Source of the DNA: Streptomyces cynarae
GTDB taxonomy: Bacteria > Actinomycetota > Actinomycetes > Streptomycetales > Streptomycetaceae
DNA length: 64,000 bases
Assembly (NCBI RefSeq): GCF_025642135.1
Contig: NZ_CP106793.1
Span: 7,718,001 to 7,782,000, forward strand
Reading direction: 5' to 3'
Of the stretch, positions 1 to 64,000 are shown one piece after another. The position numbers were made by a program, and so were the translations under genes. Position 1 is the stretch's first letter; each line of letters starts with the position of its first letter. The notes beneath the pieces were generated by a model, which saw only the letters and a program-made list of their open reading frames with translations, had not been told where the DNA came from and searched no databases.

Positions 1-281
1 GTACGGCGCCTGCCGCGGGCGTCCGACAGGCGGCCGCCGGCGACCGCACCGAGTGCGGCACCGAGCAGGAGCGAGCTGGTGACCATGCCCTCGGTGAACG
101 GGGTCAGACCGAGGTCCTTGCTCATGTAGGGCAGGGCGCCGTTGATGACACCGGTGTCGTAACCGAAGAGCAGGCCGCCGAAGGTGGCGATGACGGTGAT
201 GAGCCGCAGCCGCCGGGAGACGGCGGGCGGGGCGTCGGCCGTGACTGCGGGGGCCTGAGTCGCGTCGTCCCTGACGTCCAT
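1..281 (-). CDS. MFS sugar/polyol transporter, N-terminal part (cut by left edge)
   Basis: The first ~93 residues are visible; the rest lies beyond base 1. After a ~25-residue cytoplasmic tail comes a first membrane segment with [16 protein letters not shown], the hallmark of the sugar-porter branch of the major facilitator superfamily, which includes myo-inositol/H+ symporters (IolT). A second hydrophobic stretch and the loop [11 protein letters not shown], matching the MFS motif between helices 2 and 3, follow. The ATG is at 281. The gene lies 9 nt downstream of the inosose-dehydratase-like gene on the same strand, which fits uptake of a cyclitol or sugar by one operon. The exact substrate is inferred from neighbours only. 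Confidence 0.85.
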
Positions 282-290
282 GGCCGCCTC

Positions 291-1241
291 CTACCGGTTG
301 ATGTTCGGGCGTCGGGTTCCGGAAAGGCCGCAGCCGGCCAGGTGCTCGCGGGTGCGCACCGCGATCGGCAGCGGCACCTCCGGAGCGCACGGGTACAGGT
401 CCTGCTCGACGATCACGAACAACTCGGCATCGAGCCTGGCGAGTTCGGCCACCACGTCGGCCGGGTCCGGCACACCGGCGGGCGGGGACACGCACACGCC
501 GCGCTTGACGGCCTCGCCGAAGGACAGGTTCTCGGCGGCGACCTGAGCGAGGATCCCGGGGTCCATCTGCTTGATGTGGACGTAGCCGACGCGCTCGCCG
601 AAGCGGCGGATCAGGTCCAGGTTGTCGCCGCCGCCGTAGGCCACGTGGCCGGTGTCCAGGCACAGGTTGGTGTAGCGGCTGTCGGACTCGTTGAGCAGCC
701 GTTCGATCTCGGGCTGCGTCTGGATGTGGCTGTCGGCGTGCGGATGGATGACCAGCCGGACGTCGTAGTCGTCCAGCAGGAGCTTGCCCAGCCGGTCGGC
801 GGCCCGCCCGAAGCCCGCCCACTGCTCGGCGGTCAGCACGCGGGACTCGGTGAACGCGCCGGTCTTCTCGTCCCGGTACATGGGCGGGATGAGGACGAGG
901 TGGTGGGCGCCGGCGGCGGCGGTCAGTCCGGCCACCTGGCGGACGTGGGCGAGCATGTCGGCCCAGGCCTCCGGCCGGTGCAGGGCGCCGAAGGCGGTGC
1001 CGCCGGAGACCTTCAGGCCGCGGGCGTCCAGTTCCTCCTTCAGGCGCTGCGGCTCGGTGGGCAGGTAGCCGTACGGTCCGAGCTCCAGCCACTCGTAGCC
1101 GGCCTCGACCAGCTCGTCGAGGAAGCGGGTGTGGGGGACCTGGTGCTCGTCCTCGGGGAACCAGATGCCCCAGGAGTCCGGGGCGGAGCCGAGGCACAGG
1201 TTTCCCGCGATGGTGCGGAGTGGGGTTGGCGCCGTTGCCAT
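291..1241 (-). CDS. Sugar phosphate isomerase/epimerase family protein, probable inosose dehydratase-like
   Basis: A 316-residue TIM-barrel protein of the xylose-isomerase-like fold. The N-terminus has CLGSAPDSWGIW, typical of the inositol-catabolism branch (2-keto-myo-inositol dehydratase IolE and relatives). Likely metal-binding residues are seen in VIHPHADSHIQT, CLDTGHVAYGGGD and YVHIKQMD. By family knowledge IolE removes water from scyllo-inosose in the cytoplasm, but IolH-like isomerases look similar, so the reaction is not certain. It begins at ATG 1241, 29 nt after the end of the broken aldehyde dehydrogenase, and is followed by the transporter, so all three were probably one inositol operon. 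Because of an upstream deletion, the frame is open from 2063 straight into this gene. Confidence 0.75.
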   Translation of the reverse strand: MATAPTPLRTIAGNLCLGSAPDSWGIWFPEDEHQVPHTRFLDELVEAGYEWLELGPYGYLPTEPQRLKEELDARGLKVSGGTAFGALHRPEAWADMLAHVRQVAGLTAAAGAHHLVLIPPMYRDEKTGAFTESRVLTAEQWAGFGRAADRLGKLLLDDYDVRLVIHPHADSHIQTQPEIERLLNESDSRYTNLCLDTGHVAYGGGDNLDLIRRFGERVGYVHIKQMDPGILAQVAAENLSFGEAVKRGVCVSPPAGVPDPADVVAELARLDAELFVIVEQDLYPCAPEVPLPIAVRTREHLAGCGLSGTRRPNINR

Positions 1242-1270
1242 GACGTGTCCTTCGGGGAAGGGGACGGGGT

Positions 1271-2063
<793 letters not shown>

Positions 2064-2128
2064 GCTGGTGTCCCTTCGCTCCGGAAGATCCCGGGAGTGG
2101 TCACGGGAGAAGTCGACTATCGCGCTCT

Positions 2129-2144
2129 ACTAGTGCGCTCTAGT
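2129..2144. promoter_or_regulatory. Putative LacI-family operator, copy 1
   Basis: ACTAG-TGCGCT-CTAGT is a 16-bp imperfect palindrome with a central GCGC, seen just downstream of the -10 element of the leftward promoter. The same half-sites recur at 4639-4654. LacI-family repressors bind even-length palindromes with a central CG, and the only such gene nearby is the divergent one at 2247. Position over the start region suggests repression of the leftward mmsA-inosose dehydratase-transporter operon and perhaps autoregulation. Confidence 0.65.
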
Positions 2145-2150
2145 GCGAGT

Positions 2151-2180
2151 ACGATGACCCCTGTCCAAATGTCATGTCAA
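2151..2180 (-). promoter_or_regulatory. Leftward promoter of the mmsA operon
   Basis: On the minus strand TTGACA (2175-2180) is followed after 18 nt by CATCGT (2151-2156). The operator lies directly downstream. The arrangement is the same as at the sugar-binding-protein promoter (4662-4690), where the spacing is 17 nt, which supports both being real. Confidence 0.55.
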
Positions 2181-2246
2181 TAGCTTGTTGCCGGGAGATT
2201 TCAGCTCGCCCGATAAGGTGGGCGCCGTCGGAGGGTGGGATCACTG

Positions 2247-3278
2247 GTGGATGCTTCGGGCAGGCAGCGCCCCACGATGGCGGACGTCGCCGAGAAGGCG
2301 GGCGTCTCCCGGGCGCTCGTCTCCATCGTGTTCCGCAACCAGCCGGGGGCGAGCGAGGAGACCCGGCAGCGCGTGCTCCGCGTCGCCGACGAGATCGGCT
2401 ACCGCCCCGACAGTGCGGCCCGTCTGCTGGCCCGCGGGCGCAGCCGCACGCTCGGCGTGATGTTCACCGTCCACCAGACCTTCCACGCCGACCTCGTCGA
2501 GGGCATCTACCCCGAGGCCGAGCGACTCGGCTACGAGGTCCTGCTGTCCGCCACCGCCGAGGGCCGCGGCGAGGCGAAGGCGGTCGAGGCGCTGCTCGGC
2601 CACCGCTGCGAGGCGGTGATCCTGCTCGGCCCCGACGCCGATCCCGCCGACCTCGACGCGCTCGGGCAGCGCACGGTCACCGTCTCGGTCGGCCGGCGCG
2701 TGCCCCACGTGCGCGTGGACAGCGTGCACACCGCCGAGGGCAAGGGCATACGGCAGGCGATGGACCACCTCGTCGAGCTCGGGCACCGCCGGATCGTGCA
2801 CATCGACGGCGGCCGGGGCCCCGGCTCCGCGGAGCGACGGCGCGCCTACCGGGCCGCGATGCGCCGCCACGGGCTCGAGCCGGAGCTGCGGGTCATCCCC
2901 GGCGACCACACCGAGCGGTCCGGCATCGAGGCCGGCCGCCTGCTGCTGGAGGAGCAGGCGAGCGGCCGGCCCCTGCCGACGGCGGTCCTCGCGGGCAACG
3001 ACCGGTGCGCGATGGGCCTGCTGATGTCGCTGGTGCGGGCCGGTGTCGAGGTGCCTCAGGACCTGTCCGTCGTCGGGTACGACGACAGCCACCTCTCCCA
3101 CCTGATGCCCATCGGCCTCACGACGGTCCGTCAGGACGCGGTGCTCATGGCGGAGCACGCGGTGCGCTTCGCCGTGGAACGGCTGGAGACCCCGGAGCGT
3201 GAGCCGCGTGAGGCGGTGCTCGACCCGAAGCTGGTGGTGAGGGGGACCAGCGGGCCGCCGCCCGAGGCGCCGGTCTGA
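2247..3278 (+). CDS. LacI-family transcriptional regulator
   Basis: A 343-residue repressor. The N-terminal helix-turn-helix reads MADVAEKAGVSRALVS, followed by the hinge helix region YRPDSAARLLARGRS. The rest is a periplasmic-binding-like effector domain (GVMFTVHQTFHADL to about residue 330) containing FTAVLAGND-type and SVVGYDDSHLS signatures. GTG 2247 is chosen because GGAGG at 2230-2234 is well spaced for it; GTG 2235 overlaps that site. It is divergent from the truncated mmsA operon and convergent with the sugar-binding lipoprotein, and both targets carry the same ACTAG-N6-CTAGT operator. It is probably an effector-relieved repressor of inositol or sugar uptake and breakdown. The effector is not known. 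Confidence 0.9.
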   Translation: MDASGRQRPTMADVAEKAGVSRALVSIVFRNQPGASEETRQRVLRVADEIGYRPDSAARLLARGRSRTLGVMFTVHQTFHADLVEGIYPEAERLGYEVLLSATAEGRGEAKAVEALLGHRCEAVILLGPDADPADLDALGQRTVTVSVGRRVPHVRVDSVHTAEGKGIRQAMDHLVELGHRRIVHIDGGRGPGSAERRRAYRAAMRRHGLEPELRVIPGDHTERSGIEAGRLLLEEQASGRPLPTAVLAGNDRCAMGLLMSLVRAGVEVPQDLSVVGYDDSHLSHLMPIGLTTVRQDAVLMAEHAVRFAVERLETPEREPREAVLDPKLVVRGTSGPPPEAPV

Positions 3279-3300
3279 CGGGCCGCGGCAGCGCGCGGTG

Positions 3301-3324
3301 GGGCCCGGACCGAGGTCCGGGCCC
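3301..3324. terminator. Hairpin terminator between convergent genes
   Basis: GGGCCCGGAC-CGAG-GTCCGGGCCC forms a perfect 10-bp stem with a 4-nt loop. It sits between the LacI gene and the converging binding-protein gene. No U-tract follows, as is common in high-GC actinobacteria, so it may serve both strands. Confidence 0.8.
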
Positions 3325-3394
3325 TGGGGCCGCTCGTGTGGGTCACGCCGCCCGGACGGCGGTCGTTCCGCCCGGAAGCCGTACGTGTCGGTGG

Positions 3395-4399
3395 TCAGCG
3401 TGTCCCGTTGTCGGCGAACTCGGCGACCGCGTCGACGTTGTCCTTGGTCACGAAGGCCGGACCGGTCAGCACCGGGGCGGTGCCGCCGCCGCTGAAGTTG
3501 CCATTGGTCTTGTAGAGCCACAGTGCGTCCACAGCGAGGTAGCCCTGCAGATACGGCTGCTGGTCGACCGCGAACTCGACCTGCCCGTCCTGAACCGCCT
3601 TGACCAGGTCCTTGTTGAGGTCGAAGGTCGCGACCCCGGCCTTGCTGCCGGCGTCCTTCACGGACTGCACGGCCGTGAGGGCGAACGGGGCCCCGAGGGT
3701 GACGACCTGGTCGATGGAGGAGTCCTGCTGGAGCTTGGCGGTGAGCGTGGACTTCACCGACGGCATGTCGGTGCCGTTGACGTAGATCGTGTCCGTCTTC
3801 CCCTCGAACCCCTTCTTCAGACCCGCGCACCGGGACTCGAGGGCGACCTGCCCCTGCTCCTGGATCACGCACACGGCGTGCTTGGCGCCCATCTGGTTGA
3901 GCCGTCGGCCGAAGGCCTGGCCGGCGATGTTCTCGTCCTGCCCGAAGTACTCGAGCATGCCGAGGCTCTTCCAGTCGTCCAGACCGGAGTTGAAGCCGAC
4001 GACCGGGATGCCGGCGGCCTTGGCCTTGGCCACCACCGCCTTCATGGCGTCGGGCTTGGCCGCGGTGAGCGCGATGCCGTCGACCTTCTGGTCGATGGCG
4101 TTCTGCACCAGGTTGGCCTGGTTGCCCGCGTTGGGGTCGCTGGAGTAGACGAGCTTGATGTTGTCCTTGGCGGCCGCGGCCTGGGCGCCCTTGCGGATCA
4201 GGTCCCAGAAGGTGTCGCCGGGGGCGGCGTGGGTCACCATGGCGACGGTCATGCGCGGCGTGGTGGCCTTGCCGGCCGATATGTTCGTGCCCGCCTGATC
4301 GGCCTTCTTGCCGCCGGAACTGCTGGAGCACCCGGCGGCGAACAGGGCGCCGACGAGAACGGTGGCGGTCAGGGCGGCGGTTCGCTTGTGTCTGTGCAT
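3395..4399 (-). CDS. Sugar ABC transporter substrate-binding lipoprotein (orphan)
   Basis: A 334-residue periplasmic-binding protein of the ribose/xylose/inositol (type I, PBP1-like) family. The signal peptide MHRHKRTAALTATVLVG ends in the lipobox FAAGC (Cys ~23), so it is a lipid-anchored surface protein. The mature part has GDTFWDLIRKGAQAAA, DPNAGNQANLVQNAIDQKVD and YLAVDALWLYK, typical of sugar binders. ATG 4399 is preferred over the longer open frame to 4627 because the signal peptide begins there; this leaves a leader of ~250 nt after the promoter. No permease or ATPase gene is adjacent, so it must share components encoded elsewhere or be left over from a deletion. An operator at 4639 ties it to the LacI regulator. 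Confidence 0.88.
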   Translation of the reverse strand: MHRHKRTAALTATVLVGALFAAGCSSSSGGKKADQAGTNISAGKATTPRMTVAMVTHAAPGDTFWDLIRKGAQAAAAKDNIKLVYSSDPNAGNQANLVQNAIDQKVDGIALTAAKPDAMKAVVAKAKAAGIPVVGFNSGLDDWKSLGMLEYFGQDENIAGQAFGRRLNQMGAKHAVCVIQEQGQVALESRCAGLKKGFEGKTDTIYVNGTDMPSVKSTLTAKLQQDSSIDQVVTLGAPFALTAVQSVKDAGSKAGVATFDLNKDLVKAVQDGQVEFAVDQQPYLQGYLAVDALWLYKTNGNFSGGGTAPVLTGPAFVTKDNVDAVAEFADNGTR

Positions 4400-4638
4400 G
4401 TCCCTTGCACCTCGCTGTGCGGTCGGGGGAGTCGGGGCGGAGGAGGATCCGGCTGTCACGTCGGGGCGGGGTGTGCGGGCCCTGAGCGTGAGGACCGGGG
4501 GCCGCGCTCGGCGAAGGCGGCCTCGTCCGGTGTGGCGAGGCGGGCCCGGGCGCGGGCGGACTGCGGGTGCTCGGGTGACGGCGGAAGTGCTGTGCGGCGG
4601 CCGGGGGTGAGACCGCCTCGTTGTCACTGGAGCGCTGC

Positions 4639-4654
4639 ACTAGCGCGCTCTAGT
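4639..4654. promoter_or_regulatory. Putative LacI-family operator, copy 2
   Basis: ACTAG-CGCGCT-CTAGT differs from the copy at 2129-2144 at one position only. It starts about 7 nt downstream of the -10 element of the binding-protein promoter, a classic repressor position. It is a second site for the regulator at 2247 by inference. Confidence 0.65.
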
Positions 4655-4661
4655 GACAGGT

Positions 4662-4690
4662 ACTATGAGGCGGCCGGCAGGGGATGTCAA
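4662..4690 (-). promoter_or_regulatory. Promoter of the sugar-binding lipoprotein gene
   Basis: On the minus strand TTGACA (4685-4690), a 17-nt spacer and CATAGT (4662-4667). The -35 matches the housekeeping sigma consensus exactly. The operator lies at the expected transcription start. Confidence 0.6.
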
Positions 4691-4866
4691 CGGCGTCGCA
4701 CAGCACGGGATGCCCGCGGGGGTGTGGCGCGGGGTGAGTCGAGCCGAGGGAGATCCGGCGTTCGGGCCGGCCGTCGTGCCCGGGCCTGTGCGCCTCCCTG
4801 CGTTCACTCGCCGCTTATGCTCTCGGTTCGAATGACGTCTGTCGGTCACGGAACAAGGGGTGGGGC

Positions 4867-5889
4867 ATGGTCGGCGAACCCGTGCGGTGGGGAATTCTCG
4901 CGACCGGAGGGATCGCGGCCGCGTTCACGGCGGACCTGATGGACCTGCCGGACGCGGAAGTGGTGGCGGTGGCGTCGCGGAGCAGGGAGTCGGCCGAGAA
5001 CTTCGCGGGACGGTTCGGGATACCGCGGGCCTACGGCGACTGGGGCGCCCTTGCTGCGGACGACGACATCGATGTCGTGTACGTCGCCACTCCGCACTCG
5101 GCGCACCGGGCCGCTGCGGGGCTGTGCCTGGAGGCGGGTCGGAGCGTGCTCTGCGAGAAGCCGTTCACGCTGAACGTGTGCGAGGCCGAGGAACTGGTGG
5201 CGTTGGCGAGGCAGCGTGGGGTCTTCCTCATGGAGGCCATGTGGATGTACTGCAACCCGCTGATCCGGCGCGTGGCCGACCTGGTGCGTGAGGGCGCGAT
5301 CGGTGAAGTGCGTTCGGTGCAGGCCGACTTCGGCATCGCTGGGGACTTCCCGCCCTCTCATCGGCTACGGGACCCGGCGCAGGGTGGGGGCGCGCTGCTC
5401 GACCTGGGCGTCTACCCGGTTTCGTTCGCGCAGTTGCTGCTCGGTGAGCCCTCGGACGTGGCGGCGCGAGCGGTGCTCTCGCAGGAGGGCGTCGATCTGC
5501 AGACGGGAGCGCTGCTCTCCTGGGAGAGCGGTGCTCAGGCTCTGGTGCACTGCTCCATCATCGGCGAGTCTCCCAGAATCGCCACGGTCACCGGTTCGCG
5601 CGGCCGCATCGACATTCCGTATACCTTCTTCCATCCCGACCGCTTTGTCCTGCATCGCGACGGCCGCGAGGCCGAGGAGTTCCCGGCCGACCCGGCGAAC
5701 GGCCCCGTCAACAGCCTCCACCACGAGGCCGTCGAGGTCATGCGCGCCCTCCGCGCCGGTGACACCGAGTCTCCACTCGTCCCCCTCGACGGCACGCTCG
5801 CCGTGATGCGGACGCTCGACGCGATACGGGACCACATCGGCGTCCGCTACCCCGGCGAGGCGCGCGAGGCCGTAGCCGCGCAGGTTTGA
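4867..5889 (+). CDS. Gfo/Idh/MocA family NAD(P)-dependent oxidoreductase
   Basis: A 340-residue dehydrogenase. The N-terminal Rossmann fold begins WGILATGGIAAAFTADL, and the family signature CEKPFTLN (the EKP lysine) is at about residue 98. The C-terminal alpha/beta domain contains GGGALLDLGVYPVSFA, in which the family's active-site Asp-x-x-x-Tyr/His stretch lies. Such enzymes oxidise or reduce sugars, cyclitols or dihydrodiols; this subgroup resembles dihydrodiol dehydrogenases. The start has a strong AAGGGGTGGGG site before ATG 4867. It is divergent from the binding-protein gene, so a link with sugar catabolism is possible, but no operator copy lies closer than 4654. Confidence 0.85.
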   Translation: MVGEPVRWGILATGGIAAAFTADLMDLPDAEVVAVASRSRESAENFAGRFGIPRAYGDWGALAADDDIDVVYVATPHSAHRAAAGLCLEAGRSVLCEKPFTLNVCEAEELVALARQRGVFLMEAMWMYCNPLIRRVADLVREGAIGEVRSVQADFGIAGDFPPSHRLRDPAQGGGALLDLGVYPVSFAQLLLGEPSDVAARAVLSQEGVDLQTGALLSWESGAQALVHCSIIGESPRIATVTGSRGRIDIPYTFFHPDRFVLHRDGREAEEFPADPANGPVNSLHHEAVEVMRALRAGDTESPLVPLDGTLAVMRTLDAIRDHIGVRYPGEAREAVAAQV

Positions 5890-5969
5890 GCGCGCGAGGG
5901 AGGCGCCGGCGCCCGAGGGCGGGCACGACAGGCAAGCCGCACGGGGGTTCGCCGGCCCGGCCCGGCGAG

Positions 5970-6005
5970 GTGCACGCCGACGGAGTGGACGGTGTCGGCG
6001 TGCAC
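5970..6005. terminator. Hairpin terminator between convergent genes
   Basis: GTGCACGCCGAC (5970-5981) and GTCGGCGTGCAC (5994-6005) form a perfect 12-bp stem with a 12-nt loop. It separates the oxidoreductase from the converging BrkB gene and should act on both. Confidence 0.8.
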
Positions 6006-6026
6006 ACGCCCGCGGTTGCGCGAGGC

Positions 6027-7064
6027 TCAGGACCCCTCCAGGCGGCGCCGGTCCTCCTCGTCCCACTTCCGGGTGTCACGAGGCCGGGCGTAGGGCTCCG
6101 CCTCGGGCGGGTAGCCGCCCGCGACGGCCCGCTGCCGTGCGACCTCCGCGTCGAACTCCAGGCCCAGCAAGATCGCAAGGTTGGTGATCCACAACCAGAC
6201 CAGGAAGACGATCACCCCTGCCATCGTGCCGTAGGTCTTGTTGTAGGAGGCGAAGCCGGCCACGTAGAACGCGAACCCGGCCGAGGCGATCATCCAGATC
6301 ACCAAGGCCAGGAAGCTGCCCGGGGTGAGCCACCGCCATCCGGTCACCCGCACGTTCGGACTCGCCCAGTACAGGATGGCGATCATCAGCGTGACCAGCA
6401 GGACGAGCACGGGCCACTTGGCGATCGACCACGCCGTCAGCGCGGTGCCACCGATGCCGAGCGCGGCCCCCGCCTGGCGGGCCAGACCACCGGTGAACAC
6501 CACGATCAGGGCGCTGATCACGGCCAGCACCAGCAGCACCACCGTCACCCCCACTCGCACCGGGAGGACCTTCCACGCCGGGCGGCCCTCGGGCACGTCG
6601 TAGACGGCGTTCGCCGCACGGATGAAGGCGGCCACATAGCCGGACGCCGACCACACCGCCAGCACCACACCGACGATCGCCATCACCGAGCCGGTGCCGG
6701 TGTTGCCCTGTAGTTGCTGCACCGCCCTCGTGAGGATGTCGCGTGCCGAGCCGGGGGCGAACTGTTTGACATTGGCCAGCACCTGGTTGGTGGTCGATTT
6801 GCCGGTCAGGCTCAGCATCGACACCAGCACCAGAAGCGCCGGGAACAGTGAGAGCACCCCGTAATAGGTCAAGGCCGCCGCCCGGTCGGTCAGCTCGTCG
6901 TCCTTGAACTCCCGCAGCGAGCCCTTCAGCACCGCGCCCCACGACCGCCTGGGCAGTTTCGTCGGCGCGTCCGGCGCCCGCCGCTCCACCTCGGGCCCCG
7001 GCCCGAACCGCTCTTCGCCACGATCGGCATGACCCCTGTGTCGCAACTTCGGTAGCCGAGCCAT
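6027..7064 (-). CDS. YihY/virulence factor BrkB family membrane protein
   Basis: A 345-residue integral membrane protein. A charged cytoplasmic N-terminus (~60 residues) leads into the domain with FKDDELTDRAAALTYYGVLSLFPALL, the typical entry to this family, then about six membrane segments, ending at ILLGLEFDAEVARQ and a charged tail. The family (once called ribonuclease BN) has no firmly known activity in actinobacteria; transport or envelope roles are suggested. ATG 7064 is preferred over the upstream GTG/ATG frame to 7148 because the extension is low-complexity and lacks a good ribosome site, but the choice is uncertain. A perfect palindrome overlaps this start codon. Confidence 0.85.
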   Translation of the reverse strand: MARLPKLRHRGHADRGEERFGPGPEVERRAPDAPTKLPRRSWGAVLKGSLREFKDDELTDRAAALTYYGVLSLFPALLVLVSMLSLTGKSTTNQVLANVKQFAPGSARDILTRAVQQLQGNTGTGSVMAIVGVVLAVWSASGYVAAFIRAANAVYDVPEGRPAWKVLPVRVGVTVVLLVLAVISALIVVFTGGLARQAGAALGIGGTALTAWSIAKWPVLVLLVTLMIAILYWASPNVRVTGWRWLTPGSFLALVIWMIASAGFAFYVAGFASYNKTYGTMAGVIVFLVWLWITNLAILLGLEFDAEVARQRAVAGGYPPEAEPYARPRDTRKWDEEDRRRLEGS

Positions 7065-7077
7065 ACCCGTCGGGTAT
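7063..7077. repeat. 15-bp perfect palindrome over the BrkB start
   Basis: ATACCCG-T-CGGGTAT is symmetric around one base and covers the last two bases of the start codon and the leader just upstream. It could be an operator or an mRNA hairpin that masks initiation. No second copy was noticed in the window. Confidence 0.45.
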
Positions 7078-7306
7078 CCCGAGCCCGCGGATTCACCCGC
7101 CTGTGCGGTATCGACCGGCGCTTTTCGCCCCCAAGCCGGCGATCGCAAGGCCGGCCCCGCTTCCTATTCCCCGTGATTCCGGTGATGTGTTTCACCAGAT
7201 CGTTTATTGTTCAACTACGTGAGAGTGCGTAGCTTGGGTGACGCCGAAACCCGGCATTTCATCGTTTGCAGTCGCAGACCAGCGGACTGTGCAAGGAGAG
7301 AAGACC

Positions 7307-7654
7307 ATGGGAAAGCTCATACGGCGTATCGGGACCGGAGGTGTTTCCGCGATATTCGTCGGAAGCGCTCTCCTCGCCGTCGGCGGACCGGCTGCCGCGG
7401 CCACCCCCCAGGCGGACGGTCACTCCACCGTCAGGACGGTTGCCGCCCAGGATTGGAAGGCAGATCCGAAGGCCGTCGCCGTCCACGGCGGATCCCGGGA
7501 CCGGAGCGAAGGCCACCGGCATGTCGGTGAGCGCCGGACGGATGGTCGTACCCTCGACCCGTGGATCGCCGACCAGCTGGCTGTGCTCGATCCGTGGATC
7601 ACGGATCAGCTGGCGTTGTTCGCGCCTTCCACGGCGGTCGTGGCGACGCCCTGA
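7307..7654 (+). CDS. Small exported protein with tandem 11-residue repeat
   Basis: A 115-residue product starting at ATG 7307 behind AAGGAGAG. The first ~32 residues form a Sec-type signal peptide (MGKLIRRIGTGG, hydrophobic core, AAA cleavage region before TPQAD). The mature protein is ~83 residues, hydrophilic, and ends with two nearly identical copies of LDPWI-A/T-DQLA. The two repeat units are 33 nt apart in DNA. No family was recognised. Divergent from the BrkB gene and convergent with the kinase; it may act in the envelope. Low homology expectation, but codon bias and signals look genuine. Confidence 0.7.
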   Translation: MGKLIRRIGTGGVSAIFVGSALLAVGGPAAAATPQADGHSTVRTVAAQDWKADPKAVAVHGGSRDRSEGHRHVGERRTDGRTLDPWIADQLAVLDPWITDQLALFAPSTAVVATP

Positions 7655-7685
7655 ACCGTCTCGCACTCACTGGCCGGCCGCGGAT

Positions 7686-9293
7686 TCAGGAACCGGTGGC
7701 GGTGAATCCGTCTCGAGCGTGGTCGAAGACGGGTCGGTAGGCGTCCCACTTCGCGTCCGGAGCCGAGAGGTAGATGTCGTACTCCCGGCCGCCTTCACGG
7801 CCGTAACCCAGATCGACGGCGCGGAAAGCGCGGACGCGGCCCTTGAAGGTGAACTCCCACACGGCCGCAGGTTCCCCGCGGAACGTCGTCTGCTGCATAC
7901 GCAGCCTCCGGTATGTCGGGTAGTTGGCCTTCGTGTTCGTCTCGATGTCCAGGAAGTGCGCTTCGGGGTTGGCCCCCGCGGGGTCCACCGTGCCGATCGT
8001 GATGCCGGCCAGACCCGTCGGGTCGGTGTAGGTGACCTCGTCACCGGTGTGCGGGCCGGCCTTCCAGCCGTCCGGAATGGGGAGAGAGACGCCGAGCCGT
8101 TCGTCCCTGACCTGGTGGTAGCCGGCGGGCACGGGCGACGGGGCATCGTTTGCCGTGGTGGCGCGGCGGGTCTTCCGGGCGTCGGGCGCGTGCGCAGTGT
8201 GCTGCGACTGCTGCGAGGTCGCGTAGAGCGTGGCCGCACCCACCGCCGCGACGGCCACCGCCACGGACGCGAGAACTTTGCCTCTCCGGCCCCCGGACCG
8301 CTCACGGCCCCGGGACCGCTCACGGCTGCCGGCCCGGGTGGACTCCGCCGCCCCGGTGGAGGCCGTCCCCGCCTCCGGCTCCGTGTCGTGCTCGTGGCCG
8401 CCGGTCGAGGCGGCGACGGCAGCCGTGCTCCCCGGGTGCCTCTCCTTCGGCGCCGCCGCAAGTACCTCGGTCGGCGCCCCGGACAAGGCGGTGCGCAGCG
8501 CCCTCTCCGTCTGTTCCGCCGAGGGCCGTTCGCCGGGCTCCTTGTACAGCAGGGACTGGATCAGCGGTTCCAGGGCCCCGGCGTGCTTCATGGGCTCCAA
8601 GGGGTCCACGGCGATGGCGTACGCCGTCTCCACCGCGGTGTCGCGGCGGAACGGCGGCCGTCCCTCCACCGCCTGGTACAGCGTCGCGCCCAGCGACCAC
8701 AGGTCGGACGCCGGGCCGGGCTTCTTCCCGCGGATCCGCTCCGGGGCCATGAAGTCGATGGACCCGACCATCTCGCCGGTCCTCGTCAGCGTCGAGGTGC
8801 CGACCGTCGTCGCGATCCCGAAGTCGGTGAGGACCACCCGACCCTCGGTACCGAGCAGGACATTGCCCGGCTTGACGTCGCGGTGCAGCACACCGGCCGC
8901 GTGCGCGGCCCTCAGGGCGGCGATCATGCCCAGGCCGATGCGGGCGGCCTCCTCGGCCGGGACCGTACGGCCGTCCCCGAGCAGCTCGCCGAGCGTGAGC
9001 GCGGGAACGTACTCCATGACGATGCAGGGCCGGCCGTCGTCCTCCACGACGTCATGGACGACGACCACGTTGGGGTGAACGACCCGGGCCGCGCTGCGGG
9101 CCTCGCGGCGGGTGCGCTCGTACAGGGTCGCGACCTCGTCGGGCGACAGGTGGGGCGGCTCGTGCAGCTGCTTGAGCGCGACCTGGCGGCCCAGGACCTC
9201 GTCCTCGGCGCGCCACACGGTGCCCATGCCGCCACGCCCGATCCGCTCGGTGAGCCGGTACCGGCCGGCGACGAGCCGCCCCTTGTCCGACAC
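7686..9293 (-). CDS. Membrane-anchored serine/threonine protein kinase
   Basis: A 535-residue Hanks-type kinase. Near the N-terminus: glycine loop GRGGMG (residues ~19-24), VALKQL with the ATP lysine, catalytic loop HRDVKPGN, DFG metal site and APE motif. A Ser/Thr/Arg-rich linker follows, then one membrane segment (GKVLASVAVAVAAVGAATLY), then a ~150-residue extracytoplasmic domain (PIPDGWK to the end) of unknown ligand; no PASTA repeats. GTG 9293 is chosen because GGAGGG lies 6 nt upstream; a longer frame starting at GTG 9338 has no good site. The outer domain could sense a cell-wall or small-molecule signal. No dedicated phosphatase or substrate gene adjoins. Confidence 0.93.
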   Translation of the reverse strand: MSDKGRLVAGRYRLTERIGRGGMGTVWRAEDEVLGRQVALKQLHEPPHLSPDEVATLYERTRREARSAARVVHPNVVVVHDVVEDDGRPCIVMEYVPALTLGELLGDGRTVPAEEAARIGLGMIAALRAAHAAGVLHRDVKPGNVLLGTEGRVVLTDFGIATTVGTSTLTRTGEMVGSIDFMAPERIRGKKPGPASDLWSLGATLYQAVEGRPPFRRDTAVETAYAIAVDPLEPMKHAGALEPLIQSLLYKEPGERPSAEQTERALRTALSGAPTEVLAAAPKERHPGSTAAVAASTGGHEHDTEPEAGTASTGAAESTRAGSRERSRGRERSGGRRGKVLASVAVAVAAVGAATLYATSQQSQHTAHAPDARKTRRATTANDAPSPVPAGYHQVRDERLGVSLPIPDGWKAGPHTGDEVTYTDPTGLAGITIGTVDPAGANPEAHFLDIETNTKANYPTYRRLRMQQTTFRGEPAAVWEFTFKGRVRAFRAVDLGYGREGGREYDIYLSAPDAKWDAYRPVFDHARDGFTATGS

Positions 9294-9390
9294 TGTGTGC
9301 CCTCCGCCAGCTCGGTCCACCTTCGATTCGGCCGTCACAATAACCGCCCTTGGTGAAGGTCCCCGGTCAGCCCCCCGTGGGGCCCGTCAG

Positions 9391-9444
9391 CGGACGGCCT
9401 CGCCGTCCGTGCAGCCGGGCCGCTCGGCTCTTCCCGAGCGGCCC
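9391..9444. repeat. Two tandem perfect hairpins in a divergent intergenic region
   Basis: CGGACGGC-CTC-GCCGTCCG (9391-9409, 8-bp stem) is followed by GGGCCGCTCGG-CTCTTC-CCGAGCGGCCC (9417-9444, 11-bp stem). They lie between the leftward kinase start (9293) and the rightward secreted protein start (9568). No gene end is near, so they are not an obvious terminator; they may be leader structures of the kinase mRNA or a relic terminator of a lost gene. Confidence 0.6.
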
Positions 9445-9567
9445 GTGGCCGGGCCGTCCACCTCTTGACGCGTACACGTATGCCTACTGGTGGACGCGTG
9501 TAGCCTCCGCCACACTCCCTTCTGCGCCACCTGCACACCCTCGTCGGCATCAGCAGGAGGAATCCGA

Positions 9568-10113
9568 ATGAGCAGTCCCGCCGCCCAGTTCCGCCTTCGG
9601 CAGCGACCGCGCGCCCGGGTCGTGGCCGGCATCCTGGCCCTCGTCCTGACGGTGCTCTTCGCGCCCGGAGTGGGCCTGGCCTCGTCGGACAACGCGTACG
9701 CCGTCACCAAGCTGACCCAGGCCCAGGCGGAGAGCATGTTCCGCAGCGCCGGCATCACCTGGTCCTCTTCCGGCAACTGCACGAACCGCTACAACTCCAC
9801 CTGCACGTCGTTCGAGCAGCTCAACCTCGCCACCGCTCAGGGCGCCGTCACCCTGAAGAAGGCCAGCGGCTGCGCGCTCAACATCACCGGCGGCACCGAG
9901 ACCGGCCACGCCAGCGGCACGTACTCGCACTGGAACGGCTACAAGCTCGACTACAGCAAGTACACCTGCATCGGCAACTACATCAAGACCTACTTCAGCT
10001 ATTCCGGCCTGCGCGGCGACGGTTACCCGATGTGGACGTCCGGTTCCGGGAACGTCTACACCGACGAGGGCAGCCACTGGGACGTCCTCTACTACAACTG
10101 CGGCGGCTGCTGA
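9568..10113 (+). CDS. Secreted protein with M15-peptidase-like signature
   Basis: A 181-residue exported protein. ATG 9568 follows GGAGGAATCC. A long signal peptide contains RQRPRARVVAG and a hydrophobic core ending near GLASSDNAYA. The mature part (~135 residues) has six Cys, consistent with disulfides outside the cell. Two segments, YSHWNGYKLDY and EGSHWDV, resemble the His-x(6)-Asp and His zinc-ligand pattern of M15/VanY-type D-Ala-D-Ala peptidases, preceded by SGCALNITGGTETGHASG. This is an inference from motif spacing only; the protein could be a peptidoglycan-cleaving enzyme or a non-enzymatic relative. It appears to be monocistronic. Confidence 0.75.
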   Translation: MSSPAAQFRLRQRPRARVVAGILALVLTVLFAPGVGLASSDNAYAVTKLTQAQAESMFRSAGITWSSSGNCTNRYNSTCTSFEQLNLATAQGAVTLKKASGCALNITGGTETGHASGTYSHWNGYKLDYSKYTCIGNYIKTYFSYSGLRGDGYPMWTSGSGNVYTDEGSHWDVLYYNCGGC

Positions 10114-10211
10114 CCGGCGCGTCCGCCCAGGCCCACAGCGGGCGTCTGTGGTTCGGGACTTGGGGCTCCACCCGGCCCGGATGAGACAGGCAGGTCGCCG
10201 CAGCCCGCCGC

Positions 10212-10628
10212 GTGCCCTCCGCATGCGGCGGGCCGGCTCCTGTCTGCCCATTGCGCGACGAGGACGAGCCCGATCCCGCCACCAGGCAGTCCCTGATCGC
10301 CAAGCCGCTTCTCAGCCCTCAGCTCATGCGGATCTTCACCGCCGCCTACGTCCCGAACCCCGCCGACCGTGCCCATCCGCTCGTCTCGCCCGGACTGGCC
10401 GACGACCTCGCCGGACTGCCTCCCGCCCTGGTCATCACCGCGGAGAACGACCGCCTGCGCGACGAGGGTGACGCCTACGCCAAGGCCCTGGAGGCCGCCG
10501 GCGTACCGGTCACCCACCGTGTCTTCGAGGGCGTCGACCACTACTTCACCCACACCGGCCCGGTCGCGGCCGGGAAACAGGCCATCGATCTGATGGCCGG
10601 CACCCTCCGCACCGCACTCAGCGCCTGA
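10212..10628 (+). pseudogene. Alpha/beta hydrolase (HSL-type esterase), C-terminal remnant
   Basis: From about 10260 the frame encodes the last ~120 residues of an alpha/beta-hydrolase: LPPALVITAENDRLRDEGDAY carries the acidic triad residue and FEGVDHYF the catalytic His. The normal ~200 upstream residues, including the oxyanion HGGG and the GDSAGG nucleophile elbow, are missing; what lies upstream in frame is not homologous in appearance. HSL-family esterases are ~310 residues. The fragment has no convincing ribosome site at ATG 10212 and cannot be active. It marks a deletion between the secreted protein and the graveyard downstream. Confidence 0.75.
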
Positions 10629-11440
10629 CGCCGGCCGACCGCGCGGCCAAGTCCGGCTGGCGCGGAGGGTCCAGGGGGTCAGCGGCACCCATGTGCCATG
10701 GGGCGCGACCCGTAGCAGGGAGGACAGGCCGGCCTCGAGGAAGGCCGGTTCGATCTCCGGCAGTCCTTCGGAGAAGTGGGCCAGATCCGGGACTGCTCCG
10801 GGAACCAGGACCAGCAGATCGCGGCGACCGACGCGGGCGAACTCCGCGTCCTCGGCAATTGCCTCGCCGCGGCCGGTGACGGCACCGCCCCGGGAACCCA
10901 GCTCATCCTGTGGCCCTGCAACGGCAAGTCCAGCCAGAAGGTGGAGTCGAGGATAGGCCCGCCAGGCCTTGCAGTGCGCCGACGTATGGGGGAGCGGATC
11001 GTCCGGCGGATCGGTGGCGTCTGAAGCCCCGCGTTGAGGCGTCCTGAAGTCAAGACGGCGGACGCTGTGCCAGAGTGTTGACACACGGACCGTCCGACGG
11101 CCGTTTGCCGCGACCGCAGTGCTGGGCAGGTGGGCAGGCAGCGACTGATTCCGGGCGCGGCATCGCGGTAGCGGCGGGTGACATGGCGCCAACGGCGCCG
11201 ACGTGAGGGGGAGGTGTGTCGCATCTGCCGGATGGTCTGCGACGGTGTGCGGGGTTTGCCCCGTCTCGGTCATGAGCGGGGTGTTCGGCTCGACCGCCGC
11301 CACGTAGGGGGTCGCGGCGCGCACCACCAGGTGGGCGGCCGGTTGGCCGTCGGCGCGAGGAAGGTCACCGAAAGCGGGCCGGGCAGTCTTCAAGAGGGCC
11401 CGGAGCAAAGCACCGAAGGTCGACCGGACGAGGTGGGCGC
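10629..11440. other. Gene graveyard / non-coding stretch
   Basis: Apart from the lectin fragment, no intact gene is visible. On the minus strand 10830-10660 a short stretch (EGLPEIEPAFLEAGLSSLL, RVAPHGTW) looks protein-like and may be another gene remnant. GTTGACAC near 11076 could be a -35 element for the PAP2 gene. No inverted-repeat ends or transposase were found. Confidence 0.5.
10776..10950 (+). pseudogene. Ricin B-type lectin domain fragment
   Basis: About 55 residues read GQIRDCSGNQDQQ then GNCLAAAGDGTAPGTQLIL and WPCNGKSSQKV, a recognisable beta-trefoil repeat in which W-x-C-N-G and Q-K replace the usual QxW ending. Such domains are attached to secreted glycoside hydrolases in Streptomyces. 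No signal peptide or catalytic domain is joined to it. Downstream the frame runs on briefly into unrelated sequence and stops at about 11024. It is a broken end of a lost secreted enzyme. Confidence 0.65.
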
Positions 11441-12125
11441 GTGACCGGCCGGTCGGCGCCGGCGGTGCTGCCCAGGTCGCTGCGCGCGTGGCTCGGGCCG
11501 GTCGCGGTCCTCGCCGCGCTGGTGGTCGCCGCGCTCGGGGTCCTGTACGCCGGTCACAGCGAGCCCGGCAGGGAGGACCGGTGGATCATCCAGCCGACCG
11601 CGGACAGTGTGCGGCCGCCGTGGCGGTATGCGGCTCTGACCCTGGACTTCTTGGGGGAGCCCGCCGGATCGACGATGGTGATCGTGGCCGCTGTGGCGGG
11701 GTGCCTGCTGCTTCGGCGTCCTCGTGCCGCGGTTCTCGTCGTTGTCGGCGTCGGCATGACCGTGGGGACGGCGACGCTGCTCAAGCACGTGGTGGGACGG
11801 ACCATCCACGGCGCCGACAATCTGTCCTACCCGAGCGGGCACACCGCCTTCTTCACCGCGCTCGCCCTCACGGCGGCGCTGCCCGCGACCGGCCGGCTCG
11901 GCCTCGGCAAGGCGGCGGCACGTCACTCGTGCTCGCTGCGGCGCTGGTGGCGGCGCCGCGATGGGGTGGGCGCAGGTCGCCCTGGGCGCGCACTACCCGA
12001 CCGACGTCCTCGGCGGCTGGTGCACCGCGCTGGTCGTGGTGCCGGCGACCGCATGGCTGGTCGACCGTACGGCCGACCGGCGGGCCGGTCGCACGGCCGA
12101 CGCCGGTCGGCTGGAGCGTCGCTGA
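11441..12125 (+). pseudogene. PAP2-family phosphatase, double frameshift
   Basis: Frame 1 from GTG 11441 encodes a membrane PAP2 phosphatase: several hydrophobic segments, KHVVGRTIHG (motif 1 like) and YPSGHTAFF (motif 2, His). Near 11917 the homologous reading moves to another frame (GTSLVLAAALVAA), and near 11955 to the third frame, which carries ALGAHYPTDVLGGW (motif 3 with catalytic His and Asp) and the true stop at 12125. Two indels within ~40 nt in GC-rich sequence destroy the gene as written. Either it is a recent pseudogene or both are sequence errors. PAP2 enzymes hydrolyse lipid phosphates such as undecaprenyl diphosphate, a suggestive neighbour for the adjoining polysaccharide operon, which converges on it with only 2 nt between. 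Confidence 0.8.
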
Positions 12126-12127
12126 CG

Positions 12128-13492
12128 TCACGCCAGGCGGCGGAACACCGGTTTCACCGGTCGTCCGGCCAGCCAGGGGGTGGGGTCACCGGCGTCCAGG
12201 GCCTTCCGGTACACCGCACATGCCTGTGCCACCACGTCGACGGTGTGATCGATGTCGGCCTCGCTGAGCGCGCTGCTCACCACGAACGACGGGGCCAGCA
12301 CCCCGCCCGCGAGGAGTCGGCGCAGGAACAGGGTGCGGTACGGCTGCGACGGCTGCCCCTTCTCGTCGAGGGTGGCGAAGACCAGGTTGCTGGCCCGGCC
12401 CCGGACGACGATGTGGTCGTCGACGCCCATGCCGGCCGCGGCGTCGCGGACACCGGCGGCCAACCGCTCGCCCAGGGCGTGCAGCCGCGCCGTGATGCCC
12501 TCCTCGACGTAGGTGGCCTGCACCGCCATCGCGGCTGCCAGGGAGTGCGTTTCCGCACCGTGCGTGGTGGACAGCAGGAACACCCGGTCGCCCGAGTGAC
12601 GCAGCCCGCCCCGCTCCATCAGATCGCGGCGCCCGGCCAGCGCGGAGACGGCGAACCCGTTGCCCAGCGCCTTGCCGAACGTGGACAGGTCGGGGACGAC
12701 GCCGTACAGACCCTGAGCGCCCGCCTCGGACCAGCGGAAGCCGGTGATCATCTCGTCGAAGATCAGGACGCAGCCGTGCCGGTCGGCCAGCTCGCGCAGT
12801 CCGGCGAGGTACCCGGGAGTGGGGCCTCCCCTGATCGAACGAAGTTGAGAGCTCGGGGAAGGCTCGGTGTGGGAGGCGGGTTCGAGGATCAGGCAGGCGA
12901 CCTCGCCCTCGTAGCGGGTGAGCAACTCCTCCGTGGCGGCCAGGTCCCCGTACGGGAACGCCACGGTCAGCTCGGTGGTCGCCGCCGGAATGCCGGCGGA
13001 CATCGGCGTGGTGCCGATGAACCAGTCGTCGACGGAGAAGAACGGTTGGTCGGCGCAGATGGCCACCCGCGGACGCCCGGTGACGGCGCGGGCGAGACGC
13101 ACCGCGGCGGTGGTGACGTCGGAGCCGTTCTTCGCGAACTTCACCATCTCGGCGGTCGGCACCGTGGCCAGGAAGCGTTCCGCGGCCTCGACCTCCACGA
13201 TGGACGGCCGGACGAAGTTGCTGCCACGGTCGAGTTCCCGCCGCACCGCCTCGAGCACGCGCGGGTGGGCGTGGCCGAGGCTGACCGACCGCAGGCCGGA
13301 GCCGTACTCGATGTAGCGGTTGCCGTCGATGTCCCACACGTGGGCACCGTGCCCGTGGCTGATGACCGGGGCCAGGTTCTCGGGGTACTGGTCGTCGCCC
13401 TTGGCGTAGGTGTGCGCGCCCCCGGGGATGAGGGTGTGCAGCCGCTCGTTCGCCGCCCGCGACCGGGGCAGTTCGAACTCTTCGGTTTCCAA
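12128..13492 (-). CDS. Glutamate-1-semialdehyde aminomutase-like aminotransferase (class III)
   Basis: A 454-residue PLP enzyme. Visible features: GNRYIEYGSGLRSVSLGH near the N-terminus, FAKNGSDVTTAAVRLAR, the Asp-containing LIFDEMITGFR, and the PLP lysine in STFGKALGNGF. Overall it resembles glutamate-1-semialdehyde aminomutase, but in polysaccharide clusters this branch probably moves an amino group on a sugar or acyl precursor rather than making haem. Start is TTG 13492 with GGAAGGG upstream, 7 nt after the 3,5-epimerase stop. Residues around SPSSQLRSIRGGPTP (12815-12865) are an in-frame insertion of a dispersed repeat, placed between the EPASH and YLAGLRELADR segments. Last gene of the operon. 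Confidence 0.85.
   Translation of the reverse strand: METEEFELPRSRAANERLHTLIPGGAHTYAKGDDQYPENLAPVISHGHGAHVWDIDGNRYIEYGSGLRSVSLGHAHPRVLEAVRRELDRGSNFVRPSIVEVEAAERFLATVPTAEMVKFAKNGSDVTTAAVRLARAVTGRPRVAICADQPFFSVDDWFIGTTPMSAGIPAATTELTVAFPYGDLAATEELLTRYEGEVACLILEPASHTEPSPSSQLRSIRGGPTPGYLAGLRELADRHGCVLIFDEMITGFRWSEAGAQGLYGVVPDLSTFGKALGNGFAVSALAGRRDLMERGGLRHSGDRVFLLSTTHGAETHSLAAAMAVQATYVEEGITARLHALGERLAAGVRDAAAGMGVDDHIVVRGRASNLVFATLDEKGQPSQPYRTLFLRRLLAGGVLAPSFVVSSALSEADIDHTVDVVAQACAVYRKALDAGDPTPWLAGRPVKPVFRRLA
12815..12865 (-). repeat. Dispersed palindromic repeat inserted in the aminotransferase gene (element A)
   Basis: On the minus strand the element contains CCCCGAGCTCTC, TTCGATCAGGGGAGGCCCC and ends near ACTCCC. 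Its outer parts can pair (GCCTTCCCC with GGGGAGGC). The same consensus appears at 18077-18150. It adds ~17 codons without breaking the frame. Confidence 0.6.
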
Positions 13493-13499
13493 GCCGACT

Positions 13500-14051
13500 T
13501 CACCCTTCCTTGTGCTTCAGGACCTCGGCGAGGCTCGGCGCCTCACGGTCCCGCTGGGACATCGATGTGACCGGAAGCGGCCAGGGGATGGCGAGCTCCG
13601 GGTCGTCGAAGGCGATCGTCACGTCCTCGGCCGGATCGTGCGGGCGGTCGATACGGTACGAGGTGTCGGCGGTTTCGGTCAGCGCCTGGAAGCCGTGCGC
13701 GCACCCCGCCGGGATGTACACGGTCGTCTGCGTCTCGCCGGACAGCTCGAAGAAGGCCCGGCCCAGGTACGTCGCCGACTCCGGGCGCAGGTCCACGACG
13801 ACGTCGAAGACCTTCCCGTACGAGCACCGCACCAGCTTGGCCTCGCCGGCGCCGGAGCGCAGGTGCAGGCCGCGCAGCACGCCCCGGACCGAGCGGGAGA
13901 CGCTGTCCTGGACGAAGGCGTGCGGGTCGAGACCCACCGAGCGGATCACGTCGGCGTCGAAGGTGCGGCAGAAGAAGCCGCGCTCGTCGGCGTACGGCGT
14001 GGGCTCGAACAGGTACGCGCCGGCGATCTCCGGGACTTCGGTCGCTTTCAT
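13500..14051 (-). CDS. rfbC: dTDP-4-dehydrorhamnose 3,5-epimerase-family protein
   Basis: A 183-residue cupin of the RmlC family. Diagnostic stretches: DERGFFCRTFD, QDSVSRSVRGVLRGLH (substrate and catalytic His), YGKVFDVVVDLRPESATY, and IPAGCAHGFQAL with the second conserved His. RmlC-type enzymes epimerise C3/C5 of 4-keto nucleotide sugars in the cytoplasm. No other rml genes (A, B, D) are in the window, and the operon instead carries a cytidylyltransferase, so the true substrate is probably a CDP-linked 4-keto sugar rather than dTDP. ATG 14051 shares one base with the stop of the pyruvyltransferase gene (TGATG), a coupling junction. Confidence 0.88.
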   Translation of the reverse strand: MKATEVPEIAGAYLFEPTPYADERGFFCRTFDADVIRSVGLDPHAFVQDSVSRSVRGVLRGLHLRSGAGEAKLVRCSYGKVFDVVVDLRPESATYLGRAFFELSGETQTTVYIPAGCAHGFQALTETADTSYRIDRPHDPAEDVTIAFDDPELAIPWPLPVTSMSQRDREAPSLAEVLKHKEG

Positions 14052-15268
14052 CAAGCCTTCCGGGGGGTGTGAGTGTGGTCGGTCGTCGGGAACATGGCCG
14101 CGGTCAACGCTGCGAACTGGTCGGCGAGTTGCTGCGCGGCGGCCTGGTTCCGCTCGGTCAGGGTCTGCCGCAGCTCGGCCGATCGCTTCTCCAACGCCCG
14201 GAACTGCTCGAGCAGCCGGTCGGCGTCGACCTCGCGCGCCGGGTGGCAGTACGCGCCAAGGCCCATCCGGTCCATGAGCGCGTCGCTCTTCGCCGCATAG
14301 CTGAGTGCGAGCACCGGCGTGCCGGTCTTCAGCGCGCAGATCAGGTTGTGGTAGCGGACCGCCACCACGGTGTCGGCGGCCGCCATCTCCTTCATCAGGT
14401 CGGCCAGTGAGGACGGCTCGGCGGCGGTGATCAGCGGTGAGTCCACCGCGTCGAGGATCGCGTCGACCACCGCCACATCGCACTGGTCGCCGGTGAGCAG
14501 CCGGATGGGCCTGCCGTCCTCGACCAGCGCGCGGACGAAACGGATCGTCCCGTCGAGGTAGCGCCGGTGTATCTCGTCGGCCCGGGCGCGGTCGTCGTTG
14601 CCGCCGTGGAAGTCCATGACGCCGACGCAGACCGTGCCCGGCGAGTCCGAGGGTGCGCTCGCCTGCGGCGTCGGCAGGGAGAACGCGAGGTCGGGGTAGA
14701 CCTCGTCGCGCGCGGTGTCCACGCCCATCGCCCGCATCGCGTCACGGGACTGGGCGTCCCGGTACGACCGGTACGCGGCCAGCCGCGCCGACCAGCGCAC
14801 CAGGGCCCGGGTGGGCCGGTTGCCGATCTCGGCGGCGCCGACGCTGACCAGCGCGACCCGGGTGCCGAGCAGCCGGCCGCTCGCGCAGAGCAGGAACAGC
14901 GAGTACGGGAAGCCCCACGGCCGCAGCGGGAGCGTGGCCTCCAGGACGCCCATGCCGGGCACGATCACCACGTCGTGGCGGCGCACCCAGGCGGCGGTGC
15001 GGAAGACGTCGACGAGTTTGCCCAGGCCCTTCGACGCGATCGCGCCCGCGCGTGACGCGGTCCGGTACTCCGCGCGGTTCCAGTGCAGCCGCGTGGCGGG
15101 GATCCCGAACCGGGCCGTGACGGCCTCGGGTCCGCCGCACAGGACGTCCACGACCGCCTCCGGGTGCTCGGCGCGCAGGTACCCGAGCACGGCCTCGAGC
15201 GACCCGTCGTTGCCGAGGTTGCCGGAGCCGAGGAGGCCGAACACCCCCACACGTGTTGCCGTCTTCAT
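14051..15268 (-). CDS. Polysaccharide pyruvyl transferase family protein
   Basis: A 405-residue protein with GVFGLLGSGNLGNDGSLEA at the N-terminus and VVAVRYHNLICALKTGTPVL in the C-terminal half, both signatures of the CsaB/WcaK-like family (GT-B-like fold). Such enzymes transfer pyruvate ketals from phosphoenolpyruvate to sugars of polysaccharides, adding negative charge; some members in aminosugar clusters act differently. The final ~60 residues (FRALEKRSAELRQTLTERN) look like a short coiled coil. Start ATG 15268 overlaps the preceding stop by 4 nt (ATGA). Confidence 0.82.
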   Translation of the reverse strand: MKTATRVGVFGLLGSGNLGNDGSLEAVLGYLRAEHPEAVVDVLCGGPEAVTARFGIPATRLHWNRAEYRTASRAGAIASKGLGKLVDVFRTAAWVRRHDVVIVPGMGVLEATLPLRPWGFPYSLFLLCASGRLLGTRVALVSVGAAEIGNRPTRALVRWSARLAAYRSYRDAQSRDAMRAMGVDTARDEVYPDLAFSLPTPQASAPSDSPGTVCVGVMDFHGGNDDRARADEIHRRYLDGTIRFVRALVEDGRPIRLLTGDQCDVAVVDAILDAVDSPLITAAEPSSLADLMKEMAAADTVVAVRYHNLICALKTGTPVLALSYAAKSDALMDRMGLGAYCHPAREVDADRLLEQFRALEKRSAELRQTLTERNQAAAQQLADQFAALTAAMFPTTDHTHTPRKA

Positions 15269-16212
15269 GCCCGCCGCCCTTCGCGGCCCGCGACGAGGGC
15301 GTCGACGGAGACGGTGAGCGCGGCAGGGTCGACCGGGGCGCGGTCCTCGACCCGCTCACCGGCGCCGGGCCGGACCCGGCTGGTCATCCACGCGGCAAGG
15401 TGGCGGTAGCACGCGCGCCGGTCGGCCGCGGACAACGGGGCCCGCCGGATCGCCGAGGCGAAGCCCCAGACGTACTCCGCGAGCAGCCGGGGCGTCGGAT
15501 GCAGCAGGCCCGCCCGGCGCGGGTCCAGGTTGACGCACCGGGCGCGCTTGGAAGGGTTCGCCCGCTCGGCGCGAGTGGGGTGGTCGCGGCGGAAGTACAG
15601 GAGTTCCGGCACCTGGTGGAAGCGCCCGTGCAGGGCGATCTCGGCGACGAACGTGCGGTCCGCGTGGTGGTAGCTGTCCATCGGCTTCACCCGGCGCAGC
15701 GCGTCGGCCCGGATCACTCCGTAGAAGTCGTCACCGCCGGGCTCGAACAGCATGCTGCGGAACCGCTCCGGGGCGTGCGGTGAGTCGGTGGCGAGCGTGT
15801 ACTCGTACGGCACCTTCACCCGGCCGTCGCCGTCGATGACCGCCTGGTCGGCGTGCGCGAGGATCACGTCCGGCCGCTCGTCCAGCGCCTCGACGCAGCG
15901 CCGCAGCAGGTCGCGGGCGTACAGGTCGTCGTGCGAGGCCCACTTGAACAGTTCGCCGCGGCACTGGGTGAACACGTAGTTGTGGTTCGGCGTGGCGCCG
16001 ACGTTCCGGGGCAGCCGGAGGTACCGGATGCGGGAGTCCTGTGCGGCGTACTTGCGGCAGATGCTCTCGGTCCCGTCGGTAGAGGCGTTGTCGGAGATGA
16101 CCAGCTCGAAGTCCTCGTAGGTCTGACCGAGCAGGGCGTCGAGCGACTCGGCCAGGTACTCCTCGCCGTTGTAGACGGGCAGGCCGATGCTCAGCCTGGG
16201 TCGGTCGGTCAT
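15265..16212 (-). CDS. Glycosyltransferase family 2
   Basis: A 315-residue GT-A enzyme. RLSIGLPVYNGEEYLAESL starts the nucleotide-sugar fold, followed by ISDNASTDGT, and the acidic metal site is the WASHDDLY region. No membrane segment is seen, so it works at the inner face of the membrane on the lipid-linked repeat unit. Family 2 covers many donors; the transferred sugar cannot be read from sequence. ATG 16212 overlaps the flippase stop (ATGA). Immediately downstream the pyruvyltransferase begins, also by ATGA overlap. Confidence 0.9.
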   Translation of the reverse strand: MTDRPRLSIGLPVYNGEEYLAESLDALLGQTYEDFELVISDNASTDGTESICRKYAAQDSRIRYLRLPRNVGATPNHNYVFTQCRGELFKWASHDDLYARDLLRRCVEALDERPDVILAHADQAVIDGDGRVKVPYEYTLATDSPHAPERFRSMLFEPGGDDFYGVIRADALRRVKPMDSYHHADRTFVAEIALHGRFHQVPELLYFRRDHPTRAERANPSKRARCVNLDPRRAGLLHPTPRLLAEYVWGFASAIRRAPLSAADRRACYRHLAAWMTSRVRPGAGERVEDRAPVDPAALTVSVDALVAGREGRRA

Positions 16213-17495
16213 GCGGTCCTCACTTCGGGAATGGAGTCGTGATGGCGCTCGCGGAGGGCGGACCGCAGCTGCAGCCACCACACGGCCGAGCCGCTGACGG
16301 TCGCGGCGGCGACGCCCCAGGCCGAGCCGACCGTGCCGCCACGGCAGCGCCGCCGAGCCCGCCGCCGACATAGCAGGCGGAGGCGAACAGCTGGCAGCGC
16401 AGGCTGCGCCGGGCCGCGCCGAGCGCGCGCACCGGCCGCCGCGCCGGTGCCGAGGCCCGCGCCCGCGACGCTGAAGGTGATCGCCAGGATGAGCTGCGAG
16501 GCGGAGTGCCAGACGTCGCCGAGCACGAGTTCGCCCAGCCGGTCCGGGACCAGCAGCAGGGCCCCGCCCCACAGGAGCGCGGCGACGGCCTGCCCGCCGC
16601 CCAGCCGGAGGCAGAACGGGCCGAGGCGGTGCGGGGCCTGCCGCAGCACGCGTGCCGCCTCCGGCACGGTGACCAGCGACAGGCCCATCAACACGGCGAG
16701 GAAGGGGCCCATCAGGAGCTCGGCGCCCCGCACCGCACCCACCGCGCCGACCCCGACGATCGCGCCGAGCCCGTACGCCCGCAGCTGGCTCGCACCGCTG
16801 AGGCTGACGTTCTCGACCAGGTACCGGTAGCCGAGATCGCGCTGTTCTCGAAGCCACCCGCGCGCCTCGGCCATCCTGGGCCGGATGCCGGACTGGAGGC
16901 AGCCGTACGCGGCGGCCACGGCGGCGGACGCGCCCCAGGCGAGCACGAAAGCGGCCACGCTGCCCACATGGGCCGCGACGACCATGGCGGGGACGAGCGC
17001 GACACCCCACACGACGTCGTTGACGAACGCCTTCCGTCCGTTGCCGGCGGCGAAGAACCCGAACCGCCAGGCGTCCTGCAGCAGCAGGCCCGGCATCATG
17101 ACGCCGAGGCAGGCGAACGCGGGCCCCAACCGGCCGCCGAGACCGAGCCCGACCACCAGACACACCGCACCTATGGCGGTGCCGACGCCGAGTGCGGTAC
17201 CCGTCGACCGGGCCACCGCCCCGCGCCAGGACGCGTCCGACACACCGCTGAAGCGCACCACGAGCGGGTCGGTGGAAAGGCCGCGGGAGACGTTGAGCAC
17301 CACACCGTAGGTCACCCAGGCCAGGCTGAACACGCCGAACGCGGTCACCCCCAGCGAGCGGGCCACGTAGATGCCCACAGCGAAGTTGGACATGCTGGAG
17401 GCCGCCTGGTCGGCCAGCCCCCAGGACAGCCGGCCGACCAGGGCCCGCTTGGCGGACCCGGCCGGTCTGGTCGTCTTCTCCCCCTCGATGGTCAT
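16209..17495 (-). CDS. wzx: Wzx-like polysaccharide flippase (MATE/PST family), compensated frameshift
   Basis: A ~428-residue protein with 11-12 predicted membrane segments. It starts at ATG 17495 (MTIEGEKTTRPAGSAKR) and enters the typical GLADQAASSMSNFAVGIYVAR. Such proteins move lipid-linked repeat units across the membrane. Between about 16445 and 16335 the frame as written gives an Arg-rich segment (ARARRGPAQPALP), whereas the next frame gives a membrane-like continuation (RRSLRCQLFASACYVGGGLG). The original frame resumes at GTVGSAWGVAAATVSG. A +1 and a -1 change thus compensate, scrambling ~37 residues of one helix pair. The rest of the gene is intact. Confidence 0.85.
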   Translation of the reverse strand: MTIEGEKTTRPAGSAKRALVGRLSWGLADQAASSMSNFAVGIYVARSLGVTAFGVFSLAWVTYGVVLNVSRGLSTDPLVVRFSGVSDASWRGAVARSTGTALGVGTAIGAVCLVVGLGLGGRLGPAFACLGVMMPGLLLQDAWRFGFFAAGNGRKAFVNDVVWGVALVPAMVVAAHVGSVAAFVLAWGASAAVAAAYGCLQSGIRPRMAEARGWLREQRDLGYRYLVENVSLSGASQLRAYGLGAIVGVGAVGAVRGAELLMGPFLAVLMGLSLVTVPEAARVLRQAPHRLGPFCLRLGGGQAVAALLWGGALLLVPDRLGELVLGDVWHSASQLILAITFSVAGAGLGTGAAAGARARRGPAQPALPAVRLRLLCRRRARRRCRGGTVGSAWGVAAATVSGSAVWWLQLRSALRERHHDSIPEVRTA

Positions 17496-17500
17496 CGGCG

Positions 17501-18868
17501 TCACGCCTTGATCAGCCCGGCGCCGTGCAGGGCATCGGCCGCGGCGGCGACGGTGTCGAACGGCAGCCCGGACCGCTCCGCGACGTCCAGCAGACTGTGC
17601 TCGCCGTCGGAGAGGTTGAGCACCCATAGCATGGCCATCTGGGCCTGCTTGGTGTCGCTGCGGCCGCCGAGCGCGTCGTACAACCCGCGTCGGCCCAGCT
17701 GCGGTTCGCCGTAGGGGCTGAGGTTGAGGTACTGCCGGTTGCGGTCGAGGACGGCGAACGCCTCGCGGCAGACCGCGAGGGTGTCCGCCATGGCCTCCGG
17801 CGAGACGAAGTCCAGGTTGTCCGCCGAGGTGTGGTACTCGGGGTAACCGGCGTACGGGGTCCGGGTGAGCGAGCCCACCCCGAGATTGAACCCGGGCGAG
17901 CAGAACTGCCGCTCGTCGTAGCCGTACGGGGTGAACTCGTTGACGCGGTGCGGCCGTTCGGATGCGGTCAGCACGTGCCGCATCACCCGGTCGATCTCCG
18001 CGTCACCGCGCCTGCTCTGCTTGTACGTCAACTGGCCCGGGTCCCCGGCGCAGGCCAGCACGACGCCGTGCTTGACCCTTCCCCCAGCTCTCGGCTCCTC
18101 CCCCAAGCTCTTCGAGCAGGGAGGGGCCCCCAGAGCAGGGGATACCCCATTCACCCGCTCCGCGTTGCGGGCCAGCCAGGTGATCGCTCCGATGGTGCCG
18201 GGCGCGAAGAGGAACCGGTAGGTGTAGTACGGCGTTTCCTCCGCCAGCGCCCGGGCCAGGAACGTCGCCACCGCGATGCCGGCCAGGTTGTCATTGGCCA
18301 GCGAAGGGTGGCACACGTGGCAGGAGACGATCACCTCGTCGGGGACCTGCCCGGGGACCACATGCTCGGCGTAGGTGAGGTGGCCGTCGGCGAGGGTGGA
18401 GTCGATGCGGACCTCGTACTCGCCGTCCGGCATCGCGTCCAGCGTCTCCTGGGCCAGGCAGAACCCCCATTCCGGCTTGTAGTAGCTGGTGCGGTACGGC
18501 ACCCAGGACGGGTGGTCCGGCAGGGTGTGCAGGTGTCCGCGCAGCTCGGACAGGGGCATGGTCCTGGACACCGGCACGCTGTAGCCGAGCACGTGCAGGC
18601 TGGACGCGGCGAAGTCGACGACCCGGTTGCCGGCGGGGTCGGCGATGTACGCGTCCCGGATGTTCCACTCCTGCGGCACCGTCCAGTCGAGCACCTGCGT
18701 CCCGGTCGGCACCTCGTGCACCTGGAGCGGGATGTACTCGCCGACGATGTCCAGGGTGGCGCGGACACCGTCGCCGGTGATGCTCCGGCACAGCGGGTAC
18801 ATCCGCTCCACCAGTGCGTACATCTGGTCGCCGGCGGCCGTCATCGGCTGTTCGCCGGCCGTGGTCAT
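17501..18868 (-). CDS. DUF4910/aminopeptidase-like protein of polysaccharide clusters
   Basis: A 455-residue protein starting at ATG 18868, which overlaps the epimerase stop by 4 nt. The core is an M28-like zinc-hydrolase fold: VSCHVCHPSLANDNLAGIA holds the likely metal ligands His and Asp, with further candidates in EFTPYGYDERQFCSPG and PEYHTSADN. The N-terminal part (LCRSITGDGVRATLDIV) and a C-terminal winged-helix-like region complete the usual architecture (DUF4910 with DUF2172). Members occur beside sugar cytidylyltransferases and C-methyltransferases in O-antigen clusters; the reaction is not established. A dispersed repeat adds ~25 residues (GVSPALGAPPCS, KSLGEEPRAGG) in the loop after WLARNAERVN. 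Confidence 0.8.
   Translation of the reverse strand: MTTAGEQPMTAAGDQMYALVERMYPLCRSITGDGVRATLDIVGEYIPLQVHEVPTGTQVLDWTVPQEWNIRDAYIADPAGNRVVDFAASSLHVLGYSVPVSRTMPLSELRGHLHTLPDHPSWVPYRTSYYKPEWGFCLAQETLDAMPDGEYEVRIDSTLADGHLTYAEHVVPGQVPDEVIVSCHVCHPSLANDNLAGIAVATFLARALAEETPYYTYRFLFAPGTIGAITWLARNAERVNGVSPALGAPPCSKSLGEEPRAGGRVKHGVVLACAGDPGQLTYKQSRRGDAEIDRVMRHVLTASERPHRVNEFTPYGYDERQFCSPGFNLGVGSLTRTPYAGYPEYHTSADNLDFVSPEAMADTLAVCREAFAVLDRNRQYLNLSPYGEPQLGRRGLYDALGGRSDTKQAQMAMLWVLNLSDGEHSLLDVAERSGLPFDTVAAAADALHGAGLIKA
18077..18150 (+). repeat. Dispersed palindromic repeat inserted in the DUF4910 gene (element B)
   Basis: The plus strand reads CCCCCAGCTCTCGGCT, then CCCCCAAGCTCTTCGAGCAG and GGAGGGGCCCCC, matching the consensus of element A at 12815-12865 but in the opposite orientation relative to the host gene. 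Part of the motif is duplicated. The open frame is kept. Confidence 0.6.
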
Positions 18869-19890
18869 CGGCGCCACCGCAGGGTGTCGTCGACAGTGCC
18901 GGCCTCGGACGCCGCGCGCAGCACGGCGAGCCGGGTGAAGCGCTGCTCGAAGTCCTCCTTGGTCAGCCCGAACTTCCTGTAGGCGTCGGCGAGTTCGAGT
19001 GCCCCCTGCTTCACCGTCCACTCGCAGTCGAAGCCGGGGATCGCGGCGCGGAACCGGGAGAAGTCCACCCGGTAGGAGCGCGGGTCGGCCCCGTTCTCCC
19101 CGGTGATCCGCACCTTCGCGCCGGGCACCGCCTCGGCGACCTGCTCGGCGATCTCGGCGACCGTGACGTTGTTGGTCTCGCTGCCGATGTTGAACGCCCG
19201 GTCGTGCACCGCATCGCGCGGCGCGCTCAGCGCGGCCGTGAAGGCCCGGGCGATGTCGGCGGCGTGCACCAGCGGGCGCCAGGGGGTGCCGTCGGAGAGC
19301 ACGAGGACCTCGCCGGACAGGAGCGCGTGGCCCACCAGGTTGTTCAGCACGATGTCGGCGCGCAGCCGGGGCGAGTAGCCGAAGGCGGTGGCGTTGCGCA
19401 TGTACACCGGGGTGAAGTCGCCGTCGGCCAGCGCGTGCAGGTCGTCCTCCACCCGCACCTTGGACTCCGCGTACGGCGTCACCGGGCGCAGCGGGGCGTC
19501 CTCGCCCACCAGGTCGTGGCCGCCGGCGGCGCCGTAGACCGAGCAGGTCGACGCGTACAGGAAGCGCCGCACTCCGGCGTCGCGGGCCAGCCGGGCCAGC
19601 CGTACGGACGCGTGGTGGTTGATGTCGTAGGTGAGCTCCGGCGCCAGCGATCCCAGCGGGTCGTTGGACAGGGCGGCCAGGTGGATCACGGCGTCCACCC
19701 CGGCCACGTGCTCGGCCGTGACGTCGCGCAGGTCCACCCGGTGCCCCTGCGGGTCCGCGGGCGTCTCGCCGAGGACGGAGTGGGCGAACAGGCCGGAGTC
19801 CAGGCCGACGACTTCGTGTCCGGCGGCGGCGAGGACCGGGGCCATCACGGTGCCCAGATAGCCCTGGTGCCCGGTCAGTAGTACGCGCAT
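18865..19890 (-). CDS. NAD-dependent sugar epimerase/dehydratase (extended SDR)
   Basis: A 341-residue extended short-chain dehydrogenase. The NAD loop is TGHQGYLG (TGxxGxxG). Catalytic residues are in STCSVYG and YAESK (Tyr-x-x-x-Lys). VDAVIHLAALSND is the usual post-beta4 segment. Sequence features are those of the branch found next to RfbF-like cytidylyltransferases and C-methyltransferases, which reduce or epimerise 4-keto nucleotide sugars. It is cytoplasmic. Start ATG 19890, 4 nt after the deacetylase stop; its own stop overlaps the next start. Confidence 0.87.
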   Translation of the reverse strand: MRVLLTGHQGYLGTVMAPVLAAAGHEVVGLDSGLFAHSVLGETPADPQGHRVDLRDVTAEHVAGVDAVIHLAALSNDPLGSLAPELTYDINHHASVRLARLARDAGVRRFLYASTCSVYGAAGGHDLVGEDAPLRPVTPYAESKVRVEDDLHALADGDFTPVYMRNATAFGYSPRLRADIVLNNLVGHALLSGEVLVLSDGTPWRPLVHAADIARAFTAALSAPRDAVHDRAFNIGSETNNVTVAEIAEQVAEAVPGAKVRITGENGADPRSYRVDFSRFRAAIPGFDCEWTVKQGALELADAYRKFGLTKEDFEQRFTRLAVLRAASEAGTVDDTLRWRR

Positions 19891-19894
19891 TGGT

Positions 19895-20542
19895 TCAACC
19901 CCCCAGGTTGAGCTTGAATTTGGTGACGGCGAACGCCTCGGCGTATCGCTCGTGGCATTCGATGCCGCGGATCCGTGCCAGCCCGAGGAAGGCTTCGCGG
20001 TCGTACCAGGGCCGGCGCCGCTGCGAGGGGTAGTGCTCCTGCAGCAGCCGCACCTTTTCTTCGGCGATCTCCGGCGACAGCGGCTGGTACGCGGCCGGAC
20101 GGCCGAGGTCGCCGTCCCATTTGACGATCTCGTAGCCGAGGACCAGGTGGTCGCGGAACGCGGTCGGTATCAACTTCGCCAGGCCGCGATGGTCCTGGTG
20201 CGCGTCGTCGGTGCGCGGGGCCAGGATCAGATCCGGGTCGGTCTGCGCACGCAGTTCCTCGACCGCGGCCTTGGCCTCGTCCCAGTGCACGGGCAGCCGG
20301 CCGTCCGGCAGCTTGTGCACGGTCAGCCGCAGGTCGGCACCCGGGCAGAAGGCGGCGAGCGCGGCCTGCTCCTCCTGCTCGCGTTCGCTGCCGCCGCCGG
20401 AGAGCACCAGAGCGTCGACGCGGAGACCCGGCCGTGCGTGACACAGCGTCAGCAATGTGCCTCCGGCGCCGATGGCGATGTCGTCGCAGTGCGCGCCCAC
20501 TGCGACGATCCGGTCCAGGCGCTCGGCGCCGAGCTGGATCAT
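19895..20542 (-). CDS. PIG-L/LmbE family deacetylase
   Basis: A 215-residue zinc-dependent deacetylase-like protein. The metal motif AHCDD (normally AHPDD) is in VGAHCDDIAIGAGG, and the third His is in DDAHQDHRGLA. This family removes acetyl groups from N-acetylated sugars (for example GlcNAc-inositol in mycothiol synthesis). In this operon it probably acts on a nucleotide or lipid-linked amino sugar. The Pro to Cys change in the motif is common among the O-antigen branch. ATG 20542 overlaps the stop of the cytidylyltransferase gene. Confidence 0.87.
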   Translation of the reverse strand: MIQLGAERLDRIVAVGAHCDDIAIGAGGTLLTLCHARPGLRVDALVLSGGGSEREQEEQAALAAFCPGADLRLTVHKLPDGRLPVHWDEAKAAVEELRAQTDPDLILAPRTDDAHQDHRGLAKLIPTAFRDHLVLGYEIVKWDGDLGRPAAYQPLSPEIAEEKVRLLQEHYPSQRRRPWYDREAFLGLARIRGIECHERYAEAFAVTKFKLNLGG

Positions 20543-21348
20543 GCGGTCCTCATTCCGGCGTTCGCCCCCGCGCCGTCCCGTTCCCACACGGCCCACGGAC
20601 GGTCTCCCCGGGCGTAGGCCTCGTCGAGCGCGGCCCGCTCCTTCACGGTGTCGGTCGGCTTCCAGAAGCCGCGGTGCTGGTGCGCCACCAGCCGTCCGCG
20701 CTTGGCCAGTTGGGCGCATCCGTCGGCGACCAGGTCCCCGTTCTCCGGGATGTGGTCGAAGACCTCCTGGCGGAGCACGAAGTAGCCGCCGTTCTCCCAC
20801 AGCGGCAGTTCGCTCACCGCGGTGATGCCCCCCACCAGGCCGTCCTCGCCCAACTCCACGCAGTGGAACGACGACTGGGGCGGCACCACCATCATCGACG
20901 CACCAGCGTCGCGCTGCGCGAACTTCTCGATCATCTCCGGCAGCGGGGCGTCGGTGAGCACGTCGGCGTAGTTGGCGAGGAACATCTCGTCGCCGTCCAG
21001 GTGGTGCCGGACCCGGCGCAGCCGCTCCCCGATCGGTGACTCGATGCCGGTCTGCGCGAACGTGATCGTCCAGTCGGCTATGTCGGTGGACAGCAGCTCG
21101 GTCCGCCCGCCCCGCAGTACGAAGTCGTTGGACGTCGTCTCCTCGTAGTTGAGGAAGAAGTCCTTGATGTGGTGGGCCCCGTAGCCGAGGCACAGGATGA
21201 ACTCCTTGTGCCCGAAGTGCGCGTAGTAACGCATGACGTGCCAGATCAGCGGCCTGGGGCCGACCATCGCCATCGGCTTGGGCACGTCGTCGGAGGCGCC
21301 GTTGCGCATCCGCATCCCGTAACCGCCGCAGAACAGAACGACCTTCAT
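20539..21348 (-). CDS. rfbF: Glucose-1-phosphate cytidylyltransferase-like nucleotidyltransferase
   Basis: A 269-residue sugar nucleotidyltransferase. VVLFCGGYGMRMRNG is the nucleotide-binding loop and DVPKPMAMVGPRPL carries the conserved Pro-Lys-Pro. LANYADVLTDAPL has the metal-binding Asp, and the C-terminal HRGFWKPTDTVKE is typical of RfbF. These enzymes make CDP-glucose from CTP and glucose 1-phosphate. The canonical partner CDP-glucose 4,6-dehydratase (RfbG) is not in the window; the SDR protein at 18865 might fill that place or the dehydratase is encoded elsewhere. Start ATG 21348 overlaps the methyltransferase stop. Confidence 0.87.
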   Translation of the reverse strand: MKVVLFCGGYGMRMRNGASDDVPKPMAMVGPRPLIWHVMRYYAHFGHKEFILCLGYGAHHIKDFFLNYEETTSNDFVLRGGRTELLSTDIADWTITFAQTGIESPIGERLRRVRHHLDGDEMFLANYADVLTDAPLPEMIEKFAQRDAGASMMVVPPQSSFHCVELGEDGLVGGITAVSELPLWENGGYFVLRQEVFDHIPENGDLVADGCAQLAKRGRLVAHQHRGFWKPTDTVKERAALDEAYARGDRPWAVWERDGAGANAGMRTA

Positions 21349-22580
21349 CGCTTGACCTCGACAATGCTCAGAGCCGGGATGGGGAAGACCAGTCGGCCGC
21401 CCCAGTCGTGCACGAAGGACAGCTGCTCGACCAGCTCGGCCCGCAGGTTCCACGGGAGGACGAGGACGTAGTCCGGTCTGTCGGCGGCGATCTGCTCGGG
21501 CGGCAGGATCGGGATGCGGGTGCCCGGGGTGAACCTTCCGTGCTTGTAGGGGTTGCGGTCGACGGTGTACGGGAGCAGGTCGGGCCGGATACCGCAGTGG
21601 TTGAGCAGGGTGTTGCCCTTGCCCGGGGCGCCGTAGCCGACGACCGTCTCGCCGCGCTCGGCCGCCTCGATGAGGAACTTGAGGAGATCCCGGCGCACCT
21701 TGGCCACCCGGGCGGAGAACTCGGTGTATCCGGACAGCTCCTGGAGCCCGGCGGACTTCTCCCGGGCCAGCACGTCTGCCACCCGCTGCGTCGGCTCGCC
21801 GGCCACCTCGGCGGGCCGTGCCCACAGCCGGATGGAGCCGCCGTGCGTGGGCAGCAACTCGACGTCCACGAGCGCGAGTCCGCCGCTCGCAAGCGCCCGG
21901 ATCGCGGAGGCGACCGTGTAGTACTGGAAGTGCTCGTGGTAGATCGTGTCGTACTGGTTCTCCTCGATCAGGGTCAGCAGGTGCTGCACCTCGATGGAGA
22001 CCCAGCCGTCGTCGGCGACCAGGGCGCGCAGCCCCTGGGTGAACCCGACGACGTCGGGGATGTGCGCGTACACGTTGTTGGCCACGACCAGCTCCGCCGG
22101 GCCGTGATCGGCGCGGACGGCGGCACCGGTGTCCGGGCTCAGGAACTCAGTGAGCGTGGGCACACCCGCGTCCCGGGCCGCGGCACCGACGTTCACCGAC
22201 GGCTCGATGCCCAGGCAGCGGATCCCCCGGTCCACCACGTGCCTCAGCAGGTACCCGTCGTTGCTCGCGACCTCGACCACGAAGGCGTCGGGGCCGAGAC
22301 CCACCCGTTGTACGGCGTCGGCGACGAAGGTGCGCGCGTGCTCCACCCAAGAGGTCGAGTAGGAGGAGAAGTACGCGTACTCGCTGAACGTCTCCTCCGG
22401 CTTGATCAGCGGCGGGATCTGCGCCAGCCAGCAGTTGGTGCAGACCCGAAGGTGCAGCGGGTACGCGGGCTCCGGCTGGTCCAGTTGGTCCGCGGCGAGA
22501 AAGCTCTCACATGGTGGCGTCGCCCCGAGATCGACGACGCTCGCCATCGCTTCCGAGCCGCAGAGTCGGCATCGTGTCAT
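21345..22580 (-). CDS. SAM-dependent sugar C-methyltransferase (TylC3/CloU type)
   Basis: A 411-residue three-domain enzyme. N-terminal zinc-binding domain: MTRCRLCGS plus CTNCWLAQ. Central Rossmann domain: VVEVASNDGYLLRH is the SAM loop and the catalytic stretch is YDTIYHEHFQYYT with the conserved His-Glu-His. C-terminal domain: VVGYGAPGKGNTLLN, the usual third domain of NDP-sugar C-3 methyltransferases. Such enzymes add a branch methyl at C3 of 4-keto-2,6-dideoxy sugars. This is the best evidence that the polymer contains a branched sugar. ATG 22580 overlaps the glycosyltransferase stop. Confidence 0.9.
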   Translation of the reverse strand: MTRCRLCGSEAMASVVDLGATPPCESFLAADQLDQPEPAYPLHLRVCTNCWLAQIPPLIKPEETFSEYAYFSSYSTSWVEHARTFVADAVQRVGLGPDAFVVEVASNDGYLLRHVVDRGIRCLGIEPSVNVGAAARDAGVPTLTEFLSPDTGAAVRADHGPAELVVANNVYAHIPDVVGFTQGLRALVADDGWVSIEVQHLLTLIEENQYDTIYHEHFQYYTVASAIRALASGGLALVDVELLPTHGGSIRLWARPAEVAGEPTQRVADVLAREKSAGLQELSGYTEFSARVAKVRRDLLKFLIEAAERGETVVGYGAPGKGNTLLNHCGIRPDLLPYTVDRNPYKHGRFTPGTRIPILPPEQIAADRPDYVLVLPWNLRAELVEQLSFVHDWGGRLVFPIPALSIVEVKR

Positions 22581-23821
22581 CTGCTGTCCCCATCCCCCCT
22601 GCTCGCGCGGGTGTCCCCGCCGCGAGCCAGTGCTGACCGACCCGCGATCGCGGTGCGGTACTCATCAACCAGGCGGTCGAGGCCGACCGACGGGCTGAAA
22701 CCCTGTTCGTAACGGATCCGGGCCGCCTGGCCCATCTCCCGGTTGCGGTCCGGTCCGGTCGCGATCCGGCGTATGCAGGACGCGAGCGAGGCGGACTCGC
22801 CCGGCCGGTGCAGCAGCCCGGTGACCCCGTCCTCGACGAGTTCGACGAAGGCGCCGTGACCGGCGGCGACGGTCGGGACCCCGGCCGCCATCGCCTCCAC
22901 GACCACCAGGCCGAACGCCTCCAGCCAGGTCGAGGGAGCGACCACGGCGACCGACCGCGCGACGGCCTTCCGGCACTCCGCTGTGTCCAACAGGCCGACG
23001 TAGCGCACGTCGTCCCGGCCCGCCGCCCAGGCGGTCACCTCCGGCTCCAGCGGCCCCGCGCCGGCGATGACGAGCGGTACTCCCACCCCGCCGCTCGCCG
23101 CGATCTCGTCCCACGCGGCCATGAGCAGCCGCACGCCCTTGGCCTCCGCGAGCCGGCCGAGATAGAGCAGATGCTCTCCGTCGCCCTCTCGGCAGACGCC
23201 CGGGTCGGGTACGAAGTTGTGCTTCACCGCCAGCCGCTCGGCCGGCATGCCGGCCCGCACCAGGGTGTCGCGCTGCGCCGCGGAGATGCAGAAGAACCGC
23301 TCCACGCCGGACCACCAGCGCCGCCGGTTGGCCGACAGGCTGACCGCGAGCGGCACCGTGGCAAGGCGGGAGTTGCGGTAGCAGCCGTGCCGCACGGCGG
23401 GCAGCGGTACCGCCGATCCGACGCACTCGGTGCACGGCCGGCCGTCCCGCTGCAGCGTGCCGGGCGGGCAGACCTGGGTGTAGTTGTGCAGGGTGGCGAC
23501 GGCGGGCACGCCGGCGTCGGCGCAGGCGGCAAGGACCGCGGGCGACAGGAGCGGGAAGACGTTGTGGACGTGCACCACGTCCGGCCGCTCGCTGCGCAGC
23601 CGGGCGGCGAGCTCCGTGCGGACCGCCGGATTCCACGGCACAAGGAGTGGCACCGCGACCTTGCCGAGGAGGGACCGGGCGGCGATGTCGTCGCTGCGCC
23701 GTTCGAACACCTCGACCCGGTGGCCGGCTTCGCGCAGCAGCGCCACCTCCTGGTCGACGACCTTGTTCTCCCCGCTCGGCTGTGCCGAGGCGTAGCGGTT
23801 GTGCACCACGAGGATGTGCAT
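22577..23821 (-). CDS. Glycosyltransferase family 4
   Basis: A 414-residue GT-B glycosyltransferase. N-terminal acceptor half starts MHILVVHNRYASAQPSGENK, and VVHVHNVFPLLSP is the usual second motif. The donor half has LLYLGRLAEAKGVRLLM and PSTWLEAFGLVVVEAMAAGVP, with the family's E-x(7)-E pattern. A Cys-rich loop (HNYTQVCPPGTLQRDG, PCTECVG) resembles that of WcaL/WbaZ-like enzymes. The transferred sugar is unknown. Start ATG 23821 lies 2 nt beyond the polymerase stop. Confidence 0.9.
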   Translation of the reverse strand: MHILVVHNRYASAQPSGENKVVDQEVALLREAGHRVEVFERRSDDIAARSLLGKVAVPLLVPWNPAVRTELAARLRSERPDVVHVHNVFPLLSPAVLAACADAGVPAVATLHNYTQVCPPGTLQRDGRPCTECVGSAVPLPAVRHGCYRNSRLATVPLAVSLSANRRRWWSGVERFFCISAAQRDTLVRAGMPAERLAVKHNFVPDPGVCREGDGEHLLYLGRLAEAKGVRLLMAAWDEIAASGGVGVPLVIAGAGPLEPEVTAWAAGRDDVRYVGLLDTAECRKAVARSVAVVAPSTWLEAFGLVVVEAMAAGVPTVAAGHGAFVELVEDGVTGLLHRPGESASLASCIRRIATGPDRNREMGQAARIRYEQGFSPSVGLDRLVDEYRTAIAGRSALARGGDTRASRGDGDSR

Positions 23822-23823
23822 GC

Positions 23824-25065
23824 TCAGGTCACCTCCGATCTGCGGGTCCGTAGCGGGATGCGTTGTCGAGGGACTTCGGGCGTCGAGAGGTCGGTGGCCG
23901 CGGCAGGTGCCGCGAGCAGTGAGGCGGCCAGGGCCAGATGCAGCAGATACGGCGAGGCGTCGCCAAGACCGGCCTCGGTGTACGACGCGATCGCGCAGTA
24001 GCTGATCAGGAAGATCGCGCAGGCCCTCGACAGCGACGGCGGCCGCAGCAACGCGACGCCGCCCAGCACGATGAGGAACGCCGCGACGAGGGAGACGCCG
24101 ATCAGGCCCTGCTCGTTGTAGACGGCCAGCCAGCTGTCGTCGATCGGCAGCCCGCCGAACGACTTGTCGCCCAGGCCCACGCCGAACAATTGCTCCCCGG
24201 TCGTCCGAGGCGCCGCCAGCAGTGCGTCCCAGACCTTGGCCCGACCGGTGAGGCTGGAGAAGTTCTCCTTGCTCTGGCCGCGCAGGAACCACGCCTGGAG
24301 CAGGGAGGCGAACCCCACCGCGGCCACCGTGACGCACAGCACCGCCCAGGTGAAGAAGCGGCGGGCCGCGGCGCTGGTGAGGAGGAGCGAGCCGATCGCC
24401 AACGCCAGCCCGATGATCAGGCCGAGCGTGGCCGTCCGGGTATGGGTCAGCGCGAGCAGGACGAGGGACGGAATGATGATCACCGCCGCGCTGACCCTGT
24501 CGGTCCGGCGGCCCAGTACGAGCAGCACGGTGAGTCCGATGATCACCGCGGCGTACTGTCCGATCTGCGGCGGTGTGAGCGGCCACAACGCGCCGACAAG
24601 GCGTCCGCCGTAGAGGTCGGGCAGGGCCGCGCCCGGTGAGACGACCAGGCCGGCGGCCACCGACCCGAGCACCGCGAAGTACATGCGGATGTGGTGCCGG
24701 ACGAACGTCATGCCGCCGTCCCACCAGCGGGTGAGCAGCCACAGCGTGCCGACGAAGAGAGCCAGCCGGAAGCAGCGGAACAGCGCGCCGAACCCGGACT
24801 CCAGGTTCGCGCTCGAGATCACGCTCGCCACCAGCAGCAGGGTGAGCAGGAACACGTAGGAGCTGGCTCGGACGCGCAGCCGGAGATTGACCAGGAGCGC
24901 CAGCGCGAACGCGGCGACCAGCGCGCCCATGGTGACCATCTGGATGAGGGAGCGGGGGAGCGGGACGATGGTCTTCGCGCCGGCGGAGCCGAGGGTGTTG
25001 AGGATCAGCAGTCCCCAGACGGTCCCGACGATCTTCGGTGTGCGGTCCGCGCCCATCTCAGCCAC
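23824..25065 (-). CDS. wzy: O-antigen ligase/Wzy-like polymerase
   Basis: A 413-residue polytopic membrane protein with about 11-12 hydrophobic segments and a large loop after FLRGQSKENFSSLTGR, which contains the family feature (G-R-x-x-x-W: GRAKVWDALL) of the O-antigen ligase/polymerase superfamily. It should join lipid-linked repeat units on the outer face of the membrane. Start GTG 25065 overlaps the beta-helix gene stop; ATG 25056 is an alternative, and neither has a decisive ribosome site. It lies between the second glycosyltransferase and the extracytoplasmic beta-helix protein, as expected for an assembly block. Confidence 0.85.
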   Translation of the reverse strand: MAEMGADRTPKIVGTVWGLLILNTLGSAGAKTIVPLPRSLIQMVTMGALVAAFALALLVNLRLRVRASSYVFLLTLLLVASVISSANLESGFGALFRCFRLALFVGTLWLLTRWWDGGMTFVRHHIRMYFAVLGSVAAGLVVSPGAALPDLYGGRLVGALWPLTPPQIGQYAAVIIGLTVLLVLGRRTDRVSAAVIIIPSLVLLALTHTRTATLGLIIGLALAIGSLLLTSAAARRFFTWAVLCVTVAAVGFASLLQAWFLRGQSKENFSSLTGRAKVWDALLAAPRTTGEQLFGVGLGDKSFGGLPIDDSWLAVYNEQGLIGVSLVAAFLIVLGGVALLRPPSLSRACAIFLISYCAIASYTEAGLGDASPYLLHLALAASLLAAPAAATDLSTPEVPRQRIPLRTRRSEVT

Positions 25066-26599
25066 CGTTCCCTGCGCTGAAGGTGCTGCCCGCGTCCTGC
25101 TGGTACGGCGTGCCCTGCCACTGCCCGAGGTCGAGCACTCGGCTCGGGTCGTAGGCGACGAACTTCCACGGGCCGGCGTAGACGTTGTCGTGCCAGCGGT
25201 TGTGCTGCTTGCTGGTGATCGCCTCGGCCACGCGCTCTCCCTTGTACGGCGACCAGTCGGGATAGGTGCCGTAGTTGGACAGCACCGCCATGCGGTCGCA
25301 CTTCTCCGTGCACTTGATGACGGACTTGTCCAGCACGAAGCGGTTGTCGTGGATGTCCACCCGCTGGGTCTTCCACCGGCAGTCCGAGTAGAGCGGGGCC
25401 TTGGCGATCGCCGGCTGGGCGCAGCGCTTGGTGTTCTTCACCAGCAACGTGCAGTCGCCGGACGAGGTGTTGGCGGGGCTGTTGCAGAACCGGTCGGCGT
25501 TCTCCCACAGGGTGATCCCGGACCAGTTGTTCTCCAGCACGTTCCGGTAGATCTCGATCTCGCTGGTGCGGGCCTTGATCCGTGGTTCGCCGCCGGACTC
25601 CGACAGGTAGATGGTCGCGAACGGGAAGCTGTCGCCGCGGTCGGCCGCCGCACGGCCCTCGACCCAGTTGTTCCGCCGGATCGTGTTGTTCCGGATGACC
25701 GCGTTGTAGCTGATTTCGTAGATCAGTGCGGCACCGTCGTTGGCCTCGATCACGTTGTTCTCGATGAGGAAGTCGTTGTTGTTGGTGTCCGCCCACAACC
25801 CCGTTCCGCGGTTGTCGTGCACCCAGTTGCCGCGTACGTCGGCGCCGTCGACGGCCCAGAATTTGATGCCTCCGGTGCAGCCGCAGCCCGACTGCCGCCG
25901 TTCCCAGTCGCCGGTGTTGTTGCCCACGATCTCGTTGCCCTCGACCACCAGGTCCGTGATACGGCCGCCGGCCTTGTACGCGTTCATGCCGTACTGGCCG
26001 TTGTCGCGCAGGCAGTCGGCACGGACCTGCTGACGGGCACCGGCCATCAGCCCGGCGCCGGAGTTGTTCTGGATCGTCGTGTGCTCGATCACCCAGCCGT
26101 CGGCGGAGTCGTGGTTGACCACGCCCTCGTTCTGCGGGGGGTCGAAGCCCTGCACCGTCAGGTAGCGGATGGACACGTCGCGGGCGGTACCGGCGAACGC
26201 GTACTGGTTCTTCTTCCGGCCGTCGAGCACCGCACCCGGCGCGCCGAGGTAGCTGTCGCCCTCCTTGGGGATGACCTGGGCGTAGCGGTCCGGGTCGAGC
26301 CTGTGCTTGCCCGGTCGGAGCCAGAACGTGGTGTGCGGGGGACTGCTCTTGGTCTTCGCCGCCAGGTCGCCGACCACCGCGGGGTCGACCGTCACCGCGC
26401 CCGCAGGCGCCTTGGTCGGCCCGGCCGCGGGATTGGCACACACCCGGGCCATGGATGTGGACCGCGCCCCGGACGTGGTGGGCACGGCGGTCGGCTTCGC
26501 ACGCGCCGCGTGCGGCGTACTGTCACAGCCCGTCGCCACCAGCAGGACGAGCACCAGCGGTGCCACCGCCGGCGCCCACGGCCGCGTCTTGATCCCCAC
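25058..26599 (-). CDS. Right-handed parallel beta-helix lipoprotein
   Basis: A 513-residue exported protein. GTG 26599 follows GGAGGGCGC. The signal peptide ends in lipobox VATGC (Cys ~25), so it is anchored outside the membrane. From about residue 100 it shows repeated coils with Asn ladders (NHDSADGWVIEHTTIQNN, GNEIVGNN, NNDFLIENNVIEAND, RNNTIRRNN), the pattern of polysaccharide lyases and mannuronan C5-epimerases (AlgG type). At least 8 Cys in the C-terminal half suggest disulfides. With the GDP-mannose dehydrogenase and heparinase-like neighbour it probably modifies or trims a uronate-containing polymer during export. Confidence 0.85.
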   Translation of the reverse strand: MGIKTRPWAPAVAPLVLVLLVATGCDSTPHAARAKPTAVPTTSGARSTSMARVCANPAAGPTKAPAGAVTVDPAVVGDLAAKTKSSPPHTTFWLRPGKHRLDPDRYAQVIPKEGDSYLGAPGAVLDGRKKNQYAFAGTARDVSIRYLTVQGFDPPQNEGVVNHDSADGWVIEHTTIQNNSGAGLMAGARQQVRADCLRDNGQYGMNAYKAGGRITDLVVEGNEIVGNNTGDWERRQSGCGCTGGIKFWAVDGADVRGNWVHDNRGTGLWADTNNNDFLIENNVIEANDGAALIYEISYNAVIRNNTIRRNNWVEGRAAADRGDSFPFATIYLSESGGEPRIKARTSEIEIYRNVLENNWSGITLWENADRFCNSPANTSSGDCTLLVKNTKRCAQPAIAKAPLYSDCRWKTQRVDIHDNRFVLDKSVIKCTEKCDRMAVLSNYGTYPDWSPYKGERVAEAITSKQHNRWHDNVYAGPWKFVAYDPSRVLDLGQWQGTPYQQDAGSTFSAGNGG

Positions 26600-26607
26600 G
26601 CGCCCTC

Positions 26608-28560
26608 CTAGCCGCGGAACCCGAGCACGGTGGTGAAGCCCTCCGCGCCGTCGGTGAAGCCGGAACCGACCAGTGTGGTGGCGGGTTCCTTGCGCCCGAA
26701 TCCGGCGGAGTACCAGCCCAGCACGGGATCCGTCTCGCCGCGATACGCCTGCCAGGACAACTGCCCGGGCAGGTCGAGCACCGCGGAACGGTCTTCGCCG
26801 TCCCTGGTCCAGGTGAGCTGTGCCCGGTTCCCCACCAGGTCCGCGGTGATCGCCGGGCCAAGGTGGAACGCCAGGCGTACGGCCCGGCGCGGACTGTACT
26901 GGCCGCGGACCTCGTCGATCACCCGCAGCTCCCGGCGCGCGGCCGTCAGCTCCACCCGGCGGCGGTGCACGGAACCCTCGTAGCCGTCGTGCTCGGCACA
27001 CCAGCGGGTCACGTCCTCGCCGGATGTGTCCACGGTCAGGACACGGCTCTCGGCATGCCGGGTCCACAGGAACGGGCCGCCGGAGACGGACTGGTCACCG
27101 CCGTCCAGCTGCAGGGTGTTGTGGCCGAGGGTCGACCGGAAGTACTGCCGCCACTCGGGCTGCCCGTGGTAGCAGTACGTCCCCGGGTCGGCGAGCACGT
27201 CGACCCCGTCGTGCCGGACCTCCACGGACAGCGCGTCCGCGTGGGCATGCGCGGCGATGGACAGGAAGCCGTGCGGGCCACCGTCGCAGCGGCACCAGAT
27301 CTCCTCCGGGCCGCGCAGGATGGTCATGCCCGCATCGGCGAAGTGCGCCGGCCGCTCCGCCGGGCGGCGCACCGACGGTTCAGTGCGTTCGATGAGCGCG
27401 GCCAGCAGCGGGGTGCGCACGTCGGTGCCGGTTACCGCCGGCCACCAGGCGAGCCGGCCGAACACGGCGTCCCCGGTGGCCAGCAGCGAGCCCCAGCGGT
27501 CGGTGCCCGCGCCGTCCACGACCAGACCGTACCCGTCGTCCGCGTCCCCCTGACGCGGCGGCCGGAGCCGGTTGTCCACGATGGCCGCGAGCGCGTCGGT
27601 CATGCGCAGCAGCACCAGGCGGATCGACGCGGGGACCGGTACGCCGGCGGCATCGGCCTCGGCCAACGCGGCCAGCCCGAGTTCGAGGACGAGTCCGTGG
27701 TACTCGGTGGCCAGCTCACGGTTGATGCCGGAAACGTAGGTGTTGCCGCGCAGGTGCCGGTCCAGCGACCGCAGCGCGTCGGCCCGCCAACGGCCCGACG
27801 AGGGGAACCAGTCGAACGCGCAGGCCGCGGCGAACTGACCGGCGGCCTCGGCGATGACGTGGTTGTTCGCCGAAGACCCCCGGCTGGGGAAGGCGGCCAG
27901 CCAACGCTGGTGGTGCCAGATCTGGTTCAACGCCACCGGGTTGGCCTCGAACAGACCGGCCGCGCCGGACCAGCCGTCCAGCAGCCGGCGGATCCACACC
28001 CAGGACAGCAGCCGGATGCCCAGCTCGATGCCGCTGATCCAGTGGACGCCGCGCAGCGGCGGGTTGGCCGCCCACCACGACCTCAGGTGCTCGGCCACGC
28101 GCTCGGCGTACCGCTCGTCCTCAGTGATCGCGTAGGCGGCGGCGAGCCGGGTCAGGTACTGGTGCCGGGACGGCTCCCAGATCTGCTTGATGTCCCCTAC
28201 CGCGTCCTCGCTCCGGTACGGCACGTCGAACGCGTAGCCCGCGGGAGCCCGGCGACCGGTCTTCGGGTCGAGCCACCAGTCCGGGTCGGTCAGGTCGTCG
28301 CGGACCACGCCGAAGTACTCGGCGTGCCCGTCCATGAGCCGGTCCGCCTCGGCGACGAGGCGTTTCACGGCGTCGGGAGGCAGGGCGGCGATCGTCCCGG
28401 CCGGCAGGACCGCGGTGAACCGGGCGCCGGTCACGCTCGGGCAGTCGGGCGGCGCCGACCGCCACCGACGCCGGCGCACCGCGTCGCCCACCCGGCCCGC
28501 GACCTCCTGCGGTCCCATCCGGGACAGCCGCCGCAGGTACCAGCCCGCGCTCATGGTCAT
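26608..28560 (-). CDS. Heparinase II/III family (alginate-lyase-like) protein
   Basis: A 650-residue protein. The first ~330 residues form the alpha/alpha toroid (SWWAANPPLRGVHWISGIE and NQIWHHQRWLAAFPSRGSSANNH, with probable catalytic Asn/His). The C-terminal beta-sandwich carries GFLSIAAHAHADALSVEV, ADPGTYCYHG and FRSTLGHNTLQLDG, the typical heparinase II/III-like motif. No signal peptide is obvious, unlike free-living lyases, so it may act on lipid-linked or exported chains by another route, as do homologues found within polysaccharide operons. ATG 28560 overlaps the upstream stop; the stop is 8 nt before the beta-helix start. Confidence 0.88.
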   Translation of the reverse strand: MTMSAGWYLRRLSRMGPQEVAGRVGDAVRRRRWRSAPPDCPSVTGARFTAVLPAGTIAALPPDAVKRLVAEADRLMDGHAEYFGVVRDDLTDPDWWLDPKTGRRAPAGYAFDVPYRSEDAVGDIKQIWEPSRHQYLTRLAAAYAITEDERYAERVAEHLRSWWAANPPLRGVHWISGIELGIRLLSWVWIRRLLDGWSGAAGLFEANPVALNQIWHHQRWLAAFPSRGSSANNHVIAEAAGQFAAACAFDWFPSSGRWRADALRSLDRHLRGNTYVSGINRELATEYHGLVLELGLAALAEADAAGVPVPASIRLVLLRMTDALAAIVDNRLRPPRQGDADDGYGLVVDGAGTDRWGSLLATGDAVFGRLAWWPAVTGTDVRTPLLAALIERTEPSVRRPAERPAHFADAGMTILRGPEEIWCRCDGGPHGFLSIAAHAHADALSVEVRHDGVDVLADPGTYCYHGQPEWRQYFRSTLGHNTLQLDGGDQSVSGGPFLWTRHAESRVLTVDTSGEDVTRWCAEHDGYEGSVHRRRVELTAARRELRVIDEVRGQYSPRRAVRLAFHLGPAITADLVGNRAQLTWTRDGEDRSAVLDLPGQLSWQAYRGETDPVLGWYSAGFGRKEPATTLVGSGFTDGAEGFTTVLGFRG

Positions 28561-30737
28561 CGCGCCCTCGCCAGCGTCACCGGGGCGCCGCTCGCCAGAC
28601 CGGCCTGCACCGCGAGGGTGGCCGCCGTGGTGGTGACCAGCGACTCCAGCGGGACCGGCATCGGCCCGCCGGTCCGCACGGCCTTGACGAACGCGGCCAG
28701 CTCGGCGTTCTGACCCTTGTCCCGGGCCTTGGGCAGCCGCGAACTGACCCACCGCTTGCGGGCGTACACCGAGGCACGCACGAAGTCGTCGAGCCGCAGC
28801 GCACGGCCGTCCGCGATCAGGTCCAGCGTCTCCTTCGGGAAGCCGGACGGGCCGGAGGTGACGTAGCTGATGGTGGCGGTGGACCCGTCCGGGTAGCGCA
28901 GCACGATCTGCAGGTCCTCGTTGCCCGACGGAGCGGTCGCGTACACGGACACGGGGTCGGCGTCGAGCAGCCAGCTCGCCGTGTCGATGAAGTGCCCGCC
29001 CTCGCCCACGAACCGCGAGCCCTCGGAGCCCTGTTGGAGGTACCAGCTGCCGTGGTCGAGGCGTCCCGCGTTGACCAGGTAGCGGAGGTTGGCCGGGCCG
29101 GTCCGGGTGCCGAACCGCTGCCTGGCCTCCTGCAGCAGCGGCGCGAACCGGCGGTTGAAGCCCACCTGCAGCCGGTCGTTGCCGGACTCCTCCACCGCCG
29201 CGAGCACGCCGGCCAGCTCCTCCTCGGTGAGGGCGAGGGGCTTCTCCACGAACACGGTCTTGCCGGCGAGCAGCGCCTTCCGGGTCAGTTCGGCATGCGA
29301 GCTGTGCCGGGTGACCACGAACACCGCGTCGACGGACTTGTCGCCGAGCACGGCGTCGAGGTCGGTGGTCGCCTCGGCGAAGCCGAACTTCCGCTGCGCG
29401 TTGGCCGCGGACAGGGCCGTCGTCGTGACGACCGTCGACAACTCCACACCCTCGCGCTGTGCCAGGTGCGGCAGCAGCATCGACGTCGCGTAGTTGCCCG
29501 CGCCGACGAACGCCAGCCGCACGGGCGACTTGGCGAGCCGGGCCGGACCGGGCCGCACCTTCACGACGGGCACGGCCACCGACACAGCCGCCGGTTCCGC
29601 CGCTTCCGTCGTGTGTTCGGGGTACTGGAACAGCACGGCCACGGCCTTCAGTTCGCCGTCCTTCAGGCGCTGGTACGTCTCGACGGCGTCGTCGAAGTCG
29701 GCGATGTGGGAGATCAGGGGTTCGACGTCGACGCTGCCGCGGGCGAGGAGGTCGAGGAAGCACGCCAGGTTGCGGCGCTCGGTCCAGCGCACGTAGCCGA
29801 TCGGGTAGTCGCGCCCCTCCAGCTCGTACGACGGGTCGTAGCGACCGGGCCCGTACGAACGCGAGAACCGGACGTCGAGTTCCTTCTCGTAGTACGCGTT
29901 CCACGGCAGGTCCAGGCGGCACTTGCCGATGTCGACGACCCGGCCGCGGTCCCGGCAGAGCTTGGCGGCCAGCTCGACGGGCTGGTTGCTGCCGCCGCCG
30001 GCGGCCAGGTACACCTGGTCCACGCCCAGGCCGCCGGTGAGTTCGGCGACGGCGGTCTCCACGGCCGCGGACGCCGGATCGCCGCAGGCCGCGGCGCCCA
30101 GGCGCTCGGCGAGTTCGCAGCGCGCCGGGTCGGGGTCGGCGCCGACGACGCGGACTCCCGAGGCGGCGAGGAGCTGCACCACCAGCTGCCCGATCAGCCC
30201 GAGTCCGATGACCAGCGCCACCTCGCCGAGCTGCGGCTCGCCCTGGCGGACGCCCTGCAGCGCGATCGACCCCACGGTGCCGAAGGCCGCGTGCCGCGGC
30301 GCGAGGCCGTCGGGGACGGGGGAGTAGAGGTTCTTCGGCACCCAGTTCAGCTCGGCGTGCAGCGCGTGCTCGTTGCCGGCGCAGGCCACGAGGTCGCCGA
30401 CCTTCACGTCGTCGATGCCGGCGCCGACCTGCTCGACCACCCCGCACAGCGAGTAGCCCAGCGGCGTGTAGGAGTCCAGCTTGCCCATCACCTTGCGGTA
30501 CGTGGCGGGCACGCCGTTGGTGGCCACGCTCTGCATGACCTTGGCCACCTGGTCGGGCCGGGAGCGGGCCTTGCCCAGCATCGACATGCCGGCCTCGGAC
30601 ACCTTCATGAGCTCGGTCCCCGTGGAGATCAGCGAGTAGGCGCTGCGGACCAGCACACCGCCCGGCTTGCACCCCGGCACCGGCACGTCGAGCACCGCCA
30701 GCTCGCCGCTCTTGTAGTTCTGTACAACCTGTTTCAC
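28557..30737 (-). CDS. Bi-domain oxidoreductase: zinc-type alcohol dehydrogenase fused to Gfo/Idh/MocA
   Basis: A 726-residue fusion. Residues ~1-370 are an MDR dehydrogenase: GYSLCGVVEQVG, GDLVACAGNEHA, and NAD loop VALVIGLGLIGQLVVQ. From ~400 a Gfo/Idh domain begins (VRLAFVGAGNYATSML) and contains FVEKPLALTEEEL (EKP motif) and GEGGHFIDTASWLLD. The pair is a known two-domain family that travels with heparinase II/III genes in polysaccharide clusters. It should oxidise and re-reduce a sugar, perhaps in one channelled epimerisation; the substrate is unknown. GTG 30737 has GGGGAG upstream. The stop overlaps the heparinase start. Confidence 0.9.
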   Translation of the reverse strand: MKQVVQNYKSGELAVLDVPVPGCKPGGVLVRSAYSLISTGTELMKVSEAGMSMLGKARSRPDQVAKVMQSVATNGVPATYRKVMGKLDSYTPLGYSLCGVVEQVGAGIDDVKVGDLVACAGNEHALHAELNWVPKNLYSPVPDGLAPRHAAFGTVGSIALQGVRQGEPQLGEVALVIGLGLIGQLVVQLLAASGVRVVGADPDPARCELAERLGAAACGDPASAAVETAVAELTGGLGVDQVYLAAGGGSNQPVELAAKLCRDRGRVVDIGKCRLDLPWNAYYEKELDVRFSRSYGPGRYDPSYELEGRDYPIGYVRWTERRNLACFLDLLARGSVDVEPLISHIADFDDAVETYQRLKDGELKAVAVLFQYPEHTTEAAEPAAVSVAVPVVKVRPGPARLAKSPVRLAFVGAGNYATSMLLPHLAQREGVELSTVVTTTALSAANAQRKFGFAEATTDLDAVLGDKSVDAVFVVTRHSSHAELTRKALLAGKTVFVEKPLALTEEELAGVLAAVEESGNDRLQVGFNRRFAPLLQEARQRFGTRTGPANLRYLVNAGRLDHGSWYLQQGSEGSRFVGEGGHFIDTASWLLDADPVSVYATAPSGNEDLQIVLRYPDGSTATISYVTSGPSGFPKETLDLIADGRALRLDDFVRASVYARKRWVSSRLPKARDKGQNAELAAFVKAVRTGGPMPVPLESLVTTTAATLAVQAGLASGAPVTLARAR

Positions 30738-30754
30738 CGGAACTCCCCTGATTC

Positions 30755-32689
30755 CTAAGCCGTTTGCCGAGTGCTCTGGCCGGACCCAGAGGTCGCGTCG
30801 CGATACCAGTACTCGAGGGTCAGCACATGCCACAGATGCTTGGAGAAGTCCTGCTGCCCGGCGGCGTCCTCGGCGACCATCCGCGCCAGCGCGTCGCGGC
30901 GCAGGAACCCGGAGCGGACGAGCTCGCCGTCGTTGACCACCTCGCGCACCAGCGGGGCCAGATCCCGGCTCATCCAGGCGCGCAGCGGGGCGCTGAACAG
31001 GCCCTTGGGCCGGTACACGATCTCCCGGGGCAGGATCGAGGTGGCCGCCTCCTTGAGGACCGCCTTGCCCTGCCGTCCGACGATCTTTCGGTCGCCGGGC
31101 ACGGCGAACGCCGCCCTGACCACCTCGACATCCACGTACGGAACCCGCACCTCGGTCGACGCGGCCATGCTGGAGCGGTCCGTGTACGTGAGGTTCAGGC
31201 CCGGCAGGAACATCCGGGCGTCGCCCAGGCACATGCGGTTGACGAAGTCGTCGAGGTCGTTGTCCGCATAGACGTCCGCGTGTTCGGTCAGGACATCGTC
31301 GACCGTGCCGGCCAGGTCCGGATCGATCAGGGCGAGCAGTTCGTCCTGGTCGTACATGGTGTAGCTGCGCCGGAACGCGGTCTCCTCCGGCAGATCGGCG
31401 AAGGAGAGGAACCGCTTGGCGAAGCGCACCGACCTGAGCCCCCGGCGGGACGTGGCGACCGGCAGCCGGTCCACGGCCGCGGACACACCGCGCCGCAGGG
31501 GCCGCGGGACGCGCTGGTAGCGCAGCGCGAGCAGGTTGGCCAGGTGCTTGCGGTACCCGGCGAACAGCTCGTCGGCGCCCATCCCCGAGAGCATCACCTT
31601 GACCCCGGCCTCCCGGGCGGCCGTGCAGATCAGGAACGTGTTGATCGCGGCGGGGTCACCGATCGGCTCGTCCAGGTGGTACGTCATCTGCGGCAGCAGG
31701 TCGAGCACGTTCGGGGCGATCTCGATCTCGTGCAGGTCGACGCCGAACCGCTCGGCCACCTGCCGGGCGTAGCGCAGGTCGTCCGGCATCGCCTCGAACT
31801 TGGCGTCCTCGGCGCGGAACCCGATCGTGTAGGCGGAGATCCCGGGCTGGTGGCGAGCCGCCAGAGCGGTCAGGTAGCTGGAGTCGAGGCCGCCGGAGAG
31901 GAAGGTCGCGACGGGCACGTCGGAGAGCAGGTGGCGCCGGGTCGACTCCTCGACGACTTCGGCCAGGTCCGGCTGCTCGCCGGCCCGGGCCCGCTCCCGG
32001 CCCTCGGCGGCCACGTCCTTCAGGTTCCAGAACCGGCCCCGCTCGATGCGGCCGTCGGGCCGGCACCGCAGCCAGCTCCCGGGCGGCAGCTTCTCCGCCT
32101 CGCGGAACGCGCACCGTGAGTCCGGCACCCAGTAGTACAGCAGCGAGGCCACCAGCGCCGCGTGGTCCACCTCCAGCGATCCGCCGGTCGCGCCGGCGAG
32201 CGCCTTGAGCTCGGAGGCGAACGCCAGGCCCTCGCCGCGGCGGAGCAGGAACAGCGGCTTGATGCCGAGCTGGTCGCGGACGAGCACCAGCTCGCCGGTC
32301 CGCTCGTCGAAGACGCCGAACGCGAACATGCCGCGCAGCCGCGGGAGGCAGTCCGTGCCCCAGCGCCGCCAGGCCTCGAGGAGCACCTCGGTGTCGGAGG
32401 TACCGCGGAACCGCACGCCGGCTGCTGTCAGCTCGGCACGCAGTTCGGGCGCGTTGTACAGCTCGCCGTTGTACGTCAGGGCGAGGCCGTCCGAGACCAT
32501 CGGCTGGGCGCCGGTCTCGGACAGGTCGATGATGGCCAGCCGGCGGTGCCCGAGCTGCACTTCGCCGTCACCGGCGGGATGGCCGTACCGGCCCGCCCCG
32601 TCCGGGCCGCGGTGGGCGAGTGTCTCGGTGAGCCGGTCGGTGACGGCCTTCCCGTCCGGCCATCGGTAAGTGCCTGCGATGCCACACAT
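30755..32689 (-). CDS. asnB: Asparagine synthase (glutamine-hydrolysing) family amidotransferase
   Basis: A 644-residue enzyme. The nucleophile Cys2 (MCGIAGTYRWPDG) and LAHRGPDGAGRY define the glutaminase domain. The synthetase domain starts near residue 230 with the ATP pyrophosphatase loop TFLSGGLDSSYL, and LDEPIGDPAAINTF and LSGMGADELFAGYRKH follow. In polysaccharide clusters such proteins (for example WbpS-like) probably amidate the carboxyl of a uronic acid rather than make asparagine. Adjacent GDP-mannose dehydrogenase homology makes a mannuronamide-type product possible. Start ATG 32689 is 3 nt beyond the chain-length gene stop. Confidence 0.92.
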   Translation of the reverse strand: MCGIAGTYRWPDGKAVTDRLTETLAHRGPDGAGRYGHPAGDGEVQLGHRRLAIIDLSETGAQPMVSDGLALTYNGELYNAPELRAELTAAGVRFRGTSDTEVLLEAWRRWGTDCLPRLRGMFAFGVFDERTGELVLVRDQLGIKPLFLLRRGEGLAFASELKALAGATGGSLEVDHAALVASLLYYWVPDSRCAFREAEKLPPGSWLRCRPDGRIERGRFWNLKDVAAEGRERARAGEQPDLAEVVEESTRRHLLSDVPVATFLSGGLDSSYLTALAARHQPGISAYTIGFRAEDAKFEAMPDDLRYARQVAERFGVDLHEIEIAPNVLDLLPQMTYHLDEPIGDPAAINTFLICTAAREAGVKVMLSGMGADELFAGYRKHLANLLALRYQRVPRPLRRGVSAAVDRLPVATSRRGLRSVRFAKRFLSFADLPEETAFRRSYTMYDQDELLALIDPDLAGTVDDVLTEHADVYADNDLDDFVNRMCLGDARMFLPGLNLTYTDRSSMAASTEVRVPYVDVEVVRAAFAVPGDRKIVGRQGKAVLKEAATSILPREIVYRPKGLFSAPLRAWMSRDLAPLVREVVNDGELVRSGFLRRDALARMVAEDAAGQQDFSKHLWHVLTLEYWYRDATSGSGQSTRQTA

Positions 32690-32692
32690 GTC

Positions 32693-34246
32693 CTACCGCA
32701 CCTCCTGCTCGCTGTCCGGGACCCGTGTCGCCCACATCGGCTGGCGCTCAGTCCGATGCCGGCCCTCTCCCACTGCCTTGACGGCGTGGGAGGTACCCCC
32801 ACCGTTCTGCCGGGCCGTCCGGTCGTTCTGGCCGCGCAGAGCGGTGTGCAGCCCGTCCCACAGCGTGCCGTCGGTCCGGTCGCGCGGATCGGGGTCGATC
32901 AGCACCACACCGATCACCGTGATGCGCTGGTCGGCGAGCTGCCGCGCCACGGTGTGCAGCCATGCGGCGCTGCCGTGCCCGGCACGCACGACGAGCACGG
33001 TCCGAGTGCCGAGGAACTGGAGGTCGGTCCACGCCGTGCCGGGCGCCACCGAGCCGACGCCGAGCGGGCGCTCCTGATGCGACACGCTCGCGGCACGTTC
33101 CCCGCTCACCACGGTCGGGTCTCCTGACTTCGGGCGGCGGCCGGAGAGCTGCGAGCCGGGCAGACCGTCGATGACGACCACCGGCCCCTCCGTCGCCAGC
33201 GCCCGGGCGAGATCCAGTGCGATCACGCTCGCGCTGCGCGCACAGCCCAGTTCCAGCAGCGACACCGGTTCCGCGGAGTCGCGCACGGTGCGTGCCAGGG
33301 ACCCGGTGAGGCGTTCGCGTGCCGTCCTGTTCCGTCGACGGCGCCACAGCCTGGGCGACCGCGCGGGGAGCTCCGCGATGACCGAGGCGCCGAGGTTCAC
33401 CGCGATCTCCCGGCGCAGCACGGGCCGGTCCGCCACCACCGCGCCGACCGCGGCCACCGCGAGCCCGAGGACGAGTCCGAGTACGAGCCCGATCGCGGCG
33501 TCGGTGGCGGCGGCCTTGGGCAGGGAGTGTCGCACCGCGTGCGGGGCGTCCACGATCTGTGTGCCGGCGATGAGCTGGGGCGTGCCGACGCTCGCCTCCG
33601 CGGCGCGCTCGCCGAAATCGGTGATCTTCGAGGTGAGGTCGGCCCGGCGGGCGAAGAGCGACTCCAGATTCGCCGACGTCTTGGCCCCGCTCGTCGTCGA
33701 TCCGTCTCCGATCGCCTTGTTGACCTGGGCGAGTTCGTCCCGCAGTCGGTCGCGCTGGTTGAGCAGGGCCTTGGCCTCGGCGTTCGAGGTTTCCCGAATC
33801 CGCCGCACATGGTCCGCGACGAACGCGTCGGCCAGCGCCTTGGCGCGGGCCTCCGCCTCCGCGTCGCTGGCACCCGTCACATTGATCTGCAGCAGATTGT
33901 TGGTCAGACCGACGCCGCTGTAGTCCCGCATGAAGGTCTCCGGTTTTTCCGGGGACTTGAGGGCCTTGAGCGCCGCGTCGGCGATCCGCGTGGTCTGCAG
34001 CAGCGCGACGTCGGTGCGGATCAGCGTTCCGGGGTCGTTCGGCTGGTCCTCCGCGTGCGCGACCAGCACCTTGGTCACCGCGCTCGGGGGCGGCGGCATC
34101 AGGATCGCCACCGCCGAGCCGATCAGCAGGCCCACCAGCGCCATGGCGCACCACAGGCGCCGGCGCCTGCGCACCGCCACCACCAGTGCCTGCAGGTCAA
34201 GGAGCGGGGCGGCGGCCGTCGACTCCGAAGTCGTGCTCGTCGTCAC
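32693..34246 (-). CDS. Wzz/chain-length-type membrane protein with degenerate BY-kinase domain (1)
   Basis: A 517-residue protein starting at GTG 34246 (GGGAGG upstream, GTGA overlap with the previous gene). Two membrane segments flank an extracytoplasmic Wzz region: LWCAMALVGLLIGSAVAIL (~33-51) and AAIGLVLGLVLGLAVAAVGA (~250). A helical stretch with ALLNQRDRLRDELAQVNK suggests coiled coil. The cytoplasmic C-terminal ~230 residues resemble the Rossmann core of tyrosine kinases (CpsD/Wzc) but the Walker A lysine motif is absent (ELGCARSASVIALDLAR) and there is no Tyr cluster. It should control chain length and export. A short repeat hairpin at 32763-32802 encodes part of the tail. Confidence 0.83.
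   Translation of the reverse strand: MTTSTTSESTAAAPLLDLQALVVAVRRRRRLWCAMALVGLLIGSAVAILMPPPPSAVTKVLVAHAEDQPNDPGTLIRTDVALLQTTRIADAALKALKSPEKPETFMRDYSGVGLTNNLLQINVTGASDAEAEARAKALADAFVADHVRRIRETSNAEAKALLNQRDRLRDELAQVNKAIGDGSTTSGAKTSANLESLFARRADLTSKITDFGERAAEASVGTPQLIAGTQIVDAPHAVRHSLPKAAATDAAIGLVLGLVLGLAVAAVGAVVADRPVLRREIAVNLGASVIAELPARSPRLWRRRRNRTARERLTGSLARTVRDSAEPVSLLELGCARSASVIALDLARALATEGPVVVIDGLPGSQLSGRRPKSGDPTVVSGERAASVSHQERPLGVGSVAPGTAWTDLQFLGTRTVLVVRAGHGSAAWLHTVARQLADQRITVIGVVLIDPDPRDRTDGTLWDGLHTALRGQNDRTARQNGGGTSHAVKAVGEGRHRTERQPMWATRVPDSEQEVR
32763..32802 (+). repeat. Short dispersed hairpin repeat in the chain-length gene tail (element C)
   Basis: CTCCCACTGCCTTGACGGC-GTGGGAG forms a 7-bp outer stem (CTCCCAC/GTGGGAG) plus GCC/GGC, followed by GTACCCCCA. 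This palindrome-plus-GGTACCCCC layout is a familiar small Streptomyces repeat. It codes for the C-terminal residues around GGGTSHAVKAVGEG without a stop. Confidence 0.55.
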
Positions 34247-35613
34247 GCTGAACCTCCCGTTCCGTGGCCGGGCACCGCGAGCGTCAGGGTGGCGTCGTCG
34301 GGAAGCTGGCCGGCGGACCGCGTGGGGCGGGCCAGGACCATGCCGGCGACGACGATGCCGACGACCTCGTGCCTGCCGTCCGCACACGCCTCGGCGATGC
34401 CGGCGAGCTCCTCCGCGGTCCAGCTGCCCGCGCTGAGGACGACCAGGGCGCCGGACTCGGTGTCGCGGTCCGGCACTGTCGGCCGGTCCACCGAAACCTC
34501 GACCACGCGCAGCTGCAGACCGTTCTTGGCCTCGGCGACGAGTTGCCCCGCGGCCCGGCGGGCGATCTCGTCGCCGTCCGGTACGACGACCAGCAGCCGC
34601 TGGGCTCCCGGCAGTCGCTCCTTCAGGCGAGCGCACACCCGCCGGTAGCGGAGCCGACTGCCGGCCTGGTCAACGGACTGCTGTGGGACGGGTATGTCCC
34701 ACCGTGCGTCGATGCCGAGGAGGCGGCGGATCCGGGCTCGCGGGCCCCCGTCCTCCGGCCGGTGCACCGGCTGTTCAGTGGGCACGTCGACGGTGCCGAG
34801 GAGGGTCGAGCCCAGCGCCGCGGCGATCTCCGGTTCGGTGCGCAGTCGGCGGTTCATCCGCGCCGCGACGAGATGGCCGATGAGCGCGAGCAGGAAGAAC
34901 AGCACTGCTCCGCCGAGGACGAGCTGCAGCCTCGTGGGCGGCGCCTCGCCGGTCGGCCTGGGGGCCGGACCCATGACGACCATGCCCGCCTTGTTGTTCG
35001 CAGGGTCGGCCTCGTCCAGCTTCTGCATGGCCTCCTCGAGCGAGGTGCGCAGCTGCTCGAGCTCGGTGCGGGCCTGCACGCTCTCCACGGTCTGTCCCGG
35101 ATCGGCCGCCTTGGCCAGGTCGGTGATGCGGCGGTTGGTCTCCGCCACCTTCTTCCGCAGCGCCTCGGTCCCCGAGGCCGCCTCGGTGTCGGTGCTGCCG
35201 CCCGCGACCCCTGCTGCGAAGGCGACGAACTGCCGGGCCACCTGGTCGGAGAGCTGCTGTGCGCGCTCCGGGGTGTCGGCCGTACCCGAGATCTTGATGA
35301 TGTTCCCGTCGGCGGCCTTGGCGGTCACTCGATGCTCCAGCTCGGTGCCGCTGACGCCGGACCAGTGGAGAGCGGCGGCCGTGCGGTCGAGCACCGCCGA
35401 ACTGGTGGCGATGTCCACCTGGGTGAGCAGCTCGCGCTCCTCCCACTGTCCCGGCAGCAGTACCGGTGCCGACGCGGTGTATCGCGCCGGGAACACCACC
35501 ACGGAAGTGCCGTAGCCCACGAGTGCGCCCAGCACGGCGAGGACGGCGAGCAGTCGCCAACGCCGGCGTAGTATCCGCCCGATCGTGACTAGGCGGATCG
35601 TGTCTTCGTTCAA
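34243..35613 (-). CDS. Wzz/chain-length-type membrane protein with degenerate BY-kinase domain (2)
   Basis: A 456-residue paralogue of the next gene. TTG 35613 overlaps the glycosyltransferase stop (TTGA). It has an N-terminal membrane segment RLLAVLAVLGALVGYGTSVVV (~19-40), an extracytoplasmic region ending in a Pro-rich GPAPRPTGEAPP, and a second segment LVLGGAVLFFLLALIGHLV. The C-terminal domain (AQRLLVVVPDGDEIARRA, REGALVVLSAG-like DTESGALVVLSAGSW) keeps a kinase-like Rossmann fold but no Walker A. Two tandem chain-length proteins without a working kinase suggest they form a hetero-complex. The LVTIGRILRRRW start is typical of the Wzz domain. Confidence 0.82.
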   Translation of the reverse strand: MNEDTIRLVTIGRILRRRWRLLAVLAVLGALVGYGTSVVVFPARYTASAPVLLPGQWEERELLTQVDIATSSAVLDRTAAALHWSGVSGTELEHRVTAKAADGNIIKISGTADTPERAQQLSDQVARQFVAFAAGVAGGSTDTEAASGTEALRKKVAETNRRITDLAKAADPGQTVESVQARTELEQLRTSLEEAMQKLDEADPANNKAGMVVMGPAPRPTGEAPPTRLQLVLGGAVLFFLLALIGHLVAARMNRRLRTEPEIAAALGSTLLGTVDVPTEQPVHRPEDGGPRARIRRLLGIDARWDIPVPQQSVDQAGSRLRYRRVCARLKERLPGAQRLLVVVPDGDEIARRAAGQLVAEAKNGLQLRVVEVSVDRPTVPDRDTESGALVVLSAGSWTAEELAGIAEACADGRHEVVGIVVAGMVLARPTRSAGQLPDDATLTLAVPGHGTGGSA

Positions 35614-36875
35614 CGCCGCTGCCTCTTCCTTGTGCGGATCGGGTCGTCCGCCGACTCCGGAGTTCGATCGCGGCTCGCTGCGGCGTAGGCGGCGAGGAGC
35701 GACGCTTGCGAGTTCCGCCAGGAAAGCTCCCCGCTGATCCGCTCCTGGCCGATCTCGCCCATCCGCGCCCGTTTCTCCGGATCGTCCAGCAACACCGTGA
35801 TGTGCTTGGCGAATTCGGCCTCGTCGTTGGCGGGCGCGTAGACGGCGGCGTCACCGGCGGAGACCCGCGCCTCCTTCAGGTCGAACGAGACGATCGGCCG
35901 GCCCATCGCCATGTACTCCAGGACCTTGTTCATGGTCGACACGTCGTTGAGCGGATTGCGCGGGTCGGGGGAGAGGCACACGTCCGCGGTGGACAGGTAG
36001 CGCACCAGGTCGGCGTCCGGAATGCGCCCGGTGAACTGCACCTGCTCCGTGAGCCCGAGCCGCCGGGACAGCTCCACCATCGCGTCGAAGGCGTCGCCGG
36101 CTCCGACGAACACCGCGTGCCAGTCGGTCCGCCCGAACTCGTCGCGCAGCTTCGCGAGGGCGCGCAAGGCGTAGTCGACGCCGTCCTGCGGGCCCATGAC
36201 ACCGAGGTAGCACAGCAGATGAGGCTTGCCGCGCTTCAACTCCGGCTCGGGCGGCACCGGTTGGAACCGGTCGATCGCTGGTGCGCTGCGCACCACGAAG
36301 ACGTCCTGCGGCCGCCGACCGCCACGGCGCACCGCGACGTCCCGGTAGCTCTCGTTCGTGGCGATCACGACGTCCGCGGCCCGGTAGGTCCACCGTTCCA
36401 GCGCGCACACGGCGCGGTAGAGCAGATCCTTGCCGCGGTCGAACCGGGAGAGGTACAGCTCGGGCACCAGGTCGTGCTGGTCGAAGACGAACCGCGCGCC
36501 GCGCCGCTTCAGCCACAGTGCCGGCAGGAACAGCAGGTCGGGCGGGTTGCAGGCGTGGACCACGTCGACCGGACCGACTTTGCGGGCCAGCCGGGCCGTG
36601 TGCCACAGCGCCGACCCGTACTCCCTCAGGTAGCCGGCCGGTCCTCCCGTGGCCGCGCGCAACGGGTAGCGGTGGATCCGCACCCCGTCGATCTCCGCCT
36701 CCGGCTCCGTGTCCCGCTTGCTCCCCTGGGGACAGATGACGTGCACCGTCCAGCCCGCGTCGCGCAGCGTCGTGCACTCCTGCCACACCCGCCGGTCGAA
36801 CGGCACCGACAGGTTCTCCACCAGGATCAGCGCGCGCCGGTCCGACCCGCCGCCGCTGATTGCGTTACCAAGCAA
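35610..36875 (-). CDS. Glycosyltransferase family 4 (first in operon)
   Basis: A 421-residue GT-B enzyme. RALILVENLSVPFDRRVWQEC is a diagnostic N-terminal signature (LSVPxDRRVW) of a subfamily with FDQHDLVPELY. The donor half has YLGVMGPQDGVDYALRAL and MNKVLEYMAMGRPIVSFDL with the conserved Glu pair. It likely adds the second sugar to the primed lipid. Start is TTG 36875, inside the 3' end of the dehydrogenase gene (11-nt overlap); no better start is seen. Cytoplasmic, membrane associated. Confidence 0.88.
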   Translation of the reverse strand: MLGNAISGGGSDRRALILVENLSVPFDRRVWQECTTLRDAGWTVHVICPQGSKRDTEPEAEIDGVRIHRYPLRAATGGPAGYLREYGSALWHTARLARKVGPVDVVHACNPPDLLFLPALWLKRRGARFVFDQHDLVPELYLSRFDRGKDLLYRAVCALERWTYRAADVVIATNESYRDVAVRRGGRRPQDVFVVRSAPAIDRFQPVPPEPELKRGKPHLLCYLGVMGPQDGVDYALRALAKLRDEFGRTDWHAVFVGAGDAFDAMVELSRRLGLTEQVQFTGRIPDADLVRYLSTADVCLSPDPRNPLNDVSTMNKVLEYMAMGRPIVSFDLKEARVSAGDAAVYAPANDEAEFAKHITVLLDDPEKRARMGEIGQERISGELSWRNSQASLLAAYAAASRDRTPESADDPIRTRKRQRR

Positions 36876-38181
36876 GGCCCATGTATCCCGGTTCGGTCCG
36901 GCGCGCCTCGGCGTCGGGAAGGCGGATGAGGTCGACGATCACCGGGCCGTCCCCATGCGGCAGCGCCGCAAGGACGGCCGGGTCCCTGGTCCCGACCAGG
37001 CACACCTCGGCATGTTCGAGCACCTCGTCGACGGAGTCCGCGAGCAGCTGCGCGAGGTGCGGCAGCCGCATCTCGATGTACTCGCGGTTCGCGCCGAGCA
37101 GCCGGGAGAGGCTCACGTTGGCGTCGTGGATCCGCAGGTCGTACCCCTTGCCGTGAAGCCTCTCCGCCAGTTCGACGAGCGGGCTCTCGCGGAGGTCGTC
37201 GGTGCCGGGTTTGAAGGACAGCCCGAACAGGCCCACCCGGCGCTTGCCGGTGCGCTCGACCAGCTCCACCGCGCGTTGCAGATGGTCGGAGTTGGAGGGC
37301 AGTACGTGGGAGAGGATGGGCACCGAGACATCGGCCCGCTGCGCCGCGTGGACCAGGCTGCGCAGGTCCTTGGGCAGGCAGGAGCCGCCGAAGGCGAAGC
37401 CGGGCCGCAGATAGGCGGGGCTGATGTTCAGCTTGCGGTCGGCCAGGAACACGTCCATCACCTGGTGCGAGTCCACCCCGAGCGCCTGGCACACCGCGCC
37501 CAGCTCGTTCGCGAAGCCGATCTTGAGGCCGTGGAACGCGTTGTCCGCGTACTTGATCGCCTCGGCCGTCGGGACCGGCACCCGGAACACCTCACCGGGC
37601 AAGCCGTCGTACAGCGCCATCACCGCGTCACCGCTCGACGGGTCGAGCTCGCCGATGACGGTCTTGGGCGGGTCGAAGAAGTCCCGCACGCTCGTGCCCT
37701 CGCGCAGGAACTCCGGGTTGACCGCGACCCCGATGTCCACCCCGGCCGTGCCGCCGACGGTCTTCTCCAGGATCGGCACCAGCAGGTTCAGACACGTGCC
37801 CGGGAGCATGGTGCTGCGGAACACGACGGTGTGCCGCCCACCCCGCTCGGCCAGCGCGGCGCCGATCTGCTCGGTGACCCGCTCCAAGTACGTGGTGCAC
37901 AGGCTGCCGTTGGGCTCCGACGGTGTGCCCACGCAGACCAGCGACACCTCGCTGTCCATGACCGCCTCGCGGACGTCGCCGGTTGCGCGCAGCGCCCCGG
38001 TCCGCACCACCTCGGCGATGAGCTCGCCGATCCGCTCCTCGACCACCGGGGCCTTGCCGTCGTTGACCAGGTCGACCTTCACCTGGTTCACGTCCACCCC
38101 GATGACCTCGTGGCCCATGCTGGCCAGGCACGCGGCCGACACGCAGCCCACGTAACCGAGCCCGAAAACGCTGACTCTCAT
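36865..38181 (-). CDS. UDP-glucose/GDP-mannose dehydrogenase family (AlgD-like)
   Basis: A 438-residue four-electron dehydrogenase. NAD loop VFGLGYVGCVSAACLASMGH; central VNPEFLREGTSVRDFFDP; catalytic Cys in GFAFGGSCLPKDLRSL. C-terminal domain: VGLFGLSFKPGTDDLRESP. GFAFGGSCLPKD with DNAFHGLKIGFANE is closer to GDP-mannose 6-dehydrogenase (AlgD) than to UDP-glucose dehydrogenases, which usually read GxGFGGxCFPKD. It would make GDP-mannuronate for the polymer. Start ATG 38181 is 70 nt after the sugar transferase, the widest gap in the operon, and has a GGGGGGAG site upstream. Confidence 0.88.
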   Translation of the reverse strand: MRVSVFGLGYVGCVSAACLASMGHEVIGVDVNQVKVDLVNDGKAPVVEERIGELIAEVVRTGALRATGDVREAVMDSEVSLVCVGTPSEPNGSLCTTYLERVTEQIGAALAERGGRHTVVFRSTMLPGTCLNLLVPILEKTVGGTAGVDIGVAVNPEFLREGTSVRDFFDPPKTVIGELDPSSGDAVMALYDGLPGEVFRVPVPTAEAIKYADNAFHGLKIGFANELGAVCQALGVDSHQVMDVFLADRKLNISPAYLRPGFAFGGSCLPKDLRSLVHAAQRADVSVPILSHVLPSNSDHLQRAVELVERTGKRRVGLFGLSFKPGTDDLRESPLVELAERLHGKGYDLRIHDANVSLSRLLGANREYIEMRLPHLAQLLADSVDEVLEHAEVCLVGTRDPAVLAALPHGDGPVIVDLIRLPDAEARRTEPGYMGLAW

Positions 38182-38251
38182 GACGCGTCACTCCCCCCAG
38201 GCAGGCCCCCTCGGCCTGCGGTCCGCGCGCCGGTCGGACGACCCCCGCGCA

Positions 38252-39730
38252 TCAGTAGGCCCCCTGCCCGTGAAGCACCGCACGCAGCGTCTTCCACAAG
38301 ATCACTGTGTCCAGGGCGAGCGACCAGTCCTCCACGTACCGCAGGTCGAGGCGGACCGCCTCCTCCCACGGCAGATCGCTGCGTCCGCTGATCTGCCACA
38401 GGCCGGTGAGCCCGGGCTTGACCAGCAGCCGCCGCCGGATGTCCGGGTCGTACGCGGCACACTCCTCCGGTAGCGGAGGCCGCGGTCCGACGAGGGACAT
38501 CGATCCGGTGAGCACGTTGAAGAGCTGCGGGAGCTCGTCGAGCGAGTACCGGCGCAGCACTGCTCCCACCCGGGTCACCCGCGGATCCCGGCGGACCTTG
38601 AACAGCAGGCCCGCGCCCTCGTTGCGGTCGGCCAGCTCCGCACGTGCCCCGTGAGCCCCTGCGACCATGGTGCGGAACTTGAGAATGGTGAACTCGCGGC
38701 CGTCCTTGCCGACCCTGCGCTGGCGGTAGAACACCCCACCCCGGCTGTCCACCGCCACGAGCAGCCCGACGAGCACCATCAGCGGCGCGAACAGCACCAG
38801 CAGGACCGCCGCGCCCACCCGGTCGACGACCGCTTTGATCGCCCGGCGGCCCCCGGTGAAGGTCGGCATACTGACCCGCAGCAGCGGGATCCCGAGCACC
38901 GCGTCGACGTGCAGCCGCGGGCCGGCCACCTCCATCAGCACGGGGGCCACGACCATTTCGGCGTCGCTGCCCTCGAGGTTCCAGGCCAGCCGCTGGAGCC
39001 GGTCCGGTGTCCAGTGCGGGTCCGGTGTGACCGCGACGACGCGGTAGCCGTCGTGGCGGACGTGCTTGGCGACGTCCGCCAGTTGACCGACGACCGGCAC
39101 CCCGTCCAGTTCGTCACCGTCGAGCCCGCGACCGTCCGTCGTGCAGACCGCCTCCACCCGCCAGCCGATGTGCGGGAACTTGCGGGTTCTGGTGATCAGG
39201 TCGCGCACGGTGGCCGGGCTCCCGGCAGCGAGCACCGGTCTCAGGCACCGGCCTTCCTTGCGCTGTTTGTGCAGCCAGAGGCGCAGCAGATACCGCGCGG
39301 TCATCGTGACGAGCGCGATCGCGGGTATCGCGACGAAGATCCAGAGTTTGATGTTGCGCGAGGTCAGGGCTATCCCGCCGAGCGCCAGTACGACGGTCGC
39401 CGCGAACAGTGAGCGTCCGAGTCTTCGGAATTCCTCGGCGCCCTGGCCGAGCACGGCCGGAGCCCAGGCCCGGCCCACCGCCAGCGCTCCCAGCACCAGC
39501 AGCTCGGTGCCGAATGCGAGAATTCCCCACTTCTCGTGCCAGTTGGCCGCGTCCCGGGCCCCGAAAAAGTTGCCGATCGCCGCCACCACGAAGGCGGTGG
39601 TCACGCTATCGCTGGTGACCACGGCACGTCTGTACCGCTGCTCCCAGGCAATCGCGGGCTGGCTGATTGCCCCGTTCGCCAGACGCCCGCGCGCCGACGG
39701 AAACGGGCTGACAAGTCCCCCTTGCCGCAC
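38252..39730 (-). CDS. Undecaprenyl-phosphate sugar phosphotransferase (WcaJ/WbaP type)
   Basis: A 492-residue polyprenyl-phosphate hexose-1-phosphate transferase, first gene of the operon and the priming enzyme of the pathway. The N-terminal half holds four membrane segments and a CoA-binding-like domain (RPVLAAGSPATVRDLI). A further membrane segment (VGAAVLLVLFAPLMVLVGLL) precedes the catalytic domain with KFRTMVAGA, RRYSLDELPQLFNVL, GSMSLVGPRPPLPEE and KPGLTGLWQISGRSD, all strongly conserved. GTG 39730 is preceded by GGGGGGTTCT. The sugar (glucose, galactose or another) cannot be told from sequence. Confidence 0.92.
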   Translation of the reverse strand: MRQGGLVSPFPSARGRLANGAISQPAIAWEQRYRRAVVTSDSVTTAFVVAAIGNFFGARDAANWHEKWGILAFGTELLVLGALAVGRAWAPAVLGQGAEEFRRLGRSLFAATVVLALGGIALTSRNIKLWIFVAIPAIALVTMTARYLLRLWLHKQRKEGRCLRPVLAAGSPATVRDLITRTRKFPHIGWRVEAVCTTDGRGLDGDELDGVPVVGQLADVAKHVRHDGYRVVAVTPDPHWTPDRLQRLAWNLEGSDAEMVVAPVLMEVAGPRLHVDAVLGIPLLRVSMPTFTGGRRAIKAVVDRVGAAVLLVLFAPLMVLVGLLVAVDSRGGVFYRQRRVGKDGREFTILKFRTMVAGAHGARAELADRNEGAGLLFKVRRDPRVTRVGAVLRRYSLDELPQLFNVLTGSMSLVGPRPPLPEECAAYDPDIRRRLLVKPGLTGLWQISGRSDLPWEEAVRLDLRYVEDWSLALDTVILWKTLRAVLHGQGAY

Positions 39731-40080
39731 AGAACCCCCCAGGTCCCCAGTGGTTCGACGTGTTCGCCCAACACTGTTGCTCCCCCACGGGAGGCCCCCG
39801 CCTCCCGCGCCGTGCTGTTCCTCCCCTCGGGAGGCCCCCGCCCCCCGCCCACATCCCGGCTATTTCAGAGCTACTTGAACAACCCCCCTGGCGGCAGCAG
39901 ACTCGCCCGCCAGACTCTCGAGGCGCACGGGAACCCGCCGAAACCTCGGGCGCTCCCCGCGCCCAAGGCCCCCTCTCGGGCTCCAGATGTTGATCACCCC
40001 ACGTCCGGCGCCGGGGACGCGACTGCTGGCTTTCCTTAGCGCCGGACCCATGGATCATCGATGGTTCGCCTCATGTCCGA
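39731..40080 (-). promoter_or_regulatory. Gene-free, hairpin-rich leader of the polysaccharide operon
   Basis: No gene is convincing in this stretch. On the minus strand: an 8-bp stem TCCGGCGC/GCGCCGGA (40039-40046 with 40004-40011); CCTTGGGCGC-GGGGA-GCGCCCGAGG (39944-39968, 10-bp stem with one G-T pair); and two ~28-bp direct repeats (39774-39802, 39815-39842) each holding a small hairpin. TTGACC near 40097-40102 on the minus strand is a possible -35, but no strong -10 was found. A long structured leader of ~300 nt is likely and could carry an attenuator or riboswitch. Confidence 0.5.
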
Positions 40081-40610
40081 ACAGCTGAAGCACGGTCAAT
40101 CTAGACCATGGCGGCCGGTATGAAGAGAGGATGTGTGTAATTTGTGTTCAAGCTTTGAGGCTTGATCCACCGATCGATTACCGCCTAGGGGTGCTTCGCC
40201 GCGCTGCGCGCTCCAGCAGGTCGCCCGGTCCCGGGCACGGCTTCTGCGCGGTAACGATCGACGAGCTGCAACAGGCCCTCCACGGCGCCCAGTTCGGCAA
40301 CGACTTCCCGCTGTTCGTGCCCTACGGCGCGCCTGGCCGGGGCTGGAAGGCTCGAAAACAGGTCTGACAGTCTTCTTTTTCACGCACCCCGATCGCGCCG
40401 CTACCGACACCGAGGACGACGGAATTCACGCCACCCGCCGGCCCTCGCTCCGGAGGGACGCACCGGTGCAGATGCGCCAGGAAAGATAGGCAGCGCCTAT
40501 ACAGGGCATCGATTTTTGGTCGTGGACCCCCTGAGCTGCGGCCCGGTTCACTGTGGCGAAAGCTGGCGCGTACCGATCGGGCTCGGTGGCGCGCGATCAG
40601 GGAGGCTGTA
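40081..40610. other. Gene-poor intergenic region
   Basis: Contains TCAAGC-TTTGAG-GCTTGA (40148-40165), a 6-bp hairpin or operator-like palindrome. An open frame at 40131-40367 (plus) encodes 78 residues ending DELQQALHGAQFGNDFPLF; it has no ribosome site and is not called a gene, but its C-terminal half looks like a protein fragment. Nothing else is recognised. Confidence 0.5.
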
Positions 40611-41705
40611 ATGACGCATACCCCAGGCGGCGGACGAGCCGAGCAAGCTGCGCGTATCGCGGCGACGCCGTGGTACCGGCAGTTGTACGTCCAGGTGCCG
40701 GTGGCGATCGTGATCGGCATCGTGCTGGGCTGGCGATGGCCGGATCTCGCCACGGACATGGAGCCGATCGGCACCACGTTCATCACCGCGATGAAGATGC
40801 TGATCGGTCCGATCGTCTTCCTGACGATCATCGGCGGCATCGCCGGTGTCGCGGACCTGAAGAAGGTCGGCCGCACCGGCGTCAAGGCGCTCGCCTACTT
40901 CCGGTCGGCACGCTCGTCGCCCTGCTGACCGGATTGGTGGCCGTCAACCTCTTCCGCCTCGGCGACGGCGTGCACGCCGACCCGGCGACGCTCAAGACGT
41001 CGGGCGTCGCGAGCCAGTACATATCCCAGGGAGAGCACCAGCACTGGTGGGAGTTCCTCACGGGCATCGTGCCGAACAGTTTCTTCGACCCGTTCGTCGA
41101 GGGGAACATCCTCCAGGTCATCTTTCTGGCCGTGACCTTCGGCATCGCGATCAAGATGGTCGGGAAGACCGGCGAGCCGATCACCGTCGCCGTCGGGCGT
41201 CTGACCGAGGTCGTCTTCAAGGTCCTGTCCTTCATCATGAAGGCCGCGCCGCTGGGCGCCTTCGGCGCGATGTCGTACGCCATCGGCAAGTTCGGCCTGT
41301 CCACGCTGACCAGCCTCGGCTCGCTGATCGTCCTCTTCTACGTCACCTCCGCGCTGTTCGTGGTGGTGGTGCTCGGCGGGGTGCTCGCCCTGTACGTGCG
41401 GCTGAACATCTTCCAGCTCTTCCGCTACTTCAAGGAGGAGTTCTGGCTGATCCTCGGCACGTCCACGGCCGAGCCCGCGCTGCCGGGACTGATGCACAAG
41501 CTGCAGTTCATGGGCGTCGGAGTGCCGGGCGCTGGTCAACTTCTTCGGTAATGCCGTGGCCACTCTCACCGTGGCCAAGTGGGAGAACGGCCTGGACCTG
41601 GAGCGGGCCCGCGCGGTGCCGGCCGGGAAGGCGGGCGAGCCGCCGCTGACGACCAAGGACGAGGCCGAGGACAGGACCGAAGACGAGGCGGCCGAGGTGA
41701 CGTGA
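40611..41705 (+). pseudogene. dctA: C4-dicarboxylate transporter DctA, frameshifted and internally deleted
   Basis: ATG 40611 (GGAGGCTGTA before it) starts a DctA-like symporter: YVQVPVAIVIGIVLGW and MLIGPIVFLTIIGGIAGVADL are typical. At about 40903 one base is missing and the reading moves to the next frame (VGTLVALLTGLVAVNLF). That frame continues through FKEEFWLILGTSTAEPALPGL, then at about 41530 jumps from the [13 protein letters not shown] segment to [19 protein letters not shown], the last helix of the family. The ~100 residues between, with the conserved NLDG substrate-binding region, are lost. Family length is ~450 residues. The tail ends at 41705. Transport of succinate, fumarate or malate is therefore lost. 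Confidence 0.87.
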
Positions 41706-42433
41706 AGGGGGCGACGGTGGACGACGTGCGGCAACTGGACGACGCGCACGCCGGTTTCGTACGGGAGTCGGCGGCGGGTGTCACGGATGCGGCGCCCCTT
41801 GCCGGAGTCCCGGGTGCCGGGTCGGTCGGCGGGCTCGGATACGCCGGAATGCTGCTGGGCTGCGAACGCATCATGCGTTTCGCCTTCGACCTTGCCCGCA
41901 CCCGGGCGCACAAGAAGGTCTCGTCGGTCACCAAGAGCAACGCGCAGCAGTACGGCATGGTCTTGTGGGACGACGTCTTCAAGCGGGTCGCCGCCGACTA
42001 CCCGGACGTGGAGACCGAGAGCGTCCTGGTCGACGCCATGTCCGCGAAGTTCGTCCTGAAGCCCGAAGACCTCTCGGTGGTCGTCGCCTCCAACCTCAAC
42101 GCCGACATCCTTTCCGACCTCGGCAGCGCGCTCGCCGGCAGCCTGGGCCTGGCCGCCAGCGCCAACCTCAACCCCGAGCGCCGCTTCCCGAGCATGTTCG
42201 AGCCGGTCCACGGCTCCGCGCCGGACATAGCGGGTCAGGGCCTGGCCAACCCGATCGGCGCGGTCGGCAGCGCGGCCCTGATGCTGGAGCACTTCGGCCT
42301 GCCCGACCATGCGGCCCGCCTCCACAAGGCCATCGAGACGACCACCGCCGCCGGCATCCTCACCCGCGACGTCGGCGGCACCGCCTCCACCGAGGACGTC
42401 ACCAAGGCCCTCATCGACGCCTTGAACGCCTGA
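41702..42433 (+). pseudogene. Tartrate/D-malate dehydrogenase (isopropylmalate dehydrogenase family), N-terminally truncated
   Basis: The last ~190 residues match decarboxylating dehydrogenases: CERIMRFAFDLARTR, KVSSVTKSNAQQYGMVLW (with the family's conserved Lys/Asn/Tyr), VDAMSAKFVLKPEDLSVVV, NLNADILSDLGSALAGSLG and FEPVHGSAPDIAGQGLANP. The normal ~140-residue N-terminal part is absent; instead ~50 residues (GTG 41702 onward) of no family resemblance precede CERIMRF. Family length is ~350. The active-site Asp and Lys remain, but half the cofactor and substrate pocket is missing. It overlaps the end of the transporter relic. Together they look like a former C4-acid or tartrate utilisation locus with two deletions. 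Confidence 0.82.
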
Positions 42434-42543
42434 TCACGTGGCCAGGCGACGCCGTCGTTCTCGATCTTGACGTCGTGTGTGTCATGGATTGTCGGGGCGC
42501 GCGGTTCTCATCGGCCGTCTTTGTTGCTTGGACCTTGACCGAG

Positions 42544-42584
42544 AAGGGTGCCTGACGGGGAGTCTCGCCAGGTCAGGCACCCTT
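42544..42584. terminator. Strong hairpin terminator
   Basis: AAGGGTGCCTGAC (42544-42556) pairs with GTCAGGCACCCTT (42572-42584): a perfect 13-bp stem with a 15-nt loop between convergent genes. Confidence 0.9.
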
Positions 42585-42594
42585 GCGCGTGAGC

Positions 42595-44118
42595 CTAGAA
42601 GAAGCCCAGTTTGCGTGGCGAGTACGAGACCAGCAGGTTCTTCGTCTGCTGGTAGTGCTCCAGCATCATCTTGTGGGTCTCACGGCCGATGCCCGAGCCC
42701 TTGTAGCCGCCGAACGCCGCGTGCGCCGGGTACGCGTGATAGCAGTTCGTCCAGACACGGCCCGCCTGGATGGCGCGGCCCGCGCGGTACGCGGTGTTGA
42801 TGTCCCGCGTCCACACGCCCGCCCCGAGCCCGTACAGCGTGTCGTTGGCGATCTTGATCGCGTCGTCGAAGTCGTGGAACGACGTCACCGACACCACCGG
42901 CCCGAAGATCTCCTCCTGGAAGATCCGCATCCGGTTGTCGCCCTCGAAGATCGTCGGTTGGACGTAGTACCCGCCCTTCAACTCACCGTCGTACTCGACG
43001 CGTTCTCCGCCCGTGAGGACCTTCGCGCCCTCCTGCCGGCCGATGTCCAGGTAGGAGAGGATCTTCTCCAGCTGGTCGTTCGACGCCTGGGCGCCGATCA
43101 TCGTGTCGGTGTCCAGCGGATGCCCGGCCCTGATCTTCTCCGTGCGGGCGACCGCCGCCTCCATGAACTCGGCGTAGTTGCCCCGCTGCACCAGCGCCCG
43201 TGAGGGGCAGGTGCACACCTCGCCCTGGTTGAGCGCGAACATCGTGAAGCCTTCCAGCGCCTTGTCGCGGAAGTCGTCGTTCGCCGACCAGACGTCGTCG
43301 AAGAAGATGTTCGGGGACTTCCCGCCGAGTTCCAGCGTCACCGGGGTGATGTTCTCGGAGGCATACTGCATGATCAGCCGCCCGGTCGTGGTCTCACCGG
43401 TGAACGCGACCTTCGCCACGCGTGGGCTCGACGCCAGAGGTTTGCCCGCCTCGACACCGAAGCCGTTGACGATGTTCACCACGCCCGGCGGCAGCAGATC
43501 GGCGACCAAGCTCAGCCAGTAGTGGATGGACGCCGGGGTCTGCTCGGCCGGCTTCAGCACGACGGCGTTGCCCGCGGCGAGCGCCGGCGCGAGCTTCCAA
43601 GTCGCCATCAGGATGGGGAAGTTCCACGGGATGATCTGCGCCACCACGCCGAGCGGCTCGTGGAAGTGGTATGCCACCGTGTCGTCGTCGAGCTCGCCCA
43701 GCGAACCCTCCTGAGCGCGCAGCGCGCCCGCGAAATAGCGGAAGTGGTCGATGGCGAGCGGAATGTCCGCGGCCAGGGTCTCCCGGACGGGCTTGCCGTT
43801 CTCCCAGCTCTCGGCCACCGCCAACTGCTCCAGGTTGGCCTCCATCCGGTCGGCGATCTTCCGGAGGATGTCGGAGCGCTCGGTCGCCGACGTACGGCCC
43901 CAGGCGGGCGCGGCGGCGTGCGCCGCGTCCAGCGCGCGCTCCACGTCCTCGGCGGTGCCCCGCGCGATCTCCGTGAACGGCTGCCCGTTGACCGGAGTCG
44001 GATTTTCGAAGTACTGGCCACGCGCCGGCGGCACGTACTCTCCGCCGATGAAGTGGTCGTAACGCGCCTGGTAGGAGACGATCGCGCCCTCGGTGCCGGG
44101 CGCTGCGTAACGGGTCAT
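42595..44118 (-). CDS. exaC: Aldehyde dehydrogenase, ExaC/AldB type
   Basis: A 507-residue NAD-dependent aldehyde dehydrogenase. Key stretches: [30 protein letters not shown], the Glu in [14 protein letters not shown], and the catalytic Cys in [16 protein letters not shown]. The pattern EVCTCPSR is typical of acetaldehyde dehydrogenases of ethanol and short-aldehyde metabolism. It is cytoplasmic. Start ATG 44118 follows AGGAGGCAGAGCCGC. Directly upstream lies a GAF-domain regulator on the same strand (132-nt gap), a pairing often seen for alcohol and aldehyde operons, so it is probably induced by an alcohol or aldehyde. Confidence 0.93.
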
Positions 44119-44249
44119 TGCGGCTCTGCCTCCTGGGAAGGCGCTGCCCGCCGTTGGGCAGCTCTCGACGCCGAGGCTAGGAAGGAGGACGTTGCGAGGA
44201 CGTTGCGTGCTGGGGCTCACGGACGGACGCCGGTCTTCGTCTCCCGGCG

Positions 44250-45527
44250 TCAGTGAGGTCCGGGACGCTCCCATCCCGCTGGTGCCGCCAGCTCCGCCTC
44301 CAGGTCCTCGAGGCGTGCCCTTACCGCCGCAGTCGGCCGTACCGCCGCGAGTGCCCGCCAGACGTCGAGGTCGTCCTCGCCCCACGGCGCGTGCACCCAG
44401 TCGGCCAGCAGGTCGGGGTCGCGGCGGGCGATCAGCGCCGTCCGTAGCCCGTCGGCGAGCCTGCGCCGCAACCGCGCCACCGCGGGCGCCTGCGAACCGG
44501 GCAGCAACGGGCCCCGGTACGCGGCCGCCGCCTCCGCCACCGCCCCCGAGTCCAGCCGACGCTCCACGACGCTGACATCCGACTCCACCGCGGCCGTGAG
44601 CCGGTACGGGCGCGACGCCAGCAGAGCGGGGCCGAGGATCCGGCGCAGCCGGGCCAGCTCGGCGCGCAGCGTCACCGGCGTCACCGACTCGTCCTCGTAC
44701 AGCGCGCACAGCAGTTCGCCCCCGGTCAGTCCCTCCGGGTGCCGGGCCAGCAGTACCAGGATCTCGCTGTGCCGGCGGCTGAGCCGGACCCTTCGGCCGT
44801 CGACGACGAGCCGCGCCTCGTCACGGCCGAGTGCCGTCAGCCGCAGTGTGTCCGCCGCGTCCTCGACCGGCGCCAGGAGCGCCAGCTGGGACTCGGCGGC
44901 CCGCGCCACCGCCTGCACGAACCCCAGGCTGTGCGGATGCGCGAGCCGGTTCCCGCCTGTGATGTCCAGTGCGCCGAGCACCCGCCCGGTGCGCGGATCG
45001 TGCACCGGCGCCGCCGCGCACGTCCACGGCTGGACCCGCCGGACGAAGTGCTCGGCGGCGAACACCTGCACCGGCCGGTCGACCGCGACGGCCGTCCCCG
45101 GCGCGTTCGTCCCGACCGCGGACTCCGCCCAGCGGGCCCCCGGCACGAAGTTCATGCTGTCCGCCCGCCGTCGTGTCGCCGGATGTCCCTCGACCCACAA
45201 CAGCCTGCCCTGCGCGTCGCAGACCGCCAGTAGATGTTCGCCGTCCGCCGCGAACGGGCCCATCAGTTCACGCACCAGTGGCATCACCCGAGCGAGCGGA
45301 TGCTCGGCCCGGTACGAGCCGAGGTCGCCGTCCGTCAGCTCCACCGGCGCCGTACCCTCCGGTCCGACGCCCGCCAGCGCCGAACGCCGCCACGAGTCGG
45401 CCACCACGGGACGGACCCGTCGTGCCACCGTCCCCACCGCCGTGAACGTCTCGTGCGCGCGACGCAGCTCCCGTACCCGTTCTACGGGATCGGCCCCTGG
45501 CTCCAGGGCCACCCACGGCTCGGTCAA
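44250..45527 (-). CDS. GAF-domain transcriptional regulator
   Basis: A 425-residue regulator. [18 protein letters not shown] is the usual N-terminal motif of AcoR/StyR-like sensors. A GAF-like domain spans about residues 80-220 ([53 protein letters not shown]). The C-terminal ~200 residues carry a winged-helix-like part ([39 protein letters not shown]) rather than the AAA+/Fis module of sigma-54 activators. Such proteins sense small metabolites and switch on the neighbouring dehydrogenase; the ligand here is inferred only. Start TTG 45527 with GGGAGG 6 nt upstream. Confidence 0.85.
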
Positions 45528-45642
45528 CTCGGCCTCCCGGGAACGGCGGTGCGATGGGTGACATCGTCACTCCGGGGTCGGCCGCCGACAACCGTTTCGA
45601 CCGCCATCGACCCGAACGGGACGGGCGGTTCGCGCGCTGGCG

Positions 45643-46257
45643 TCAAGAGACGTTGACCAGCCTCATGTAGCGCGTCCAGTCCCAGTTCGGTCCGGGGTCG
45701 GTGTGGTCGGTGCCCGGGACCTCGTAGTGGCCGATGATGTGCGCCCGGTCCTTCGGGATGCCGTGTCGGGCGCAGATCGCCGCCGTGAGTCGGGCCGACT
45801 CCGCGTACAGGGCGTCCGTGAAATATCCGGGACGGTCCACCCACCCTTCGTGCTCGATGCCGATGCTCCGTGTGTTGTAGTCCCAGTTGCCCGCGTGCCA
45901 CGCGATGTCGTGCTCGCGGACGCACTGCGCGACGTGCCCGTCCGCCGACCGGACGACATAGTGCGCGGACACGTTCTTCCGCGGGTTCTGGAAGATGCCC
46001 AGGGTGCTCGTGTACGTCGCCTGCGTCACGTGGATGACGACGAGGTCGAGCGGATAACTGAAGGGCCGGTCGGACGGCGTGTAGTTGCGGGGGTCCGCCG
46101 ACATCCAGTCCGCGAAGGGATGGTCGACGGTCCGGGGCCGGGCCTGGGCCGGTGCGGAGGGAAGCAGCGTGTAGGGAACCGCTGCGAGGGCCGCGCCCTG
46201 CAGTAACCGGCGCCTGCTGGTGAGGGGTCTTGCCCGCTCCTGCTCGGTTCGTTTCAT
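45643..46257 (-). CDS. Tat-exported N-acetylmuramoyl-L-alanine amidase (Ami_2/PGRP)
   Basis: A 204-residue secreted amidase. The signal peptide is Tat-type: SRRRLLQGAALAAV, then APAQARP cleavage region. The amidase-2 fold shows the zinc ligands His (VVIHVT), His and Asp/Cys-equivalent (HIIGHYEVPGTDHTDPGPN), plus HAGNWDYNTRSIGIEHEG, in agreement with AmpD/PGRP-type enzymes. It cleaves the bond between MurNAc and L-Ala in peptidoglycan. ATG 46257 is chosen for the Tat motif; the longer frame lacks a good site. It follows the acetamidase by 58 nt on the same strand, which may be independent. Confidence 0.9.
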   Translation of the reverse strand: MKRTEQERARPLTSRRRLLQGAALAAVPYTLLPSAPAQARPRTVDHPFADWMSADPRNYTPSDRPFSYPLDLVVIHVTQATYTSTLGIFQNPRKNVSAHYVVRSADGHVAQCVREHDIAWHAGNWDYNTRSIGIEHEGWVDRPGYFTDALYAESARLTAAICARHGIPKDRAHIIGHYEVPGTDHTDPGPNWDWTRYMRLVNVS

Positions 46258-46315
46258 TGGACGGAGTGCCTTCCGCGCCTGACTTTCGAAGAAGTGCCGA
46301 TTTGTCCTGGTCTGC

Positions 46316-47329
46316 TCAACGCCCCAGCGCGGCCGCCGTTTCGCGCATGCGGGCATGAATTCCTCGGTGCGTCTCGCGCGCCGGCAGCCATTCCTTGCGG
46401 AGCTTGGCCACGCACGTGTAGTTGGTGTCGCAGACGTTCGCCAGCGGAGACTCGACCGTCTGGGTGGCGAACTGGTAGGCGTCCAGCTCGCTGAACCCGT
46501 AGTCGCGCACCAGCCACTGCACCAGGTCGAGCTGGGATATCCGGAACGCGTCCTCCAGCGGGCGTGCCGAGCCCGTCGAGATGATGTGCGTGTCGGTCTC
46601 GATGCGCGGCCAGGGTGTGGCGACGCCCTTGAGCAGCTCGACGATCACCACGGTGTTCATCGCGCACTCGACGGCCACTCCGCAGGTCTCACCCTCTCCC
46701 TGCCGGGCATGCCCGTCGCCCAGGCTGAGCAACCCGCCCTCGACGTTCACCCCCAGGTAACAGGTGGCGCCCGCCCGCATCTCAGGGGTGTCCATGTTCC
46801 CGCCGTGCGCGTCCGGCACCAGCGCGGAGCGCACCTCCAGGTTGGCCGGTGCCACGCCCACGGTGCCGTGCATGGGGTCCATCGGCAGCTCGATACGGAT
46901 GTCGCTGTCCCGCGCGGTGAACAGGGCGGTGCGGCGCTCCCGGTCCAGTTGCCAGATCCACACGGCCTCCGGCAGTGGCGGCTGCAGCGTCGCGGTGGTG
47001 TGCGTCGAGGTGAGCGCGCCGAACAGGGGCACCGTCGTCGAGGCCGCCCAGTCCCGGGCCGGTTCGATCGACACGAAGTGGACCGCGAGGGTGTCGCCCG
47101 GCTCGGCGCCCTCCACGTGGAACGGACCGGTCTGCGGATTCAGATACGGGAACTCGCACACCTCCGACACCAGGTCCTTCTCGGACTGGACCCGTCCGGC
47201 GAAACAGTCCTCCGTGTAGAGGTCGAGGACCGTGCCCGGCACGATCCGTGCGACGGGTGGTGCGCCGCCGAAGGTCCAGGCGTATTCGTCTGGCGTGGGT
47301 CGCACGGTCAGGATTCGGGGATCGCTCAT
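46316..47329 (-). CDS. Acetamidase/formamidase
   Basis: A 337-residue enzyme of the acetamidase/formamidase family. VHFVSIEPARDW, MHGTVGVAPAN, GGNMDTPEMRAGATCYLGVNV and LSLGDGHARQGEGETCGVAVE are its characteristic blocks, the last two containing the conserved catalytic region. It hydrolyses short amides to ammonia and the acid. ATG 47329 overlaps the permease stop by 4 nt, so the two are translationally coupled: permease imports an amide or amine, this enzyme hydrolyses it. The substrate range is not read from sequence. Confidence 0.9.
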   Translation of the reverse strand: MSDPRILTVRPTPDEYAWTFGGAPPVARIVPGTVLDLYTEDCFAGRVQSEKDLVSEVCEFPYLNPQTGPFHVEGAEPGDTLAVHFVSIEPARDWAASTTVPLFGALTSTHTTATLQPPLPEAVWIWQLDRERRTALFTARDSDIRIELPMDPMHGTVGVAPANLEVRSALVPDAHGGNMDTPEMRAGATCYLGVNVEGGLLSLGDGHARQGEGETCGVAVECAMNTVVIVELLKGVATPWPRIETDTHIISTGSARPLEDAFRISQLDLVQWLVRDYGFSELDAYQFATQTVESPLANVCDTNYTCVAKLRKEWLPARETHRGIHARMRETAAALGR

Positions 47330-48810
47330 GGCTGTACGGCTCCGTTCGGCAGAGGGTCGGGTGTGGGGGAGTCGTCCAGATGGACGCGGGCGGTCTCAGC
47401 TATCCGTCCGGGGTGGCGCCGCAGCAGGACCAGCAGCACCACGACCCCGGCGGCCATCCAGACCCCGACGACGGGACCGGCGTACGACACCGGAGCGGTC
47501 AGCTTGGACACGAAGTGGAACACCGGCAGGCCCGCCGCGGTCAGCAGGGCGGGTACGAAGGCGGCGACGCCAAGCAGCGGGAACAGCAGGTGCCGCACCG
47601 GGCTGAACGACTCACGCTCGCGGCGCAGGAAGTAGCCCGCGCATGCCAGGTTGACCACGATGTACACACCGATGACGACCGTCACGATGATGGTGGCCAG
47701 TAGAAGGAACGCCGTGACCGGGTCGTAGGCGAGGCCGAGCCCCAGCATGACCGCCACGGCCACCGCGCTCTGCACGGCGACACCGGCGGCGGGAGAGTGG
47801 TACCGGGGGTGCAGGCGCGCGAAGAGCGGCGGGAACACCCTGATCCGCGCCAGCGCGAAAGCCGTACGCGTCGAGACGTTGGCGCACGCGTTGGCGTTGG
47901 CGACCGTCGAGTTGACGACTGCCAGGAACACCAGCACCCAGAAGAGCCCGAAGGAGGCCCGGGCCACACCTTCCCAGGACGCCGCTCCCGACGCGCCGAA
48001 GCCGGCGAAGCGGTCGGGGCCGACGAACACGGCCATCGCGTAGGTCGTGACCACGTAGAAGAGTCCGATCGCGAGCGCCGCTCCGAGGACGGCGCGGTGC
48101 ATCGTCCGTCGCGGATCCTTCGTCTCCTCCGCCAGCGGTGCAGCCGCCTCGAATCCGGCGAAGGCGAGCACCGTGTAGACCGATCCGGCGAACACGCCGC
48201 TCACTCCCTCGTACCCCTTCGCCGTGTGGGAGGTCCCGAACACCGACAGCGTGTTGTGCCCACCCGCTCTGACGATCAGCCAGACGGCGAAGACCAGGAA
48301 GACCAGCACTTCGAAGACGCCGAGGACGGTGCCGAACCGGGCCGATGCGCGCACGCCGAGGTAACCCGTCACCCCGATGATCAGCGCACCGGCGAGTGCC
48401 CACGGCCACCACAGATCGTCCGGGTAGGCGGACCATTCCTGGTGGAGCGTGCCCGCCGTCGTGAAGCCGAGCTGCAGGAGCAGGAGCGGCGGCACCAGCG
48501 CCTCCACGAACACATAGCCCCAGCCGACGAGGAAGCCGACGGCCGGATGCAGCCCCTGCGCCGCATAGGTCGCCACTGAGCCGGCGGCAGGCAGCCGCCG
48601 CGCCAGCTCGGCCACGCACGACGCGGTGAACAGGCAGGCCACCAGGGCGACGAGCACCGACAACGGCAGGCTGCCGCCCGCGAAGGCCGCGCCGGAGGGA
48701 ATGGACGCCGCGACCGCTGCCGCCGGCGCCATCGCCGTGATGCTCTGGAACAGGACCTCGCGCAGGCCGATCGCCTCACGCCTCAGGCCGAAAGCCGTGT
48801 CCCCCGCCAT
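47326..48810 (-). CDS. APC-superfamily amino acid/amine permease
   Basis: A 494-residue membrane protein with ~12 hydrophobic segments. ITAMAPAAAVAASIPSGAAF and GSVYTVLAFAGFEAAAPLAEETKDPRRT are the family landmarks, the second being loop 6a with its conserved Glu. ATG 48810 follows GGGGGGTTCAC. It forms an operon with the acetamidase. The likely cargo is an amide, amine or amino acid that feeds the hydrolase. A C-terminal hydrophilic tail of ~25 residues ends it. Confidence 0.9.
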   Translation of the reverse strand: MAGDTAFGLRREAIGLREVLFQSITAMAPAAAVAASIPSGAAFAGGSLPLSVLVALVACLFTASCVAELARRLPAAGSVATYAAQGLHPAVGFLVGWGYVFVEALVPPLLLLQLGFTTAGTLHQEWSAYPDDLWWPWALAGALIIGVTGYLGVRASARFGTVLGVFEVLVFLVFAVWLIVRAGGHNTLSVFGTSHTAKGYEGVSGVFAGSVYTVLAFAGFEAAAPLAEETKDPRRTMHRAVLGAALAIGLFYVVTTYAMAVFVGPDRFAGFGASGAASWEGVARASFGLFWVLVFLAVVNSTVANANACANVSTRTAFALARIRVFPPLFARLHPRYHSPAAGVAVQSAVAVAVMLGLGLAYDPVTAFLLLATIIVTVVIGVYIVVNLACAGYFLRRERESFSPVRHLLFPLLGVAAFVPALLTAAGLPVFHFVSKLTAPVSYAGPVVGVWMAAGVVVLLVLLRRHPGRIAETARVHLDDSPTPDPLPNGAVQP

Positions 48811-48975
48811 GTGAACCCCCCGATTCTGCTCCCGCGCAGCCACTGCCCGGCGGCTGCGCCTCGCGTGAATCACGGTACGGGGCTGGGCGGTTGGGCAGGA
48901 AGAGGGCGGTGTCTTCGGTGGACAACCAGGAGACTGTGGATATCTTCGTCACCCGTTCGAGGGACGTGACCCTAC

Positions 48976-49013
48976 GTGACCGGGCTCCCGGAAGCCCCGG
49001 GCCAGGCGGTCAC
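48976..49013. terminator. Two-part hairpin at the end of the ROK gene
   Basis: GTGACCG (48976-48982) pairs with CGGTCAC (49007-49013) around an inner CCCGG/CCGGG stem. It overlaps the stop codon of the ROK regulator at 49010 and probably ends its transcript. Confidence 0.65.
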
Positions 49014-50218
49014 ATCCGCGCCGCCGCTGCCGCAGGATCGTCCAGCACCGCCCGCACCACCGAGTGCGCGGCCCCTAGCAGCGGCCCCTCGGACCCCAGC
49101 CGTGAGACGCTCACGGCGCAGGCCGGGCCGGCCGTTCGCCGGGCCAGTTCCCGCTCCAGGGACGGCAGGAGCCAGGGCGCCAGAGCGGCCAGGGCTCCGC
49201 CCAGCACGACCGTCTCCGGGTCGAGCAGGTTGACCGCCCCGGTCAGCGCGATGCCGAGCGCGGTTCCGGCGCCGCGCAGGGCTCGGAGTACTTCCCGGTC
49301 GTCCTGTGCCGCACGCTCGGCCAGGAGTTCGACGCGGTCCTCGCCCGGTGTCAGCCCGGCCGCGCGCAGCACGGCCTCCTCACCGGCGTACTGCTCCAGG
49401 CAGCCACGCCCGCCGCAGGCGCACGCGGGACCCTCCGGGCGCACGGGCACATGACCCAGCTCGCCCGCGAATCCACGCGTCCCGCGCAGCAGCCGCCCGT
49501 CCACGACCACGGCGCCGCCGATGCCGATCTCCGCCGAGACGTGCAGGAAGTCGCGGGGGGTGTCGTCACCGAGCCACAGCTCCGCGAGCGAGCCGAAGTT
49601 GGCCTCGTTGTCCACCGTCAGCGGCAGCTCGTCCGGCAGGAGGGGCCCCAGGTCGACGTCGTGCCAGTCGAGGTTGGGGGCCCGCACCACGGTCCGGGCG
49701 TCGCGCGCGACGAGGCCGGGCACGGCGACGGCGAGACCCGCGGGCCACAGTCCTTCCCGCCGCGCCTCCGCCACCACCTGCCGTACCAGTGCGGTCAGTT
49801 CGCCGAGCACCGGCTGCGGCGGGCGGTCGCGGTTCGTGCCGTGCCGCACCGCCCGAGCCCGTACGTCGCCCCGCAGATCGACCGCGCACACCGCCAGGTG
49901 ATCGACACCGATCTCGGCGCCGATCCCGGCGGGACCGCGCCCGCTGACGGCCAGAGCGGAACCGGGGCGCCCGACCCGGCCGGGCCGCTCGGGCCCCAGC
50001 TCCTCCAGCAGTCCCGACCGGATCAGCTCGTCGACCAGCGTCGAGACCGCCGCGCGGGTCAGCCCGATCCGTGAGGCGACCGCGGCACGCGACAGCGGCC
50101 CCTCGGCGCTCACGGTGTGCATGACCCGCGCCAGGTTCCGGCGGCGCATGCCCTGCTGGGTGTCCGGCAGCCGTCGGCCGGGGCTGGACGGATGGGCTTC
50201 GTGCAGCGGTGCGGTCAT
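49010..50218 (-). CDS. xylR: ROK-family transcriptional regulator, probable XylR
   Basis: A 402-residue repressor. The N-terminal winged helix is SRAAVASRIGLTRAAVSTLVDELI. The sugar-kinase-like ROK domain has GAEIGVDHLAVCAVDLRG (phosphate loop), EIGIGGAVVVDGRLLRG, GELGHVPV, and the zinc motif CACGGRGCLEQY. By family knowledge it senses xylose and derepresses xylose genes. It runs in the same direction as xylulokinase (17-nt gap), which diverges from xylose isomerase. The start ATG 50218 has GATCCGAGGGAGGC upstream. Confidence 0.9.
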   Translation of the reverse strand: MTAPLHEAHPSSPGRRLPDTQQGMRRRNLARVMHTVSAEGPLSRAAVASRIGLTRAAVSTLVDELIRSGLLEELGPERPGRVGRPGSALAVSGRGPAGIGAEIGVDHLAVCAVDLRGDVRARAVRHGTNRDRPPQPVLGELTALVRQVVAEARREGLWPAGLAVAVPGLVARDARTVVRAPNLDWHDVDLGPLLPDELPLTVDNEANFGSLAELWLGDDTPRDFLHVSAEIGIGGAVVVDGRLLRGTRGFAGELGHVPVRPEGPACACGGRGCLEQYAGEEAVLRAAGLTPGEDRVELLAERAAQDDREVLRALRGAGTALGIALTGAVNLLDPETVVLGGALAALAPWLLPSLERELARRTAGPACAVSVSRLGSEGPLLGAAHSVVRAVLDDPAAAAARM

Positions 50219-50235
50219 GCCTCCCTCGGATCTCG

Positions 50236-51681
50236 TCAGCGCCGGTCCGGCTCCCGCTCCAGCAGCGGCGCCGCGTCGGAGAGTACCCCGGTGATCCTGG
50301 CCAGCGTCGCCTCGTCCCGCTCCACGGCCTCGAGGACCGGCCCGCGCGCGGTGTCCCAGCGCCGGGCGACGGCTGCCGGGTCCTCACCGGTCAGCAACCC
50401 GGCGGCCTGCGCGGCGGCGCCCAGCGCGACCAGTTCCCGGGCCTCCGGAACCTGGACCGGACGTCCCGAGAGCCGCCGTACGGTCTCCTGCCAGGCCCGG
50501 CCCCGCGCGCCGCCCCCGATGAGCAGCAGTGGGGCGGTGCGGTCCGCGTCCGCGTCGAGCACCAGGTCGAGGGCGCCGAGCAGTGAGTGCACCGCGCCGT
50601 CGTAGGCCGCCTGCAGCAGCTGTCCGGCCGTCGTGTCGTGCCGCAGGCCGTGCAGCAGCCCCGAGGCGTGCGGGAGGGCCGGGGTGCGCTCGCCGTCCAG
50701 GTAGGGGAGCAGCGTCACACCGGTACCGGGCTCGACGGCCTCCCGGTCCAGGCCGAGCAGGGCGGCGATCCGGTCGACAGCGAGCGTGCAGTTCAGCGTG
50801 CACGCCAGCGGCAGCCAGTCGCCGTGCGCGTCCGCGAAGCCCGCCACGGTCCCGGTCGGGTCGGCGGGCCGCCGTCTCGAGACCGCGTACACCGTTCCGG
50901 AGGTCCCGAGGCTCAGCACCGGGGTCCCGGGTCGCAGCCCCAGGCCCAGCGCGGCGGCCGCGTTGTCGCCGGTGCCCGGCGCGACCAGGGTGCCCTTGGA
51001 GAACGGCAGGTCGTGGGCGTCGCGCACTGTGCCGGCCACCTCCCCGGGCCGGACCACGCGCGGCAGCAGGGCGGGGTCGAGGCCCACGTGCGCGAGGATC
51101 TCCTCGTCGTACGACTCCGTCGCCGACGCCCACCAGCCGGTGCCCGAGGCATCGCCGCGGTCGGTCGTGCCCTGCCCGGTGAGACGCTCGGTCAGGTAGT
51201 CGTGGGGCAGCCGCACGGCCTTGGTCGCGCGGACGGCCTCCGGCTCGTTCTCGGCCAGCCAGGCCCACTTCGTGACCGTGAAGGACGGGCCGGGCACGCT
51301 TCCCGTGCGCTCTGCCCAGACCTTGGGACCGCCCAGCTCCTCCACCAGGCGGCGGGCCTGCGGCGCCGACCGTACGTCGTTCCACAGCAGGGCCGGGCGG
51401 ACCGGCTCCCCCCGGCCGTCCAGGGTGACCAGGCCGTGCTGCTGGCCGCCGATCGACACGGCGGCGGCTTCGTGGGCCGCCTCGCCGCACTGGTGCAGGG
51501 CCTCGCACAGTGCCTCCCACCACTGGCGCGGGTCGCTCTCGCGACCGGCGCCCGACGTGACGGTGTGCGGTGCCTGACCGCTCGCCACCATCCGTCCGGT
51601 CGACGCGTCGACCACCAGGGCCTTGGTGGACTGGGTGGACGAGTCCACTCCGACGACGAGCGGACCCTCGGCTGCTGACAT
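50236..51681 (-). CDS. xylB: Xylulokinase
   Basis: A 481-residue FGGY kinase. VVGVDSSTQSTKALVVD is the ATP phosphate loop, GGQQHGLV and LLWNDVRSA contact the sugar, DASGTGWWA is the catalytic Asp region, and GTGDNAAAALGLG with LLLIGGGARGRAWQETV closes the nucleotide site. It phosphorylates D-xylulose in the pentose phosphate entry. ATG 51681 with GAGGGAG upstream; divergent from the isomerase, 197 nt apart. Confidence 0.94.
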   Translation of the reverse strand: MSAAEGPLVVGVDSSTQSTKALVVDASTGRMVASGQAPHTVTSGAGRESDPRQWWEALCEALHQCGEAAHEAAAVSIGGQQHGLVTLDGRGEPVRPALLWNDVRSAPQARRLVEELGGPKVWAERTGSVPGPSFTVTKWAWLAENEPEAVRATKAVRLPHDYLTERLTGQGTTDRGDASGTGWWASATESYDEEILAHVGLDPALLPRVVRPGEVAGTVRDAHDLPFSKGTLVAPGTGDNAAAALGLGLRPGTPVLSLGTSGTVYAVSRRRPADPTGTVAGFADAHGDWLPLACTLNCTLAVDRIAALLGLDREAVEPGTGVTLLPYLDGERTPALPHASGLLHGLRHDTTAGQLLQAAYDGAVHSLLGALDLVLDADADRTAPLLLIGGGARGRAWQETVRRLSGRPVQVPEARELVALGAAAQAAGLLTGEDPAAVARRWDTARGPVLEAVERDEATLARITGVLSDAAPLLEREPDRR

Positions 51682-51763
51682 CGGGCTCTCCCTCTTCCGC
51701 GGCTCGCGGGTTCTGGCCTGTGGGCGGGCGTGCCCGGCCGCAGTGGCCGGACGTGCGCCCGTC

Positions 51764-51789
51764 GTCACCGTACGGAGTCACCGTACGGA
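51764..51789. repeat. Tandem 13-bp direct repeat in the xyl divergent promoter region
   Basis: GTCACCGTACGGA occurs twice head to tail (51764-51776, 51777-51789). It may be a regulator site or part of the xylulokinase leader; no third copy is nearby. Confidence 0.55.
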
Positions 51790-51820
51790 GGACACATCGT
51801 CTCTTCCCAGAGATGCCTTC

Positions 51821-53045
<1,225 letters not shown>

Positions 53046-53167
53046 GCGCTGCCGGTACTCGAGGAATGGCCCCCCCCGCGCGGGATGTCCCGGACTCATG
53101 CCGTCCACGGCATGAGTCCGTATCAACAGCCGCGCGGGGGTGCCGTCATGACCGGTCGGGGGCGACC

Positions 53168-53602
53168 GTGGACCGTATGGCCATGCCGCCGGGAAACACG
53201 CCGCCCTCGGACCACACCGGGTTCGGCCCGCCGTTCCAGCCTCCGCCCGGACCACCCGGCGCGCCCGTCCGCCGACGCGCCGGCTTTTTCCTGACGCTCG
53301 CCGCGATTGTGGCCCTCGGAATCGTCGCCGTGGTCCTCGTCGTCAACCGCGGAGGCGCGTCGCAGCGGAAATCGCCCACCGAGAGCGGCGCGAGCACAAG
53401 CCGTGCACCTGCGCCGTCCCTGGGCATCCCGACGGGACTGCCCACCGCACTGCCCTCGAAGCTCCCCTCGGACCTTCCGACGAGGCTGCCGTCGGGGTGG
53501 CCCAGCGTGCTTCCCAGCGGCTTTCCGAGCGACCTGGAGTCACTCTTCGCGGCCCCGGCCGCCGCACCGTCGACGCACACTGAGGTCGCGGCCGTCCCCT
53601 GA
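53168..53602 (+). CDS. Hypothetical membrane protein with period-4 Pro repeat
   Basis: A 144-residue protein. A Pro-rich cytoplasmic start (PPGNTPPSDHTGFGPPFQPP), one membrane segment (FFLTLAAIVALGIVAVVLVV), then an outside Ser/Thr-rich region that becomes a strict four-residue repeat x-Leu/Trp/Phe-Pro-Ser/Thr: GLPT-ALPS-KLPS-DLPT and further units to GFPS. GTG 53168 with GGGGG upstream is preferred; ATG 53177 is possible. The repeat could be an extended surface stalk or an anchor. No family recognised. Confidence 0.6.
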   Translation: MDRMAMPPGNTPPSDHTGFGPPFQPPPGPPGAPVRRRAGFFLTLAAIVALGIVAVVLVVNRGGASQRKSPTESGASTSRAPAPSLGIPTGLPTALPSKLPSDLPTRLPSGWPSVLPSGFPSDLESLFAAPAAAPSTHTEVAAVP

Positions 53603-53727
53603 AGGGTCTCTCAGGGATGGCTGAGGGGTGGGGCTCAGGGTTGTCTCAGGGTCGGAGCCCGGAACCGCACGCCGCAGGCACCCGTTCTCAGAACAAGGAG
53701 CGGCAGTGGCCGCGAAGGAGGCGTCAC

Positions 53728-53910
53728 ATGTCGAGGAACGCGAAGATCGCCACCGGGGGAGTGCTGGCCGGACTCATCCTGTGGATATGGCTGCCGTGGT
53801 GGGCCGTCCTCCTGATCGTGCTGGGAGTCCCGGCGGCCGCGTACTTCACCCTGGACCCCTCGCAGCGGCGCAGGCTGCGCCGAGTGGCGCGGAAGGAGCT
53901 CGGCCGCTGA
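53728..53910 (+). CDS. Small membrane protein
   Basis: 60 residues: MSRNAKIATGG, a long hydrophobic span (VLAGLILWIWLPWWAVLLIVLGVPAA has two short helices), then a basic tail (RRRLRRVARKELGR). ATG 53728 with AAGGAGG. Seen widely in Streptomyces as small proteins of unknown function. Ends 4 nt before the converging hydrolase stop. Confidence 0.7.
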   Translation: MSRNAKIATGGVLAGLILWIWLPWWAVLLIVLGVPAAAYFTLDPSQRRRLRRVARKELGR

Positions 53911-53914
53911 GAGG

Positions 53915-55291
53915 TCAGCGGCCGGCCCCGGGCCCCGTCAGTGCGCAGGAGTTGACCACGTCACCGCCCGCGGGCCTGCCGACGGTACGGTCCGCGGGCG
54001 GCCGCTCGCCCCGCTCGACCCATGCGGTGAGCGTGTCGAAGGCCGCCCGGTAGCACGGCAGAATCGGCCTGAGCCGGTCGGGATAGGAGTCGTACAGGCC
54101 GTCGACGTGCGTACCGCCCGCGACGGTGTAGAAGCGGTGCAGCGCTCCGCGGCCGGCCTCCCGCACCATGCGCGCATACACGTCGGAGTCCGTGCTCTCG
54201 GGCAGCAGGGCGTCCAGGTCGCCGTGCAGCGTGATCAGCGGTTTGCCGATGTGTCCCGTGAGGGCGACCCGGGCGACCGCTCGGTGCACGGACGAGGGTC
54301 GCGCCGCGTAGTCGTAGGCCGCGTCCGAAGGACAGGGTGCCAGGATCTGCTCCGCCGTCGACCCGGCGGACGCACCAGGGCAGGTGGGGTCGTACGAGGG
54401 GTCGAACTCGGCCCGGTAGATCTTCTGCGTGATGCCCCAGTAAGCCTTCTCGTGGTACGGCCACAGGAACTCGGATCCCCGGGCGAACCCGGCCGCGTAC
54501 AGATCCTCGTCCCCGGCGGACCCCAGCATGCGGGCCACGGCCACCGGCAGCGACGTCATCAGGTTCGGGCCGTCGGCCGTCCACAGGGCGCCCTCCCAGT
54601 CCACCCCGCCGTCGTACAGCTCGGGGTGGTGCTCCAACTGCCAGCGCGTCAGGTAGCCGCCGTTGGAGATCCCGGTCATGTACGTGCGCCGAGGGGCCCT
54701 CCCGTAGCGTTGCGCCACCACCCGCCTGGCGGCCAGCGTGAGCTGCGTCGTGCGCCGGTTCCACTCGGCGACGGCGTCACCGGGGCGGGTTCCGTCACGG
54801 TAGAAGTCCGGCCCGCTGTTGCCCTTGTCGGTGGCCGCGTACGCGTAGCCCTGCGCCAGCACCCGGTCGGAGATCGCCGTGTCGGTCGCGTACTGCCGAC
54901 GCGTACCGGGGGCGCCCGTGACGACGAGGCCGCCGTTCCACCGGTCCGGGAGCCGGATCACGAACTGGGCGTCGTGCCGCCAGCCGTGCGTGGTGTTGAA
55001 GTGCGAGTCGTCCGGGAAGTAGCCGTCGATCTGCAGCCCCGGCACACCGGACGGATTGCGGGTGGCCGCGGCGGTCAGGCCCGCCTGGTCGGTCATGTCC
55101 GTGTACGGCGTTCCCGCGAGCCCCGCCGTCGTCATGTCCTCCAGACAGGCGCTCTGTTGGAACGCCGCACCGGGTACCCGTATCCGCTCCTGGGGTTTGC
55201 AATGGCCACCGTCGCCCGCCGCCGCGCGGCCGGGGAGGGCCGAGACGAGCAGAGCGGCGGCGCACAACGCGACGCGACGGGACAGGCGCAT
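53915..55291 (-). CDS. Secreted alpha/beta hydrolase, tannase/feruloyl-esterase-like
   Basis: A 458-residue exported esterase. Sec signal peptide MRLSRRVALCAAALLVSALP with AAAG cleavage. The nucleophile Ser is in YMTGISNGGYLTRW (G-x-S-x-G-type). Candidate Asp in LITLHGDLDALLP, and His in AGGTHVDGLYDSYP. Several Cys may bridge. The family includes tannase, feruloyl esterase and hydroxybutyrate-oligomer hydrolases; which ester it cuts is open. Start ATG 55291 (GGAGG 7 nt upstream). Monocistronic. Confidence 0.82.
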   Translation of the reverse strand: MRLSRRVALCAAALLVSALPGRAAAGDGGHCKPQERIRVPGAAFQQSACLEDMTTAGLAGTPYTDMTDQAGLTAAATRNPSGVPGLQIDGYFPDDSHFNTTHGWRHDAQFVIRLPDRWNGGLVVTGAPGTRRQYATDTAISDRVLAQGYAYAATDKGNSGPDFYRDGTRPGDAVAEWNRRTTQLTLAARRVVAQRYGRAPRRTYMTGISNGGYLTRWQLEHHPELYDGGVDWEGALWTADGPNLMTSLPVAVARMLGSAGDEDLYAAGFARGSEFLWPYHEKAYWGITQKIYRAEFDPSYDPTCPGASAGSTAEQILAPCPSDAAYDYAARPSSVHRAVARVALTGHIGKPLITLHGDLDALLPESTDSDVYARMVREAGRGALHRFYTVAGGTHVDGLYDSYPDRLRPILPCYRAAFDTLTAWVERGERPPADRTVGRPAGGDVVNSCALTGPGAGR

Positions 55292-55440
55292 GAGGGACCT
55301 CCAAGTCAGGACGGGAGCACGCGGCTGCCCATGCTCCGACCACGGAAGGTCGCCGACCATAGGTGTGGCCCACACGGGCGGAGATGACCGTATGGGGTCT
55401 CACAATGCTGCCCATGTTCGCCGCACCCAGTTGTCCCAAC

Positions 55441-56286
55441 TCAGGCCGGACGTGCCGCCACCTTGTCGAGGCCCTCCAGCAGTCCGGGCAACTGCGACCC
55501 CCGGCCCACCGGGATCACCTCTCCGGGCTTCTCGTCGAGGAGGAAGAACGCGATGTCGTCTGTCCTGGCCACCATGGACCAGCCGGGCCCGTCAGCACGC
55601 AACAGGCGTGCGTCACCGGGTGCGAACGAGGAACGGACACGGCCCGGCGGCGGAGGGGAGTCCACATACCCGTGCGCCTGGTCAAGCGCGCGGTGTATCG
55701 CGCTGCGGGCCCCGCTTGCGGGCTTGCCGTCTGCGGGCTCGCCACCTTCCGCCGCCGGCTCCGCGTCGTCCACGGGTGCGAAGTCGGCGGCGTCGATCTG
55801 GTCTCGCCACACGGCCCACTGGAGCGCGATCTGGTCGGCGCCCAGGCGCCGTTGCGCCGGACCCCAGGTGTCGGTGTCCGGCGGGGAGAGCGGCTCACGA
55901 TCGGTGTCTTCCGGTGCCGGGTCGTGCGGGGCGGGCACACCGGGCGCCGCGACGGCCACGGCCAGCGGCCAGCCCGGCAGCGCGGCGACGACCGTGCGCT
56001 CGTCGGGTGACAGGTCGTACTCCATGCCGCAGTCCCAGGAGGCGATCGCCACGGCCACCAGCGACACGTCGTCGACGACCACCGTCCAGCGCGCACCGTC
56101 GGCGTCCTGGCCGAGTACCAAACCGTAGCCGTCCATCACGGGCGGCAGACCGAGCGCCGCGCAGGCCTCCGGATAGTCGTCGCCCAGCACGCTCGGGAAC
56201 TGCGCGGGCGTCAGCAGAATCGCCGTCAGCACATACAGCGCGTCGTCGTCCGTGGCGGCGACGGAGTCCTCGTCCGTCCCGGTCAT
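55441..56286 (-). CDS. Hypothetical acidic protein
   Basis: A 281-residue soluble, acidic protein of an actinobacterial family without recognised domain. Hydrophobic core pieces (ALYVLTAILLTPAQFPSVL, WTVVVDDVSLVAVAIASWD) and a C-terminal stretch (WSMVARTDDIAFFLLDE) look conserved; the middle is Pro/Asp/Ala-rich and probably disordered. ATG 56286. No neighbours give function. Confidence 0.7.
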   Translation of the reverse strand: MTGTDEDSVAATDDDALYVLTAILLTPAQFPSVLGDDYPEACAALGLPPVMDGYGLVLGQDADGARWTVVVDDVSLVAVAIASWDCGMEYDLSPDERTVVAALPGWPLAVAVAAPGVPAPHDPAPEDTDREPLSPPDTDTWGPAQRRLGADQIALQWAVWRDQIDAADFAPVDDAEPAAEGGEPADGKPASGARSAIHRALDQAHGYVDSPPPPGRVRSSFAPGDARLLRADGPGWSMVARTDDIAFFLLDEKPGEVIPVGRGSQLPGLLEGLDKVAARPA

Positions 56287-56417
56287 GCCGTCCTCCCGAT
56301 CACTGGTTCGTCGGCGCACCTTAATGCGCCCGCGAGCCGGTTGTCACGACTGCGAATCGCAGAAGGAACCGCACGTCTCCGGCCGGACGGGGCGAAAGCA
56401 CCCGGCGAGTTCCGGCG

Positions 56418-56717
56418 TCAGGCGGCAGGCAGGCCGAGGAGCGTCCGCGCGACGGACCGCGGAGAGTCGCCGCGCTCCCGTGCGAGAGCGATCAGCGCAC
56501 GGCAGGCAAGCTCCGTCACACCGAACGACAGGGCCTCCGGCGAGACCCAGGCCGCGGCCTCGTCCATCCGGTCCTGGTCGTCCTCGGCGCACGCCGACAC
56601 ATAAGCGGCTGCCGCCTCGAACAGGTTGTGTGTGCGCTTGCCACCGGCCGCGGACGCCTGCGCGCGCGAAGACTTGTTGCCGAGTCTGCCCACCGATGTG
56701 CGGATCCTGTCGAACAT
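56418..56717 (-). CDS. Small conserved hypothetical protein
   Basis: A 99-residue protein, ATG 56717 with GGAAGG upstream. It starts MFDRIRTSVGRLGNKSSR and is helical in character (EAAAAYVSACAEDDQDRMDEA). Resembles widespread Streptomyces hypotheticals; no known domain. Divergent from the MpaB gene. Confidence 0.65.
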   Translation of the reverse strand: MFDRIRTSVGRLGNKSSRAQASAAGGKRTHNLFEAAAAYVSACAEDDQDRMDEAAAWVSPEALSFGVTELACRALIALARERGDSPRSVARTLLGLPAA

Positions 56718-56816
56718 GCCACGCCACCTTCCCCCTGTGTGGTTGCCTCCGCCGACGTGCATGTGCTGCTCTTCAACGTAGGGTTGGAGTCGCCGCGGCA
56801 GAAGGGGGACGGAACG

Positions 56817-57725
56817 GTGAAGCGGTTCGATCGGCTCGAACAGATCCGGCGTCTGCATCCCGAGAAGGACGCCCTGGAGATCTATCGGCTCAGTACCGCG
56901 TACGAGTTCCCCTGGGACTACACCCGCGCCCTGGAACTTGCGCTCTATCGTACGTACGCCGTCCCCGGCATCGGTCGGCTGCTCGCCGAGACCAGGGAGC
57001 TCACCGACCGCACACAGAAGCGGTACGACGACACCTCGCTGCTCCTCGACACCGTTGTCGAGCACGGCTTCGAAAGCGACGAGGGGCGCACCGCGATCCG
57101 CCGCATCAACCAGATGCACCGCAGCTACGACATCAGCAATGACGACATGAGGTACGTGCTGTGCACCTTCGTGGTGATGCCCAGGCGGTGGATCGACGCC
57201 TACGGATGGCGCCGGCTGTCCCGGCACGAGACCGTCGCCTCCGCCGTCCACTACCGCACTCTGGGGCGGCACATGGGCATCAAGGACATCCCCGGGACCC
57301 ATGAGGAGTTCGAGGCCTGCCTCGACGCCTATGAGGCCGCCCACTTCGCCTGGGACCCGCAAGCCCGGCGCGTGTCCGACGCGACCCTGGACCTGATGGC
57401 CTCCTGGTATCCGAGCCCCCTCGCACCGGTCCTGCGCCGGGTGACTCTCTCCCTGCTCGACGACTCGCTCCTGCGGGCCTTCCGGTACGAGCCGCCGAGC
57501 GCCGCCACGCGCGCGTGGGTACGCCGTGCGGTCCGGGCCCGCGGCCGCCTAGTCCGCCTCATGCCCCCGCGCCGGACTCCCCACTACGCGCGGCAGAACT
57601 GGGAGATCAAGGGCTACCCGAACGGCTACCGCATCGCCGACCTGGGCACCCGTCCGGTCCCCGGGGTCAAGGGCTGCCCGGTCCGGCAGGCAGGGGCCTC
57701 CTCGACGATCTCCTCCACGGAGTGA
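56817..57725 (+). CDS. Oxygenase MpaB family protein (DUF2236)
   Basis: A 302-residue protein. Family stretches are FPWDYTRALELALYRTYAVP, HRSYDISNDDMRYVLCTFVV (with conserved His/Asp) and WRRLSRHETVASAVHY. DUF2236 proteins include haem-dependent oxygenases (MpaB', latex-clearing protein); in most cases the substrate is unknown. GTG 56817 follows GGGGGACGGAAC. Cytoplasmic by sequence. Confidence 0.85.
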   Translation: MKRFDRLEQIRRLHPEKDALEIYRLSTAYEFPWDYTRALELALYRTYAVPGIGRLLAETRELTDRTQKRYDDTSLLLDTVVEHGFESDEGRTAIRRINQMHRSYDISNDDMRYVLCTFVVMPRRWIDAYGWRRLSRHETVASAVHYRTLGRHMGIKDIPGTHEEFEACLDAYEAAHFAWDPQARRVSDATLDLMASWYPSPLAPVLRRVTLSLLDDSLLRAFRYEPPSAATRAWVRRAVRARGRLVRLMPPRRTPHYARQNWEIKGYPNGYRIADLGTRPVPGVKGCPVRQAGASSTISSTE

Positions 57726-57801
57726 GCCGAGAGAGTCGAGCGCACCGCCGCACACAGCGCGCCCTCCGCGACGGACCGTCGTTGCGCGGCGAGGCTGAGA
57801 C

Positions 57802-58410
57802 TCAGCCCCCGCGGACGGCCAGGGCGAGGAAGCGGGTGTCCTCGTCGACGTACGACGTCATGCGCCAGCCGGCACCGGCCAGCAGCGGACGGAGGTTGGG
57901 CTCGGCGCGCAGATCGCCGGGTGTGATCTGCCGCCCCTGGCGGGCCGCGAGGGCCGCCCGCCCGACCGGATGGAAGAGCGCGAGCAGTCCGCCGGGCCGC
58001 ACCACACGCGCCAGCTCACACAGATTCTCGGCCGGGTTAGGGAGGTGCGCGATCAGCCCTGCCGCGAAGACCGCGTCCAGGGACTCCGTGCGCAGCGGAA
58101 GCGCGGCCACGTCGGCGAGCAGCAACAGGCCGTCGCGGTCGCGTCCGGCCCGTACCGCTGTCTGAAGCATCGCCGGGGTGAGATCGGCACCCAGGACCAG
58201 GCCCGACGGTCCGACGGCCGCGCGCAGCGGCGTCAGAGCCCGCCCCGTACCGCAGCCCGCGTCGAGCACCCGGTCGCCCTCGCGAAGGCCGAGAGCGGCG
58301 ACCGCGGCGGCGTACGCCGGGCCGTCGTCGGGGAACCTCGCGTCCCAGTCGGCCGCTCGCGCGGTGAAGAACTCCTGGACATGTGTATGGATGTCGCTCA
58401 TGCTCCGCAT
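57802..58410 (-). CDS. Class I SAM-dependent methyltransferase
   Basis: A 202-residue methyltransferase. SAM loop VLDAGCGTGRALTPL, acidic ADLTPAML, and DAVFAAGLIAHLPNP with ARVVRPGGLLALF are typical of the UbiE/COQ5-like group. ATG 58410 with GAGGG upstream is preferred to ATG 58401. Substrate unknown. Confidence 0.87.
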   Translation of the reverse strand: MRSMSDIHTHVQEFFTARAADWDARFPDDGPAYAAAVAALGLREGDRVLDAGCGTGRALTPLRAAVGPSGLVLGADLTPAMLQTAVRAGRDRDGLLLLADVAALPLRTESLDAVFAAGLIAHLPNPAENLCELARVVRPGGLLALFHPVGRAALAARQGRQITPGDLRAEPNLRPLLAGAGWRMTSYVDEDTRFLALAVRGG

Positions 58411-58553
58411 GATCCCTCACCTTCACGAGGGATGCCTTTGTGCACACGTTCGAGCATGACGCGATCGTTCCGTGCCTCGTCTGCGTCAGATTTCAACAGC
58501 TTTCGAAATGCGCCCCCTTTGCGCCCCTCCGCCGGGGCTAGCGTCCCGTGGCC

Positions 58554-59327
58554 ATGGGACACCTGGACCACGCCGCATTCGGCTGGCTGACCCCCGTGCT
58601 GTCGTACGTCATGGCGTGCATAGGCGCCGCCCTCGGGCTGCGCTGCACGGTCCGTGCGCTCGGCGCAACCGGCAGGTCGCGTCGCAACTGGCTCGTCACT
58701 GCGGCCTCGGCCATCGGCACCGGCATCTGGACCATGCACTTCGTGGCCATGCTCGGCTTCGGCGTCACCGGTACCGAGATCCGCTACGACGTGCCGCTGA
58801 CCATCCTCAGCCTGCTCGTCGCCATGATCGTCGTGGGCGTCGGCGTGTTCGCCGTCGGCTACGGCGGTGGCCGCCCCCGGGCGCTCTTCCTCGGCGGGCT
58901 CACCACCGGTCTCGGGGTCGCGAGCATGCACTACCTCGGTATGACGGCGCTTCGGCTGCACGGGGCGGTGCACTACGACCCGGTGCTCGTCGCGCTCTCC
59001 GTGCTGATCGCCGTGGTCGCGGCGACGGCGGCCCTGTGGGCCGGCCTCAACATCAAGTCGCCCATCGCGGTCACCGTCGCCTCGCTCGTCATGGGCGCGG
59101 CGGTCAGCAGCATGCACTACACCGGGATGTTCGCGGTGAGCGTCGATGTGACGCCGTCCGGAGAGGTCCTGCCCGGGGCCACGGCGATGCAGTTCATCTT
59201 CCCCCTCGCCGTCGGTCTCGGGTCCTACCTCTTCCTGACCTCGGCGTTCGTCGCACTGTCGCCGACCGCCGGGGAGCGCGAGGCATCCGCGTCGGCCCAG
59301 CGGCCGCTCGAGAGCGCCGGCCGCTGA
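58554..59327 (+). CDS. MHYT-domain membrane sensor protein
   Basis: A 257-residue polytopic protein with seven hydrophobic segments. The MHYT pattern appears three times at the outer end of helices: TMHFVAML, SMHYLGMTA and SMHYTGMFA, each with Met, His and Tyr/Phe proposed to bind copper and sense gases such as O2, CO or NO. No GGDEF/EAL output domain is attached, so signal output, if any, must be through another protein, perhaps the conservon that follows 37 nt later. ATG 58554 or GTG 58548. Confidence 0.88.
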   Translation: MGHLDHAAFGWLTPVLSYVMACIGAALGLRCTVRALGATGRSRRNWLVTAASAIGTGIWTMHFVAMLGFGVTGTEIRYDVPLTILSLLVAMIVVGVGVFAVGYGGGRPRALFLGGLTTGLGVASMHYLGMTALRLHGAVHYDPVLVALSVLIAVVAATAALWAGLNIKSPIAVTVASLVMGAAVSSMHYTGMFAVSVDVTPSGEVLPGATAMQFIFPLAVGLGSYLFLTSAFVALSPTAGEREASASAQRPLESAGR

Positions 59328-59364
59328 CCACGGGCCACGGACCACATGTCGCGACACACTCCGA

Positions 59365-61902
59365 GTGAGAAGGCCATGCGAACACCCCGTAGGACACCCA
59401 CGGACGGCGCCGAGCCGCCGCCCAGGCCACCGGCGCGCGGCCGCCGCGCACACGCCGCCCGCCGCCGACGAGCGTGCCGGGAGCGACGAGGCGGGCGGCA
59501 CTGAGCCGTCAGGCACCGCCGTGCGGGCCGGACGGTGGCGCATACGGCCGCGCACCGTCCGGGCGAAGATCGTCTGCTTGCTCATGGTGCCCGTGATCTC
59601 CCTGATCGCCCTGTGGGCCTACGCCACCGTCAGCACCGCCCAGGACGTCGCCCGCCTGCGCCAGCTGCAACGAGTGGACTCCACCGTGCGCGTGCCGGTC
59701 GCCGACGCCGTGGCCGCGCTCCAGGACGAGCGCGTCGCCGCCGTGCGCTATGCCACCGATCCCGCCGTCCAGCAGCAGAGCGATCTGCAAGCTCTGTCGG
59801 GACGCACCGACCGGGCCGTGGCCGCACTGAGGCTCGGCGGCCACCACACCGTCGCCGACGGCACCGACCTGCCCTCCGGCGTCTCAGGCCGTCTCCAATC
59901 CTTCGTGACCGGAGCCGAACACCTGCGGTCCCTGCGCAGCGACGTACTCGCGCGACGGGTCGGCTGGAAGGAGGCGTACGAGCAGTACACGAGGACCATC
60001 GTCGCCGCCTTCCAGGTGGGCGGCGCGCTCACCGGTGTGCAGGACGCCGACCTCGGCTCCGACGCGCGCGTGCTGCTCGAGTTCTCCCGCGCGGGCGAGT
60101 CGCTCGCCCAGGAGGACGCCGTTCTGGCCGGCGCCCGCCTGGCGCGGAGCCTTGACGGCGACCGGCTGAAGCTGTTCACCGGCGCCGTCGACACGCGCCG
60201 CACCCTGACCGCGTCCGCCGTCGCCGACCTCCGCGGCGCCGAGCGCACCTCCTGGAACCGGCTGGCGAAGAGCAGCGCGTACGGCGGCATCGGTGTCATG
60301 GAGGACAGGGTGCTCTCCAGACGGCCCGGCGCCTCGGCCGTCGCGGCCGCCCCCGAAGCCGCCTGGAATCCGGCGCACGCGCGCGTGCAGGACGGCATGC
60401 GGACCATTGAGGCGGAGGCGGGCCGGAGTGTCGCACGCCAGGCCGACCCGTTCACCCGCGGTGTGCTCACACCCGCCGGCGCGGCCGTCCTGCTGGGCCT
60501 CGTCGCCGTCGCCGCGTCGCTCGTCATCTCCGTGCGAATCGGACGAGGACTCGTCGTCGAACTGGTGAGCCTGCGCAACAGCGCCCTGGAGATCGCACGC
60601 CGCAAACTCCCCCAGGCCATGCGCAAGCTGCGCGCGGGGGAGGAGATCGACGTCGACGCCGAGGCGCCCGGCGGCCCACCCGCCGAGGACGAGACCGGCC
60701 AGGTCGCCGAGGCCCTGGGCATCGTGCATCGCGCCGCCCTTCTCGCCGCCGTCGAACGCGCGGAACTCGCCAGCGGAATCTCCGGGGTGTTCGTCAACCT
60801 CGCACGGCGCAGCCAGATCCTGGTGCACCGCCAGCTCAACCTGCTCGACAGCATGGAGCGCCGCTCCGAGGACCCGAACGAACTGAGCGACCTCTTCCGG
60901 CTCGACCACCTGACCACGCGGATGCGCCGCCACGCCGAGAGCCTCATCATCCTCTCCGGCGCGGCACCCGGCCGCGCCTGGCGCATGCCCGTCTCACTGA
61001 CCAACGTGGTACGGGCCGCGGTCTCCGAGATCGAGGACTACGCGCGCGTGGAGGTACGGCAACTCCCCGAGGCCTTCGTGATCGGCACCGCGGTCGCCGA
61101 CCTCACGCACCTCCTCGCCGAACTCATCGAGAACGCCGCGCAGTTCTCGCCGCCCCACACGCGCGTGCGCGTCAACGGAGAGCCCGTCGGCAACGGCTAC
61201 GCCGTCGAGATCGAGGATCGGGGACTCGGCATGGGCAAGGAGACCCTCACCGAGGCCAACCGGCGCATCGAGCAGTCCGAGGCGCTCGACCTGTTCGACA
61301 GCGACCGGCTCGGCCTCTTCGTGGTCAGCAGACTCTCCTCCCGGCACGGCATCAAGGTGCACCTGCGCACCTCGCCCTACGGCGGCACCACCGCCGTCGT
61401 CCTCCTGCCGACCGCCCTGCTGCACAACGGCGCAGCGGAACCGCCTCCTCGTACGGCGGACGCCGAGCGGGACGAGGACCGCGAGTACGCGCGTGTGGCC
61501 GCGGTCCCGCCGCAAAGGGAGCCCGTGGCGCAGACCGCGGAACGGCCCGCGCTGGCACGTCCCACCCGGGTCGGAGCGGCACCCTCCGCCGACCTGCCGC
61601 ACGAGAACCATCCCCCAGGAGTCGCGCCCCTGAGGCTGCACCGCACCGCGGACGACTCCGAGGCCTCCGACGACCTCCCGCGACGGGTACGGCAGGCGAG
61701 CCTCGCCCCCCAGCTGCGCGACCGACGCCCGGAGGAAGGCGCGACAAGCGCTCCCGGCTCCCGGCGCGACGACGAGCGCACCCCCGAAGTGGTACGGGAC
61801 CGCATGGCGGCCTACCGAGACGGCTGGGCACGCGGCGGTGGCCGCGCACCCGGACAGGCCGCCCGACCCGCCGGCGACAGCAGCGAAGGAGACCCCGCAT
61901 GA
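59365..61902 (+). CDS. cvnA: Conservon sensor histidine-kinase-like protein CvnA
   Basis: An 845-residue membrane sensor. A first membrane segment (KIVCLLMVPVISLIALWAY, ~residue 70) is followed by a ~290-residue extracytoplasmic nitrate-sensor-like helical domain and a second segment (AAVLLGLVAVAASLVISV). A HAMP-like link leads to the ATPase domain with LAELIENAAQFS (N box), EDRGLGM (G1) and DRLGLFVVSRLSSRHG (G2). There is no clear phospho-His box, as is usual for conservon A proteins. The C-terminal ~200 residues are disordered. Start GTG 59365 is uncertain: ATG 59376 in another frame reads MRTPRRTPTDGAEPP and would fit a small frameshift near 59490. The stop overlaps cvnB. Confidence 0.9.
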   Translation: MRRPCEHPVGHPRTAPSRRPGHRRAAAAHTPPAADERAGSDEAGGTEPSGTAVRAGRWRIRPRTVRAKIVCLLMVPVISLIALWAYATVSTAQDVARLRQLQRVDSTVRVPVADAVAALQDERVAAVRYATDPAVQQQSDLQALSGRTDRAVAALRLGGHHTVADGTDLPSGVSGRLQSFVTGAEHLRSLRSDVLARRVGWKEAYEQYTRTIVAAFQVGGALTGVQDADLGSDARVLLEFSRAGESLAQEDAVLAGARLARSLDGDRLKLFTGAVDTRRTLTASAVADLRGAERTSWNRLAKSSAYGGIGVMEDRVLSRRPGASAVAAAPEAAWNPAHARVQDGMRTIEAEAGRSVARQADPFTRGVLTPAGAAVLLGLVAVAASLVISVRIGRGLVVELVSLRNSALEIARRKLPQAMRKLRAGEEIDVDAEAPGGPPAEDETGQVAEALGIVHRAALLAAVERAELASGISGVFVNLARRSQILVHRQLNLLDSMERRSEDPNELSDLFRLDHLTTRMRRHAESLIILSGAAPGRAWRMPVSLTNVVRAAVSEIEDYARVEVRQLPEAFVIGTAVADLTHLLAELIENAAQFSPPHTRVRVNGEPVGNGYAVEIEDRGLGMGKETLTEANRRIEQSEALDLFDSDRLGLFVVSRLSSRHGIKVHLRTSPYGGTTAVVLLPTALLHNGAAEPPPRTADAERDEDREYARVAAVPPQREPVAQTAERPALARPTRVGAAPSADLPHENHPPGVAPLRLHRTADDSEASDDLPRRVRQASLAPQLRDRRPEEGATSAPGSRRDDERTPEVVRDRMAAYRDGWARGGGRAPGQAARPAGDSSEGDPA

Positions 61903-62336
61903 TCCAGGACCCGAGCATGAGGGCCGCCCAGCAGTCGGGTGAACTCGACTGGCTGCTTGACGACCTGGTGGTACGCGTGAACGAGGTCCGGCACGCCGTG
62001 GTGCTGTCGAACGACGGCCTGGCGGTCGGTTCCTCCACCGGCCTCAGCCGGGAGGACGCGGAACACCTGGCGGCCGTCGCCTCCGGCTTCCACAGCCTCG
62101 CCAAGGGCGCGGGCCGCCACTTCGGCGCGGGCGGTGTACGGCAGACCATGGTGGAGATGGACGACGGCTTCCTCTTCGTGGCGGCCGCGGGCGACGGCTC
62201 CTGCCTCGCCGTCCTCACCGCCGTCACCGCCGACATCGGCCTGGTGGCGTACGAGATGGCACGACTGGTCAAGCGCGTCGGCGAACACCTCTACACCGCG
62301 CCCAGGGTGGGCGCGCGACCACCCGCCGCCGGATGA
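61899..62336 (+). CDS. cvnB: Conservon roadblock/LC7 protein CvnB
   Basis: A 145-residue Roadblock/LC7 domain protein: LDWLLDDLVVRVNEVRHAVVLSNDGLAV is the typical core. It resembles MglB-like activators of small GTPases and probably binds the GTPase CvnD. The ATG overlaps the kinase stop (ATGA), which indicates translational coupling. Cytoplasmic. Confidence 0.93.
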   Translation: MIQDPSMRAAQQSGELDWLLDDLVVRVNEVRHAVVLSNDGLAVGSSTGLSREDAEHLAAVASGFHSLAKGAGRHFGAGGVRQTMVEMDDGFLFVAAAGDGSCLAVLTAVTADIGLVAYEMARLVKRVGEHLYTAPRVGARPPAAG

Positions 62337-62355
62337 GGACCAAGGGCGGTCGCAG

Positions 62356-62769
62356 ATGACCGAGGACAGGACAGACGTCCCGTACCAGCCGGGCAGCCAG
62401 TGGTACGACCATGAGGCGGGCCCCCTCGTGCGGCCCTACGCGATGACGGGCGGCCGTACCAAACCAGGCCCCACCGGGGTGCGCTTCGACCTCATCGCCC
62501 TCGTCTCGCTGGATCCCGGGGCACCGAACCTCGACGACGATGCCGTGCTGGGCCCGGAACACCGGGCCCTCATCGACCTCTGCCGCATCGAGATGCAGTC
62601 CGTCGCCGAACTCGCCGCCGGGGCCGACCTGCCCGTGGGTGTCGTCCGTGTGCTCCTGGGGGACCTCCTGGAGCTGGGGTGCGTGACGGTCAGCCGCCCC
62701 GTACCGCCGGCCCAACTTCCTGACGAACGCATTCTGCGCGAGGTCATCGCGGGACTGAGGGCGCTGTAG
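62356..62769 (+). CDS. cvnC: Conservon DUF742 protein CvnC
   Basis: A 137-residue DUF742 protein. VRPYAMTGGRTKPG and the helix-turn-helix-like AELAAGADLPVGVVRVLLGDLLELG are the family landmarks. In known conservons it forms a membrane-associated complex with the other three products. ATG 62356, 19 nt after cvnB; GGGCGGTCGCAG upstream is weak. Confidence 0.92.
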   Translation: MTEDRTDVPYQPGSQWYDHEAGPLVRPYAMTGGRTKPGPTGVRFDLIALVSLDPGAPNLDDDAVLGPEHRALIDLCRIEMQSVAELAAGADLPVGVVRVLLGDLLELGCVTVSRPVPPAQLPDERILREVIAGLRAL

Positions 62770-62964
62770 GCGATGGGCCGTGAGCACAGCGGGCCGGACC
62801 CGAACCGAGTTGTACGTCCATTCGGGCGCCGAATGGACGACAGGTGGTCGCATCGGTCAAAAAGCGGTCGAACTCCCCGAGAACGCACCGCCGTTGCCAT
62901 GATGCTGACTCCGCACGGATGTACTGACGTCGACCGTGGTCGGCACTCCCGAGAGAAGTGATCG

Positions 62965-63570
62965 ATGGTCTCCGAGCACTCCGACGCCACCGAGGACGAG
63001 ATGGCCGCCCTGGCGTTGAAGATACTGGTCGCCGGCGGATTCGGCGTCGGCAAGACCACCCTGGTTGGCGCGGTGAGCGAGATCAGGCCGCTGCGCACCG
63101 AGGAACTGCTGAGCGAGGCGGGCCAGTCCGTGGACGACACCGACGGTGTGGACCAGAAGGTCACGACGACCGTCGCCATGGACTTCGGGCGCATCACCAT
63201 CCGCTCCGGGCTCTCGCTCTACCTCTTCGGTACACCGGGTCAGGACAGGTTCTGGTTCCTGTGGGACGAGCTCTCCCAGGGCGCCCTCGGTGCCGTGGTG
63301 CTCGCGGACACCCGACGACTCGAGGACTGCTTCCCGGCGGTGGACTACTTCGAGCACCGGCGCATCCCGTTCGTGGTCGCCGTCAACTGCTTCGCCGGAG
63401 CCCGCGCCCACGCGGCCCAGGACGTGTCGCGCGCCCTCGACCTCGACCAGGGCACGCCGGTGGTGCTGTGCGACGCACGGGACCGCGACTCGGGGAAGGA
63501 GGTGCTGATCCGCCTCGTCGAGTACGCCGGGCGGATGCACACCGCCCGGCTGCTGGACTCCGTGGGCTGA
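62965..63570 (+). CDS. cvnD: Conservon small GTPase CvnD
   Basis: A 201-residue Ras-like GTPase. P-loop GGFGVGKTT, switch region TTTVAMDFGRI, and FGTPGQDRFWF (G3, with the Gln replaced-type TPGQ), and VAVNCF where NKxD is normally read (N-C-F) followed by LCDARD. The signal is probably transmitted from CvnA through B and C. A gap of 195 nt separates it from cvnC, more than usual, so it may be transcribed apart. ATG 62965 with GAGAGAAG. Confidence 0.93.
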   Translation: MVSEHSDATEDEMAALALKILVAGGFGVGKTTLVGAVSEIRPLRTEELLSEAGQSVDDTDGVDQKVTTTVAMDFGRITIRSGLSLYLFGTPGQDRFWFLWDELSQGALGAVVLADTRRLEDCFPAVDYFEHRRIPFVVAVNCFAGARAHAAQDVSRALDLDQGTPVVLCDARDRDSGKEVLIRLVEYAGRMHTARLLDSVG

Positions 63571-63575
63571 CGTGT

Positions 63576-63599
63576 GAGCCGGCCCGGGCAGGCCGGTTC
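63576..63599. terminator. Hairpin terminator after the conservon
   Basis: GAGCCGGCC (63576-63584) pairs with GGCCGGTTC (63591-63599), 9 bp with one G-T pair and a 6-nt loop. It separates cvnD from the converging PPOX gene and abuts its stop codon. Confidence 0.75.
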
Positions 63600-64000
63600 T
63601 ATTCGGCGACGGAGGAATAGGCCAGAACCTTCTCGACCCGTACCCGGACGAGGAGTTCTCCCGGAACGCCGTTGCGGGCTCCGAACTCCTCCGCCCGGTC
63701 CTCACCCATGTACCGGGCACCGAGCCGTGTCGCCCAGTGCCGCACCTCCTCCAGGTCCTCCGACAACTCGGCCCGCCCGTGCAGCACGACGAAGTCGTAC
63801 GGAGGGTGGTCGTCGTCCACACACAGGGCGACCCGGCCGTCCCTGGCCAGATTCCGCCCCTTCACGGTCTCCTTACCCGTGTTGAAGACCACGTCGTCGC
63901 CGTCCAGCAGGAACCAGATCGGTGCCACATGCGGCCTGCCGTCGGCGCGGACCGTGGAGAGCTTCCCGGTGCGGGTCCCGTGCGAGACGAAGGCCCGCCA
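63599..64000 (-). CDS. PPOX-class F420-dependent/pyridoxamine oxidase-like protein, partial
   Basis: The last ~133 residues of a flavin/F420-binding split-barrel protein are visible; the N-terminus lies beyond base 64000. GKLSTVRADGRPHVAPIWFL, FNTGKETVKGRNLARDGRVAL and YDFVVLHGRAEL are hallmarks of the pyridoxamine 5'-phosphate oxidase-related F420 family. Such proteins reduce or bind deazaflavin; the substrate is not known. Frame is open to the window edge. Confidence 0.87.
   Translation of the reverse strand, partial: WRAFVSHGTRTGKLSTVRADGRPHVAPIWFLLDGDDVVFNTGKETVKGRNLARDGRVALCVDDDHPPYDFVVLHGRAELSEDLEEVRHWATRLGARYMGEDRAEEFGARNGVPGELLVRVRVEKVLAYSSVAE

Follow-up and report, generated by a model that had tools for sequence, protein, structure and literature searches.

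Alginate of Pseudomonas is made from the genes algD-alg8-alg44-K-E-G-X-L-I-J-F-A. Within this system AlgL is a periplasmic protein of family PL5 with the Pfam domain Alginate_lyase, and the catalytic motif of the mannuronan C5-epimerases (AlgG/AlgE) is of the DPHD type. In Vibrio cholerae VPS, RbmB is an exported beta-helix lyase of the same fold class as the beta-helix protein described below, and its substrate is a polymer containing a uronate-type residue; the precursors and gene set of VPS differ from those of the Streptomyces operon considered here. In Gram-positive bacteria the Wzy-dependent route is ordinary. Another Streptomyces exopolysaccharide cluster is the ste cluster of Streptomyces sp. 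139, responsible for Ebosin, to which Streptomyces coelicolor SCO0381-SCO0401 is similar by a published statement (PMC4398421, in excerpt). This 'deoxysugar/glycosyltransferase' cluster is described as one putative operon (PMC2000904, in excerpt), and its expression rises during development of this model streptomycete, with log2 changes of +0.8 to +4.0 in MII over the 21 genes (PMC3610822, accessible part). In the SCO4117 mutant, six cluster genes are given in excerpted text at log2 -3.1 to -5.2, alongside chaplins and rodlins. The product is still termed an unknown deoxysugar in the accessible part of PMC8062868.

The window analysed here is a stretch of 64,000 nucleotides from Streptomyces cynarae, in which 21 tightly packed minus-strand genes span positions 12128-39730 with intergenic gaps of at most 70 bp (Table 1). 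Each of 10 other Streptomyces genomes, taken for their long contigs from the 31 further genomes with a heparinase match, carries all 21 without a change of order. Such compactness and the same order in every relative compared place the grouping far beyond chance, and the single leftward operon of the preliminary description is borne out. The three families that it had placed in this operon, a dehydrogenase at 36865, a beta-helix protein at 25058 and a heparinase at 26608, are all present by Pfam and structure matches. Their genes are found together or not at all: 32 of the 101 Streptomyces genomes sampled have all three, and the one exception is a 33rd, fragmentary assembly that holds the dehydrogenase and the beta-helix protein and no heparinase match. 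About one genome in three (32-33 of 101) would carry the cluster.

The gene names published for S. coelicolor (PMC3610822 Table 4, accessible part) match the window's 21 genes name for name and in the same order, an equivalence that rests on these names and not on SCO sequences. Two genes of the S. coelicolor cluster carry TTA codons according to the excerpt of PMC2000904, whereas none of the 21 genes in the window does. We consider it probable that the locus is a conserved Streptomyces exopolysaccharide operon (SCO0381-SCO0401), the product of which would be a uronate-bearing heteropolysaccharide and not alginate, made and exported by the steps proposed below. Such a reading recasts SCO0381-SCO0401 as a conserved, developmentally regulated, mannuronate-bearing exopolysaccharide cluster, which is a concrete and testable claim.

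Table 1. Genes of the operon in the S. cynarae window, with the corresponding S. coelicolor position and the family evidence.
Predicted product	Coordinates	Strand	Position	Evidence
Polyprenyl glycosylphosphotransferase, initiating enzyme	38252..39730	-	SCO0381	Bac_transf 218 bits; TIGR03025 401 bits, cut-off 296
AlgD-type GDP-mannose 6-dehydrogenase	36865..38181	-	SCO0382	1mfz 476 bits; AlgD clade 100/99; Cys268 68/68
GT4 glycosyltransferase (GT4a), constant cassette partner	35610..36875	-	SCO0383	Glyco_trans_1_4 89 bits
Wzz-type chain-length protein 1	34243..35613	-	SCO0384	Wzz 25.7 bits, cut-off 25.5
Wzz-type chain-length protein 2	32693..34246	-	SCO0385	Wzz 38.2 bits
AsnB-type glutamine amidotransferase	30755..32689	-	SCO0386	Asn_synthase 317 bits, GATase_7 144 bits
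Bi-domain oxidoreductase, zinc-ADH + GFO/IDH/MocA, 726 aa	28557..30737	-	SCO0387	GFO_IDH_MocA 80 bits, ADH_zinc_N 60 bits
Heparinase II/III-type uronate lyase/epimerase-like enzyme	26608..28560	-	SCO0388	Hepar_II_III_C 166 bits, Hepar_II_III_N 52 bits
Lipoprotein-like right-handed parallel beta-helix	25058..26599	-	SCO0389	Beta_helix PF13229 48 bits
Wzy-type polymerase candidate	23824..25065	-	SCO0390	Wzy_C 22.5 bits (below cut-off); 8 hydrophobic segments
GT4 glycosyltransferase	22577..23821	-	SCO0391	Glycos_transf_1 92 bits
Sugar C-methyltransferase	21345..22580	-	SCO0392	Methyltransf_14 217 bits
Sugar-1-phosphate nucleotidyltransferase	20539..21348	-	SCO0393	NTP_transferase 20.7 bits, slightly below cut-off 21.2
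PIG-L deacetylase	19895..20542	-	SCO0394	PIG-L 47 bits
NAD-dependent epimerase/dehydratase	18865..19890	-	SCO0395	Epimerase 161 bits
DUF4910/M28-like protein	17501..18868	-	SCO0396	DUF4910 369 bits
Wzx-type flippase candidate	16209..17495	-	SCO0397	7 hydrophobic segments; without Pfam match; kept in 10/10
GT2 glycosyltransferase	15265..16212	-	SCO0398	Glycos_transf_2 100 bits
Polysaccharide pyruvyl transferase	14051..15268	-	SCO0399	PS_pyruv_trans 98 bits
RmlC-like sugar epimerase	13500..14051	-	SCO0400	dTDP_sugar_isom 180 bits
Class-III PLP aminotransferase	12128..13492	-	SCO0401	Aminotran_3 123 bits; NF004856 708 bits, cut-off 486

The dehydrogenase at 36865 is, by its sequence, of the AlgD type and not of the UDP-glucose type. 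Its UDPG/GDP-Man dehydrogenase Pfam domains score 174, 97 and 45 bits, and the closest solved structure is the GDP-mannose 6-dehydrogenase 1mfz (runner-up 222 bits), to which it is 52% identical as against 34-36% to two UDP-glucose dehydrogenases. The tree sets it, with branch support of 100/99, inside the AlgD clade, to which the Pseudomonas alginate enzyme also belongs, and not with the UDP-glucose dehydrogenases, so that the GDP-mannose 6-dehydrogenase-like enzyme proposed earlier is upheld. The catalytic cysteine is invariant among its relatives. The preliminary description singled out block-wise Wzy assembly in a Gram-positive bacterium as unusual, but the uncommon part of the system is the presence of AlgD in such an operon, and the accessible part of PMC5982138 already predicts SCO0382 as a GDP-mannuronate maker.

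Besides this enzyme, the operon shares with Pseudomonas alginate the pairing of a beta-helix protein with a lyase-type protein; the assembly genes are of another kind. The "complete Wzx/Wzy set" of the preliminary description stands for the initiating phosphotransferase and the two Wzz proteins, found above their cut-offs, and less so for the other two members: the Wzy candidate falls below the Wzy_C cut-off of 31.7 bits, and the Wzx candidate is named from its hydrophobic segments. No Alg8/Alg44 alginate synthase is found among the 21 operon genes, to which the search was confined, and the sole GT2 is a protein of 315 aa without hydrophobic segments. With no synthase among the 21 genes, and with genes for a branched sugar, a pyruvate ketal and amidation present, alginate is an unlikely product, and a heteropolymer of the Wzx/Wzy kind is indicated instead.

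The heparinase protein carries both Hepar_II_III domains above cut-off, and the catalytic triad N233/Y287/H438, corresponding to N240/Y294/H424 of HepIII, is kept in 80 of 80 relatives. At E 0.001, Pfam returns Hepar_II_III only and no Alginate_lyase for this protein; one of the 120 listed relatives, P0212, has PF05426 alongside Hepar_II_III. Hydropathy shows neither a signal peptide nor a transmembrane segment, which suggests a cytosolic placement. The AlgL role assigned to it earlier finds no support, as the protein is, unlike AlgL, of the Hepar_II_III type and without a signal peptide. The AF2 model is poor (mean pLDDT 46.8; 54 rows, namely the window protein and 53 of the 120 listed relatives, all close) and was excluded from fold searches; the predicted fold is drawn from the profiles. 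Human dermatan sulfate epimerase shares the heparinase-type fold.

The beta-helix protein has a hydrophobic N-terminal segment by hydropathy and, judged by eye, a lipobox-like N-terminus. Its AF2 model has a core at 51-310, and the top Foldseek match is AlgE4 (E 9.3e-6). The modelled fold thus resembles that of C5-epimerases and uronate lyases, and this part of the earlier account holds. Its AlgG role finds no support: a D.H[DE] motif occurs at 415 only and is absent from 15 of 57 rows, so no DPHD-type motif is conserved. The AlgE4 sequence carries DPHE, and in one, uncertain, register the motif positions are taken by M185 (66 of 68) and G187 (68 of 68); since hhalign finds no significant alignment between the beta-helix profile and AlgE4 (E 0.19), such residue equivalences are tentative.

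Outside Streptomyces, part of the operon recurs as a five-gene cassette of dehydrogenase, GT4, AsnB, oxidoreductase and heparinase, complete in 27 of 31 loci. The loci named (80, the best among the matches listed) were chosen by heparinase; for the non-Streptomyces set, the counts cover 31 named loci, each 21.5 kb or longer. Heparinase and GT4a (match above 100 bits) occur in all 31, AsnB and the oxidoreductase in 30 each, the dehydrogenase in 27 and the beta-helix protein in 25, whereas the C-methyltransferase, PIG-L, epimerase and DUF4910 genes occur in 3 each, all Streptomycetaceae. The cassette is apparently new to description: a literature search with most subscription papers outside its scope returned no account of it, and nothing naming SCO0388 heparinase-like or SCO0389 beta-helix. 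It reads as a unit that would make a mannuronate residue and tailor it before export, probably by amidation and possibly by C5 inversion. It also raises the chemical question of what a lyase-type enzyme does inside the cell within a polysaccharide-building operon.

In the proposed pathway, the AlgD-type dehydrogenase would convert GDP-mannose to GDP-mannuronate, and the phosphotransferase would place the first sugar on undecaprenyl phosphate. Families and linkage suggest that three glycosyltransferases build the repeat unit in the cytosol, the GT4 at 35610 being the most likely to add mannuronate. In Streptomycetaceae, a C-methyl-branched amino/deoxy sugar may be added through the nucleotidyltransferase, epimerase, C-methyltransferase, RmlC, aminotransferase, PIG-L and DUF4910 proteins, and a pyruvate ketal as well. 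AsnB would amidate the uronate, the bi-domain oxidoreductase would tailor the same residue while still intracellular, and the heparinase-type enzyme, presumably cytosolic, would abstract the C5 proton of the uronate, either in epimerisation or as an editing lyase. Wzx would then flip the repeat unit, Wzy polymerise it and the two Wzz proteins fix its length. Outside, the beta-helix lipoprotein may trim or release the exported polymer by lyase or hydrolase activity, or may hold it.

The reaction of the heparinase-type enzyme can be read in two ways. It may be a lyase for editing or salvage that works inside the cell and clears misbuilt or unexported uronate-bearing oligosaccharides, with the beta-helix protein a matrix lyase like RbmB and the sugar configuration unchanged by either; we regard this as possible but somewhat doubtful, and the linkage with AsnB and the oxidoreductase suits a building step at least equally. 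The other reading, advanced only tentatively and rated unlikely, is a uronyl C5-epimerase that, in concert with AsnB and the oxidoreductase, takes lipid-linked mannuronate as its substrate ahead of export; Actinomycetota would then make guluronate-type or uronamide residues for a Wzy polymer through a route unrelated to AlgG. The substrate need not be mannuronate, because AlgD-type dehydrogenases are missing from some carriers. Four of the 31 loci hold heparinase and GT4a with neither an AlgD-type dehydrogenase within reach nor a UDP-glucose dehydrogenase-like gene. Among nine non-Streptomyces genomes with a heparinase relative (from a sample of 246), three have the AlgD-type enzyme (G141, G184, G291), and the other six, whose heparinases are 28-39% identical, have none. 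Two genomes with the converse pattern, an AlgD-type dehydrogenase without a heparinase match (G185, G174), gave nothing alginate-specific in the 8 of 38 listed neighbourhood ORFs scanned.

Incomplete retention of the dehydrogenase, kept in 27 of the 31 loci holding the rest of the cassette, would suit an AlgD-type enzyme shifted to a different nucleotide sugar. Such a shift is improbable, as the two-residue AlgD insertion (KLN/RLN) and the FAFGGSCLPKD block are retained in 10 of 10 actinobacterial AlgD-like rows, one with a one-letter variant of the block, and in 0 of 25 others. The alginate-like mannuronan/guluronan polymer of the preliminary description, with the beta-helix protein as AlgG epimerase and the heparinase as AlgL lyase, is overstated and, given the several genes for other sugars, quite improbable. 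Least probable is that no polymer is made and the product is a secreted glycolipid or 'deoxysugar' specialised metabolite, in line with the 'unknown deoxysugar synthesis' printed for S. coelicolor (PMC8062868); two Wzz, phosphotransferase, Wzy-like and Wzx-like genes are found in all 11 genomes compared, and sco0381-0386 is interpreted as polysaccharide genes in the available portion of PMC5982138. The uronate-bearing heteropolysaccharide remains the preferred product.

As for the remaining cassette members, the AsnB-type protein keeps Cys2 in 73 of 74 relatives. The 1354-aa ORF reported earlier at 26608-30672 resolves into the heparinase (650 aa) and, in another frame, the oxidoreductase, the gene of which was overlooked in the first reading.

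The window lies on contig 1 (7,718,001-7,782,000) within a 9.36-Mb genome and carries 21 consecutive genes on one strand, from 39730 down to 12128. The intergenic gaps range from -11 to +70 bases and a 4-base overlap occurs at 9 of the 20 junctions, both depending on the start codons chosen by hand. Such packing makes it very likely that the block forms one operon. The preliminary description of an alginate-like, Wzy-dependent operon was correct, well above chance, in its gene observation. However, the single ORF it read at 26608-30672 joins two separate genes, and the oxidoreductase was overlooked. The closest named homologues of the beta-helix lipoprotein and of the heparinase are Streptomyces proteins (up to 97% and 96% identity, respectively), on which the assignment to the genus Streptomyces is based. 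Within the 3′ part of the Wzx candidate, around 30 residues are almost wholly unlike those of 10 relatives while both flanks agree, which suggests a short frameshift that was compensated, or else a sequencing error. Just beyond the operon end lies a convergent gene, whose reading, inspected by eye, shows a PAP2-phosphatase-like motif.

Features of the operon and of related loci
Feature	Position	Strand
Genes 1-5: polyprenyl glycosylphosphotransferase, AlgD-type dehydrogenase, GT4 (GT4a), two Wzz (Wzz1, Wzz2)	dehydrogenase 36865-38181; GT4a 35610-36875; Wzz1 34243-35613; Wzz2 32693-34246	minus
Genes 6-9: AsnB-type amidotransferase, bi-domain oxidoreductase, heparinase II/III, beta-helix lipoprotein	30755-32689; 28557-30737; 26608-28560; 25058-26599	minus
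Genes 10-13: Wzy candidate, GT4 (GT4b), C-methyltransferase, nucleotidyltransferase	GT4b 22577-23821	minus
Genes 14-17: PIG-L, epimerase, DUF4910, Wzx candidate		minus
Genes 18-21: GT2, pyruvyl transferase, RmlC-like, class-III aminotransferase		minus
Divergent stretch of the Wzx candidate	~16300-16410	minus
Convergent gene	~11441-12120	plus
Two dehydrogenases of genome G185 (locus L105)	1367-2632 and 4441-5745	

A parallel cluster is known from S. coelicolor. According to PMC2000904, SCO0381-SCO0401 comprises 21 genes that could form one operon. Table 4 of PMC3610822 lists, in order, glycosyl transferase, dehydrogenase, hypothetical and two exopolysaccharide transport proteins (SCO0381-0385); asparagine synthetase, bi-domain oxidoreductase, hypothetical, lipoprotein and hypothetical (SCO0386-0390); transferase, methyltransferase, transferase, hypothetical, epimerase/dehydratase and putative peptidase (SCO0391-0396); and hypothetical, glycosyl transferase, possible membrane protein, epimerase and glutamate-1-semialdehyde aminomutase (SCO0397-0401). 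The window operon parallels this list gene for gene by published names, and by place only where the table has 'hypothetical' or 'membrane protein'. In other sources, the cluster is labelled a deoxysugar cluster (PMC8062868, PMC7244524, PMC8981147) and likened to the Ebosin ste cluster (PMC4398421). Its expression is developmental, with log2 changes of +0.8 to +4.0 in the second mycelium (PMC3610822), and six of its genes stand at log2 -3.1 to -5.2 in a SCO4117 sigma-factor mutant, alongside chaplins and rodlins (PMC5826349). Two of the S. coelicolor genes carry TTA codons (PMC2000904) whereas the window's 21 genes carry none, so that bldA control may differ from one species to another.

Within a sample of 101 Streptomyces genomes, own genome included, the heparinase occurs in 32, the beta-helix protein in 33 and the dehydrogenase in 33 (at least 870 bits; a 34th genome reaches only 209). 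All three occur in one shared set of genomes, and the additional carrier of the beta-helix protein and the dehydrogenase is G050, a fragmentary 82% assembly. The operon is thus absent from about two thirds of the sample. Ten of the other 31 carriers, selected for long contigs, were fetched, and all ten keep the 21 genes in identical order, mostly at 70-96% identity (minimum 63%, across half of Wzz1 in one genome). Among the best 80 heparinase matches, 40 are Streptomyces loci from a named collection; in the 36 of at least 21.8 kb, every gene from the dehydrogenase through Wzx is present in all and the phosphotransferase in 35, the last four operon genes lying beyond the flank counted. The operon content is therefore invariant within the Streptomyces sample, in contrast to many capsule loci, which vary in gene content.

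The preliminary description assigned the dehydrogenase to the AlgD type, and grouping with UDP-glucose dehydrogenases was not found. Among solved structures, GDP-mannose 6-dehydrogenase 1mfz matches it best (476 bits, next structure 222). Across 246 genomes sampled from the phylum and searched at E 1e-60, ten matches score at least 407 bits (five from the genus, five from others) and all others at most 245. These ten form one clade with AlgD in a 36-row tree (support 100/99) and in 100% of 200 bootstrap trees against three reference rows. AlgD and all ten have in common a two-residue insertion (KLN; RLN in one row) and the block FAFGGSCLPKD (YAFGGSCLPKD in one row). The AlgD identity is correct and already published for the likely orthologue in S. 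coelicolor. One locus of the phylum sample (G185, L105) has an AlgD-type dehydrogenase (53% identity) near a second family member (33%), with the cassette described below absent.

The rest of the alginate analogy breaks down at the synthase, of which the 21 genes hold none, and, as far as it is testable, at AlgG. The likeness to AlgL is also lost, the heparinase having heparinase II/III domains, both above the Pfam cut-offs, and neither signal peptide nor membrane segment by hydropathy. Its profile matches heparinase III (E 6e-15), whose catalytic residues N240, Y294 and H424 (Table 4 of PMC12088678) align with N233, Y287 and H438, the chain numbering in the alignment being lower by a derived offset of 24. 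All 54 close rows (the window and 53 of 120 relatives among the matches listed) keep this triad, as do six rows in which the five others share 32-54% identity with the first, and all 80 named loci (the best 80 among matches listed). An intact uronate lyase-type site is odd in a building-operon protein that seems to remain intracellular. PMC8006597 describes human dermatan sulfate epimerase 1 as having the same fold and active-site residues in common with heparinase II; in its authors' proposal, a lyase can become an epimerase through minor changes at the active site. By this analogy, the enzyme could possibly be a C5-epimerase.

Outside Streptomyces, the best 80 matches, which cover the nearer portion of a larger family, include 40 loci (Amycolatopsis, Prauserella, Actinophytocola, Thermocrispum, Pseudonocardia, Knoellia, Pedococcus, Kitasatospora and others), of which the 31 of at least 21.5 kb were counted and nine shorter ones left out. 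With presence taken as a match above 100 bits on either strand, these 31 hold heparinase and GT4a (31 each), AsnB and oxidoreductase (30 each), dehydrogenase, Wzz2 and Wzy (27 each), beta-helix (25), Wzz1 (24) and GT4b (19). Dehydrogenase, GT4a, AsnB, oxidoreductase and heparinase occur all together in 27. The C-methyltransferase, PIG-L, epimerase and DUF4910 genes reach 3 of 31 each, in Streptacidiphilus and two Kitasatospora. These counts suggest that the constant genes of the operon form a uronate-tailoring cassette, and that the genes for the branched sugar are either a streptomycete addition or sited farther away in other genomes. In the phylum sample, two genomes (G141, G184) have all five genes together and G291 has dehydrogenase, GT4a and heparinase, while G185 and G174 have the dehydrogenase and no heparinase match. 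The operon is known yet chemically unexplained; the analysis adds a sharper hypothesis and a cassette whose description was not found in the literature searched.

A strict mannuronate reading is opposed by heparinase loci lacking the dehydrogenase. Four of the 31 loci (L125, L130, L140, L170) have no AlgD-type gene within reach, nor a UDP-glucose dehydrogenase-like one. Nine non-Streptomyces genomes of the 246 have a heparinase relative, and six of them (G124, G209, G231, G279, G324, G327; heparinase identity 28-39%) lack the AlgD-type enzyme. The actinobacterial locus L112-L113 of G209 has relatives of C-methyltransferase, epimerase, nucleotidyltransferase, GT2, AsnB and heparinase, with no AlgD-type dehydrogenase match.

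A MAG labelled Pelagibius litoralis (L114) contains AsnB, oxidoreductase, heparinase, AlgD-type dehydrogenase and GT4a, together with a distant beta-helix and relatives of GT2, nucleotidyltransferase, epimerase and C-methyltransferase; this may reflect either inter-phylum transfer or a contig that was binned wrongly. Extra beta-helix copies lie on the opposite strand in seven Amycolatopsis loci (L118, L123, L124, L126, L127, L134, L153), several of which also carry aminotransferase, RmlC or pyruvyl transferase homologues on that strand.
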